From positions 22,134,991 through 22,198,990 of the forward strand of contig CP136061.1 of the NCBI GenBank assembly GCA_032622095.1: a stretch of 64,000 nt of DNA, read 5' to 3'. The position numbers and the translations under genes were made by a program. Numbering within the stretch: position 1 is the stretch's first letter; every line of letters begins with the position of its first letter. The DNA is from Siphonodentalium dalli. Taxonomy: Eukaryota > Mollusca > Scaphopoda > Gadilida > Siphonodentaliidae. The notes under the pieces were generated by a model. The model did not search any database, had not been told where the DNA came from, and worked only from the letters and a program-made list of their open reading frames with translations. Of this stretch, positions 1-64,000 are shown piece after piece.

Positions 1-3000
1 AGTGTGTATGAGATGTCATACAGCAGGTTTTATAGTTGATATATGTTGGGTTACAATGATAGTGTGTATGAGATGTCATACAGCAGGTTTTATAGTTGAT
101 ATATGTTGGCTTACAATGATAGTGTATATGAGATGTCATACAGCAGGTTTTATAACAATGATAGTGTGTATGAGATGTCATACAGCAGGTTTTATAACAA
201 TGATAGTGTGTATGAGATGTCATACAGCAGGTTTTATAACAATGATAGTGTATATGATATGTAATACAGCAGGTTTTATAACAATGATAGTGTGTATGAG
301 ATGTCATACAGCAGGTTTTATAACAATGATAGTGTGTATGAGATGTCATACAGCAGGTTTTATAGTTGATATATGTTGGCCTACAATGATAGTGTGTATG
401 AGATGTCTTTCAGCAGGTTTTATAGTTGATATATGTGGCTTATAATGACAGTGTGTATGAGATGTCTTACAGCAGGTTTTATAGTTGATATATGTGGGTT
501 ACAATGATAGTGTGTATGAGATGTCATACAGCAGGTTTTATAGTTGATATATGTTGGGTTACAATGACAGTGTGTATGAGATGTCTTACAGCAGGTTTTA
601 TGGTTGATATATGTTGGGTTACAATGATAGTGTGTATGAGATGTCTTACAGCAGGTTTTATAGTTGATATATGTTGGGTTACAATGACAGTGTGTATGAG
701 ATGTCTTACAGCAGGTTTTATAGCAATGATAGTGTGTATGAGATGTCTTACAGCAGGTTTTATGGTTGATATATGTTGGGTTACAATGATAGTGTGTATG
801 AGATGTCTTACAGCAGGTTTTATAGTTGATATATGTTGGGTTACAATGACAGTGTGTATGAGATGTCATACAGCAGGTTTTATAGTTGATATATGTGGGT
901 TACAATGATTGTGTGTATGAGATGTCTTACAGCAGGTTTTATAGTTGATATATGTTGGCTTACAATGACAGTGTGTATGAGATGTCATACAGCAGGTTTT
1001 ATAGTTGATATATGTTGGGTTACAATGATAGTGTGTATGAGATGTCATACAGCAGGTTTTATAGTTGATATATGTGGGTTACAATGATAGTGTGAGATGT
1101 CTTTCAGCAGGTTTTATAGTTGATATATGTTGGGTTACAATGATAGTGTGTATGAGATGTCATACAGCAGGTTTTATAGTTGATATATGTTGGGTTACAA
1201 TGCTAGTGTGTATGAGATGTCATACAGCAGGTTTTATAGTTGATATATGTGGGTTACAATGATAGTGTGTATGAGATGTCATACAGCAGGTTTTATAGCA
1301 ATGATAGTATGAGATGTCATACAGCAGGTTTTATAGTTGATATATGTTGGGTTACAATGATAGTGTGTATGAGATGTCATACAGCAGGTTTTATAGTTGA
1401 TATATGTTGGGTTACAATGATAGTGTGTATGAGATGTCATACAGCAGGTTTTATAGTTGATATATGTTGGGTTACAATGATAGTGTGTATGAGATGTCAT
1501 ACAGCAGGTTATATAGTTGATATATGTGGGTTACAATGATAGTGTGTATGAGATGTCATACAGCAGGTTTTATAGCAATGATAGTATGAGATGTCATACA
1601 GCAGGTTTTATAGTTGATATATGTTGGGTTACAATGATAGTGTGTGTGAGATGTCATACAGCAGGTTTTATAACAATGATAGTGTGTATGAGATGTCATA
1701 CAGCAGGTTTTATAGTTGATATATGTTGGGTTACAATGATAGTGTGTATGAGATGTCTTACAGCAGGTTTTATAGTTGATATATGTGGGTTACAATGATA
1801 GTGTGTATGAGATGTCATACAGCAGGTTTTATAGCAATGATAGTATGAGATGTCATACAGCAGGTTTTATAGTTGATATATGTTGGGTTACAATGATAGT
1901 GTGTGTGAGATGTCATACAGCAGGTTTTATAACAATGATAGTGTGTATGAGATGTCATACAGCAGGTTTTATAGTTGATATATGTTGGCCTACAATGATA
2001 GTGTGTATGAGATGTCATACAGCAGGTTTTATAGCAATGATAGTGTGTATGAGATGTCTTACAGCAGGTTTTATAGTTGATATATGTTGGGTTACAATGA
2101 TAGTGTGTATGAGATGTCATACAGCAGGTTTTATAGCAATGATTGAAAGGTATAGTGCAATGATAGTGTGTATGAGATGTCATACAGCAGGTTTTATGGT
2201 TGATATATGTTGGGTTACAATGACAGTGTGTATGAGATGTCATACAGCAGGTTTTATAGTTGATATATGTTGGGTTACAATGACAGTGTGTATGAGATGT
2301 CTTACAGCAGGTTTTATAGTTGATATATGTTGGGTTACAATGATAGTGTGTATGAGATGTCATACAGCAGGTTTTATAGCAATGATAGTGTGTATGAGAT
2401 GTCTTACAGCAGGTTTTATAGTTGATATATGTTGGGTTACAATGATAGTGTGTATGAGATGTCATACAGCAGGTTTTATAGCAATGATAGTGTGTATGAG
2501 ATGTCTTACAGCAGGTTTTATGGTTGATATATGTGGGTTACAATGATAGTGTGTATGAGATGTCATACAGCAGGTTTTATAGTTGATATATGTTGGCTTA
2601 CAATGACAGTGTGTATGAGATGTCATACAGCAGGTTTTATAGTTGATATATGTTGGGTTACAATGATAGTGTGTATGAGATGTCTTACAGCAGGTTTTAT
2701 AGTTGATATATGTCGGCTTACAATGATAGTGTGTATGAGATGTCTTACAGCAGGTTTTATAGTTGATATATGTGGGTTACAATGATAGTGTGTATGAGAT
2801 GTCATACAGCAGGTTTTATGGTTGATATATGTTGGGTTACAATGACAGTGTGTATGAGATGTCTTACAGCAGGTTTTATAGTTGATATATGTGGGTTACA
2901 ATGATAGTGTGTATGAGATGTCATACAGCAGGTTTTATGGTTGATATATGTTGGGTTACAATGACAGTGTGTATGAGATGTCTTACAGCAGGTTTTATAA

Positions 3001-6000
3001 CAATGATAGTGTGAGATGTCATACAGCAGGTTTTATGGTTGATATATGTTGGGTTACAATGATAGTGTGTATGAGATGTCTTACAGCAGGTTTTATAACA
3101 ATGATAGTGTATATGAGATGTCTTACAGCAGGTTTTATAGTTGATATATGTTGGGTTACAATGACAGTGTGTATGAGATGTCTTACAGCAGGTTTTATGG
3201 TTGATATATGTTGGGTTACAATGACAGTGTGTATGAGATGTCATACAGCAGGTTTTATAGTTGATATATGTTGGGTTACAATGACAGTGTATATGAGATG
3301 TCTTTCAGCAGGTTTTATAGTTGATATATGTTGGGTTACAATGATAGTGTATATGAGATGTCTTTCAGCAGGTTTTATAGTTGATATATGTTGGGTTACA
3401 ATGATAGTGTATATGAGATGTCTTTCAGCAGGTTTTATAGTTGATATATGTTGGGTTACAATGACAGTGTGTATGAGATGTCATACAGCAGGTTTTATAG
3501 TTGATATATGTTGGGTTACAATGATAGTGTGTATGAGATGTCATACAGCAGGTTTTATAGTTGATATATGTTGGGTTACAATGACAGTGTGTATGAGATG
3601 TCATACAGCAGGTTTTATAGTTGATATATGTTGGGTTACAATGATAGTGTATATGAGATGTCTTTCAGCAGGTTTTATAGTTGATATATGTTGGGTTACA
3701 ATGATAGTGTATATGAGATGTCTTTCAGCAGGTTTTATAGTTGATATATGTTGGGTTACAATGACAGTGTGTATGAGATGTCATACAGCAGGTTTTATAG
3801 TTGATATATGTTGGGTTACAATGATAGTGTATATGAGATGTCTTTCAGCAGGTTTTATAGTTGATATATGTTGGGTTACAATGACAGTGTGTATGAGATG
3901 TCATACAGCAGGTTTTATAGTTGATATATGTTGGGTTACAATGACAGTGTGTATGAGATGTCATACAGGTTTTATAGTTGATATATGTTGGGTTACAATG
4001 ACAGTGTGTATGAGATGTCATACAGCAGGTTTTATAGTTGATATATGTTGGGTTACAATGACAGTGTATATGCGATGTCATACAGCAGGTTTTATAGTTG
4101 ATATATGTGGGTTACAATGACAGTGTGTATGAGATGTCTTACAGCAGGTTTTATAGTTGATATATGTTGGGTTACAATGATAGTGTGTATGAGATGTCAT
4201 ACAGCAGGTTTTATATTTGATATATGTGGCTTACAATGATAGTGTGTATGAGATGTCATACAGCAGGTTTTATAGTTGATATATGTGGGTTACAATGATA
4301 GTGTGTATGAGATGTCATACAGGTTTTATGGTTGATATATGTTGGGTTACAATGATAGTGTGTATGAGATGTCTTACAGCAGGTTTTATAGTTGATATAT
4401 GTTGGGTTACAATGATAGTGTGTATGAGATGTCATACAGCAGGTTTTATAGTTGATATATGTTGGGTTACAATGATAGTGTATATGAGATGTCTTACAGC
4501 AGGTTTTATAGTTGATATATGTTGGGTTACAATGATAGTGTATATGAGATGTCATACAGCAGGTTTTATATTTGATATATGTGGCTTACAATGATAGTGT
4601 GTATGAGATGTCATACAGCAGGTTTTATAGTTGATATATGTGGGTTACAATGATAGTGTGTATGAGATGTCATACAGGTTTTATGGTTGATATATGTTGG
4701 GTTACAATGATAGTGTGTATGAGATGTCTTACAGCAGGTTTTATAGTTGATATATGTTGGGTTACAATGATAGTGTGTATGAGATGTCATACAGCAGGTT
4801 TTATAGTTGATATATGTTGGGTTACAATGATAGTGTATATGAGATGTCTTACAGCAGGTTTTATAGTTGATATATGTTGGGTTACAATGATAGTGTGTAT
4901 GAGATGTCATACAGGTTTTATGGTTGATATATGTTGGGTTACAATGATAGTGTGTATGAGATGTCTTACAGCAGGTTTTATGGTTGATATATGTTGGGTT
5001 ACAATGATAGTGTATATGAGATGTCTTACAGCAGGTTTTATAGTTGATATATGTTGGGTTACAATGATAGTGTGTATGAGATGTCATACAGGTTTTATGG
5101 TTGATATATGTTGGGTTACAATGACAGTGTGTATGAGATGTCATACAGCAGGTTTTATAGTTGATATATGTTGGGTTACAATGACAGTGTGTATGAGATG
5201 TCTTACAGCAGGTTTTATGGTTGATATATGTTGGCTTACAATGATAGTGTGTATGAGATGTCATACAGCAGGTTTTATGGTTGATATATGTTGGCTTACA
5301 ATGATAGTGTGTATGAGATGTCATACAGCAGGTTTTATGGTTGATATATGTTGGCTTACAATGATAGTGTGTATGAGATGTCATACAGCAGGTTTTATGG
5401 TTGATATATGTTGGCTTACAATGACAGTGTGTATGAGATGTCATACAGCAGGTTTTATGGTTGATATATGTTGGGTTACAATGACAGTGTGTATGAGATG
5501 TCATACAGCAGGTTTTATAGTTGATATATGTTGGGTTACAATGACAGTGTGTATGAGATGTCTTACAGCAGGTTTTATAGTTGATATATGTTGGGTTACA
5601 ATGACAGTGTGTATGAGATGTCACACAGCAGGTTTTATAGTTGATATATGTGGGTTACAATGACAGTGTGTATGAGATGTCTTACAGCAGGTTTTATAAT
5701 TGATATATGTTGGGTTACAATGACAGTGTGTATGAGATGTCTTACAGCAGGTTTTATAGTTGATATATGTTGGGTTACAATGACAGTGTGTATGAGATGT
5801 CTTACAGCAGGTTTTATAGTTGATATATGTTGGGTTACAATGACAGTGTGTATGAGATGTCTTACAGCAGGTTTTATAGTTGATATATGTTGGGTTACAA
5901 TGACAGTGTGTATGAGATGTCTTACAGCAGGTTTTATAGTTGATATATGTGGGTTACAATGACAGTGTGTATGAGATGTCATACAGCAGGTTTTATGGTT

Positions 6001-9000
6001 GATATATGTTGGGTTACAATGACAGTGTGTATGAGATGTCTTACAGCAGGTTTTATGGTTGATATATGTTGGGTTACAATGACAGTGTGTATGAGATGTC
6101 TTTCAGCAGGTTTTATGGTTGATATATGTTGGGTTACAATGACAGTGTGTATGAGATGTCTTACAGCAGGTTTTATAGTTGATATATGTTGGGTTACAAT
6201 GATAGTGTGTATGCGATGTCTTACAGCAGGTTTTATGGTTGATATATGTTGGGTTACAATGACAGTGTGTATGAGATGTCTTACAGCAGGTTTTATGGTT
6301 GATATATGTTGGCTTACAATGACAGTGTGTATGAGATGTCATACAGCAGGTTTTATAGTTGATATATGTTGGGTTACAATGATAGTGTGTATGCGATGTC
6401 TTACAGCAGGTTTTATGGTTGATATATGTTGGGTTACAATGACAGTGTGTATGAGATGTCTTACAGCAGGTTTTATGGTTGATATATGTTGGCTTACAAT
6501 GACAGTGTGTATGAGATGTCTTACAGCAGGTTTTATAGTTGATATATGTTGGCTTACAATGACAGTGTGTATGAGATGTCTTACAGCAGGTTTTATGGTT
6601 GATATATGTTGGCTTACAATGACAGTGTGTATGAGATGTCTTACAGCAGGTTTTATGGTTGATATATGTTGGCTTACAATGACAGTGTGTATGAGATGTC
6701 ATACAGCAGGTTTTATAGTTGATATATGTTGGGTTACAATGACAGTGTGTATGAGATGTCTTACAGCAGGTTTTATGGTTGATATATGTTGGCTTACAAT
6801 GACAGTGTGTATGAGATGTCATACAGCAGGTTTTATAGTTGATATATGTTGGGTTACAATGACAGTGTGTATGAGATGTCTTACAGCAGGTTTTATGGTT
6901 GATATATGTTGGGTTACAATGACAGTGTGTATGAGATGTCTTACAGCAGGTTTTATGGTTGATATATGTTGGGTTACAATGACAGTGTGTATGAGATGTC
7001 TTTCAGCAGGTTTTATGGTTGATATATGTGGGTTACAATGACAGTGTGTATGAGATGTCATACAGGTTTTATAGTTGATATATGTGGGTTACAATGATAG
7101 TGTGTATGAGATGTCTTACAGCAGGTTTTATGGTTGATATATGTTGGGTTACAATGACAGTGTGTATGAGATGTCTTTCAGCAGGTTTTATAGTTGATAT
7201 ATGTGGGTTACAATGACAGTGTGTATGAGATGTCATACAGGTTTTATAGTTGATATATGTGGGTTACAATGATAGTGTGTATGAGATGTCTTACAGCAGG
7301 TTTTATGGTTGATATATGTTGGGTTACAATGACAGTGTGTATGAGATGTCTTACAGCAGGTTTTATGGTTGATATATGTTGGCTTACAATGACAGTGTGT
7401 ATGAGATGTCATACAGCAGGTTTTATAGTTGATATATGTTGGGTTACAATGACAGTGTGTATGAGATGTCTTTCAGCAGGTTTTATAGTTGATATATGTT
7501 GGGTTACAATGACAGTGTGTATGAGATGTCATACAGGTTTTATAGTTGATATATGTTGGGTTACAATGACAGTGTGTATGAGATGTCATACAGCAGGTTT
7601 TATGGTTGATATATGTTGGGTTACAATGACAGTGTGTATGAGATGTCTTACAGCAGGTTTTATAGTTGATATATGTTGGGTTACAATGACAGTGTGTATG
7701 AGATGTCATACAGCAGGTTTTATGGTTGATATATGTTGGGTTACAATGACAGTGTGTATGAGATGTCTTACAGCAGGTTTTATAGTTGATATATGTGGGT
7801 TACAATGACAGTGTGTATGAGATGTCATACAGGTTTTATAGTTGATATATGTGGGTTACAATGATAGTGTGTATGAGATGTCTAACAGCAGGTTTTATGG
7901 TTGATATATGTTGGGTTACAATGACAGTGTGTATGAGATGTCTTACAGCAGGTTTTATAGTTGATATATGTGGGTTACAATGACAGTGTGTATGAGATGT
8001 CATACAGGTTTTATAGTTGATATATGTGGGTTACAATGATAGTGTGTATGAGATGTCTTACAGCAGGTTTTATGGTTGATATATGTTGGGTTACAATGAC
8101 AGTGTGTATGAGATGTCTTACAGCAGGTTTTATAGTTGATATATGTTGGGTTACAATGACAGTGTGTATGAGATGTCTTACAGCAGGTTTTATAGTTGAT
8201 ATATGTGGGTTACAATGACAGTGTGTATGAGATGTCATACAGGTTTTATAGTTGATATATGTGGGTTACAATGATAGTGTGTATGAGATGTCTTACAGCA
8301 GGTTTTATGGTTGATATATGTTGGGTTACAATGACAGTGTGTATGAGATGTCTTACAGCAGGTTTTATGGTTGATATATGTTGGCTTACAATGACAGTGT
8401 GTATGAGATGTCATACAGCAGGTTTTATAGTTGATATATGTTGGGTTACAATGACAGTGTGTATGAGATGTCTTACAGCAGGTTTTATGGTTGATATATG
8501 TTGGGTTACAATGACAGTGTGTATGAGATGTCTTACAGCAGGTTTTATAGTTGATATATGTTGGGTTACAATGACAGTGTGTATGAGATGTCTTACAGCA
8601 GGTTTTATAGTTGATATATGTGGGTTACAATGACAGTGTGTATGAGATGTCTTACAGCAGGTTTTATGGTTGATATATGTTGGGTTACAATGACAGTGTG
8701 TATGAGATGTCTTTCAGCAGGTTTTATGGTTGATATATGTGGGTTACAATGATAGTGTGTATGAGATGTCATACAGCAGGTTTTATAGTTGATATATGTG
8801 GGTTACAATGATAGTGTGTATGAGATGTCATACAGCAGGTTTTATAGTTGATATATGTGGGTTACAATGATAGTGTGTATGAGATGTCATACAGCAGGTT
8901 TTATAGTTGATATATGTGGGTTACAATGACAGTGTGTATGAGATGTCATACAGGTTTTATAGTTGATATATGTGGGTTACAATGATAGTGTGTATGAGAT

Positions 9001-10310
9001 GTCTTACAGCAGGTTTTATGGTTGATATATGTTGGGTTACAATGACAGTGTGTATGAGATGTCTTTCAGCAGGTTTTATGGTTGATATATGTGGGTTACA
9101 ATGACAGTGTGTATGAGATGTCATACAGGTTTTATAGTTGATATATGTGGGTTACAATGATAGTGTGTATGAGATGTCTTACAGCAGGTTTTATGGTTGA
9201 TATATGTTGTGTTACAATGATAGTGTGTATGAGATGTCATACAGGTTTTATAGTTGATATATGTGGGTTACAATGACAGTGTGTATGAGATGTCATACAG
9301 GTTTTATAGTTGATATATGTGGGTTACAATGACAGTGTGTATGAGATGTCATACAGGTTTTATAGTTGATATATGTGGGTTACAATGACAGTGTGTATGA
9401 GATGTCATACAGGTTTTATAGTTGGTATATGTGGGTTACAATGACAGTGTGTATGAGATGTCATACAGGTTTTATAGTTAATATATGTTGGGTTACAATG
9501 ACAGTGTGTATGAGATGTCATACAGCAGGTTTTATGGTTGATATATGTTGGGTTACAATGACAGTGTGTATGAGATGTCTTTCAGCAGGTTTTATAGTTG
9601 ATATATGTTGGCTTACAATGATAGTGTGTATGAGATGTCATACAGCAGGTTTTATAGTTGATATATGTTGGGTTACAATGACAGTGTGTATGAGATGTCA
9701 TACAGCAGGTTTTATGGTTGATATATGTTGGGTTACAATGACAGTGTGTATGAGATGTCATACAGCAGGTTTTATAGTTGATATATGTTGGGTTACAATG
9801 ATAGTGTGTATGAGATGTCATACAGCAGGTTTTATGGTTGATATATGTTGGCTTACAATGATAGTGTGTATGAGATGTCATACAGCAGGTTTTATAGTTG
9901 ATATATGTTGGGTTACAATGATAGTGTGTATGAGATGTCATACAGCAGGTTTTATAGTTGATATATGTTGGGTTACAATGATAGTGTGTATGAGATGTCA
10001 TACAGCAGGTTTTATGGTTGATATATGTTGGGTTACAATGATAGTATGAGATGTCTTACAGCAGGTTTTATAGTTGATATATGTTGGCTTACAATGATAG
10101 TGTGTATGAGATGTCTTACAGCAGGTTTTATGGTTGATATATGTTGGGTTACAATGACAGTGTGTATGAGATGTCTTACAGCAGGTTTTATAGTTGATAT
10201 ATGTTGGGTTACAATGATAGTGTGTATGAGATGTCTTACAGCAGGTTTTATGGTTGATATATGTTGGGTTACAATGACAGTGTGTATGAGATGTCTTACA
10301 GCAGGTTTTA
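1..10310. repeat. Large duplicated block inside the minisatellite (copy 1)
   Basis: This block recurs nearly base for base at offset ~17,585-17,588, from ~17,590 to ~27,895. The rare inserted variant GATTGAAAGGTATAG at 2,141 and the variant CAGCAGGTTATATAG near 1,508 reappear at 19,726 and ~19,093. The order of unit variants matches until about 10,310 / 27,895. Confidence 0.85.
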
Positions 10311-13300
10311 TGGTTGATATATGTTGGGTTACAATGACAGTGTGTATGAGATGTCTTTCAGCAGGTTTTATGGTTGATATATGTTGGGTTACAATGACAG
10401 TGTGTATGAGATGTCTTACAGCAGGTTTTATAGTTGATATATGTTGGGTTACAATGATAGTGTGTATGCGATGTCTTACAGCAGGTTTTATGGTTGATAT
10501 ATGTTGGGTTACAATGACAGTGTGTATGAGATGTCTTACAGCAGGTTTTATGGTTGATATATGTGGGTTACAATGACAGTGTGTATGAGATGTCATACAG
10601 CAGGTTTTATGGTTGATATATGTTGGGTTACAATGACAGTGTGTATGAGATGTCTTTCAGCAGGTTTTATGGTTGATATATGTGGGTTACAATGACAGTG
10701 TGTATGAGATGTCATACAGGTTTTATAGTTGATATATGTGGGTTACAATGATAGTGTGTATGAGATGTCTTACAGCAGGTTTTATGGTTGATATATGTTG
10801 GGTTACAATGACAGTGTGTATGAGATGTCTTTCAGCAGGTTTTATAGTTGATATATGTGGGTTACAATGACAGTGTGTATGAGATGTCATACAGGTTTTA
10901 TAGTTGATATATGTGGGTTACAATGATAGTGTGTATGAGATGTCTTACAGCAGGTTTTATGGTTGATATATGTTGGGTTACAATGACAGTGTGTATGAGA
11001 TGTCTTACAGCAGGTTTTATGGTTGATATATGTTGGCTTACAATGACAGTGTGTATGAGATGTCATACAGCAGGTTTTATAGTTGATATATGTTGGGTTA
11101 CAATGACAGTGTGTATGAGATGTCTTTCAGCAGGTTTTATAGTTGATATATGTTGGGTTACAATGACAGTGTGTATGAGATGTCATACAGGTTTTATAGT
11201 TGATATATGTTGGGTTACAATGACAGTGTGTATGAGATGTCATACAGCAGGTTTTATGGTTGATATATGTTGGGTTACAATGACAGTGTGTATGAGATGT
11301 CTTACAGCAGGTTTTATAGTTGATATATGTTGGGTTACAATGACAGTGTGTATGAGATGTCATACAGCAGGTTTTATGGTTGATATATGTTGGGTTACAA
11401 TGACAGTGTGTATGAGATGTCTTACAGCAGGTTTTATAGTTGATATATGTGGGTTACAATGACAGTGTGTATGAGATGTCATACAGGTTTTATAGTTGAT
11501 ATATGTGGGTTACAATGATAGTGTGTATGAGATGTCTTACAGCAGGTTTTATGGTTGATATATGTTGGGTTACAATGACAGTGTGTATGAGATGTCTTAC
11601 AGCAGGTTTTATAGTTGATATATGTGGGTTACAATGACAGTGTGTATGAGATGTCATACAGGTTTTATAGTTGATATATGTGGGTTACAATGATAGTGTG
11701 TATGAGATGTCTTACAGCAGGTTTTATGGTTGATATATGTTGGGTTACAATGACAGTGTGTATGAGATGTCTTACAGCAGGTTTTATAGTTGATATATGT
11801 TGGGTTACAATGACAGTGTGTATGAGATGTCTTACAGCAGGTTTTATAGTTGATATATGTGGGTTACAATGACAGTGTGTATGAGATGTCATACAGGTTT
11901 TATAGTTGATATATGTGGGTTACAATGATAGTGTGTATGAGATGTCTTACAGCAGGTTTTATGGTTGATATATGTTGGGTTACAATGACAGTGTGTATGA
12001 GATGTCTTACAGCAGGTTTTATAGTTGATATATGTTGGGTTACAATGACAGTGTGTATGAGATGTCATACAGCAGGTTTTATAGTTGATATATGTTGGGT
12101 TACAATGACAGTGTGTATGAGATGTCTTACAGCAGGTTTTATAGTTGATATATGTTGGGTTACAATGACAGTGTGTATGAGATGTCTTACAGCAGGTTTT
12201 ATAGTTGATATATGTTGGGTTACAATGACAGTGTGTATGAGATGTCTTACAGCAGGTTTTATAGTTGATATATGTGGGTTACAATGACAGTGTGTATGAG
12301 ATGTCTTACAGCAGGTTTTATGGTTGATATATGTTGGGTTACAATGACAGTGTGTATGAGATGTCTTTCAGCAGGTTTTATGGTTGATATATGTGGGTTA
12401 CAATGATAGTGTGTATGAGATGTCATACAGCAGGTTTTATAGTTGATATATGTGGGTTACAATGATAGTGTGTATGAGATGTCATACAGCAGGTTTTATA
12501 GTTGATATATGTGGGTTACAATGATAGTGTGTATGAGATGTCATACAGCAGGTTTTATAGTTGATATATGTGGGTTACAATGACAGTGTGTATGAGATGT
12601 CATACAGGTTTTATAGTTGATATATGTGGGTTACAATGATAGTGTGTATGAGATGTCTTACAGCAGGTTTTATGGTTGATATATGTTGGGTTACAATGAC
12701 AGTGTGTATGAGATGTCTTTCAGCAGGTTTTATGGTTGATATATGTGGGTTACAATGACAGTGTGTATGAGATGTCATACAGGTTTTATAGTTGATATAT
12801 GTGGGTTACAATGATAGTGTGTATGAGATGTCTTACAGCAGGTTTTATGGTTGATATATGTTGTGTTACAATGATAGTGTGTATGAGATGTCATACAGGT
12901 TTTATAGTTGATATATGTGGGTTACAATGACAGTGTGTATGAGATGTCATACAGGTTTTATAGTTGATATATGTGGGTTACAATGACAGTGTGTATGAGA
13001 TGTCATACAGGTTTTATAGTTGATATATGTGGGTTACAATGACAGTGTGTATGAGATGTCATACAGGTTTTATAGTTGGTATATGTGGGTTACAATGACA
13101 GTGTGTATGAGATGTCATACAGGTTTTATAGTTAATATATGTTGGGTTACAATGACAGTGTGTATGAGATGTCATACAGCAGGTTTTATGGTTGATATAT
13201 GTTGGGTTACAATGACAGTGTGTATGAGATGTCTTTCAGCAGGTTTTATAGTTGATATATGTTGGCTTACAATGATAGTGTGTATGAGATGTCATACAGC

Positions 13301-13430
13301 AGGTTTTATAGTTGATATATGTTGGGTTACAATGACAGTGTGTATGAGATGTCATACAGCAGGTTTTATGGTTGATATATGTTGGGTTACAATGACAGTG
13401 TGTATGAGATGTCATACAGCAGGTTTTATA
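7050..13430. repeat. 3,654-bp offset duplication inside the minisatellite
   Basis: Runs of unit variants starting at 7,257, 8,024 and 9,366 recur at 10,911, 11,678 and 13,020, all at offset 3,654. The TGTTGTGTTAC variant near 9,209 also recurs near 12,864. Confidence 0.8.
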
Positions 13431-16400
13431 GTTGATATATGTTGGCTTACAATGATAGTGTATATGAGATGTCATACAGCAGGTTTTATAACAATGATAG
13501 TGTGTATGAGATGTCATACAGCAGGTTTTATAACAATGATAGTGTGTATGAGATGTCATACAGCAGGTTTTATAACAATGATAGTGTATATGATATGTCA
13601 TACAGCAGGTTTTATAACAATGATAGTGTGTATGAGATGTCATACAGCAGGTTTTATAACAATGATAGTGTGTATGAGATGTCATACAGCAGGTTTTATA
13701 GTTGATATATGTTGGCCTACAATGATAGTGTGTATGAGATGTCTTTCAGCAGGTTTTATAGTTGATATATGTGGCTTATAATGACAGTGTGTATGAGATG
13801 TCTTACAGCAGGTTTTATAGTTGATATATGTGGGTTACAATGATAGTGTGTATGAGATGTCATACAGCAGGTTTTATAGTTGATATATGTTGGGTTACAA
13901 TGACAGTGTGTATGAGATGTCTTACAGCAGGTTTTATGGTTGATATATGTTGGGTTACAATGATAGTGTGTATGAGATGTCTTACAGCAGGTTTTATAGT
14001 TGATATATGTTGGGTTACAATGACAGTGTGTATGAGATGTCTTACAGCAGGTTTTATAGCAATGATAGTGTGTATGAGATGTCTTACAGCAGGTTTTATG
14101 GTTGATATATGTTGGGTTACAATGATAGTGTGTATGAGATGTCTTACAGCAGGTTTTATAGTTGATATATGTTGGGTTACAATGACAGTGTGTATGAGAT
14201 GTCATACAGCAGGTTTTATAGTTGATATATGTGGGTTACAATGATTGTGTGTATGAGATGTCTTACAGCAGGTTTTATAGTTGATATATGTTGGCTTACA
14301 ATGACAGTGTGTATGAGATGTCATACAGCAGGTTTTATAGTTGATATATGTTGGGTTACAATGATAGTGTGTATGAGATGTCATACAGCAGGTTTTATAG
14401 TTGATATATGTGGGTTACAATGATAGTGTGAGATGTCTTTCAGCAGGTTTTATAGTTGATATATGTTGGGTTACAATGATAGTGTGTATGAGATGTCATA
14501 CAGCAGGTTTTATAGTTGATATATGTTGGGTTACAATGCTAGTGTGTATGAGATGTCATACAGCAGGTTTTATAGTTGATATATGTGGGTTACAATGATA
14601 GTGTGTATGAGATGTCATACAGCAGGTTTTATAGCAATGATAGTATGAGATGTCATACAGCAGGTTTTATAGTTGATATATGTTGGGTTACAATGATAGT
14701 GTGTATGAGATGTCATACAGCAGGTTTTATAGTTGATATATGTTGGGTTACAATGATAGTGTGTATGAGATGTCATACAGCAGGTTTTATAGTTGATATA
14801 TGTTGGGTTACAATGATAGTGTGTATGAGATGTCATACAGCAGGTTATATAGTTGATATATGTGGGTTACAATGATAGTGTGTATGAGATGTCATACAGC
14901 AGGTTTTATAGCAATGATAGTATGAGATGTCATACAGCAGGTTTTATAGTTGATATATGTTGGGTTACAATGATAGTGTGTGTGAGATGTCATACAGCAG
15001 GTTTTATAACAATGATAGTGTGTATGAGATGTCATACAGCAGGTTTTATAGTTGATATATGTTGGGTTACAATGATAGTGTGTATGAGATGTCTTACAGC
15101 AGGTTTTATAGTTGATATATGTGGGTTACAATGATAGTGTGTATGAGATGTCATACAGCAGGTTTTATAGCAATGATAGTATGAGATGTCATACAGCAGG
15201 TTTTATAGTTGATATATGTTGGGTTACAATGATAGTGTGTGTGAGATGTCATACAGCAGGTTTTATAACAATGATAGTGTGTATGAGATGTCATACAGCA
15301 GGTTTTATAGTTGATATATGTTGGCCTACAATGATAGTGTGTATGAGATGTCATACAGCAGGTTTTATAGCAATGATAGTGTGTATGAGATGTCTTACAG
15401 CAGGTTTTATAGTTGATATATGTTGGGTTACAATGATAGTGTGTATGAGATGTCATACAGCAGGTTTTATAGCAATGATTGAAAGGTATAGTGCAATGAT
15501 AGTGTGTATGAGATGTCATACAGCAGGTTTTATGGTTGATATATGTTGGGTTACAATGACAGTGTGTATGAGATGTCATACAGCAGGTTTTATAGTTGAT
15601 ATATGTTGGGTTACAATGACAGTGTGTATGAGATGTCTTACAGCAGGTTTTATAGTTGATATATGTTGGGTTACAATGATAGTGTGTATGAGATGTCATA
15701 CAGCAGGTTTTATAGCAATGATAGTGTGTATGAGATGTCTTACAGCAGGTTTTATAGTTGATATATGTTGGGTTACAATGATAGTGTGTATGAGATGTCA
15801 TACAGCAGGTTTTATAGCAATGATAGTGTGTATGAGATGTCTTACAGCAGGTTTTATGGTTGATATATGTGGGTTACAATGATAGTGTGTATGAGATGTC
15901 ATACAGCAGGTTTTATAGTTGATATATGTTGGCTTACAATGACAGTGTGTATGAGATGTCATACAGCAGGTTTTATAGTTGATATATGTTGGGTTACAAT
16001 GATAGTGTGTATGAGATGTCATACAGCAGGTTTTATAGTTGATATATGTTGGCTTACAATGACAGTGTGTATGAGATGTCATACAGCAGGTTTTATAGTT
16101 GATATATGTGGGTTACAATGACAGTGTGTATGAGATGTCATACAGGTTTTATAGTTGATATATGTGGGTTACAATGATAGTGTGTATGAGATGTCTTACA
16201 GCAGGTTTTATGGTTGATATATGTTGGGTTACAATGACAGTGTGTATGAGATGTCTTACAGCAGGTTTTATAGTTGATATATGTTGGGTTACAATGACAG
16301 TGTGTATGAGATGTCATACAGCAGGTTTTATAGTTGATATATGTTGGGTTACAATGACAGTGTGTATGAGATGTCTTACAGCAGGTTTTATAGTTGATAT

Positions 16401-19400
16401 ATGTTGGGTTACAATGACAGTGTGTATGAGATGTCTTACAGCAGGTTTTATAGTTGATATATGTTGGGTTACAATGACAGTGTGTATGAGATGTCTTACA
16501 GCAGGTTTTATAGTTGATATATGTGGGTTACAATGACAGTGTGTATGAGATGTCTTACAGCAGGTTTTATGGTTGATATATGTTGGGTTACAATGACAGT
16601 GTGTATGAGATGTCTTTCAGCAGGTTTTATGGTTGATATATGTGGGTTACAATGATAGTGTGTATGAGATGTCATACAGCAGGTTTTATAGTTGATATAT
16701 GTGGGTTACAATGATAGTGTGTATGAGATGTCATACAGCAGGTTTTATAGTTGATATATGTGGGTTACAATGATAGTGTGTATGAGATGTCATACAGCAG
16801 GTTTTATAGTTGATATATGTGGGTTACAATGACAGTGTGTATGAGATGTCATACAGGTTTTATAGTTGATATATGTGGGTTACAATGATAGTGTGTATGA
16901 GATGTCTTACAGCAGGTTTTATGGTTGATATATGTTGGGTTACAATGACAGTGTGTATGAGATGTCTTTCAGCAGGTTTTATGGTTGATATATGTGGGTT
17001 ACAATGACAGTGTGTATGAGATGTCATACAGGTTTTATAGTTGATATATGTGGGTTACAATGATAGTGTGTATGAGATGTCTTACAGCAGGTTTTATGGT
17101 TGATATATGTTGTGTTACAATGATAGTGTGTATGAGATGTCATACAGGTTTTATAGTTGATATATGTGGGTTACAATGACAGTGTGTATGAGATGTCATA
17201 CAGGTTTTATAGTTGATATATGTGGGTTACAATGACAGTGTGTATGAGATGTCATACAGGTTTTATAGTTGATATATGTGGGTTACAATGACAGTGTGTA
17301 TGAGATGTCATACAGGTTTTATAGTTGGTATATGTGGGTTACAATGACAGTGTGTATGAGATGTCATACAGGTTTTATAGTTAATATATGTTGGGTTACA
17401 ATGACAGTGTGTATGAGATGTCATACAGCAGGTTTTATGGTTGATATATGTTGGGTTACAATGACAGTGTGTATGAGATGTCTTTCAGCAGGTTTTATAG
17501 TTGATATATGTTGGCTTACAATGATAGTGTGTATGAGATGTCATACAGCAGGTTTTATAGTTGATATATGTTGGGTTACAATGACAGTGTGTATGAGATG
17601 TCATACAGCAGGTTTTATGGTTGATATATGTTGGGTTACAATGACAGTGTGTATGAGATGTCATACAGCAGGTTTTATAGTTGATATATGTTGGCTTACA
17701 ATGATAGTGTATATGAGATGTCATACAGCAGGTTTTATAACAATGATAGTGTGTATGAGATGTCATACAGCAGGTTTTATAACAATGATAGTGTGTATGA
17801 GATGTCATACAGCAGGTTTTATAACAATGATAGTGTATATGATATGTCATACAGCAGGTTTTATAACAATGATAGTGTGTATGAGATGTCATACAGCAGG
17901 TTTTATAACAATGATAGTGTGTATGAGATGTCATACAGCAGGTTTTATAGTTGATATATGTTGGCCTACAATGATAGTGTGTATGAGATGTCTTTCAGCA
18001 GGTTTTATAGTTGATATATGTGGCTTATAATGACAGTGTGTATGAGATGTCTTACAGCAGGTTTTATAGTTGATATATGTGGGTTACAATGATAGTGTGT
18101 ATGAGATGTCATACAGCAGGTTTTATAGTTGATATATGTTGGGTTACAATGACAGTGTGTATGAGATGTCTTACAGCAGGTTTTATGGTTGATATATGTT
18201 GGGTTACAATGATAGTGTGTATGAGATGTCTTACAGCAGGTTTTATAGTTGATATATGTTGGGTTACAATGACAGTGTGTATGAGATGTCTTACAGCAGG
18301 TTTTATAGCAATGATAGTGTGTATGAGATGTCTTACAGCAGGTTTTATGGTTGATATATGTTGGGTTACAATGATAGTGTGTATGAGATGTCTTACAGCA
18401 GGTTTTATAGTTGATATATGTTGGGTTACAATGACAGTGTGTATGAGATGTCATACAGCAGGTTTTATAGTTGATATATGTGGGTTACAATGATTGTGTG
18501 TATGAGATGTCTTACAGCAGGTTTTATAGTTGATATATGTTGGCTTACAATGACAGTGTGTATGAGATGTCATACAGCAGGTTTTATAGTTGATATATGT
18601 TGGGTTACAATGATAGTGTGTATGAGATGTCATACAGCAGGTTTTATAGTTGATATATGTGGGTTACAATGATAGTGTGAGATGTCTTTCAGCAGGTTTT
18701 ATAGTTGATATATGTTGGGTTACAATGATAGTGTGTATGAGATGTCATACAGCAGGTTTTATAGTTGATATATGTTGGGTTACAATGCTAGTGTGTATGA
18801 GATGTCATACAGCAGGTTTTATAGTTGATATATGTGGGTTACAATGATAGTGTGTATGAGATGTCATACAGCAGGTTTTATAGCAATGATAGTATGAGAT
18901 GTCATACAGCAGGTTTTATAGTTGATATATGTTGGGTTACAATGATAGTGTGTATGAGATGTCATACAGCAGGTTTTATAGTTGATATATGTTGGGTTAC
19001 AATGATAGTGTGTATGAGATGTCATACAGCAGGTTTTATAGTTGATATATGTTGGGTTACAATGATAGTGTGTATGAGATGTCATACAGCAGGTTATATA
19101 GTTGATATATGTGGGTTACAATGATAGTGTGTATGAGATGTCATACAGCAGGTTTTATAGCAATGATAGTATGAGATGTCATACAGCAGGTTTTATAGTT
19201 GATATATGTTGGGTTACAATGATAGTGTGTGTGAGATGTCATACAGCAGGTTTTATAACAATGATAGTGTGTATGAGATGTCATACAGCAGGTTTTATAG
19301 TTGATATATGTTGGGTTACAATGATAGTGTGTATGAGATGTCTTACAGCAGGTTTTATAGTTGATATATGTGGGTTACAATGATAGTGTGTATGAGATGT

Positions 19401-20370
19401 CATACAGCAGGTTTTATAGCAATGATAGTATGAGATGTCATACAGCAGGTTTTATAGTTGATATATGTTGGGTTACAATGATAGTGTGTGTGAGATGTCA
19501 TACAGCAGGTTTTATAACAATGATAGTGTGTATGAGATGTCATACAGCAGGTTTTATAGTTGATATATGTTGGCCTACAATGATAGTGTGTATGAGATGT
19601 CATACAGCAGGTTTTATAGCAATGATAGTGTGTATGAGATGTCTTACAGCAGGTTTTATAGTTGATATATGTTGGGTTACAATGATAGTGTGTATGAGAT
19701 GTCATACAGCAGGTTTTATAGCAATGATTGAAAGGTATAGTGCAATGATAGTGTGTATGAGATGTCATACAGCAGGTTTTATGGTTGATATATGTTGGGT
19801 TACAATGACAGTGTGTATGAGATGTCATACAGCAGGTTTTATAGTTGATATATGTTGGGTTACAATGACAGTGTGTATGAGATGTCTTACAGCAGGTTTT
19901 ATAGTTGATATATGTTGGGTTACAATGATAGTGTGTATGAGATGTCATACAGCAGGTTTTATAGCAATGATAGTGTGTATGAGATGTCTTACAGCAGGTT
20001 TTATAGTTGATATATGTTGGGTTACAATGATAGTGTGTATGAGATGTCATACAGCAGGTTTTATAGCAATGATAGTGTGTATGAGATGTCTTACAGCAGG
20101 TTTTATGGTTGATATATGTGGGTTACAATGATAGTGTGTATGAGATGTCATACAGCAGGTTTTATAGTTGATATATGTTGGCTTACAATGACAGTGTGTA
20201 TGAGATGTCATACAGCAGGTTTTATAGTTGATATATGTTGGGTTACAATGATAGTGTGTATGAGATGTCTTACAGCAGGTTTTATAGTTGATATATGTCG
20301 GCTTACAATGATAGTGTGTATGAGATGTCTTACAGCAGGTTTTATAGTTGATATATGTGGGTTACAATGA
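11870..20370. repeat. 4,249-bp tandem block pair inside the minisatellite
   Basis: Two adjacent copies of a 4,249-bp block (about 11.87-16.12 kb and 16.12-20.37 kb). Landmarks GATTGAAAGG at 15,477 and 19,726, and matching runs of unit variants beginning at 13,020 / 17,269 and 11,913 / 16,162, give the same offset. Confidence 0.85.
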
Positions 20371-23300
20371 TAGTGTGTATGAGATGTCATACAGCAGGTT
20401 TTATGGTTGATATATGTTGGGTTACAATGACAGTGTGTATGAGATGTCTTACAGCAGGTTTTATAGTTGATATATGTGGGTTACAATGATAGTGTGTATG
20501 AGATGTCATACAGCAGGTTTTATGGTTGATATATGTTGGGTTACAATGACAGTGTGTATGAGATGTCTTACAGCAGGTTTTATAACAATGATAGTGTGAG
20601 ATGTCATACAGCAGGTTTTATGGTTGATATATGTTGGGTTACAATGATAGTGTGTATGAGATGTCTTACAGCAGGTTTTATAACAATGATAGTGTATATG
20701 AGATGTCTTACAGCAGGTTTTATAGTTGATATATGTTGGGTTACAATGACAGTGTGTATGAGATGTCTTACAGCAGGTTTTATGGTTGATATATGTTGGG
20801 TTACAATGACAGTGTGTATGAGATGTCATACAGCAGGTTTTATAGTTGATATATGTTGGGTTACAATGACAGTGTATATGAGATGTCTTTCAGCAGGTTT
20901 TATAGTTGATATATGTTGGGTTACAATGATAGTGTATATGAGATGTCTTTCAGCAGGTTTTATAGTTGATATATGTTGGGTTACAATGATAGTGTATATG
21001 AGATGTCTTTCAGCAGGTTTTATAGTTGATATATGTTGGGTTACAATGACAGTGTGTATGAGATGTCATACAGCAGGTTTTATAGTTGATATATGTTGGG
21101 TTACAATGATAGTGTGTATGAGATGTCATACAGCAGGTTTTATAGTTGATATATGTTGGGTTACAATGACAGTGTGTATGAGATGTCATACAGCAGGTTT
21201 TATAGTTGATATATGTTGGGTTACAATGATAGTGTATATGAGATGTCTTTCAGCAGGTTTTATAGTTGATATATGTTGGGTTACAATGATAGTGTATATG
21301 AGATGTCTTTCAGCAGGTTTTATAGTTGATATATGTTGGGTTACAATGACAGTGTGTATGAGATGTCATCCAGCAGGTTTTATAGTTGATATATGTTGGG
21401 TTACAATGATAGTGTATATGAGATGTCTTTCAGCAGGTTTTATAGTTGATATATGTTGGGTTACAATGACAGTGTGTATGAGATGTCATACAGCAGGTTT
21501 TATAGTTGATATATGTTGGGTTACAATGACAGTGTGTATGAGATGTCATACAGGTTTTATAGTTGATATATGTTGGGTTACAATGACAGTGTGTATGAGA
21601 TGTCATACAGCAGGTTTTATAGTTGATATATGTTGGGTTACAATGACAGTGTATATGCGATGTCATACAGCAGGTTTTATAGTTGATATATGTGGGTTAC
21701 AATGACAGTGTGTATGAGATGTCTTACAGCAGGTTTTATAGTTGATATATGTTGGGTTACAATGATAGTGTGTATGAGATGTCATACAGCAGGTTTTATA
21801 TTTGATATATGTGGCTTACAATGATAGTGTGTATGAGATGTCATACAGCAGGTTTTATAGTTGATATATGTGGGTTACAATGATAGTGTGTATGAGATGT
21901 CATACAGGTTTTATGGTTGATATATGTTGGGTTACAATGATAGTGTGTATGAGATGTCTTACAGCAGGTTTTATAGTTGATATATGTTGGGTTACAATGA
22001 TAGTGTGTATGAGATGTCATACAGCAGGTTTTATAGTTGATATATGTTGGGTTACAATGATAGTGTATATGAGATGTCTTACAGCAGGTTTTATAGTTGA
22101 TATATGTTGGGTTACAATGATAGTGTATATGAGATGTCATACAGCAGGTTTTATATTTGATATATGTGGCTTACAATGATAGTGTGTATGAGATGTCATA
22201 CAGCAGGTTTTATAGTTGATATATGTGGGTTACAATGATAGTGTGTATGAGATGTCATACAGGTTTTATGGTTGATATATGTTGGGTTACAATGATAGTG
22301 TGTATGAGATGTCTTACAGCAGGTTTTATAGTTGATATATGTTGGGTTACAATGATAGTGTGTATGAGATGTCATACAGCAGGTTTTATAGTTGATATAT
22401 GTTGGGTTACAATGATAGTGTATATGAGATGTCTTACAGCAGGTTTTATAGTTGATATATGTTGGGTTACAATGATAGTGTGTATGAGATGTCATACAGG
22501 TTTTATGGTTGATATATGTTGGGTTACAATGATAGTGTGTATGAGATGTCTTACAGCAGGTTTTATGGTTGATATATGTTGGGTTACAATGATAGTGTAT
22601 ATGAGATGTCTTACAGCAGGTTTTATAGTTGATATATGTTGGGTTACAATGATAGTGTGTATGAGATGTCATACAGGTTTTATGGTTGATATATGTTGGG
22701 TTACAATGACAGTGTGTATGAGATGTCATACAGCAGGTTTTATAGTTGATATATGTTGGGTTACAATGACAGTGTGTATGAGATGTCTTACAGCAGGTTT
22801 TATGGTTGATATATGTTGGCTTACAATGATAGTGTGTATGAGATGTCATACAGCAGGTTTTATGGTTGATATATGTTGGCTTACAATGATAGTGTGTATG
22901 AGATGTCATACAGCAGGTTTTATGGTTGATATATGTTGGCTTACAATGATAGTGTGTATGAGATGTCATACAGCAGGTTTTATGGTTGATATATGTTGGC
23001 TTACAATGACAGTGTGTATGAGATGTCATACAGCAGGTTTTATGGTTGATATATGTTGGGTTACAATGACAGTGTGTATGAGATGTCATACAGCAGGTTT
23101 TATAGTTGATATATGTTGGGTTACAATGACAGTGTGTATGAGATGTCTTACAGCAGGTTTTATAGTTGATATATGTTGGGTTACAATGACAGTGTGTATG
23201 AGATGTCACACAGCAGGTTTTATAGTTGATATATGTGGGTTACAATGACAGTGTGTATGAGATGTCTTACAGCAGGTTTTATAGTTGATATATGTTGGGT

Positions 23301-26300
23301 TACAATGACAGTGTGTATGAGATGTCTTACAGCAGGTTTTATAGTTGATATATGTTGGGTTACAATGACAGTGTGTATGAGATGTCTTACAGCAGGTTTT
23401 ATAGTTGATATATGTTGGGTTACAATGACAGTGTGTATGAGATGTCTTACAGCAGGGTTTTATAGTTGATATATGTTGGGTTACAATGACAGTGTGTATG
23501 AGATGTCTTACAGCAGGTTTTATAGTTGATATATGTGGGTTACAATGACAGTGTGTATGAGATGTCATACAGCAGGTTTTATGGTTGATATATGTTGGGT
23601 TACAATGACAGTGTGTATGAGATGTCTTACAGCAGGTTTTATGGTTGATATATGTTGGGTTACAATGACAGTGTGTATGAGATGTCTTTCAGCAGGTTTT
23701 ATGGTTGATATATGTTGGGTTACAATGACAGTGTGTATGAGATGTCTTACAGCAGGGTTTTATAGTTGATATATGTTGGGTTACAATGATAGTGTGTATG
23801 CGATGTCTTACAGCAGGTTTTATGGTTGATATATGTTGGGTTACAATGACAGTGTGTATGAGATGTCTTACAGCAGGTTTTATGGTTGATATATGTTGGC
23901 TTACAATGACAGTGTGTATGAGATGTCATACAGCAGGTTTTATAGTTGATATATGTTGGGTTACAATGATAGTGTGTATGCGATGTCTTACAGCAGGTTT
24001 TATGGTTGATATATGTTGGGTTACAATGACAGTGTGTATGAGATGTCTTACAGCAGGTTTTATGGTTGATATATGTTGGCTTACAATGACAGTGTGTATG
24101 AGATGTCTTACAGCAGGTTTTATAGTTGATATATGTTGGCTTACAATGACAGTGTGTATGAGATGTCTTACAGCAGGTTTTATGGTTGATATATGTTGGC
24201 TTACAATGACAGTGTGTATGCGATGTCTTACAGCAGGTTTTATGGTTGATATATGTTGGCTTACAATGACAGTGTGTATGAGATGTCATACAGCAGGTTT
24301 TATAGTTGATATATGTTGGGTTACAATGACAGTGTGTATGAGATGTCTTACAGCAGGTTTTATGGTTGATATATGTTGGCTTACAATGACAGTGTGTATG
24401 AGATGTCATACAGCAGGTTTTATAGTTGATATATGTTGGGTTACAATGACAGTGTGTATGAGATGTCTTACAGCAGGTTTTATGGTTGATATATGTTGGG
24501 TTACAATGACAGTGTGTATGAGATGTCTTACAGCAGGTTTTATGGTTGATATATGTTGGGTTACAATGACAGTGTGTATGAGATGTCTTTCAGCAGGTTT
24601 ATGGTTGATATATGTGGGTTACAATGACAGTGTGTATGAGATGTCATACAGGTTTTATAGTTGATATATGTGGGTTACAATGATAGTGTGTATGAGATGT
24701 CTTACAGCAGGTTTTATGGTTGATATATGTTGGGTTACAATGACAGTGTGTATGAGATGTCTTTCAGCAGGTTTTATAGTTGATATATGTGGGTTACAAT
24801 GACAGTGTGTATGAGATGTCATACAGGTTTTATAGTTGATATATGTGGGTTACAATGATAGTGTGTATGAGATGTCTTACAGCAGGTTTTATGGTTGATA
24901 TATGTTGGGTTACAATGACAGTGTGTATGAGATGTCTTACAGCAGGTTTTATGGTTGATATATGTTGGCTTACAATGACAGTGTGTATGAGATGTCATAC
25001 AGCAGGTTTTATAGTTGATATATGTTGGGTTACAATGACAGTGTGTATGAGATGTCTTTCAGCAGGTTTTATAGTTGATATATGTTGGGTTACAATGACA
25101 GTGTGTATGAGATGTCATACAGGTTTTATAGTTGATATATGTTGGGTTACAATGACAGTGTGTATGAGATGTCATACAGCAGGTTTTATGGTTGATATAT
25201 GTTGGGTTACAATGACAGTGTGTATGAGATGTCTTACAGGCAGGTTTTATAGTTGATATATGTTGGGTTACAATGACAGTGTGTATGAGATGTCATACAG
25301 CAGGTTTTATGGTTGATATATGTTGGGTTACAATGACAGTGTGTATGAGATGTCTTACAGCAGGTTTTATAGTTGATATATGTGGGTTACAATGACAGTG
25401 TGTATGAGATGTCATACAGGTTTTATAGTTGATATATGTGGGTTACAATGATAGTGTGTATGAGATGTCTTACAGCAGGTTTTATGGTTGATATATGTTG
25501 GGTTACAATGACAGTGTGTATGAGATGTCTTACAGCAGGTTTTATAGTTGATATATGTGGGTTACAATGACAGTGTGTATGAGATGTCATACAGGTTTTA
25601 TAGTTGATATATGTGGGTTACAATGATAGTGTGTATGAGATGTCTTACAGCAGGTTTTATGGTTGATATATGTTGGGTTACAATGACAGTGTGTATGAGA
25701 TGTCTTACAGCAGGTTTTATAGTTGATATATGTTGGGTTACAATGACAGTGTGTATGAGATGTCTTACAGCAGGTTTTATAGTTTGATATATGTGGGTTA
25801 CAATGACAGTGTGTATGAGATGTCATACAGGTTTTATAGTTGATATATGTGGGTTACAATGATAGTGTGTATGAGATGTCTTACAGCAGGTTTTATGGTT
25901 GATATATGTTGGGTTACAATGACAGTGTGTATGAGATGTCTTACAGCAGGTTTTATGGTTGATATATGTTGGCTTACAATGACAGTGTGTATGAGATGTC
26001 ATACAGCAGGTTTTATAGTTGATATATGTTGGGTTACAATGACAGTGTGTATGAGATGTCTTACAGCAGGTTTTATGGTTGATATATGTTGGGTTACAAT
26101 GACAGTGTGTATGAGATGTCTTACAGCAGGTTTTATAGTTGATATATGTTGGGTTACAATGACAGTGTGTATGAGATGTCTTACAGCAGGTTTTATAGTT
26201 GATATATGTGGGTTACAATGACAGTGTGTATGAGATGTCTTACAGCAGGTTTTATGGTTGATATATGTTGGGTTACAATGACAGTGTGTATGAGATGTCT

Positions 26301-27895
26301 TTCAGCAGGTTTTGGTTGATATATGTGGGTTACAATGATAGTGTGTATGAGATGTCATACAGCAGGTTTTATAGTTGATATATGTGGGTTACAATGATAG
26401 TGTGTATGAGATGTCATACAGCAGGTTTTATAGTTGATATATGTGGGTTACAATGATAGTGTGTATGAGATGTCATACAGCAGGTTTTATAGTTGATATA
26501 TGTGGGTTACAATGACAGTGTGTATGAGATGTCATACAGGTTTTATAGTTGATATATGTGGGTTACAATGATAGTGTGTATGAGATGTCTTACAGCAGGT
26601 TTTATGGTTGATATATGTTGGGTTACAATGACAGTGTGTATGAGATGTCTTTCAGCAGGTTTTATGGTTGATATATGTGGGTTACAATGACAGTGTGTAT
26701 GAGATGTCATACAGGTTTTATAGTTGATATATGTGGGTTACAATGATAGTGTGTATGAGATGTCTTACAGCAGGTTTTATGGTTGATATATGTTGTGTTA
26801 CAATGATAGTGTGTATGAGATGTCATACAGGTTTTATAGTTGATATATGTGGGTTACAATGACAGTGTGTATGAGATGTCATACAGGTTTTATAGTTGAT
26901 ATATGTGGGTTACAATGACAGTGTGTATGAGATGTCATACAGGTTTTATAGTTGATATATGTGGGTTACAATGACAGTGTGTATGAGATGTCATACAGGT
27001 TTTATAGTTGGTATATGTGGGTTACAATGACAGTGTGTATGAGATGTCATACAGGTTTTATAGTTAATATATGTTGGGTTACAATGACAGTGTGTATGAG
27101 ATGTCATACAGCAGGTTTTATGGTTGATATATGTTGGGTTACAATGACAGTGTGTATGAGATGTCTTTCAGCAGGTTTTATAGTTGATATATGTTGGCTT
27201 ACAATGATAGTGTGTATGAGATGTCATACAGCAGGTTTTATAGTTGATATATGTTGGGTTACAATGACAGTGTGTATGAGATGTCATACAGCAGGTTTTA
27301 TGGTTGATATATGTTGGGTTACAATGACAGTGTGTATGAGATGTCATACAGCAGGTTTTATAGTTGATATATGTTGGGTTACAATGATAGTGTGTATGAG
27401 ATGTCATACAGCAGGTTTTATGGTTGATATATGTTGGCTTACAATGATAGTGTGTATGAGATGTCATACAGCAGGTTTTATAGTTGATATATGTTGGGTT
27501 ACAATGATAGTGTGTATGAGATGTCATACAGCAGGTTTTATAGTTGATATATGTTGGGTTACAATGATAGTGTGTATGAGATGTCATACAGCAGGTTTTA
27601 TGGTTGATATATGTTGGGTTACAATGATAGTATGAGATGTCTTACAGCAGGTTTTATAGTTGATATATGTTGGCTTACAATGATAGTGTGTATGAGATGT
27701 CTTACAGCAGGTTTTATGGTTGATATATGTTGGGTTACAATGACAGTGTGTATGGGATGTCTTACAGCAGGTTTTATAGTTGATATATGTTGGGTTACAA
27801 TGATAGTGTGTATGAGATGTCTTACAGCAGGTTTTATGGTTGATATATGTTGGGTTACAATGACAGTGTGTATGAGATGTCTTACAGCAGGTTTT
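17590..27895. repeat. Large duplicated block inside the minisatellite (copy 2)
   Basis: Second copy of the block at 1-10,310. Differences are few: scattered substitutions (for example CATCCAG near 21,369) and several 1-2 bp indels concentrated at 23.4-26.4 kb. Confidence 0.85.
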
Positions 27896-30800
27896 ATAGT
27901 TGATATATGTTGGGTTACAATGATAGTGTGTATGAGATGTCATACAGCAGGTTTTATGGTTGATATATGTTGGGTTACAATAATAGTATGAGATGTCTTA
28001 CAGCAGGTTTTATAGTTGATATATGTTGGCTTACAATGATAGTGTGTATGAGATGTCTTACAGCAGGTTTTATGGTTGATATATGTTGGGTTACAATGAC
28101 AGTGTGTATGAGATGTCTTACAGCAGGTTTTATAGTTGATATATGTTGGGTTACAATGACAGTGTGTATGAGATGTCTTACAGCAGGTTTTATAGTTGAT
28201 ATATGTTGGCTTACAATGATAGTGTGTATGAGATGTCTTACAGCAGGTTTTATGGTTGATATATGTTGGGTTACAATGACAGTGTGTATGAGATGTCTTA
28301 CAGCAGGTTTTATAGTTGATATATGTTGGGTTACAATGACAGTGTGTATGAGATGTCTTTCAGCAGGTTTTATAGTTGATATATGTTGGCTTACAATGAT
28401 AGTGTGTATGAGATGTCATACAGCAGGTTTTATAGTTGATATATGTTGGGTTACAATGACAGTGTGTATGAGATGTCATACAGCAGGTTTTATAGTTGAT
28501 ATATGTTGGGTTACAATGACAGTGTGTATGAGATGTCATACAGCAGGTTTTATAGTTGATATATGTTGGGTTACAATGATAGTGTGTATGAGATGTCATA
28601 CAGCAGGTTTTATAGTTGATATATGTGGGTTACAATGATAGTGTATATGAGATGTCATACAGCAGGTTTTATAGTTGATATATGTGGGTTACAATGATAG
28701 TGTGTATGAGATGTCTTTCAGCAGGTTTTATAGTTGATATATGTGGGTTACAATGATAGTGTATATGAGATGTCATACAGCAGGTTTTATAGTTGATATA
28801 TGTTGGGTTACAATGATAGTGTGTATGAGATGTCTTACAGCAGGTTTTATAGTTGATATATGTTGGGTTACAATGACAGTGTGTATGAGATGTCTTACAG
28901 CAGGTTTTATGGTTGATATATGTTGGGTTACAATGATAGTGTGTATGAGATGTCTTTCAGCAGGTTTTATAGTTGATATATGTTGGGTTACAATGATAGT
29001 GTGTATGAGATGTCTTTCAGCAGGTTTTATAGTTGATATATGTTGGGTTACAATGACAGTGTGTATGAGATGTCATACAGCAGGTTTTATGGTTGATATA
29101 TGTTGGGTTACAATGATAGTGTGTATGAGATGTCTTACAGCAGGTTTTATAACAATGATAGTGTGTATGAGATGTCATACAGCAGGTTTTATGGTTGATA
29201 TATGTGGGTTACAATGACAGTGTGTATGAGATGTCATACAGGTTTTATAGTTGGTATATGTGGGTTACAATGACAGTGTGTATGAGATGTCATACAGGTT
29301 TTATAGTTAATATATGTTGGGTTACAATGACAGTGTGTATGAGATGTCATACAGCAGGTTTTATGGTTGATATATGTTGGGTTACAATGACAGTGTGTAT
29401 GAGATGTCTTTCAGCAGGTTTTATAGTTGATATATGTTGGCTTACAATGATAGTGTGTATGAGATGTCATACAGCAGGTTTTATAGTTGATATATGTTGG
29501 GTTACAATGACAGTGTGTATGAGATGTCATACAGCAGGTTTTATGGTTGATATATGTTGGGTTACAATGACAGTGTGTATGAGATGTCATACAGCAGGTT
29601 TTATAGTTGATATATGTTGGGTTACAATGACAGTGTGTATGAGATGTCATACAGCAGGTTTTATGGTTGATATATGTTGGGTTACAATGATAGTGTGTAT
29701 GAGATGTCTTACAGCAGGTTTTATAACAATGATAGTGTGTATGAGATGTCATACAGCAGGTTTTATGGTTGATATATGTGGGTTACAATGACAGTGTGTA
29801 TGAGATGTCATACAGGTTTTATAGTTGGTATATGTGGGTTACAATGACAGTGTGTATGAGATGTCATACAGGTTTTATAGTTAATATATGTTGGGTTACA
29901 ATGACAGTGTGTATGAGATGTCATACAGCAGGTTTTATGGTTGATATATGTTGGGTTACAATGACAGTGTGTATGAGATGTCTTTCAGCAGGTTTTATAG
30001 TTGATATATGTTGGCTTACAATGATAGTGTGTATGAGATGTCATACAGCAGGTTTTATAGTTGATATATGTTGGGTTACAATGACAGTGTGTATGAGATG
30101 TCATACAGCAGGTTTTATGGTTGATATATGTTGGGTTACAATGACAGTGTGTATGAGATGTCATACAGCAGGTTTTATAGTTGATATATGTTGGGTTACA
30201 ATGATAGTGTGTATGAGATGTCATACAGCAGGTTTTATGGTTGATATATGTTGGCTTACAATGATAGTGTGTATGAGATGTCATACAGCAGGTTTTATAG
30301 TTGATATATGTTGGGTTACAATGATAGTGTGTATGATATGTCATACAGCAGGTTTTATAGTTGATATATGTTGGGTTACAATGATAGTGTGTATGAGATG
30401 TCATACAGCAGGTTTTATGGTTGATATATGTTGGGTTACAATGATAGTATGAGATGTCTTACAGCAGGTTTTATAGTTGATATATGTTGGCTTACAATGA
30501 TAGTGTGTATGAGATGTCTTACAGCAGGTTTTATGGTTGATATATGTTGGGTTACAATGACAGTGTGTATGAGATGTCTTACAGCAGGTTTTATAGTTGA
30601 TATATGTTGGGTTACAATGATAGTGTGTATGAGATGTCTTACAGCAGGTTTTATGGTTAATATATGTTGGGTTACAATGACAGTGTGTATGAGATGTCTT
30701 ACAGCAGGTTTTATAGTTGATATATGTTGGGTTACAATGATAGTGTGTATGAGATGTCATACAGCAGGTTTTATGGTTGATATATGTTGGGTTACAATGA

Positions 30801-32010
30801 TAGTATGAGATGTCTTACAGCAGGTTTTATAGTTGATATATGTTGGCTTACAATGATAGTGTGTATGAGATGTCTTACAGCAGGTTTTATGGTTGATATA
30901 TGTTGGGTTACAATGACAGTGTGTATGAGATGTCTTACAGCAGGTTTTATAGTTGATATATGTTGGGTTACAATGACAGTGTGTATGAGATGTCTTACAG
31001 CAGGTTTTATAGTTGATATATGTTGGCTTACAATGATAGTGTGTATGAGATGTCTTACAGCAGGTTTTATGGTTGATATATGTTGGGTTACAATGACAGT
31101 GTGTATGAGATGTCTTACAGGAGGTTTTATAGTTGATATATGTTGGGTTACAATGACAGTGTGTATGAGATGTCTTTCAGCAGGTTTTATAGTTGATATA
31201 TGTTGGCTTACAATGATAGTGTGTATGAGATGTCATACAGCAGGTTTTATAGTTGATATATGTTGGGTTACAATGACAGTGTGTATGAGATGTCATACAG
31301 CAGGTTTTATAGTTGATATATGTTGGGTTACAATGACAGTGTGTATGAGATGTCATACAGCAGGTTTTATAGTTGATATATGTTGGGTTACAATGATAGT
31401 GTGTATGAGATGTCATACAGCAGGTTTTATAGTTGATATATGTGGGTTACAATGATAGTGTATATGAGATGTCATACAGCAGGTTTTATAGTTGATATAT
31501 GTGGGTTACAATGATAGTGTGTATGAGATGTCTTTCAGCAGGTTTTATAGTTGATATATGTGGGTTACAATGATAGTGTATATGAGATGTCATACAGCAG
31601 GTTTTATAGTTGATATATGTTGGGTTACAATGATAGTGTGTATGAGATGTCTTACAGCAGGTTTTATAGTTGATATATGTTGGGTTACAATGACAGTGTG
31701 TATGAGATGTCTTACAGCAGGTTTTATGGTTGATATATGTTGGGTTACAATGATAGTGTGTATGAGATGTCTTTCAGCAGGTTTTATAGTTGATATATGT
31801 TGGGTTACAATGATAGTGTGTATGAGATGTCTTTCAGCAGGTTTTATAGTTGATATATGTTGGGTTACAATGACAGTGTGTATGAGATGTCATACAGCAG
31901 GTTTTATGGTTGATATATGTTGGGTTACAATGATAGTGTGTATGAGATGTCTTACAGCAGGTTTTATAACAATGATAGTGTGTATGAGATGTCATACAGC
32001 AGGTTTTATG
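26950..32010. repeat. 2,817-bp and 574-bp duplications near the right part of the array
   Basis: Variant runs at 26,952, 27,611, 28,360 and 28,741 recur at 29,769, 30,428, 31,177 and 31,558 (offset 2,817). The run at 29,195 also recurs at 29,769 (offset 574), so a shorter duplication is nested at the junction. Confidence 0.8.
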
Positions 32011-34054
32011 GTTGATATATGTTGGGTTACAATGATAGTGTGTATGAGATGTCATACAGGTTTTATAGTTGATATATGTTGGGTTACAATGACAGTGTGT
32101 ATGAGATGTCATACAGGTTTTATAGTTGATATATGTTGGGTTACAATGATAGTGTGTATGAGATGTCATACAGCAGGTTTTATAGTTGATATATGTTGGG
32201 TTACAATGATAGTGTGTATGAGATGTCTTTCAGCAGGTTTTATAGTTGATATATGTTGGGTTACAATGATAGTGTGTATGAGATGTCTTACAGCAGGTTT
32301 TATAGTTGATATATGTTGGGTTACAATGATAGTGTGTATGAGATGTCATACAGCAGGTTTTATAGTTGATATATGTTGGGTTACAATGATAGTGTGTATG
32401 AGATGTCATACAGCAGGTTTTATAGTTGATATATGTTGGGTTACAATGATAGTGTGTATGAGATGTCTTACAGCAGGTTTTATAGTTGATATATGTTGGG
32501 TTACAATGATAGTGTGTATGAGATGTCATACAGCAGGTTTTATAGTTGATATATGTTGGGTTACAATGATAGTGTGTATGAGATGTCATACAGCAGGTTT
32601 TATAGTTGATATATGTTGGGTTACAATGATAGTGTGTATGAGATGTCATACAGCAGGTTTTATAGTTGATATATGTTGGGTTACAATGATAGTGTGTATG
32701 AGATGTCTTTCAGCAGGTTTTATAGCAATGATAGTGTGTATGAGATGTCATACAGCAGGTTTTATAGTTGATATATGTTGGGTTACAATGACAGTGTGTA
32801 TGAGATGTCATACAGCAGGTTTTATAGTTGATATATGTTGGGTTACAATGATAGTGTGTATGAGATGTCATACAGCAGGTTTTATAGTTGATATATGTTG
32901 GGTTACAATGACAGTGTGTATGAGATGTCATACAGCAGGTTTTATAGTTGATATATGTTGGGTTACAATGATAGTGTGTATGAGATGTCATACAGCAGGT
33001 TTTATAGTTGATATATGTGGGTTACAATGACAGTGTGTATGAGATGTCTTACAGCAGGTTTTATAGTTGATATATGTGGGTTACAATGACAGTGCGTATG
33101 AGATGTCATACAACAGGTTTTATAGTTGATATATGTGGGTTACAATGACAGTGTGTATGAGATGTCATACAACAGGTTTTATAGTTGATATATGTGGGTT
33201 ACAATGACAGTGCGTATGAGATGTCATACAACAGGTTTTAAAGTTGATATATGTGGGTTACAATGATAGTGTGTATGAGATGTCTTACAGCAGGTTTTAT
33301 AGTTGATATATGTGGGTTACAATGATAGTGTGTATGAGATGTCATACAGCAGGTTTTATAGTTGATATATGTTGGTTACAATGATAGTGTGTATGAGATG
33401 TCTTACAGCAGGTTTTATGGTTGATATATGTTGGGTTACAATGATAGTGTGTATGAGATGTCATACAGCAGGTTTTATAGTTGATATATGTTGGGTTACA
33501 ATGATAGTGTGTATGAGATGTCTTACAGCAGGTTTTATGGTTGATATATGTGGGTTACAATGATAGTGTGTATGAGATGTCATACAGCAGGTTTTATAGT
33601 TGATATATGTTGGGTTACAATGATAGTGTGTATGAGATGTCATACAGCAGGTTTTATAGTTGATATATGTGGGTTACAATGATAGTGTGTATGAGATGTC
33701 ATACAACAGGTTTTATAGTTGATATATGTGGGTTACAATGATAGTGTGTATGAGATGTCTTACAGCAGGTTTTATAGTTGATATATGTGGGTTACAATGA
33801 TAGTGTGTATGAGATGTCATACAGCAGGTTTTATAGTTGATATATGTGGGTTACAATGATAGTGTGTATGAGATGTCATACAACAGGTTTTATAGAGATG
33901 ATAGTGTGTATGAGATGTCATACAGCAGGTTTTATAGCAATGATAGTATGTATGAGATACACAGCAGGTTTAATAGTCGATATATGTTGGGTCACATGAA
34001 TCTGTACAATGCTTCTTGGACAGTTATACAGCATTGCAAAGTCACTAACATATA

Positions 34055-34258
34055 CAGTAATGGCCTAAGTAATCGACTCCTTAACCACAGAAGAATTATG
34101 GATAACTTTTCAGGAAATATGGCTTGTTGCCATTCATCGAAAAGCTCTCAGTGAGAGCTTCCCAATGAATGGCAACAAGCCATATTTCCGACTAGATCCT
34201 GAAAAGTTACCCATAATTATCATGTGGTTAAGGAGTCGATTATTTAGAGCATTAGTGT
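34055..34258. mobile_element. Foldback MITE, Tc1/mariner-like (copy 1, diverged)
   Basis: Near-palindromic: the arm with AATCGACTCCTTAACCACAG returns inverted as TGTGGTTAAGGAGTCGATT. The ends resemble CAGTAATGCCC inverted repeats next to TA. Related copies lie at 46,499 and 62,232. This copy sits between the 60-bp array border and the last exon. Confidence 0.8.
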
Positions 34259-34815
34259 ATAACAGTAGGAAGAGTTGATAACGTGGTTATAGGCTCTCAA
34301 TGCATTTGCGATGTGAATAGAAAGTTATTGAAATTTTGGCAATCAACTAACAAATGACAACATATAACCACATATCACCTAAAATTATATCTGCTTCTCG
34401 AGGTGTCCAAATTTTACTCATTACAGTATTTACGAGAACATTTATGGGAAGTACTGAAACTACTAATGATTTCTTTTGTTTTGATACCAAGACAATAATT
34501 TATCCACTGCTCAATACCTCTATTGACTACCTTAAGCCTGCCTAATAAACGTTATACAGTGCGATGTAATTATAATAACATAAATATTTACATTCATTTT
34601 ATGCAAATGAAGCATGTGTTTATGGAATCAGAGGCTAAGAGTAAATGTTCCTATCTAAATTTTCACAGGGGACACTTTGGGACAATGGAATTGGGCAATG
34701 TGCCAATAAAATTTTAATCAAATATGTTATTATTTTCTGCCGAAAGAGAAAATGCTGTGATTGACGCTTTAACTTAAAAACTTCCTGCTGAAAAATTCCC
34801 GAAGCTAGAACTCAC
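34259..34815. other. Intron sequence with no recognised feature
   Basis: AT-rich unique-looking sequence next to the donor of exon l. I searched it on the minus strand for the expected next SLC37 exon and saw none. Confidence 0.5.
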
Positions 34816-34920
34816 CTAGATCAGCAGATATTGCAGCGCTTATGAGATTGGCAACACCACCAACAAAGAAGCCAGATAGAGCCAACAAGGCTATGTTGCC
34901 GTACAATGAACCAGTAAAAC
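34816..34920 (-). CDS. SLC37A3: SLC37A3-like exon l (105 nt), last exon visible
   Basis: Acceptor TTTCACAG, donor GTGAGT. It encodes FTGSLYGNIALLALSGFF, then VGGVANLISAAISADL and the first base of a glycine codon. The SAAISADLG end matches the family just before helix 11. The strong donor implies another exon downstream, but none is found in 34,000-34,815, so it must lie beyond the minisatellite, left of position 1. Confidence 0.93.
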
Positions 34921-37900
34921 CTGTGAAATTAATTGAAGTAACATTGCTTTTTAAGTTAATCACATCTTTAATAGATAACACAGCAGCTTGTATATAGAGG
35001 ATCTCACATGAGTTTCTATTTTATACGGAATTTATCAACCGAGTTCACTAAATTCGATTTGAGCCGAGATTTACCGAGGCTCAAATAGAATTTAGAGGAC
35101 GAGGTTGATAAATTACGTATAAAATAGGACGAGTGTGAGATACCTTTTATCACATGATCAAATAAACCCGAAGCAACGCGAAATATTCATCGAAAACAAC
35201 AATCATAAACTACAGCGATCGCAAGTTATTTGAAGAACACCATGACGTCATCGCACGCGCTGATATTAAACGTGTCTATTACCGATAATTATGAAACTGC
35301 TTTAATGGCCAAATTATGTGATAAAATAAAATATAAATTAAAAAAATCAAAATTAAAAAACTCAGTTTATTTTGACATCCAACTTCACTATTCATTACAT
35401 GTTATACCATGTAATATTCGCAATCGTTCGGAGCACAGCATGTGACATAACTCTATCTAAAAATTCTAAAACTAGTAACAAAAAAAAGTTCCACTTGATT
35501 ATCGCAGTATCTAAGAAAATATCGATATAAAATCAATATCAATTGATAGAAGAGTTACCGGTCAAGTGTATTCGATTAATATTTATTATTTTTACCCCGG
35601 AAACTATATAAAACGTATTATAGGAACAGATAGACCACCTTTAAAACTAATAGACACACTATAAAGCTAATGAGCGAAACAGAAATGAGAAATGGTTCAT
35701 TGTGTGGAAAAAGTCCATTATTATAGGCCTAAGATTAAAGGTCAATTACTATTAAATTTCCTTTATATTAAGCAATAGAAGATTATATGCGATACTGATA
35801 CATACTACTATATATGAATAAAGTTGGAATGGCAAGTATAAGCATGGGCATCACCACAATAGCACGGCGCTGGAACCTGTCCTGAAAAAACAAATAGGAA
35901 AGTCAGTTGAAATTCTCAATTTATATACTTCCCATATAAAGTAACACCATTCATGAGAATATTGCGAAAATCAAGCAAAATAAATTATCTTTATTGGAAA
36001 AAGCGTAAAGAAGTTCCAGTGACGAGGGAGTTGTCTGAGAACACTGAATTTTTGTTTATTTGGCCTCAGTTCGTGAAATTTAATATGCCGATGATGATAT
36101 AATCACAACGATTTATATATTGTAGGCCAAGTTAGGTAATTCAATTTTCTCAGCTAGGATTTCACAATGGACAAACTAAAAATATAATAAACTTTGGTAA
36201 AGAATAATTCGCACTTCTAAATATAATTAGTATGTTATTTTTATAATTGTAAGCAACACCCAGGAAATATGCAAAGCATTTTCCCCATTTTGTGCTGAAT
36301 GCAATTAAGTTTGTCATTGTGGAAGTGAGATCCGTCAGGAAATTTTCACAAACAAAACTGTCTGTGATATTTAGTCATATTGTGAAATATTTTTCTACAC
36401 CATAGTTGCTATAACGTTAAGTCAATGTCGTGAAACGCTGCACATCACATGTCACAGATGTGAACACTGAGCAAAAATCTATATCCGTACCATTAAAATG
36501 GTACAACACTAAGCTATCAGATACATCTCTAATATCTGCAACTACCCAAGCAGCCCCACAAAAATGCTAAGTATTCTCATATGGCCTACCCTTAGTAGAA
36601 GAAGAGATTTCTACTCTCTTATTTTCTTCCATAAAATCCTATATAACCATGTAAACATCACCGACTCTGCTCCTCTTACAAGACCACAAACTTCTCCACC
36701 CCTTCTACTGACCAAATATATCAGCACTTCCTTCTATCCTCGAACAATCTCTCTCTGGAACAATATCCCAACCGACACGGCCCATATCCAGGATGCATTA
36801 ATGTTTAAGGATGCCCTCCACAATTATTTCTATGAACCCGGCAAAGGCAAGCAGGGCTCCTCCACAAAACCACCACTAACCCGATCACCATAGTGCCATA
36901 AGAATGGTAAAACAAATTTAATGCTCTTATTTTAGTAATAAACAAAAAACAAAACAAAATTCATTTATCCATATAAATATCTTTTATTCATAATAATCCT
37001 CAGTTCACTGTATACTGTATACTGTAGATGTAAATCACATCAGTTGTCAGACTTATAAAATGTATGGAACTATAAAACCTGCTGTATGGAATGGATTTAA
37101 AAGGGCTCCCTCTAAATAACAACAAAAAATACAAAAGAATACAAAATTCTGAAGAAAGCTAGAAATTATGCTCACCGATAAAAAACCAGCTATAGTTCCA
37201 CCTAAAAGAGAAACAAAATTGAATGAATGAGCAATCAAGGTGAGTGGAGAGACAGATGGGCATACACAGAGTATGTAAAGAGAGTGCGAAAGCAAAACAT
37301 TCAACAACATGACAATTATTTTGGGAGAGTGATCCATCGTGACCCATTATAACACAGAGTATGTAAAGAGAGTGCGAAAGCAAAACACTCAACAACGTGA
37401 CAATTATTTTGGGAGAGTGGTTCATGGTGACCCATTATAACACACAGTATGTAAAGAGAGTGCGAAAGCAAAACACTCAACGTGACAATTATTTTGGGAG
37501 AATGATTCATCGTGACCCATTATAACACACAGTATGTAAAGAGAGTGCGAAAGCAAAACACTCAACGTGACAATTATTTTGGGAGAATGATTCATCGTGA
37601 CCCATTATAACACACAGTATGTAAAGAGGGTGCGAAAGCAAAACACTCAACGTGACAATTATTTTGGGAGAATGATTCATCGTGACCCATTATAATGCAC
37701 AGTATGTAAAGAGGGTGCGAAAGCAAAACACTCAACGTGACAATTATTTTGGGAGAATGATTCATCGTGACCCATTATAACGCACAGTATGTAAAGAGAG
37801 TGCGAAACCAAAACACTCAACAACGTGACAATTATTTTGGATGAATGATTCATCGTGACCCACGCGTTTTATCCAAACATCACAATATACCACCATGAAT

Positions 37901-40900
37901 CACCGCAACACCATGGGTCACCGGTAATTACTGCAAACATTCTATATATCCAACCGGAATCGCATACCACCATGAATCACCGCAACACCATGGGTCACCG
38001 GTAATTACCGCAAACATTTTATATATCCAACAGGAATCGCATACCACCACGAATCACTGCAACACCATGGGTCACCGGTAATTACCGCAAACATTCTATA
38101 TATCCAACGGGAATCGCATACCACCACGAATCACCGCAATACCATGGGTCACTGGTAATTACCACAAACATTCTATATATCCAACGGGAATCGCATACCA
38201 CCACGAATCACCGCAACACCATGGGTCACCGGTAATTACTGCAAACATTATATAAATCCAACGGGAATCGCATACCACCACGAATCACCGCAACACCATG
38301 GGTCACCGGTAATTAGCGCAAACATTCTATATATCCAACAGGAATCGCATTGCATAGGTCTACAATTTCATGCCAACAGTTTCTATAAACAATGCACAAC
38401 TAGAGATGGGCTTGTCCCAGATGGGACTAAGTAATACCTCCCGTATTCAAATGTTATTCGAATGAAGTAGCCATTACCATATATTTGGCACTGAAATTAT
38501 GTCAACAGGTAACCCTAACCCTAAACCCCCTAACCCTAACCCCTAACTCTAATCCTAAATTTATTGACTGAATAAAAGCTCAGAGAAAATTATGCATGTT
38601 GCCAAAAACTTTCTAAGTCGAAAAAGGGGGATAACTCCACCAAAAAATGTCGGACTAACGTCATAATCGCAGGTGCACAGGTTCCCATGGTACTAAATAT
38701 TTGTGCCAAGTTTTAAAAAAATTGACCTAAAAATGTAGGAATAAAAGCTCGGACAAAATTATACATGTTGCAAAAAAATTCTAAGTCGAAAAAGGAGGTA
38801 TAACTCCACCAAAAAAAAGTCTGACAGACGTCATAATCACAGGTGCACAGGTTCCCATGGTGGTTGATGTCTGTGCCAAGTTTCACGGAAAATGATCATA
38901 AAACGACTGAGAAAAACTCCGGACAAAATTGTGCCCACGGTACGACAGACAGACGGACAGACGGCTCGACAGATGGACGGACAGATGGCGCGAAGGACGG
39001 ACGGACAAGCTGATACCAGTATACCCCCCACAACTCGTTGCGGGGGGTATAATGAATTGGTCTCAAAATAAATGCGCAGGTTACATAAATCAATAAATAA
39101 CGACCTCGCCAGCATGTGTAATAGAGCTGTTAGCTATTAATGCACTGATTGTGTAATGCCCTATCGAAGCTGGAATACCTGGAGATACACCTTCTCAATA
39201 AGATGTCATAAACCTGCTATTGTTGACCCTGTTGATGTGACTAAATATGATATCAGATCCACAATTTCAAGTCCCCCACGAAATGGCCCTTTTATGAGAA
39301 ACCACAAAAATTTATGCCAATGAAATCAAAGCCATTTACAGTAGTGATACTGGGACAACAATGTTACTATTTTTAGAACAATACTCTGTGGCAGTGATTA
39401 ACCCTTCGATGACTGGAGTTACCTCCCTTATTAACCTTCGATGACTGGAGCTACCTGAAATTTTGCGAAAACCATGTAACACATATAAGAGAATGCATTG
39501 GCCTAAGAATATTTACCTTGACCTTGTAAGCCAGTGCATTCTCTTATATATATGTGAGGCTCCCTATGGGAGACTCGCATATATAAGAGAATGCACTGGC
39601 ACAGGGTCTTTAATGCTGCTTTAGCGCAGCTCCGGCGGTCATGAAAGGGTTAATGTTTTTTTATGGACAATATCTCAGAGATTATGTGACATTAGCAGCC
39701 AGATGCTGACAGCCTGTTTATTCTATACACATGTGTATTCATAAAATATATCTGTACAATATATAAACAGCGACGAGATTCTGGTAGCCTGTTTATTCTA
39801 TACATGGGGTATTCACAAAATATATCCCTACAAAATACAGGCGTACTTTTGCCCGTGTATTTAGCCACTTTGTGTATGTCTGTGGTTGGTTGTAACCTGC
39901 TCCACCATATTATTGTTTTGAAGAGTAATCATGTTCTATTGGGGTTGTTAGATTGACAATGTGATTAGCAGTTTTTATGTCTTGTCGGGTCGATTTTGCT
40001 GTTCGGATCAGATTTTATGTTTGAACTATGTGTTGGATAATTGTATAAATGGATCGGAAAATAAACCCTTCACTGGCAGCTACCGGTATGTGGACATTAA
40101 ATAAAACGTTTGGGTGCCGATCACACAGTAATATCATGCTGCCTGATAAGGCAATAATTATGTTTTCAAACTGATACGGACGACCATCGTCCAAAAACGC
40201 AACATCAGAATACACAGCACATGGCATGTCGATACAAAATATGGAACATGTTTTGGTTGAGTATATCTCACATATAAGCCTATTACTCTTAGGCTGGACC
40301 GTGATATATATATATCACTGAGGATGAGGAACATTTCAAAATACACTGTCCTCGTTATAACATTCAATGGATATTACTATATGAAAAAATGGAACAAATT
40401 ACAACTAATTTTATGGAACTTGTCGGAAATGCCAAATTACATATTCTTTTTTCTGTTGATGATCGAATATGTAATAGGGCATTTTATTCAGTTATTTTAT
40501 TCAGACAGCTTCATAAATAAGACATAAGTAATCTGACAACAACAACATCCACTAGCCAATGCTGGACATTAACTTTATATTTCCCTATTTATGCTTGATT
40601 TCCGTGTCATGTTATATGTCTGTTTTCTTTATTTTCTGTATGTCACATGTACATGTATATTGCCATACCGGAATGTACTTGTTTTTGGTCATGCAATAAA
40701 GGTCTATCTATCTATCTATAAGCATGTGTAAAATACACAGGCTACCAGCATCTGGCCACATATGTTTGTTATGTGACTTTATGGGGATAGTAATACAAAC
40801 ATCAAAACATGTTTTATAAAAAAAAATTTAAAGAACTTTTGTTAGGCCAAAAAAAAAAGAAGTTTTGGTTCTCAGGCCCTGCCGCATTGAATAAAAAGGG

Positions 40901-43900
40901 CCGCATTAGGCCTTTTTATTGCAATGCCTGATGTTATGACAAAAACAATTTGAAAAAAAAGAAAAAAAAAGGTTTTTTTTTGTGTGGATTTTATCAACAT
41001 GTCCATAGCAGATATGTCTTGAATATTAGTGTGCATTGAGCTCTAACATGTAATGTGTTAAAAAGTGACTTGCAGGCTTACAACATGAAGTAGATGACTA
41101 CAATTAAGAAAATGATTAGCTGATCCTCATGCTCTTTTTACAATTAGTCATTGTGAACAACTTACACTAATTGTAACTTTATACAATTGAAAGGCACAGG
41201 ACTAAATTCAGGATAACATATTAGAATGGGGAGGTATCAGTTTTTAGACAACAATAACAGTAGTTAATGTCAGGGGCATTATATATTGTTAGGTCATCCC
41301 AGTCATACACTGGTAGTACAATGTCATTTTTATATAAGACTATATGAGTTTATATGCATAACAGTTCCCTCTACCTCTCTGGTTATTACTAGACAGAGGA
41401 AGGTATCTTTGTCCATGCTTACTATGCGCAGAAAAAAATAAAAAATAAAAATAAAACCCTCCCTCATTGATTTGAAGAAAAAAAATGCCCGAGAACCAAA
41501 ACACATTTTTTTGTTGGCCTTATTGGAAGTATTTTCCAAGGAGGGCCCCAGTCTTTTAAAATGAACTCACCAATGATTCCTCCCACATCGTTCCATATAG
41601 ATATCTCGTCTGATTTCTTTTCATCCCATCCACACACCTCATTAAGATAATATGAACTCACCAATGATTCCCCCCACATCGTTCCATATAGATATCTCGT
41701 CTGATTTCTTTTCATCCCATCCACACACCTCATTAAGATAACATGAACTCACCAATGATTCCTCCCACATCGTTCCATATAGATATCTCGTCTGATTTCT
41801 TTTCATCCCATCCATACACCTCATTAAGATAGTATGGCAGCCAGAAGAAGAAGGAATAATTGACTAGCTTCAAACACGCATAAGCAAGCGAGTACTGTAA
41901 AAGACAAAACACAATGCCTATATTTAAGCTGAACGGGTCACTCTCACCAAAAAAAGTGCTGAAGGGTACACAGGGTTTGAAAATGTGCTGAAGGGTACAC
42001 AGGATTTGTGATCGGCACAAACACCATTACTTAAATTGTGTTTATGAAAGTCTGGCGCCCATTAGCAGTTTGTTTTCAGTACATTTTAATATTCATTGGA
42101 ACGTAAACAATTATTCTCTAACAGAAATCATGGCAGGTACGAAAACTGAATGCCTTTAGAACGACATTTCAAACCCTGTGTACCATTCAGCACATTTTGA
42201 AAATCCTGTGTACCCTTCAGCACTTTTTTTGGTGAGAGTGACCCCTTCAGCTATATTTAACCCTTTCAGTGACAAGTCCGATTTAGAGCTCTTTCCATCA
42301 ATGTATCACATTATTATAATCAATAAATTTGAAAAATGATCAAGGAAATATGGGTTGCTACAAAAATCGCACTTGGCACTGAAAGGGTTAAAATCAGGAA
42401 GGTAAAAGAACAAAATCTGTCTATATTTTAATATTTTTTCTGTTTAGGGTGGTTTTAATGAATGTGACTATTTTAACGGCATACCCTCCATGAAGGCCAT
42501 CCTGTCTACTCAACGTGATAAGAGCTTGTATTAATATTGTAGTATACTGATTAGGTTGTCATCCATGACATAATTTATGTCGTACATCTCTATTAATTAA
42601 TGTTGTAGTATAGTCCTTCGATAGTGGAAAACGGCAGGTGCTCTGCCAATCGCGTGGCTCTTTTGAAGTTTACGAGTGCTGTTTTGGAAGTCGAATTATA
42701 TAATAATTATCAAAGAGGGATTGTTATAAAAGATAATACAATCAACAATGTTATCTGAAACAAAACATTGTTTAACCCTTTACCCAACAAACCGGCCAAA
42801 ACCGGCCACATAAAGCTTCAACAGCCTAAAATATCTTCGGTCTGTCTCAATAGAACCATACAAATATGGATATCATTGGAACCGGCTCCTTGACCACATT
42901 GTGATAGTTACAGTTATGCCCTGTGCCAATGCATTCTCTTATATATGCGAGTCGACCATAGGTCGCCTCGCATATATAAGAGAATGCATTGGCCTAAAAA
43001 ATTCTTTTTTTAACATTTTTTACAATTTTTCTTACATTCTTTAACAATTTTTTAATTTTTAATGTGTTAAGCCAATGCATTCTCTTATATATGCGAGGCG
43101 ACCTATGGTCGACTCGCATATATAAGAGAATGCATTGGCACAGGGTCCTTCTGTTGGGTAAAGGGTTAATTAACCATAGCATCATGCCTCTCTAATAATT
43201 GCTGGCACAGAAAATAAATGTATAACTGAATTAAATTAACTTAAATCCTTCACCGCAATGCGCGTACAACATATGGTCAATTTCGGAAAGTTATTAATCA
43301 GAAGAGTGTCGTCTGCTCACGTTTGCATGGGCTCTGTATGGGTGAAATTATAAAATTGTTAAAGAATACAAGAAAAAATTATTAAAATTGTAACAAAATT
43401 GTTAGGCCAATGCATTCTCTTATATATGCGAGGCGACCTATGGTCGACTCGCATATATAAGAGAATGCATTGGCACAGGGTAAAAAATCCCGACTTACGA
43501 CTCGATCTAATGTGTCTGACATTTAGAGAATGAGGTACAACATATGCTCAATTTCGGAAAGTTATTAATCAGATTCAGTGAGTCAAGGTCGCTTGATTCA
43601 GAAGGCATCTCCACGGAATCGGAACCGGAGCAGTCAATGTGAGGTACATGTACTATCAGTATCCATGTATCCAGTGTCTGCCATGGCTAACTATATAATG
43701 TGAGGTACTATCAGTATCCATGTATCCAGTGTCTGCCATGGCTAACTATATAATGTGAGGTACTATCAGTATCCATGTATCCAGTGTCCGCCATGGCTAA
43801 CTATATAATGTCAGGTACTATCAGTATCCATATATCCAGTGTCTGCCATGCCTAACTATATAATGTCAGGTACTATCAGTATCCATGTATCCAGTGTCCG

Positions 43901-46900
43901 CCATGGCTAACTATATAATGTGAGGTACTATCAGTATCCATGTATCCAGTGTCCGCCATGGCTAACTATATAATGTCAGGTACTATCAGTATCCATGTAT
44001 CCAGTGTCTGCCATGGCTAACTATATAATGTCAGGTACTATCAGTATCCATGTATCCAGTGTCCGCCATGGCTAACTATATAATGTCAGGTACTATCAGT
44101 ATCCATGTATCCAGTGTCTGCCATGGCTAACTATATAATGTCAGGTACTATCAGTATCCATGTATCCAGTGTCCGCCATGGCTAACTATATAATGTCAGG
44201 TACTATCAGTATCCATGTATCCAGTGTCTGCCATGGCTAACTATATAATGTCAGGTACTATCAGTATCCATGTATCCAGTGTCCCCCATGGCTAACTATA
44301 TAATGTCAGGTACTATCAGTATCCATATATCCAGTGTCTGCCATGGCTAACTATATAATGTCAGGTACTATCAGTATCCATGTATCCAGTGTCTGCCATG
44401 GCTAACTATATAATGTCAGGTACTATCAGTATCCATGTATCCAGTGTCCGCCATGGCTAACTATATAATGTCAGGTACTATCAGTATCCATGTATCCAGT
44501 GTCCCCCATGGCTAACTATATAATGTCAGGTACTATCAGTATCCATATATCCAGTGTCTGCCATGGCTAACTATATAATGTCAGGTACTATCAGTATCCA
44601 TGTATCCAGTGTCTGCCATGGCTAACTATATAATGTCAGGTACTATCAGTATCCATGCATCCAGTGTCCGCCATGGCTAACTATATAATGTCAGGTACTA
44701 TCAGTATCCATGTATCCAGTGTCTGCCATGGCTAACTATATAATGTCAGGTACTATCAGTATCCATGTATCCAGTGTCTGCCATGGCTAACTATATAATG
44801 ATTAATCAATGTCAGGTACTATCAGTATCCATGTATCCAGTGTCCGCCATGGCTAACTATATAATCATTAATCAATGTCAGGTACTATCAGTATCCATGT
44901 ATCCAGTGTCCGCCATGGCTAACTATATAATCATTAATCAATGTCAGGTACTATCAGTATCCATGTATCCAGTGTCCGCCATGGCTAACTATATAATGAT
45001 TAATCGACTATAAAAGCATGAACTTCATATAATTGGCAGCTATTCTTATTATAACAGCTTAACATGGAATGTACAACCATTAGACAACAGAAGATTAAAG
45101 GTTGCTGACAAATCAAACTTTGCCAACAAAAACAATTCAATGTCACACTTGACACACCATGTACATTTCATTCACATGATCGCAGGCGCCCTACATGGAA
45201 CTACATGTACAAAGGTGGCGACAATTGGCTCAGATAACTCATTGTTGCAGTGGATATACTGTAAAAGAACATTTATTCGTGGTGGTCCAATTTTCGTGGT
45301 TTTCGTGGTTGCTGATAACCACGAAATTAAAACCCCACGAAAAATTAATCTTTGAAACTAGATCGATTTTGAGAAATAAGAAATGTCACGTGGGAGGTAA
45401 CTCTATTGGTTTAAGTGTAGATGTCTTAGTGCCAACATTTGCATTATGCAGTTGACCATTTGGGGTTGTATTTTATATGGTGCAGACTAATAGACGTTGG
45501 CTTCAGTAAATAATCGCCAGTCTCATAATTAATGTCGTACCTCTCTATTAGGATGGTACCAGTCTCATAATTAATGGCGTACCTCTCTATTAGGATGGTA
45601 CCAGTCTCATAATTAATGTCGTACCTCTCTATTAGGATGGTACCAGTCTCATAATTAATGTCGTACCTCTCTATTAGGATGGTACCAGTCTCATAATTAA
45701 TGTCGTACCTCTCTATTAGGATGGTACCAGTCTCATAATTAATGTCGTACCTCTCTATTAGGATGGTACCAGTCTCATAATTAATGTCGTACCTCTCTAT
45801 TTAGGATGGTACCAGTCTCATAATTAATGTCGTACCTCTCTATTAGGATGGTACCAGTCTCATAATTAATGTCGTACCTCTCTATTTAGGATGGTACCAG
45901 TCTCATAATTAATGTCGTACCTCTCTATTTAGGATGGTACCAGTCTCATAATTAATGTCGTACCTCTCTATTAGGATGGTACCAGTCTCATAATTAATGT
46001 CGTACCTCTCTATTAGGATGGTACCAGTCTCATAATTAATGTCGTACCTCTCTATTAGGATGGTACCAGTCTCATAATTAATGTCGTACCTCTCTATTAG
46101 GATGGTACCAGTCTCATAATTAATGTCGTACCTCTCTATTAGGATGGTACCAGTCTCATAATTAATGTCGTACCTCTCTATTAGGATGGTACCAGTCTCA
46201 TAATTAATGTCGTACCTCTCTATTAGGATGGTACCAGTCTCATAATTAATGTCGTACCTCTCTATTAGGATGGTACCAGTGCACTGAGGTGAAAGTACCA
46301 CACAGGATAAAGTAAAGTAATTGACCAAAATATAGCAACAGATGTGTAATAAAAACAAAAGCCTATCTTCGATCAATGAATAAAATGATATAAAAATTAA
46401 TAAGATAAGAAATGAGAATTTGTTCACGTTCACTGAATTAAGTGCATTTGAAGCAATGAACACTCATCCTGAGTCCGTGCCTCCATACATGGGATATACA
46501 GTAATGCCCTAATTAATCGACTCTTTAACCACAGCAGAATTATGGGTAACTTTTCAGGATTTAGTCGGAAATATGGCTGGAGGAGAGCTTTCCGATGAAT
46601 GGCAACAAGCCATATTTCCGACTAAATCCTGAAAAGTTACCCATAATTCTGCTGTGGTTAAAGAGTCGATTAATTAGGGCATTACTGTACCAGTATCTAG
46701 TATATATTAATCTGCAGTGATTTACTTACAGGAATAACACCAGGAAGTAGGACAGCTTGTAGAAAACTAATCGCTTTTGGTCGCTCTCTAACTGCGCTAT
46801 ATGTGGATTGGAGGCTGCTCTCCGGCACTCGTAGTAGAGGTTCTACAATCGATACATTCAACCCTTGAAATAGTGAGCCTGATGGCCAATGCATTCTCTT

Positions 46901-49900
46901 CTATATGCAAGTATCCCATAAGGAGAATGGCATATATAAAAGAATACATTGGCCTAACAAAATTTACCAAACAATTACAAGGTTTAATCCTGAATATTAA
47001 CTCTTTCATAATGGGAGCTGCTCTGGTGCAGCATTAATGCACTGGCTTACAAGTTTAAGGTAATAGTTAGGTCAATGTATTCTCTTATATATGCGAGGCT
47101 CCCTATGGAAGATTCGCATATATAAGAGAATGTAATGACACATGATACAGAGCCTTGCATATATAAGAGAATGCCTTGGCACAGGGTATTCACAAAAATT
47201 TGGGAAGCTCAAGTGATGGAAGAGTCAAATATATTGCTCAGAGTAATAAATTAAAATAGCTATTTATTGCTCTTACTATATTCCAGTTATACCCCCTCTC
47301 GGTAATTAGCTCTTACTATATATATTCCAGCTACATCCCTCTCTGTTAACTCGCATATCTGCACTTTCTGTATATATAATAAGAGAATGCAATGATCTAA
47401 CAAATTTTTATCATTTTATCTTACATTCTTTATCAATTTTTATAATTTTTTCTGACATTCTTTAATAATTTTTATAATTTTTTATCATTATTTCTTACAT
47501 TTGTTAATAATTTTTTTTCATTTTTTCATTTTTCTTACATTCTTTAACAATTATCAAAAATAATATAAAATTTGTTAGGCCAATGCATTCTCTTATATGT
47601 GCAAGGTGCCCTATGGGCGACTCATATACATATAAGAGAATGCATTGGCACAGGGTTTTTGCAAAAATTCAGGAAGCTCCAGTCATGGAAGGGTTAACAA
47701 CTTAACAGAGACTACAATTGTCAAAATGTCGTCACTAATTATAAAATTTGTAATAGCATGATCAGTGCATTGAGCACTGCATGATTATTACAAGTGCAAT
47801 ATCTCAGTTATACCCTTCTAAGTAACTAGCTCTTACAATATGTATTAAAGCTATACCCCTCTCTGTAGCTCTTACTATATTCCAGTTATACCCCTCTCAG
47901 TAACTAGCTCTTACAATATGTATTAAAGCTATACCCCTCTCTGTAGTTCTTACTATATTCCAGTTATACCCCACTCTGTTTTGAATACAGAATGATTCTC
48001 ACCTTGATCTGGAGGTAGAACCTCGATGGGTGGTGGATTCACTTCATCAGGCATCGGCAGACCTGTAAATATTTACAGTATCACATATAGACTCTACTAT
48101 CATGAGTGTCGTACAGTGTTAGGTCTGCCAGTAAATATACACAGTATCACATATAGACTCTACTATCATGAGTGTCGTACAGTGTTAGGTCTGCCAGTAA
48201 ATATACACAGTATCACAATAGACTCTACTATCATGAGTGTTGTACAGTGTTAGGTCTGCCAGTAAATATACACAGTATCACATATAGACTCTACTATCAT
48301 GAGTGTCGTACAGTGTTAGGTCTGCCAGTAAATATACACAGTATCACATATAGACTCTACTATCATGAGTGTCGTACAGTGTTAGGTCTGCCAGTAAATA
48401 TACACAGTATCACAATAGACTCTACTATCATGAGTGTTGTACAGTGTTAGGTCTGCCAGTAAATATACACAGTATCACATATAGACTCTACTATCATGAG
48501 TGTCGTACAGTGTTAGGTCTGCCAGTAAATATACACAGTATCACATATAGACTCTACTATCATGAGTGTCGTACAGTGTTAGGTCTGCCAGTAAATATAC
48601 ACAGTATCACATATAGACTCTACTATCATGAGTGTCGTACAGTGTTAGGTCTGCCAGTAAATATACACAGTATCACATATAGACTCTACTATCATGAGTG
48701 TCGTACAGTGTTAGGTCTGCCAGTAAATATACACAGTATCACATATAGACTCTACTATCATGAGTGTTGTACAGTGTTAGGTCTGCCAGTAAATATACAC
48801 AGTATCACATATAGACTCTACTATCATGAGTGTTGTACAGTGTTAGGTCTGCCAGTAAATATACACAGTATCACATATAGACTCTACTATCATGAGTGTC
48901 GTACAGTGTTAGGTCTGCCAGTAAATATACACAGTATCACATATAGACTCTACTATCATGAGTGTCGTACAGTGTTAGGTCTGCCAGTAAATATACACAG
49001 TATCACATATAGACTCTACTATCATGAGTGCCGTACAGTGTTAGGTCTGCCAGTAAATATACACAGTATCACATATAGACTCTACTATCATGAGTGTCGT
49101 ACAGTGTTAGGTCTGCCAGTAAATATACACAGTATCACATATAGACTCTACTATCATGAGTGTCGTACAGTGTTAGGTCTGCCAGTAAATATACACAGTA
49201 TCACATATAGACTCTACTATCATGAGTGTTGTACAGTGTTAGGTCTGCCAGTAAATATACACAGTATCACATATAGACTCTACTATCATGAGTGTCGTAC
49301 AGTGTTAGGTCTGCCAGTAAATATACACAGTATCACAATAGACTCTACTATCATGAGTGTCGTACAGTGTTAGGTCTGCCAGTAAATATACACAGTATCA
49401 CATATAGACTCTACTATCATGAGTGTCGTACAGTGTTAGGTCTGCCAGTAAATATACTCAGTATCACATATAGACTCTACTATCATGAGTGTCGTACAGT
49501 GTTAGGTCTGCCAGTAAATATACGCAGTATCACATATAGACTCTACTATCATGAGTGTCGTACAGTGTTAGGTCTGCCAGTAAATATACACAGTATCACA
49601 TATAGACTCTACTATCATGAGTGTCGTACAGTGTTAGGTCTGCCAGTAAATATACACAGTATCACATATAGACTCTACTATCATGAGTGTCGTACAGTGT
49701 TAGGTCTGCCAGTAAATATACACAGTATCACATATAGACTCTACTATCATGAGTGTCGTACAGTGTTAGGTCTGCCAGTCAATATACACAGTATCACATA
49801 TAGACTCTACTATCATGAGTGTCGTACAGTGTTAGGTCTGCCAGTAAATATACTCAGTATCACATATAGACTCTACTATCATGAGTGTCGTACAGTGTTA

Positions 49901-52900
49901 GGTCTGCCAGTAAATATACTCAGTATCACATATAGACTCTACTATCATGAGTGTCGTACAGTGTTAGGTCTGCCAGTAAATATACTCAGTATCACATATA
50001 GACTCTACTATCATGAGTGTCGTACAGTGTTAGGTCTGCCAGTAAATATACTCAGTATCACATATAGACTCTACTATCATGAGTGTCGTACAGTGTTAGG
50101 TCTGCCAGTAAATATACACAGTATCACATATAGACTCTACTATCATGAGTGTCGTACAGTGTTAGGTCTGCCAGTAAATATACACAGTATCACATATAGA
50201 CTCTACTATCATGAGTGTCGTACAGTGTTAGGTCTGCCAGTAAATATACACAGTATCACATATAGACTCTACTATCATGAGTGTCGTACAGTGTTAGGTC
50301 TGCCAGTAAATATACACAGTATCACATATAGACTCTACTATCATGAGTGTCGTACAGTGTTAGGTCTGCCAGTAAATATACACAGTATCACATATAGACT
50401 CTACTATCATGAGTGTCGTACAGTGTTAGGTCTGCCAGTAAATATACACAGTATCACATATAGACTCTACTATCATGAGTGTCGTACAGTGTTAGGTCTG
50501 CCAGTAAATATACACAGTATCACATATAGACTCTACTATCATGAGTGTCGTACAGTGTTAGGTCTGCCAGTAAATATACACAGTATCACATATAGACTCT
50601 ACTATCATGAGTGTCGTACAGTGTTAGGTCTGCCAGTAAATATACACAGTATCACATATAGACTCTACTATCATGAGTGTCGTACAGTGTTAGGTCTGCC
50701 AGTAAATATACACAGTATCACATATAGACTCTACTATCATGAGTGTTGTACAGTGTTAGGTCTGCCAGTAAATATACACAGTATCACATATAGACTCTAC
50801 TATCATGAGTGTCGTACAGTGTTAGGTCTGCCAGTAAATATACACAGTATCACATATAGACTCTACTATCATGAGTGTCGTACAGTGTTATACAGGATGC
50901 TGATGTGGACATTCTTCACCCACCAAAAAGCCTGTATTTAGTGTGTCTGACATTTGCAGAATGATGTCCGCAAACGGTGAATTTAGTGATGCTATCCTGC
51001 ACAGTGGGATAGCATCACTAAATTCACCCTCTTGGGACCTCATTCTGCTTAGGCCTCATCTTCTGTGAAGTATATTTTATCTCAAATTAACATTGTTTTT
51101 AGCTACTTATTCCCTTTGCTATATCCCCTAATTTGCAGAAGATATATTGCATAATCGAGGTTACTAAAGGGTAAACATCACCAAATTTAACTTGGGAACT
51201 TCAATCTGATTCTAGGTCTCCAATAGCAGTTGACATATAAGCAGAATGAGTTCCACAGAGGGTGAATTTGGTGATGCTAGCCCACAATGCAATAACAATA
51301 ATAATTTATTTTATATAGTATCAATCCATTGACATGCTCTAAAATGCTTAACCCTTTGAGTGCCAGGTCGATTTTTGTATCAACCCATATACCCTGTGCC
51401 AATGCATTCTCTTATATATGTGAGTCGACCATAGGTCGCCTCGCATATATAAGAGAATGCATTGGCCTAACAATTATTATTATTTTTTTATTTTTTTTTT
51501 TACAATTTTTTACAATTTTAATAATTTATTCTTATATTCTTTAACAGACTTATTGTGTAGGTTTAGGGCCGATGACATCGGCCCCTGGCACTCAAAGGGT
51601 TAAAATTATAATACAACATGAAGAATGATAAAACAATAAATATATACCAGCAACACAATCTAAATTAAAAAATGCCAGTTAAAATTAATAAGATCAGGTG
51701 ACATTACTATATGCATGATATTATCAATGTATTCTATAGGGTCTAAACTGGCTCCACTTAAAAAACAAAATAAAAATAATGATAAAAGAAAAAAACAAAA
51801 CAACTAGAGGTGTGACTGTCCCAATGGGACTACGGATACCCCCCTGATTTTAAAATACCAAGATGTTTCACATGTCAGTAAACATTTAGTTAAAATAATA
51901 AAATAACAGTTCCCATTGCAGGTGTACAACCATAACCCTAATCTTAAACCTATTGACTGAAAAATGTTGGAATAAAAGCTTGGACAAAATCATGCATGTT
52001 GCGAAAAAAATTCTAAGTAAAAAAAGGGGAATAACTCCACACAAAAATGTCGGACAGACGTCATAATCGCAGGTGCACAGGTTCCCATGGTACTAAATAT
52101 CAGTGCCAAGATTAAAAAACATTGACCGAAAAATGTAGGAATAAAAGCTCGGACAAAATTATGCATGTTGCCAAAAACATTTCTAAGTCGAAAAAGGGGG
52201 ATAACTCCACCAAAAAAAGTCGGACAGACGTCATAATCGCAGGTGCACAATTTCCCATGGTACTAAATATCTGTGCCACGTTTTTAAAAAATTGACATAA
52301 ATATGTAGGAATAAAAGCTCGGACAAAAGTATACATGTTGCGAAAATTTTCTAAGTCGAAAAAGGAGGATAACTCCACTAAAAAAGGTCCGACAGACGTC
52401 ATAATCGCAGGTGCACAGGTTCCCATGGTGATTGATGTCTGTGCCAAGTTTCAAGGAAATTGATAAAAAAACCACTGAGAAAAACTCCGGACAAATTTGT
52501 GTTCACGGACGGACGGACGACGGACGGACGGACGGACAAGCTGACTCCAGTATACCCCCCCTAACTTCGTTGCGGGGGGTATAACTAGAGATGGGCCCGC
52601 CCCGAGTGGGACTAAGGTATACGCCTGTATTGAAAATTTTATAAGTGGAAAAAGGGGGATAACTCCACAAAAACAAAGTCGGACAGACCTCATAATCGCA
52701 GGTGCACAGGTTCCCAGAGTACTAAATATCTGTGCTAAGTTATAAAACAATTGACCAAAAAATGAAGGAATAAAAGCTCGGACAAAGGTAAATCCTTGTA
52801 TTGAAATTTTTCTAAGTCGAAAAAGGGGGATGCACAGGTTCCCATGGTACTAAATATCTAAGTTTAAAAAAAATTTACCAAAAAATGTAGGAATAAAAGC

Positions 52901-55900
52901 ATGGACAAAATTACGTCCACAGATGGACAGACAGACGGCTATATTTGCAGACTGAAGATTAAAATGAGTTTGATGAAGTAACAAGTGCGATAAACGAGTA
53001 ATTATTTTAGGTCTTTCTTTGCCAATTCTGAACCAAAATGTTGTACGAATAAATATGTTTTCAGCTGCCACTTGAAGTCATTGACAAACACTTCTGCCCT
53101 CAGCTTAGCATATTATCATATTATTAGCATATTATCGTATTATTAGCATATTATCATAGTATTAGCATATTATCATATTATTAGCATATTATTAGCATAT
53201 TATCATATTATTATCATATTATTAGCATATTATCATATTATTATCATATTATTACCATATTATTAGCATATTATCATCATGAATTGATTATGATTGTAGT
53301 TACAATCCAGGGACCAGCCTCGAGGTTTCAAATTGGAGCAAGCCTGAGTTTAGTGTGTCTGCCATTTACAGAATGAGGTCCCCAGAAGGTGAATTTAGTG
53401 ACGTTATCCTACATAGTGTGCTAGCATCACCAAATTCACCCTCTGGGGACCTCATTCTGCATGGCCTCATCTGCTATGGGAGACATAGACTCAGATTAAA
53501 GTTCCCAAATGGTGAATATTGTGATGTACACCCATTGAGATCCTCTATTATGCAATGTGTCATCTGCCAATTTGGGAATGTAGAGAAAATAAACTAAATA
53601 AGATATAGAATTTATGTGAATAAGTTTCTATGGAAATTAGGTAATAAAGAAACTTTCCAGAGAACATGAGAATAAGGTCCCCAGAGGGTGAATTTAGTGA
53701 TGCTAGCCGGCTATGCATATCATTTTAACGGTGGCCCAGAAAAATAATTCCTGATCTATGCCTCGGACGAGTACATGAGATGACGAGACTTTCAACTACC
53801 CATGAAATTAGCAATGCGAACAGCTACAAGAATATCTTCATTTGTCAGTTTGTTGAATGGATCATTTGTGATATGTAGGTTGCCCAACTGATTCACTAGG
53901 CGATCTTAGATAGAGATATGAGTTTTCCCGCTAGCTACGCCTGAAGTGCAGAGGGTGGCCTCATTCTGCAAATGACAGGCACACTAAACACAGGCTTCTC
54001 CATGTTTGGTTATTAGGGAGATGTGGACTGTAATCAGGGAGAAGTAACGAATGATGAAAGTCAATCACCCTTCTACGATCCAATAAGTATCATGCAACAC
54101 AAAGCCATTATAAAACCATTATAGTGAGTAACAACACCATTATAAAACCATTATAGTGAGTAACAACACCATTATAACCTATGAATATATTTGTATGCTG
54201 TTGGGACATTTGCATGCTGGTATATGACAGAGAAGTCACTTCTTGCTGGGATAAAAATAAGGAAAAATTGCACATTATATTAAAGGACTATGGAATCTCA
54301 AATTTTGAAAATGTCTACAAAACAATATATAAATAATAAACAACTTTTAGCTGTATCTAAGTGTGCCTACCTGCAGAACAAGCTAGATAAAACATCATAA
54401 TTGATACCTTTGACACCAAAACCTAAAATTGAGATTCCATAGTCCTTAACCCTTTCAGTGCCAGGTCCGATTTTTGTATCAACCCATATACCCGGTGCCA
54501 ATGCATTCTCTTATATATGCGAGTCGACCATAGGTTGCCTCGCATATATAAGAGAATGCATTGGCCTAACAATTTTTCATCATTTGTTATTATTTTTTAC
54601 AATTTTAATATTTTTTCTTATATTCTTTAACAGACTTATTTTGTAGGTTTAGTGCCAGGGAATCTTACGTATTTCATGGGCATCAAAATTATTACTATGA
54701 ATACTTGGTGATAGTTTTGAGTTATAACATGCCCCTAAGGTTTTAACCAGTTTGGTTTTGAAATTCGCTATAGTATGCTTAAGCATACCCAAAAAAAATT
54801 CAACCCAAAAAAATCTAATTTTTTTAGGGCCGATTTTACAGACCGTAAATTAGGGCCGATGAAATCGGACCTGGCACTGAAAGGGTTAATAGGGAGATGA
54901 TGTCTCCCAAGTCACGCTCCAGGCTAATCCCTCTGAAACAGTTTATTGTTTATTTTTACAACTAAGTTTCATCTGACCACTGTGTGAAATTAGTGAAATC
55001 CTCTTCTAACTGTGAGTCAAATTGTTCGAACCAAATCAGATTTATGAGTCAAATATCAGATATTCGCAGGACCATAAACCTGATGTGTGAACAGCAGGAG
55101 AGGAACACAAATTCATGATAATAGATTCGAGTGACTATGAAATATTTAATTAAAAACCAAAAAATACAAATCAGTTTATGAAAGTAATCATACCTATATC
55201 ACGAGGATCTGGAATCAATGCAAAGAATATAATCACCCCGAATGAGAATAGCACTGATGAGGTAAGCAGGAACGTATACTGTAATAAATAAACATATACG
55301 TTATTAAAGTCATATTATGTACTTGTTCGGGTGTGTGAAACTGATAAGTTAGTATGCAGGCCCTATGCCAACTGAAAGAATATTACATTCTACTATACTA
55401 ACATCGCCGAAAATTTGAAGCAAATCGGCCGTACCACTCCATAGAAAACATCGTCAGAACGATGCTCAATTGTAAATATTTACTGCTCGATTCGGGACGT
55501 ATCTATCGGCGATAAACTAACGAAAACGATTTTGCCATCGATAGTCACTGCATAATTAATATATAAGAATGATGATGTGTGCGGTGAATTTTGATACACT
55601 ATCTGTAAAAAAAAATACTTTGAACAAATTTATTCTTCATTTCTGTTTGATCACCATTCCGGAGTGTTTCACATCACTTTAACCCTTCCATGAAATTTTG
55701 CAAAAACCCTGTGCCAATGTATTCTGTTATATGTGACCCGCCATATCAAATCCAGTCGTAAGTCAGGATTTTTTTTACCCTGTGCCAATGCATTCTCTTA
55801 TATATGTGAGTCGACCATAGGTCGCCTCGCATATATAAGAGAATGCATTGGCATAACAATTTTTTACAATTTTAATTTTTTTTTTCTTGTATTCTTTAAC

Positions 55901-58900
55901 AATTTTATAATTTCACCCTTACAGAGCCCCAGACAAACATGAGCAGACGACACTCTTCTATATGCTTCTATATATGTGTGGGGCTCCCTGCAGGGTAATG
56001 GATGTTTTTTATTTAATGTCCTAAAAATTGTAAGAAACATTTATTTAAAAAAAATGATAAAAAATTGTTACAAAGTAAAGTTGAGCTAATAATCGTGGCA
56101 TCTCTATCATTTATGGAACCATCTCCTATTATACTCAACAGAATATATGAAACAAATGAATGAATTTTAGGCAGGGATTAGTGCAAAAAAAAACACTCAT
56201 GTGACTCAAGTCATTCATTCACTTTCATTATAATTACTATGTTTTTTTACATCGTTCATAGAGCAAATGAGTGAAATTTGGACTCATCCATGGCTCAAAT
56301 TCATGCATTTGTTGCATATATTCAGTTGAGTATAATAGGAGATGGCCCCATAAATGGCAGGATTTTGTGTACAGTACCCCATTAGGCACAAATTTACTTT
56401 TAAAGTGAACTACCCTTACTTCTTAAGTATATTAAGGCCTACCTCAGTATTAATGTGATAATCAAAATTATAAAAAGTACAAACAATAGAGACAATATGG
56501 CATACAACATCTTCAAATAAACTGTCGACCTTTCGTTAAAATTTTAGAGATAAGCTTGACATCTATAAATTTAGATGTAGACAAAGTGTCGGACAGACAA
56601 TGCAGAACCTGAACGTTGCATGGAACGCGATAAGGAAACTCTATCATATCACATAATTAGCCACTAAACACAGCCTCATATTTTAAAGTAAGACACATGT
56701 GTACTATCGGCACGTGCAATGACTAAATGTTTACCTCATAACCAAACTGTAATACTGATGCTGCTAGCAGAGCACCAATAATATTCCCAACAGATGCACA
56801 TGCACTCCATAAGCCAAGCACAAAACCACGACTGCAAAGATAAATAAAGGATACTTAGTGTTTTGGGTGTCACAATTTATCAAATGTAAATGAGAATTTA
56901 AGTTTGAACCCTTCCATGAATGGAGCTTCCAGAAATTTTGCGAAATTGTGCCAATGCATTCTCTTATATATGTGAGTCTCCCATAGGGAGCCTCGCATTT
57001 ATAAGAGAATGCATTGGCCTAACAATATTTACCTTGACCATGTAAGCCAGTGCATTATCTTATATATATGCGAGGATCCTGCATATATAAGAGAATGCAC
57101 CCACATAAGATCTTTAATACTGCACCAGCAGCTCCTGTCATGAAAGGGTTAAATAACATAGCAATTTAAAAAAACTTAATTTTAGATTAGTTTTAAGTGA
57201 TTCGGCAAAGTTTTGAATATCACAGCAAATTGAATACTTGGCAAGAGTTTTGGGGAAAAAACATAACTCCAGATATTTTTGTTTGAACTAATTTCAATAA
57301 AGTTTTGCAAACTGTAGAACATTTGTAACTTGGCAAGAATTTTGGAAAAACACAACTCATGTATAGTTTACTGTTAGCTAGTTAACCAAAGTTTTGAATA
57401 ACTTTAATATTAAGAAAAAAATCTAGTAAGAAAATTGGAAAACTACAACCCCGGACGAGTACGAGCACTGAGGATCCCTGCAGTAAGTACATACCTGGAT
57501 CGGCCAAACCAGTTTCCCATGACAGCGACTACACTGGGCCAACCAGTCGATTGGAACAGACCGTTGAGTATCCATAGGAACACATACATATATTTGTTAT
57601 AATATTTAGTCCATTCCATCACACATCCAAACAGGAAGACCTAGAAAATCAAACAAACTTGAAGTTACTTCTGAGGGCTCAACACTCCAAGCCTGCAAAT
57701 AGTGTGTGTCATTTGTAGAATGAGGTCCCAGAGGGTCAATTTAGTGATGATATCCCGAAAAGGGCTAGCATCACCAAATTTACCCTCTGCGAACCTCAAC
57801 TGCTATGGGAGACCTAGGATCAGATTAAGTTCCCCAGTTGAAGTGGGTGATGTTCACCCATTGGTCACCTCGATTATGCATTTTATAGTCTGCAAATTAG
57901 GCGATATAGAAACTTCCCAGAAGGAAACAAAAGTAACTATAAAACAATGTTAATTTGAGACAAAAGATACTTCACAAAAGATGAGGCCTAAGCAGAATGA
58001 GGTCCCCAGAGGGTGAATTTAGTGATGCTAGCCCACCATGCTAGCATGATGCGACTCTTGTTATTATTTTATATCCCGAAAACTATATAAAATGTGTTTA
58101 GGAAGAGATATTCTATTTTTAAAATTGAGCAATCTTGAGGATAAATTTGGCAACTTGATTTCATACCTCTCTTGTCTTTTAGTTTTATCTGTTAATAATT
58201 AGCTTCATACCATGGTCTGTCACAGACTAATGAACCGCTATCCTTTTTCAATATTTAAAAAAATGCAACAAATTCATCAATATTGTGTTAAAGAAGCTCC
58301 ATTTGTTTGTACATTTTCTAAACCAGAAAATAATGCAATCGTACGAGCCCATTAACAAGAGGTTTGATCGTATCCAGGAGTCCATTAACAAGACGTTTGA
58401 TCATATCCACGAGCCCATTAATAAGAGGTTTGATCGTATCCATGAGCCCATTAATAAGAGGTTTGATCGTATCCACGAGCCCATTAACAAGAGGTTTTAT
58501 CGTAGCCATGAGCCCATTAATAAGAGGTTTGATCGTATCCATGAGCCCATTAATAAGTGGTTTGATCGTATCCATGAGCCCATTAATAAGAGGTTTTATC
58601 ATATCCATGAGCCCATTAATAAGACGTTTGATCATATCCATGAGCCCATTAATAAGAGGTTTTATCGTATCCATGAGCCCATTAATAAGAGGTTTTATCA
58701 TATCCATGAGCCCATTAATAAGAGGTTTGATCGTATCCATGAGCCCATTAATAAGAGGTTTGATCGTATCCATGAGCCCATTAACAAGAGGTTTGATCGT
58801 ATCCATGAGCCCATTAATAAGACGTTTGATCGTATCCATGAGCCCATTAATAAGAGGTTTTACCGTATCCACGAGCCCATTAATAAGAGGTTTTATCGTA

Positions 58901-61900
58901 TCCATGAGCCCCTTAATAAGAGGTTTTATCATATCCATGAGCCCATTAATAAGAGGTTTTATCGGATCCATGAGCCCATTAATAAGAGGTTTTATCATAT
59001 CCATGAGCCCATTAATAAGACGTTTGATCGTATCCATGAGCCCATTAATAAGAGGTTTGATCGTATCCATGAGCCCATTAATAAGCGGTTTTATCATATC
59101 CATGAGCCCATTAATAAGACGTTTGATCGTATCCATGAGCCCATTAATAAGAGGTTTTATAGTATCCACGAGCCCATTAATAAGAGGTTTAGATGATCAG
59201 AAATAAAGTTTTAACATGCATTGAATATCTGACAGGCGTGCAATAATAGCAAAGGCCATCTCTGGTAAAGAGTGTTCAAGCTTGCGATTCCCAAAAGCAG
59301 TAAATAATAAAGAGCTTTTGTGGATTTTCGCAATGTCTGTGCGATATGAGATTGCAAGTATTTTTTTCCTTATTTTTTTGCCTCGTAAGCTGAAAATTGG
59401 CTTTGGAAATTCGGATTAATTTGGTTTCAAATCGGGTGGGGCGTTTTTAATTTATTTCAGTTTCACTGACAGTTTTGTTTAATTTCTTACTGTGATAGCT
59501 GCTAAACACATCCCAATGGATAAGACCTTCCTTAAGTCAAACCTGCAACATAATGGTATGCATAATTAGGTCTGACATATATTTGAGCAATAGTAAAAGC
59601 TTAATTTGATACACAATAGGTGATCAGTTATCAACTATGGGAACATACTCTCTATAAATTTGTGCATTATGAGACTGGTTTGTATAAAATATAAATCCAC
59701 CAAAAAGAATTTTAAAGAAATTGTTATCAAAAACTGCAGCAGTAAATAGCATTGCATAGTTACTCATAATAGTACAAAGATTTATATGTGTGTGTGTGTA
59801 CATGAAGAGCCTAGCGGCGAGATACCAGTAGGCTGTGTATTTTACGTTCCATATTTGGTATCGACAAGCCATGTGCTGTGTATTCTGATGTTGCATTTTT
59901 GAATGATCGGTTGTCCATTTCATTTCGACAATACAATTATTCCCTTATAGGGCTGCACGTCGTTACCATGTGATCGGCACCGGAATGTTTTTATTTAATA
60001 TACATATACGGTCCATATAGTGAACAGTTTATTATCTCATCCAAAATGTTGATCAAATTTTAGTATAAAAAGTGTGTCTATTTCAGACATAGTTTAAATA
60101 TAAAATCTCTATCAACCATACAAGATATAAACACTGTTGATCCCATTGCCATCAGGATTCACAATGGCCAATTGTTTATGAAAATGGCCAAAAAAAAATT
60201 CATTTGGCCAAAGAATTTTTCCCCAAAGTCAGAAATATAATTCAAAAACCCAAATTAATTTGTAACGGGAGTGACATGAGAATCAAATTTATAATATGAT
60301 CATCTGCTAATTGATTAGGTGATACAGCTTAATGGGTAACATAAGACACTCATGGCATTGAACTATCAAACAACGTGCCAACAAATGCAATAAAACAGTA
60401 ATTAATGAGGAATAATGCTAATGAATCCTTTGTCTGTCATAAGGTTGAATGGTAGATGGTGGGTAGTGGTATCTTGTCAAGTAACAATGGTGGGATTAAA
60501 GAAGTTATGACAAGTATTTGAAGTTAAGGACATAGAGGATCTACAACGAATCCAGTAAATTACTGGACGAGTTTTGTAAATTCCGCTATAAACTGGGGAC
60601 GAGTAGTAGATTCTATTTATTACATGATCCAAAACCTTGACAAAACATACATAAATTAACAAATTGGACGCGAAATTAACATCGGCTTCTATAAAGCATG
60701 CGATGACGTTTTGTTGTTTGCCCGCGTAAAGAAATAGTCCCAGACAAATAAAGACTCCTTGGCGTATTTAATGGTGTATATTTAATGACATAAATTTTAA
60801 AACTCTTCATTCATTATAGTTTGTTGGAAAAATATTGGAAGTGATAGTATTTTGAGACGTAGCGTACGGAATGTAAACAGACGACAAACCGGAAGTCAAA
60901 GGTCACCTGGCACTATTTCCTGTTATTAAACGAACGTTTAATATCACAATTTATAGAATGGGTTTATTGAATGGAATAAGGGTAGGATCATGTAATAAAT
61001 AATTATATAGAATATTTTAGATGTTAAAGACATATTATGTACTTGTTCAGGTGCGTGAACCTGATCAGTTAGTATCCAGGTGCTATGCCAACTAGAGGAA
61101 TGTACCATTCTACTAACATCGCCGAAAATCTGAAACAAATCCACCGTACCACTCCATAGAAAACATCATCTGAACTATACGCAAATGTAAATATTTACTA
61201 CATTTACTACATTCACTGCATTTAATTAAAATATAAGAATGACGGTGTGTGTTGTCAATTTGGATATAATATTTGTAAAAATTACAACTTTGAACAAGAT
61301 TATTCTCCATTTATATTTGATCACCCTGCTGGAGTGTTTCGCATCACTTTAAATATTCATTACGTGTGAGACCAAAATCAGAATTGATCAAAAAATTCGC
61401 CAAAAGATGTTTCGGTCCAGCATGAACCCTGACTGCCAATCTAACAACGCAGTAGAACATAATTACCCTTCCAAACAATAACGCTTTGTAGTATTTTATG
61501 ACCAAAAATGGGCACACACAAAATGGCTAAATACATGCACAAAAGTATGCCTGTATTTTGTACGGATATATTTTGTGAATACATGCGTGTATAGAATAAA
61601 CGGGCTAGCAGCATCTCGCCATAATATATAGTTATTAAACAATGTTGTGTACAGTATGTGTTTTTCTTGTACGAGTCCAGGTTGTGGTGAAAAGTCATAT
61701 TGGACGACTCAGAACGAGACGCATAACATCGAGTCCAATATGACTTTTCACCACAATCTGGACGAGTACAAGAAAAACACATACTGTGCACAACATAGTA
61801 TGACATTTTTATTATCCATCAAAATGTTTATCCAAATTTTGGAAATAAAATTAGTGTATTATTTTGTATATTGTATGATCCTCAGAAAGCATTTGAAAAT

Positions 61901-63801
61901 TGTAACAGTAAACACGGAAGTGAATAAAAACTCAATGCGGATGTGAAACTTACTGTACTTCGTGACGCCACGGAGTCACGATAATTTAAAAAAAAGTCAT
62001 ACTGGACTCGAATCAGATTATCATGTGACAGCTTTTACCCAATCAGAAAAAGTGTTAGTTAAGGGATGGATAATAATAATTAAGAAAATATATAAACTTA
62101 CCTATCTCCCAACATGCCACTTATGAATAGACCCTGGAACAATTGTGAAGAAAAGTAATTAAAAGTAAAGATTATATTAAAGGTACATGTACTATTATAC
62201 ATGCAATACGGAAGGCTGCACTTCATAAATACTGTAATGTCCTAATTAATCGACTCCTTTAACCACAGCAGAATTATGGGTAACTTTTCAGGATTTAGTC
62301 GGAAGAGAGAGACTCGGGGAGAGCTTTCCGATGAATGGCAACAAGCCATATTTCCGACTAAATCCTGAAAAGTTACCCATAATTCTGCTGTGGTTAAAGG
62401 AGTCGATTAATTAGGGCATTACTGTATGTTGAATAACATGGTACATATCTTAAGACACAGCATTTGAACAAGTTTGCTCACAAAAAGGAACATACTAGTA
62501 CCACAACATAGAATAACATAATGTATGACCAAAACATATCACATAATGTTTGTTTGATCTAGCAATTTATTTTTTCAAGAGATGTGATGCGACGACCAGA
62601 TAAGTTCACTCTAGTGATAATAAGTTATTGTATCATATAAATTAAATTCAAACAAGCAGTCGCCGACGGCGGTATCCCCCGCCGAATTGTGCAGTTGGGG
62701 AAGTGCATTCTCAATAATGTTTACATTCTCAGTATGCGCTAAACAAGAGGTGGGATTTTGTCAAAAAGCCTGGCTTGCGAACTTATTTTAGGTACTGGTC
62801 ATGGGAACTCATATACCAAATATCTTTGAAATCCATTGAGATTTGTGGAAATGAGCCCTGGGACGTCGTCTATTTGCTATTTGGTAAATTCGACAAAAAT
62901 AATAAACAAAGTCCAATAACTCAGGTAAAAATATCTGGCCAGACCTGGCTTGCGAACTCATTCTAGGTAATTGTCAGGTGAACTCATATACCACAAATCT
63001 TTGAAAACCGTTTACATTTGTTCAAGTTATGACTCTTACAAATTCGGGACGGACGGGCGGTGCGACGGCTCGACGGACGGACGGAACCCATTACTATATC
63101 CCCCGCAAATTTTTAATTTGGCGGGGGATAATAACCACAATTAAATGATATAAACCCATGTAAAGAGGCAATAACTTTTTTTAAATATAACAATAACCAG
63201 AGAAACAGCTTAACCCTTTACCCAACAGAAGGGCCCTGTGCCAATGCATTCTCTTATATATGCGAGGCCAATGCATTCTCTTATATATGCGAGGCGAGCT
63301 ATGGTCGACTCGCATATATAAGAGAATGCATTGGCACAGGGCATAACTGTAACTATCACAATGTGGTTAAGGAGCCGGTTCCAATGATATCCATATTTGT
63401 ATGGTTCTATTGAGACAGACCGAAGATATTTTAGGCTGTTGAAGCTTTATTTAGTCGGTTTTGGCTGTTTTGTTGGGTAAAGGCTTAAACAATGTACAGA
63501 GAATTTTTTTTATATACACCTCCACATGCATAATCATATAGAAGTACATCTGAATATTTCTTTTGTGGTGGGTTGAATAATAAAATATGTAGTCCGGCTT
63601 TAATGTGCATTGCACACTCCCTAACATAAAGGATGGTGGTATGACATTTATTCAAACTGTAGCTTTCATTGAATCAAACTTTATTATCAAAGTATTATCA
63701 AAACATACCACAGCATAGGATATCATAAAGCTGGCATCTAACACACCCAGGAAAAAAGAGGCATCAGAACTCATGTTGAACATTGTGTGACTGTTCCATA
63801 T
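34816..63801 (-). CDS. SLC37A3: SLC37A3-like sugar-phosphate exchanger homologue (MFS), 12 internal exons, both ends outside window
   Basis: Twelve exons, read from high to low coordinates, join in phase into 353 codons. Seen: every intron has GT/AG ends. The loop between membrane segments 2 and 3 carries the MFS motif A-like stretch GMLGDRFDLRK. Later come LWSACASVGN, a variable acidic/proline-rich central loop (residues ~169-226), AISFLQAVLLPGVIP, SLAYACLKLVNYSFFFWLP, SIWNDVGGIIGG and SAAISADLG. From memory of the family these match vertebrate SLC37A3 better than SLC37A1/A2 or the glucose-6-phosphate transporter SLC37A4. Known: SLC37 proteins have 12 membrane helices; A1 and A2 exchange phosphate for sugar phosphates at the ER; human SLC37A3 works with ATRAID in lysosomal release of nitrogen bisphosphonates. 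Inferred: helices ~2-10 are encoded here. About 45 N-terminal and ~95 C-terminal residues are missing, expected beyond 64,000 and left of position 1. Promoter and UTRs are not visible. Confidence 0.9.
34994..35146. mobile_element. Foldback element in intron
   Basis: CTATTTTATACGGAATTTATCAACC returns inverted as the arm around GGTTGATAAATTACGTATAA, with outer CTCACATGAG / GAGTGTGAG ends. Loop of about 60 bp. No coding capacity. The rest of 35,147-35,808 holds no feature I recognise. Confidence 0.65.
35809..35881 (-). CDS. SLC37A3: SLC37A3-like exon k (73 nt)
   Basis: Acceptor TTTTTTCAG, donor GTAGTA (weak). It encodes DRFQRRAIVVMPMLILAIPT then LFIY and the first base of a serine codon. It corresponds to the cytoplasmic loop and helix 9. 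The donor was chosen because phase and residues continue into exon l. Confidence 0.88.
35882..36509. other. Intron sequence with no recognised feature
   Basis: AT-rich intronic sequence upstream (gene sense) of exon k. No splice-consistent coding segment, tandem repeat or inverted repeat stood out. Confidence 0.45.
36510..36960 (+). pseudogene. 5'-truncated non-LTR retrotransposon, reverse-transcriptase C-terminal tail
   Basis: On the plus strand a frame reads AIRYISNICNYPSSPTKML, then WPTLSRRRDFYSLIFFHKIL, and ends with FYPRTISLWNNIPTD and FKDALHNYF. This pattern (WPTL.RRR...L.FYKI, then PRTI..WN.LP, then F...L) is typical of the last part of LINE reverse transcriptases. A stop lies in frame at 36,510 and nothing of the catalytic core is present. 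A 3' A-rich tail (aataaacaaaaaac) follows. A dead fragment inserted antisense to the host gene. Confidence 0.75.
37068..37088 (-). repeat. Isolated 21-bp match to the 60-bp minisatellite unit
   Basis: The minus strand here matches 21 consecutive bases of the minisatellite unit (from CATACAGC through TTTATAGTT). It lies in the intron after microexon j, about 3 kb outside the array and inverted relative to it. Confidence 0.7.
37176..37201 (-). CDS. SLC37A3: SLC37A3-like microexon j (26 nt)
   Basis: Acceptor CTCTTTTAG, donor GTGAGC. It completes the split glycine and encodes GTIAGFLS after it, joining NDVGGIIG of exon i to DRFQRRA of exon k. The family has GG..(A/Q)G.(L/I)SD at this place. Both phases fit exactly, which is strong support for so short an exon. 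Confidence 0.88.
37263..37862. repeat. 85-88 bp minisatellite, about 7 units
   Basis: GTATGTAAAGAG recurs at 37,271, 37,359, 37,447, 37,532, 37,617, 37,702 and 37,787: spacing 88, 88, then 85. Units include GTGCGAAAGCAAAACACTC and CGTGACCCATTATAA. The array starts 62 bp upstream of microexon j in gene sense. Confidence 0.95.
37889..38345. repeat. 77-bp minisatellite, about 6 units
   Basis: Units contain CACCATGGGTCACCGGTAAT and TATATATCCAAC. The spacing between the first two CACCATGAATCACCG marks (37,891 and 37,968) is 77 bp. It follows the 85-bp array almost directly. Confidence 0.93.
38397..39053. mobile_element. Dispersed CGGA-tailed repeat element (copy 1)
   Basis: Begins AACTAGAGATGGGCTTG and ends in a GACGGACAG-rich stretch followed by CTCGTTGCGGGGGGTATAA. 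The inside holds two diverged ~170-bp units with TAACTCCACCAAAAAA and CAGGTGCACAGGTTCCCATG. Related copies at 51,802 and 52,582. ORFs on the minus strand here are reading-through of the repeat. I cannot assign a superfamily. Confidence 0.8.
38509..38556. repeat. Short interstitial CCCTAA-like repeat
   Basis: Several imperfect TAACCC units inside the dispersed element at 38,397. Too short and irregular to mark a chromosome end. A weaker trace is seen at the equivalent place of the copy near 51,930. Confidence 0.7.
39054..39397. other. Intron sequence with no recognised feature
   Basis: No exon-like segment, tandem repeat or inverted repeat recognised. Confidence 0.45.
39398..39653. mobile_element. 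TTAA-bounded MITE, backbone III, with palindrome core
   Basis: TTAACCCTTCGATGACTGG at one end and GGTCATGAAAGGGTTAA at the other, so TTAA flanks inverted CCCTT ends, as in piggyBac-like elements. A second TTAACCTTCGATGACTGG lies at 39,431. The core holds the GAGAATGCATTGGCC / CAGTGCATTCTCTTATATAT arms in two partial copies. Confidence 0.8.
39685..40795. mobile_element. 1.1-kb interval bounded by inverted repeats
   Basis: GCCAGATGCTGACAGCCTGT at the left is matched inverted by ACAGGCTACCAGCATCTGGC at the right, with further similarity outward (ATGTGAC / GTTATGTGAC). A second left-end-like copy lies at 39,775. Parts recur at 59,780-59,935 and 61,500-61,625. It contains a retrotransposon 3' end. 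Confidence 0.65.
40400..40719 (+). pseudogene. Non-LTR retrotransposon 3' end with TCTA tail
   Basis: A frame near 40,450 reads SVDDRICNRAFYSVILFRQL before a stop, like the extreme C-terminus of some LINE reverse transcriptases. The 3' UTR-like sequence ends GCAATAAAGG then (TCTA)n at ~40,700-40,717. A frame change separates this from the upstream ORF, so it is a remnant. Confidence 0.5.
40796..41560. other. Intron sequence with small A-rich and palindromic pieces
   Basis: Contains a short palindromic piece around GGGCCGCATTAGGCCTTTTT (40,880-40,925) and A-rich tracts. A GGTTCTC(A/G)GGC motif next to an A/T-rich run appears at 40,868 and inverted near 41,490, suggesting a dispersed short repeat. 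No exon recognised. Confidence 0.4.
41561..41833 (-). repeat. 91-bp tandem triplication of exon 3' end plus splice donor
   Basis: ATGAACTCACCAATGATTCC recurs at 41,561, 41,652 and 41,743, exactly 91 bp apart (first copy CATTC-side variants differ slightly). Each unit holds the last 81 nt of exon i, from YYLNEV through GGIIG, then the GTGAGTTCAT donor. The copy at 41,743-41,833 belongs to the real exon. The two others read VCGW instead of VYGW and lie in the downstream intron. Confidence 0.95.
41753..41894 (-). CDS. SLC37A3: SLC37A3-like exon i (142 nt; 3' half is tandemly copied downstream)
   Basis: Acceptor TTTTACAG, donor GTGAGT. It encodes YSLAYACLKLVNYSFFFWLP, then YYLNEVYGWDEKKSDEISIW and NDVGGIIG (last codon split). 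This covers helix 7 and the loop to helix 8 and is among the most conserved parts of the protein. The 3' 81 nt plus the donor recur twice more downstream in the intron at an exact 91-bp spacing. Confidence 0.95.
41924..42260. mobile_element. TTAA-bounded foldback element
   Basis: GGGTCACTCTCACCAAAAAA and GTGCTGAAGGGTACACAGG return inverted at 42,200-42,245. The outer edges (TTAAGCTGAA / TTCAGCTATATTTAA) show TTAA at both ends. The right TTAA is shared with the next element. Confidence 0.8.
42257..42391. mobile_element. TTAA-bounded MITE, backbone I, without palindrome core
   Basis: TTAACCCTTTCAGTGAC to GGCACTGAAAGGGTTAA. Read on the minus strand it matches the elements at 51,348 and 54,446 through GATTTTTGTA and CAACCCATAT. 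There those elements have the palindrome and this one does not. Confidence 0.8.
42392..42771. other. Intron sequence with one relic of the 42-bp repeat
   Basis: At 42,569-42,595 a single diverged copy of the 42-bp unit is present (TATGTCGTACATCTCTATTA), about 3 kb from the main array in the same intron. Nothing else recognised. Confidence 0.5.
42772..43169. mobile_element. TTAA-bounded MITE, backbone II, with two palindrome cores
   Basis: TTAACCCTTTACCCAACA to TGTTGGGTAAAGGGTTAA. It holds two complete palindromes (42,920-42,995 and 43,070-43,145) around an AT-rich middle, and GGAACCGGCTCCTTGACCAC. An inverted relative lies at 63,210. Confidence 0.85.
43240..43525. mobile_element. MITE backbone IV with palindrome core (copy 1)
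   Basis: The palindrome at 43,405-43,482 is flanked by GAGTGTCGTCTGCTCACG on one side and CCCGACTTACGACTCGATCT on the other. The same flanks recur inverted at 55,735-55,975. Outer ends are not clear. Confidence 0.7.
43636..45006. repeat. 55-bp minisatellite, about 25 units
   Basis: The unit contains GGTACTATCAGTATCCATG and CCATGGCTAACTATATAATG. CCATGG marks at 43,681 and 43,736 give 55 bp. The last four units are 63 bp through an added ATTAATCA. GTCTGCC and GTCCGCC units partly alternate, suggesting multi-unit duplication. Confidence 0.96.
45007..45254. other. Intron sequence with no recognised feature
   Basis: Short unique-looking stretch between two repeats. Confidence 0.4.
45255..45357. 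mobile_element. Small dispersed element of a common invertebrate type
   Basis: ATACTGTAAAAGAAC followed by TTTTCGTGGTTTTCGTGG and AACCACGAAATTAAAACC. I recognise this pattern as a short dispersed repeat of molluscan genomes, from memory only. Its ends cannot be fixed here; 45,358-45,517 shows nothing else. Confidence 0.45.
45518..46279. repeat. 42-bp minisatellite, about 18 units
   Basis: The unit contains CAGTCTCATAATTAATGTCG and TACCTCTCTATTAGGATGG. A few units are 43 bp (TATTTAGG). A minus-strand ORF through it (ILIERYDINYE repeats) is a by-product of the 3n unit length. Confidence 0.96.
46499..46687. mobile_element. Foldback MITE, Tc1/mariner-like (copy 2)
   Basis: CAGTAATGCCCTAATTAATC to GATTAATTAGGGCATTACTG, flanked by TA on both sides. 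Arms of ~85 bp with GAATTATGGGTAACTTTTCA. It lies 43 bp from the donor end of exon h. Confidence 0.88.
46730..46878 (-). CDS. SLC37A3: SLC37A3-like exon h (149 nt; start uncertain)
   Basis: The 3' part (RERPKAISFLQAVLLPGVIP, donor GTAAGT) is strongly SLC37A3-like and enters membrane segment 7. The 5' boundary is less sure. CATCAG at 46,879-46,884 gives phase 1 and 149 nt but has almost no pyrimidine tract, because a palindromic element begins immediately upstream. Later in-phase acceptors would start the exon at 46,863 (after TTTCAAG) or 46,791 (after GCGCAG). The intervening residues belong to the variable central loop, so homology cannot decide. Confidence 0.85.
46884..46957. mobile_element. 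Palindrome core next to an exon acceptor
   Basis: GCCAATGCATTCTCTTCTAT / ATATAAAAGAATACATTGGC. A diverged copy of the palindrome, ending three bases from the acceptor CAG proposed for exon h. It replaces the sequence where a pyrimidine tract would be expected. Confidence 0.75.
46998..47225. mobile_element. MITE backbone III with palindrome core, inverted (diverged)
   Basis: TTAACTCTTTCATAATGGG at one end and AAGTGATGGAAGAGTCAAAT at the other, the inverted counterpart of the element at 56,905. Palindrome at 47,071-47,135 with a partial third arm at 47,158. Confidence 0.7.
47226..47575. repeat. Short tandem pieces and AT-rich degenerate repeat
   Basis: AGCTCTTACTATAT and CCAGTTATACCCC / CCAGCTACATCCC units at 47,268-47,350, then a T-rich stretch with repeated CTTACATTCTTTA-type motifs that also follows the palindrome in other elements. 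Confidence 0.6.
47576..47697. mobile_element. Palindrome core with one backbone III end
   Basis: Palindrome GGCCAATGCATTCTCTTATA / GAGAATGCATTGGCAC, then AGCTCCAGTCATGGAAGGGTTAA at the right. The left end is in the AT-rich stretch and is not clear. Confidence 0.7.
47805..47985. repeat. ~86-bp tandem repeat, about 2 units
   Basis: TTACAATATGTATTAAAGC followed by ATACCCCTCTCTGTAG and ATTCCAGTTATACCCC, occurring twice. Related to the pieces at 47,268. It ends 20 bp from the donor of exon g. Confidence 0.75.
48003..48062 (-). CDS. SLC37A3: SLC37A3-like exon g (60 nt, central loop)
   Basis: Acceptor ATTTACAG, donor GTGAGA; phase 1 in and out. It encodes a proline-rich segment, LPMPDEVNPPPIEVLPPDQ, part of the poorly conserved cytoplasmic loop between helices 6 and 7. 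Support comes from splice sites, phase and position rather than strong homology. The acceptor lies directly against the 66-bp minisatellite on its intron side. Confidence 0.75.
48063..50890. repeat. 66-bp minisatellite, about 43 units, abutting exon g acceptor
   Basis: The unit contains GGTCTGCCAGTAAATATACA, CAGTATCACATATAGACTC and ATGAGTGTCGTACAGTGTTA. A few units are 64 bp (CACAATAGAC). The first partial unit merges with the exon g acceptor: the plus-strand exon edge GGCAGACCTGTAAATATTTA aligns to the unit's GCCAGTAAATATACAC. Plus-strand ORFs of up to 549 codons (VLGLPVNIHSITYRLYYHEC repeats) follow from the 3n unit length and are not called genes. Confidence 0.97.
50927..51292. mobile_element. 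MITE family C (copy 1)
   Basis: AAGCCTGTATTTAGTGTGTC, then GGTGAATTTAGTGATGCTA and an internal inverted GATAGCATCACTAAATTCAC. It ends near GGTGATGCTAGCCCAC. Relatives at 53,340 and 57,686. Confidence 0.75.
51348..51603. mobile_element. TTAA-bounded MITE, backbone I, with palindrome core
   Basis: TTAACCCTTTGAGTGCCAGG to CCTGGCACTCAAAGGGTTAA. The palindrome (51,400-51,467) follows CAACCCATATACCCTG. An AT-rich stretch with ATTCTTTAACAGACTTATT follows it. Confidence 0.88.
51604..51801. other. Intron sequence with no recognised feature
   Basis: A-rich sequence between two elements; nothing recognised. Confidence 0.4.
51802..52581. mobile_element. Dispersed CGGA-tailed repeat element (copy 2, complete-looking)
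   Basis: AACTAGAGGTGTGACTGTCC to TCGTTGCGGGGGGTATAAC. The inside carries about three ~170-bp units (GGAATAAAAGCT marks near 51,969, 52,138 and 52,308), then a GGACGGACGACGGACGG stretch. Minus-strand ORFs here are repeat read-through. Confidence 0.82.
52582..52945. mobile_element. Dispersed CGGA-tailed repeat element (copy 3, truncated)
   Basis: Starts AACTAGAGATGGGCCCG directly after copy 2 and contains two partial internal units. It stops after AGATGGACAGACAGACGG without the GGGGGG end. Confidence 0.75.
53104..53280. repeat. AT-rich short tandem repeat
   Basis: Irregular runs of TTAGCATATTATCATATTAT units, about 18-27 bp each. The stretch before it (52,946-53,103) holds nothing recognised. 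Confidence 0.9.
53340..53997. mobile_element. MITE family C (copy 2, both ends present)
   Basis: AAGCCTGAGTTTAGTGTGTC at the left and CACACTAAACACAGGCTT at the right form terminal inverted repeats. GGTGAATTTAGTGA..CTAGC motifs repeat inside in both directions. Confidence 0.78.
53998..54279. repeat. Intron sequence with a small ~32-bp tandem repeat
   Basis: CACCATTATAAAACCATTAT followed by AGTGAGTAACAA occurs about 2.5 times at 54,108-54,180. Nothing else recognised. Confidence 0.6.
54280..54449. mobile_element. TTAA-bounded MITE with 20-bp inverted ends
   Basis: TTAAAGGACTATGGAATCTC to GAGATTCCATAGTCCTTAA. About 170 bp. Its right TTAA is also the left TTAA of the next element. Confidence 0.85.
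54446..54889. mobile_element. TTAA-bounded MITE, backbone I, with palindrome core
   Basis: TTAACCCTTTCAGTGCCAGG to CCTGGCACTGAAAGGGTTAA. The palindrome (54,497-54,565) follows CAACCCATATACCCGG. Longer than the copy at 51,348 by about 190 bp in its right half. 54,890-55,193 shows nothing recognised. Confidence 0.88.
55194..55278 (-). CDS. SLC37A3: SLC37A3-like exon f (85 nt)
   Basis: Acceptor ATTACAG, donor GTATGA. It encodes YTFLLTSSVLFSFGVIIFF then ALIPDPRDI and the first base of a glycine codon. This is membrane segment 6 running into the cytoplasmic central loop. Confidence 0.92.
55304..55682. mobile_element. TTAA-bounded dispersed element (copy 1)
   Basis: TTAAAGTCATATTATGTACT to GTTTCACATCACTTTAA. 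It shares CTAACATCGCCGAAAAT and CGTACCACTCCATAGAAAAC with the copy at 61,024. The right TTAA is shared with the next element. Confidence 0.82.
55679..55985. mobile_element. Composite TTAA element: backbone III end then backbone IV with palindrome
   Basis: TTAACCCTTCCATGAAATTT and a half palindrome arm (55,711-55,733) are followed by backbone IV flanks (CAGTCGTAAGTCAGG), a full palindrome (55,784-55,852) and CATGAGCAGACGACACTC. It looks like two elements joined. Confidence 0.7.
56108..56365. mobile_element. Foldback element
   Basis: CCATCTCCTATTATACTCAA and CAAATGAATGAATTT return inverted as AAATTCATGCATTTG and TTGAGTATAATAGGAGATGG. The sequence between, and up to the donor of exon e, holds nothing else recognised. 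Confidence 0.75.
56735..56831 (-). CDS. SLC37A3: SLC37A3-like exon e (97 nt)
   Basis: Acceptor TTTGCAG, donor GTAAAC. It completes a split serine and encodes RGFVLGLWSACASVGNIIG, then ALLAASVLQFGYE. This is membrane segment 5 of the family and is close to the vertebrate SLC37A3 version. Confidence 0.95.
56905..57152. mobile_element. MITE backbone III with palindrome core
   Basis: AACCCTTCCATGAATGGAGC to CTCCTGTCATGAAAGGGTTAA. Left TTAA decayed (TTTGAACCC). Palindrome at 56,951-57,020 and a second short one at 57,048-57,097. Confidence 0.8.
57153..57494. other. Intron sequence with no recognised feature
   Basis: AT-rich, with loosely repeated GGCAAGA(G/A)TTTTGG motifs at 57,240 and 57,335 that suggest an old duplication of about 95 bp. 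Confidence 0.4.
57495..57640 (-). CDS. SLC37A3: SLC37A3-like exon d (146 nt)
   Basis: Acceptor TTCTAG, donor GTATGT. It encodes VFLFGCVMEWTKYYNKYMYV followed by a segment with FLWILNGLFQSTGWP and VVAVMGNWFGRS. The NGL.QSTGWP..V..MGNWFG pattern is a hallmark of SLC37 proteins around membrane segments 3-4. Confidence 0.95.
57686..58043. mobile_element. MITE family C (copy 3)
   Basis: AAGCCTGCAAATAGTGTGTG, GGTCAATTTAGTGATGATA and GCTAGCATCACCAAATTTAC, then a second GGTGAATTTAGTGATGCTAG near 58,010. No protein-coding signal. Confidence 0.72.
58044..58343. other. Intron sequence with no recognised feature
   Basis: AT-rich sequence leading into the 33-bp array. Confidence 0.4.
58344..59192. repeat. 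33-bp minisatellite, about 26 units
   Basis: The unit contains GAGCCCATTAATAAGAGG and TTTGATCGTATCCAT. It is open in two plus frames (303 and 280 codons) and one minus frame (283 codons), as expected for a stop-free unit of length 33. The 303-codon plus ORF (PINKRFDRIHE repeats) begins in non-repeat sequence at 58,285. I see no splice or promoter evidence and do not call it a gene. 59,193-59,490 shows nothing recognised. Confidence 0.96.
59491..59542 (-). CDS. SLC37A3: SLC37A3-like exon c (52 nt)
   Basis: Acceptor TTGCAG, donor GTAAGA. It completes the split arginine and encodes FDLRKVLSIGMCLAAIT, the end of motif A and the start of membrane segment 3. Phase 2 in, phase 0 out. Confidence 0.9.
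59760..60000 (+). repeat. Dispersed repeat shared with 40.0-40.26 kb (inverted)
   Basis: GCCATGTGCTGTGTATTCTG and ATGTTGCATTTTTGAATGAT match the minus strand of 40,170-40,235. It belongs to the same family as the 1.1-kb inverted-repeat interval at 39,685. Confidence 0.75.
60001..60595. other. Intron sequence with no recognised feature
   Basis: AT-rich. A small cluster of GGCCA motifs lies near 60,165-60,215. No exon or clear repeat. Confidence 0.4.
60596..61020. repeat. Interval with possible inverted ends
   Basis: TTCTATTTATTACATGATCC at 60,611 is partly matched inverted by GGATCATGTAATAAATAATT at 60,986. This could be an old foldback element of about 400 bp. No coding capacity seen. Confidence 0.5.
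61024..61352. mobile_element. TTAA-bounded dispersed element (copy 2)
   Basis: TTAAAGACATATTATGTACT to GTTTCGCATCACTTTAA, the same family as 55,304-55,682, with several internal deletions relative to it. Confidence 0.82.
61370..61640 (-). repeat. Dispersed repeat shared with 39.7-39.95 kb (inverted)
   Basis: On the minus strand CCCGTTTATTCTATACACG, GTATTCACAAAATATATCC and ACAAAATACAGGCATACTTT match the plus strand at 39,715-39,850. Confidence 0.75.
61645..61797. repeat. Long near-perfect inverted repeat
   Basis: Arms of about 60 bp: GTGTTTTTCTTGTACGAGTC and GAAAAGTCATATTGGAC return inverted as GTCCAATATGACTTTTC and GAGTACAAGAAAAACAC, loop ~30 bp. ORFs on both strands mirror each other. A further fragment (AAAAGTCATACTGGACTCG) lies at 61,993. 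Confidence 0.88.
62102..62133 (-). CDS. SLC37A3: SLC37A3-like exon b (32 nt)
   Basis: Acceptor TTCCAG, donor GTAAGT. It encodes GLFISGMLGD plus two bases of an arginine codon completed by exon c. With exon c it forms the cytoplasmic motif A loop of major facilitators. The short size is supported by exact phase continuity on both sides. Confidence 0.9.
62232..62424. mobile_element. Foldback MITE, Tc1/mariner-like (copy 3)
   Basis: CTGTAATGTCCTAATTAATC to GATTAATTAGGGCATTACTG with TA on both sides. Arms closely match copy 2 at 46,499. The centre differs (GAGAGAGACTCGGGG). Confidence 0.88.
62655..63131. mobile_element. Dispersed element ending in ATCCCCCGC / GCGGGGGAT
   Basis: Starts GCAGTCGCCGACGGCGGTAT then CCCCCGCC. 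Ends with CGACGGACGGACGGAAC and AATTTGGCGGGGGATAATA. Two internal stretches with CCTGGCTTGCGAACT suggest repeated inner units. Probably related in type, not in sequence, to the element at 51,802. Confidence 0.7.
63210..63488. mobile_element. MITE backbone II with palindrome core (inverted, right end decayed)
   Basis: TTAACCCTTTACCCAACAGA, then an arm and a full palindrome (63,238-63,338), GGAGCCGGTTCCAATG and TTGTTGGGTAAAGGCTTAA. It is the inverted relative of 42,772-43,169. The intron on to exon a (63,489-63,708), and 63,802-64,000 beyond it, show nothing else recognised. Confidence 0.82.
63709..63801 (-). CDS. SLC37A3: SLC37A3-like exon a (31 codons)
   Basis: Acceptor TTTTTCAG, donor GTATGT; phase 0 at both ends. 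It encodes IWNSHTMFNMSS then FFLGVLDASFMISYAV, the loop and membrane segment 2 of the family. It is the most upstream exon visible. The preceding acceptor at 63,802 shows that the gene continues beyond 64,000. Confidence 0.9.
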
Positions 63802-64000
63802 CTGAAAAATAAAGGAAAATTAAATTACTGGAATATTACAGAACAATACTATTGATATTTTTACAGTACGTTGAGAAAAATAACTTCTCAACAGTCAAAG
63901 AACTGATATTAGCTAAAATGTTAAATTGAATTATAGAATTATGTTAGTGAAAATGTGTTAAGGCCTAAAACAAAGAAGACATTTGTTTTTATCTCCAAAA

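Follow-up and report, generated by a model that had tools for sequence, protein, structure and literature searches.

The window, by which we mean the whole 64-kb stretch of DNA analysed here (C1:22,134,991-22,198,990, in a genome of 2.23 Gb on 9 contigs), carries a series of short mobile elements that share a near-perfect palindrome of about 69 bp with arms of 27 bp. The arm CCAATGCATTCTCTTATATA has 29 matches with at most three mismatches in the window, where 0.04 are expected and none of 100 shuffled sequences reaches 29. Grouped by reading, these matches form 13 palindromes (a hand count) and four lone arms, which start at 39,476, 47,154, 55,714 and 63,240, all within about 39,476-63,335. 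Folded as single-stranded DNA, the 69-mer at 42,925 forms a 27-bp stem with one T/C mismatch, five further pairs and an ATA loop (-35.4 kcal/mol, z -15.6). The initial annotation had described a palindrome of about 70 bp recurring some 13 times within at least four different backbones, in a region whose outer limits prove to be element tips (39,398, the tip of a III element, and 63,488, the tip of a II element). The arm search and reading recover the 13 copies, and four flank types recur among the genome places listed, so the pattern is real and non-trivial.

The backbones are referred to as I to IV. A III TTAA element of the older type lies at 39398-39653 (forward strand), with a lone arm at 39476-39502 and a palindrome at 39530-39600. 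It is followed by I0 (42257-42391, forward), a TTAA element that is a palindrome-free cousin of backbone I and serves as the control for the empty state, and by a II TTAA element (42772-43169, forward) with two palindromes in opposite orientation at 42925-42993 and 43071-43139. A partial IV element on the reverse strand (43300-43502, inner limit approximate) contains a palindrome at 43406-43474 and part of an inner core that we call unit VI. A decayed III element with TCAA at both ends (46858-47228, unoriented) carries palindromes at 46885-46953 and 47071-47139 and a lone arm at 47154-47180, and a III end on the reverse strand (47390-47697, inner limit approximate) has an AT-rich tail of about 42-bp repeats and a palindrome with an intermediate centre at 47579-47649. 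Backbone I is represented by a TTAA element at 51348-51603 (forward) with a single palindrome at 51398-51466, and by a long form at 54446-54889 (forward) with its palindrome at 54497-54565. The start of a III element (55679-55733, forward) is cut within the palindrome arm by a IV element immediately downstream (55731-56070, forward; right end lost, limit set by reading), which has a palindrome at 55784-55852 and unit VI around 55941. A further III element (56905-57152, forward) holds a palindrome with a TCTCCC centre at 56950-57018 and a decayed one at 57046-57104, and the last of the series is a II TTAA element with a collapsed interior (63210-63488, forward), in which a lone arm (63240-63266) directly precedes a palindrome (63267-63335).

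Several other features share the window. More than 30 kb at its left (1-33958) is 60/42-bp satellite with a strong skew of G over C, the 60-bp consensus being present in 532.7 copies at 724-32,725; a 66-bp satellite occupies 48065-50890 (42.9 copies, 99% matches), and further arrays of 55, 42 and 33 bp are found at 43,650, 45,517 and 58,345. A second repeated palindrome (TTTAACCACAGCAGAATTATGGGTAACTTTTCAGGATTTAGTCGGAA...) is present at 46497-46689 and 62229-62427, and again at two of the fetched loci (L001 and L031); its arms in the window are 76 to 82 bp long and 97 to 100% complementary. An exon-like open frame on the reverse strand (57494-57640) resembles SLC37-type sugar-phosphate exchangers, with matches to PDB chains 23ic_A (E 1.1e-9) and 9ucm_A, which is SLC37A2 (E 9.6e-8), and on this resemblance the elements may sit in introns of an SLC37-like gene.

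Structure and edges of the shared cassette

Genome-wide, the 27-nt arm has 270,242 exact occurrences (135,135 forward and 135,107 reverse), and its reversed control has none. Some of the copies lie in tandem arrays on C1 that repeat about every 14.6 kb and 11.2 kb. Arms were present in one of 11 randomly sampled 4-kb stretches on C2 to C9, this single stretch (L142) containing nine of them at up to seven mismatches, which suggests, from a small sample of 11 stretches, that the arms are clustered in the genome.

The palindrome had been taken at first as the module itself. It is indeed part of a shared unit, and the real unit is larger: it begins at CCCTGT, 6 bp outside the palindrome, and is an inverted-repeat cassette of the form CCCTGT-palindrome-AT-rich tail-palindrome'-ACAGGG. 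The copies of II, IV and many of III that were read contain two palindromes per cassette in opposite orientation, and backbone I contains the left half of the cassette only, with one palindrome. The cassette has defined inverted-repeat ends, the CCCTGT edge standing at both of its sides in II, III and IV copies. After the first palindrome comes CCTAACA or a similar sequence and then, in most copies, an AT-rich tail with ATTCTTTAACA. The earlier description of a tail that often follows holds for most of these copies; in the older copies of III its place is taken by a short spacer. The palindromes have one of two centre types, S (TCTCCCATAGGGAGC) or G (TCGACCATAGGTCGC). Within the cassettes of IV and V, the latter a fifth flank type, lies unit VI, of about 90 bp (CCCATACAGAGCCCC...GAGCAGACGACACTCTTC...GGGGCTCCCTGCAGGG). 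It occurs in the window at 55941 (forward) and 43318 (reverse) and at loci L035 (position 827), L036, L037 and L057; its neighbour is a II tip in L057, and in L035 a IV element, and it is another exchangeable part. We also note that several II copies in the region of L001, L005, L014 and L028 (C1:111 kb to 736 kb) lack part of the palindrome between the arms, as expected if the hairpin is deletion-prone.

The sharpness of the edges is seen in genome-wide searches in which the backbone flank was fixed and the letters beside it were left free. Next to the I flank, the cassette or a slightly changed edge follows in 99 of the 100 places listed (13,952 in all), the one exception, at C1:17,088,501, running into palindrome-free I0. 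The left flank of II is followed by the edge or a recognisable remnant in 100 of 100 places listed (25,414 in all), and the IV flank by the cassette or a remnant likewise in all 100 (8,715 places, control 36). The III flank meets the edge in most of the 100 places listed, with more changes and a few ambiguous cases (11,546 places, control 1). Each backbone therefore meets the cassette at the same base in nearly all places listed. The position of the cassette is constant within a given backbone in the copies read and differs between backbones, so that the homologous placement which the initial annotation had set against exchange is found within each backbone and breaks down between them.

Taken from the other side, the exact cassette edge occurs at 139,453 places genome-wide. 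Clustering by flanks, as had been proposed, gave five flank types among the 100 exact edges listed, classified by hand as I (29), II (39), III (8), IV (22) and V (2); many of the I places are in tandem arrays and are not independent, and the exact pattern under-counts the more diverged III copies. Flank type V is a single duplicated locus (L036, L037) whose element ends were not found. Altogether the same edge adjoins seven flanks: I, II left, II right, III left, III right, IV and V.

Backbones, target sites and the question of common descent

Backbones I, II and III have terminal inverted repeats beginning CCCTT, which are piggyBac-type tips. TTAA is present on both sides in 10 of 11 II end pairs and in 5 of 6 I end pairs. 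Two short patterns for III yielded few pairs: the one pair from the first does not have TTAA on both sides, and two of the four from the second do; single III copies, such as those in L041 and L044, have TTAA at both ends, and others have one base changed. A II element in L059 (C1:6269500-6272150) contains an insert of about 2 kb at its tail TTAA, with ends AGGA...TCCT, which is perhaps a different TTAA-target element nested in the II copy.

All the backbones had been regarded as TTAA elements, and this stands for I and II, is probable for III, which has CCCTT tips as they do, and fails for IV. The ends of IV (TGTGACCC...GGGTCACA) are mirrored over about 45 bp outside the cassette. Of 14 end pairs, 13 have TA on each side and none has TTAA, and at 55,731 in the window the IV element begins in what reads as TATA of the III palindrome arm. 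IV is not a TTAA element, and fits a TA-target MITE, Tc1/mariner-like or other. Since the hosts have two types of target site, the cassette has crossed between elements with different target sites.

These backbones might nonetheless derive from a single ancestral element by ordinary divergence. All TTAA backbones do start CCCTT, the distance from tip to cassette is similar in I and III, and two weak BLAST matches between III and long I (72 and 74%) extend to the element tip. Those two are exceptions; most matches between family representatives start or stop within about 10 bp of the cassette edge. Flank scores between families lie at chance level, 2 of 46 being reached by fewer than 5% of shuffles (about the chance expectation), where the shuffles keep base composition only and CCCTT is held fixed; the two are the III right and I right tips (34 of 2000 shuffles) and the II right and I right edges (79 of 2000). 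Five within-family tip comparisons, in contrast, are reached by 0 to 2 of 2000 shuffles. A common ancestor of all backbones is thus unlikely. Divergence must also account for one family having a different target type while its G palindromes and those of the others are 0 to 3 arm changes apart, and for I0, which resembles I only up to the cassette edge, sharing about 40 bp with it and lacking the cassette. Copies of I0 stand between TTAA at 42,257 in the window, in L031 (one tip base changed) and in L039, and the end-pair comparison gave two TTAA/TTAA pairs. Derivation from one ancestor is accordingly the least probable of the accounts that we considered, and the original view of the backbones as different survives comparison with it, no likeness above that of shuffles being detected outside the cassette. 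No cassette-free version of II, III or IV was found, and I is thus the only backbone in which the state preceding acquisition is observed.

Possible free copies, hairpin function and transposase partners

All of the 100 exact edges listed lie in flank types I to V, and none is a cassette outside host elements with a target duplication; rare free copies may lie beyond the places listed. Odd flanks were sought genome-wide in two further ways, by requiring C or G and then TA ahead of the edge (365 places) and by requiring C or T there (1,290 places); by reading, the places listed from both searches are mostly mutated known flanks. Among 16 odd loci that were fetched, one (L119) holds a whole cassette, both edges included, in no known backbone. 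Its flanks are unlike on the two sides, and the right flank begins AT, not TA. Three others (L123, L127 and L129) have lost the ends at or near both edges and have IV-like letters just outside the right edge, five (L117, L120, L121, L124 and L125) lack one side or both, and seven (L118, L122, L126, L128, L130, L131 and L132) are altered copies of I, III or IV. Not one of the 16 is a convincing free, recent insertion of the cassette. An empty site was sought for L127 and none was seen; the surroundings of this locus resemble a tandem duplication whose repeated unit includes the cassette. Target duplications, proposed earlier as a check, do not appear in matching form round the cassette in II or III copies.

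It is conceivable that the cassette was once a small inverted-repeat transposon (CCCTGT...ACAGGG, perhaps with a TA target) that jumped into the MITEs and is now nearly extinct as a free element. This would suit the occurrence of one edge beside seven different flanks, the TA that adjoins the edge in I, IV and V, the existence of L119 with both edges and no known backbone, and the eight of 16 odd loci in which the edge passes to foreign DNA after TA (L117, L119-L121, L123-L125 and L127). However, the odd loci come from a pattern that demands TA (365 places genome-wide, compared with 139,453 exact edges), and as the interiors of most of them are those of I, II or IV, they can be accounted for by truncation. 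Requiring C or T next to the edge gave 1,290 places, and the 100 of these that are listed are mostly mutated known flanks. The missing duplications in II and III and the AT on the right of L119 also count against a history of jumping, which we regard as unlikely. We also rejected the idea that the cassette is inserting by way of TA today, odd TA flanks being few and explicable by truncation.

The genome does contain a plausible supply of piggyBac transposase, judged by domain matches: at least 128 matches to PF13843, the piggyBac domain, were found, many with open frames. An autonomous partner with the same ends had been suggested as something to look for. Neither the I, II or III tips nor the palindrome were present beside 26 piggyBac copies in the approximately 1 to 1.5 kb read on each side, and the idea that the palindrome is a piece of the piggyBac transposons themselves was dropped, it being absent from these same stretches; tips lying farther out would have escaped such a reading. 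One of the piggyBac copies, L079 (C7:154,938,550-154,939,700), has a possible tip, CACGTTGAGTGCCGG, which as TTAACACGTTGAGTGCCGG resembles the I tip TTAACCCTTTGAGTGCCAGG; on this resemblance it is a possible lead to a partner of I.

Could the palindrome instead be a transposase-binding or other functional site, kept or recruited by shared machinery while the flanks drift? Between I, II and IV the arms hardly differ, and the ends of piggyBac and piggyBat are described, in the part of that study available to us, as holding palindromic sites bound by paired C-terminal cysteine-rich domains (PMC11707139). Yet I0 copies stand between TTAA without any palindrome, IV has a TA target and so probably uses another transposase, and the palindrome is absent from the stretches read beside the 26 piggyBac copies. 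Changes in the arms are also uncompensated: no symmetric change is present among 85 G palindromes, and the 10 found among 23 S palindromes are reached by 684 of 2000 shuffles (these 85 and 23 were kept from 118 palindromes, changed duplicates being dropped). A binding-site role by analogy with the palindromes of piggyBac ends is possible and not favoured, and we rate a functional-site explanation of the whole pattern as improbable. An RNA gene or a selected hairpin was likewise discarded, with no Rfam match at gathering score in 36,000-64,000 of the window and no compensated stem changes beyond the level of shuffles.

Age of the copies, probable modular assembly and known systems

The two centre types are unequally spread among the backbones. 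Among classified edges with a readable 15-nt centre, centre G is found in 9 of 9 I, 24 of 24 II and 36 of 36 IV edges, and III is mixed, with S in 13 of 18 and G in the other five. The classification left 14 of 126 edges unclassified, 13 from the 16 odd-flank loci and one from L043; L122, which has an unclassified edge with centre S, reads as a III copy, and of four edges labelled V, the true V loci are L036 and L037, L048 being a I copy and L124 an odd locus. The arms of III are also the most diverged. In the window, where no selection of copies is involved, arm mismatches average 3.07 in III (14 arms) versus 0.13 in I, II and IV together (15 arms). Across all loci the means are 2.34 for III (29 edges), 0.22 for I (9), 0.68 for II (28) and 0.26 for IV (42), figures that are biased by the choice of loci, which are mostly first-listed places on one contig or were chosen by flank; several of the III loci L039-L044 were picked for odd edges, and the I and II loci were partly picked by exact arms.

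The tails tell a similar story. Of 81 distinct tails compared over their first 60 nt (duplicates, tails under 60 nt and those in which the second arm could not be read being left out), 70 have their nearest neighbour in the same backbone, where shuffling gives a mean of 21.8 and a maximum of 36. Without duplicated loci and same-locus neighbours the count is 65 of 76, the shuffled maximum again being 36. The 11 tails with a nearest neighbour in another backbone could reflect mislabelled V loci in some cases (two loci were wrongly labelled V), chance likeness of AT-rich sequence, or further exchange. The sorting of tails by backbone and the divergence of the III arms fit about one acquisition per backbone followed by amplification, with III the oldest.

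A palindrome that moves between elements at present, as the initial annotation envisaged, is not supported by tails that follow the backbone or by edges that, among the 100 listed, all lie in I to V. Exchange among MITEs fares better: one sharp-edged unit is present in unlike backbones and has reached IV, which is not a TTAA element, and it is the current movement that lacks support.

A plausible scenario, and the one that we favour with some confidence, is that these MITEs were built from modules, with III as the oldest form and with II, IV and I each acquiring the cassette about once and then multiplying it. The palindrome would be part of a discrete, non-coding cassette with inverted-repeat edges, the oldest surviving form of which would be that in the TTAA family III. 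A later form, with the centre TCGACCATAGGTCGC and the AT tail, would have been gained about once each by II, IV and I, either by a past insertion of the cassette or by its being copied in during gap repair. Each chimera would then have multiplied via its own ends by a transposase recognising those ends, with the cassette as a passenger. The samples contain shared edges, backbones alike at chance level, two target types, backbone-specific tails and very few free copies, and the form in III is the more diverged; single acquisitions, the priority of III and passenger status are steps that we infer.

A bolder version, to which we give little credence, makes the cassette a hyper-parasite, now extinct or nearly so: a unit bounded by inverted-repeat ends of its own, which entered MITEs of two target classes and was copied by their transposases. 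If this were true, L119 would be one of its last free insertions, and copying by the host transposases would have given rise to the 270,242 exact 27-nt arms present now. For the modular scenario, the wider interest is that the origin of MITE interiors is an open question. A cassette shared by unrelated families is a sign that MITEs can arise by the swapping of parts, and grouping MITEs by interior sequence would here wrongly merge TTAA and TA elements. The coexistence of an older form (in III) and a younger form, with exact edges and mixed target sites, makes repair capture versus mobile insertion testable across related genomes.

A literature search with sequence strings from the elements returned no match. 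Compared by the descriptions of the families, the closest precedent appears to come from corals: the CMITEs of Acropora millepora and A. palmata are piggyBac MITE families that differ in their ends and share a conserved interior of 75 bp (PMC2872659). As described in the available text of that paper, CMITEs are elements of about 100 bp with CCCTT or CCCCT tips and TTAA duplications, they occur in tandem arrays, a new element arose by CMITE insertion, and the origin of the interior is called a mystery (PMC2872659). The elements described here are CMITE-like in combining different terminal repeats with one conserved interior. They differ in that the CMITE families in that description are TTAA elements, whereas here the interior is also in a TA-target element and has a defined inverted-repeat edge; in copy number, estimated there at about 1,600 in one species versus 270,242 exact arms here; and in the palindrome, the word stem palindrom being absent from the available text (PMC2872659). 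What is new relative to the CMITEs, as far as that text describes them, is thus the TA-target host, the sharp edge and the copy number.

Exchange of parts has been described in other systems. The Galileo element of Drosophila mojavensis includes chimeras with the ends of one subfamily and the interior of another, and such exchange has been proposed as founding new subfamilies (PMC3573991). In the part of that report available to us, these chimeras arise within one P-superfamily element with long repeats, and 12 of 170 copies have ends of two subfamilies; here, in contrast, the chimeras have unrelated ends and are themselves numerous. For Anopheles P-MITEs and abortive gap repair, copying of an interior from elsewhere during break repair has been proposed (PMC1562414, PMC2213677), and the available portions of these accounts contain no interior common to families with different ends (PMC1562414, PMC2213677). 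The ends of piggyBac and piggyBat, like the elements here, have palindromes near TTAA tips, but those described in the available part of that study are protein-binding sites of 19 bp in piggyBac and 14 bp in piggyBat (one site, by coordinates), compared with about 69 bp here (PMC11707139). Set beside CMITEs and Galileo as those sources present them, the case described here is more extreme: the edge is defined, the cassette exists in an older and a younger form, one host has a TA target, and exact edges number 139,453.
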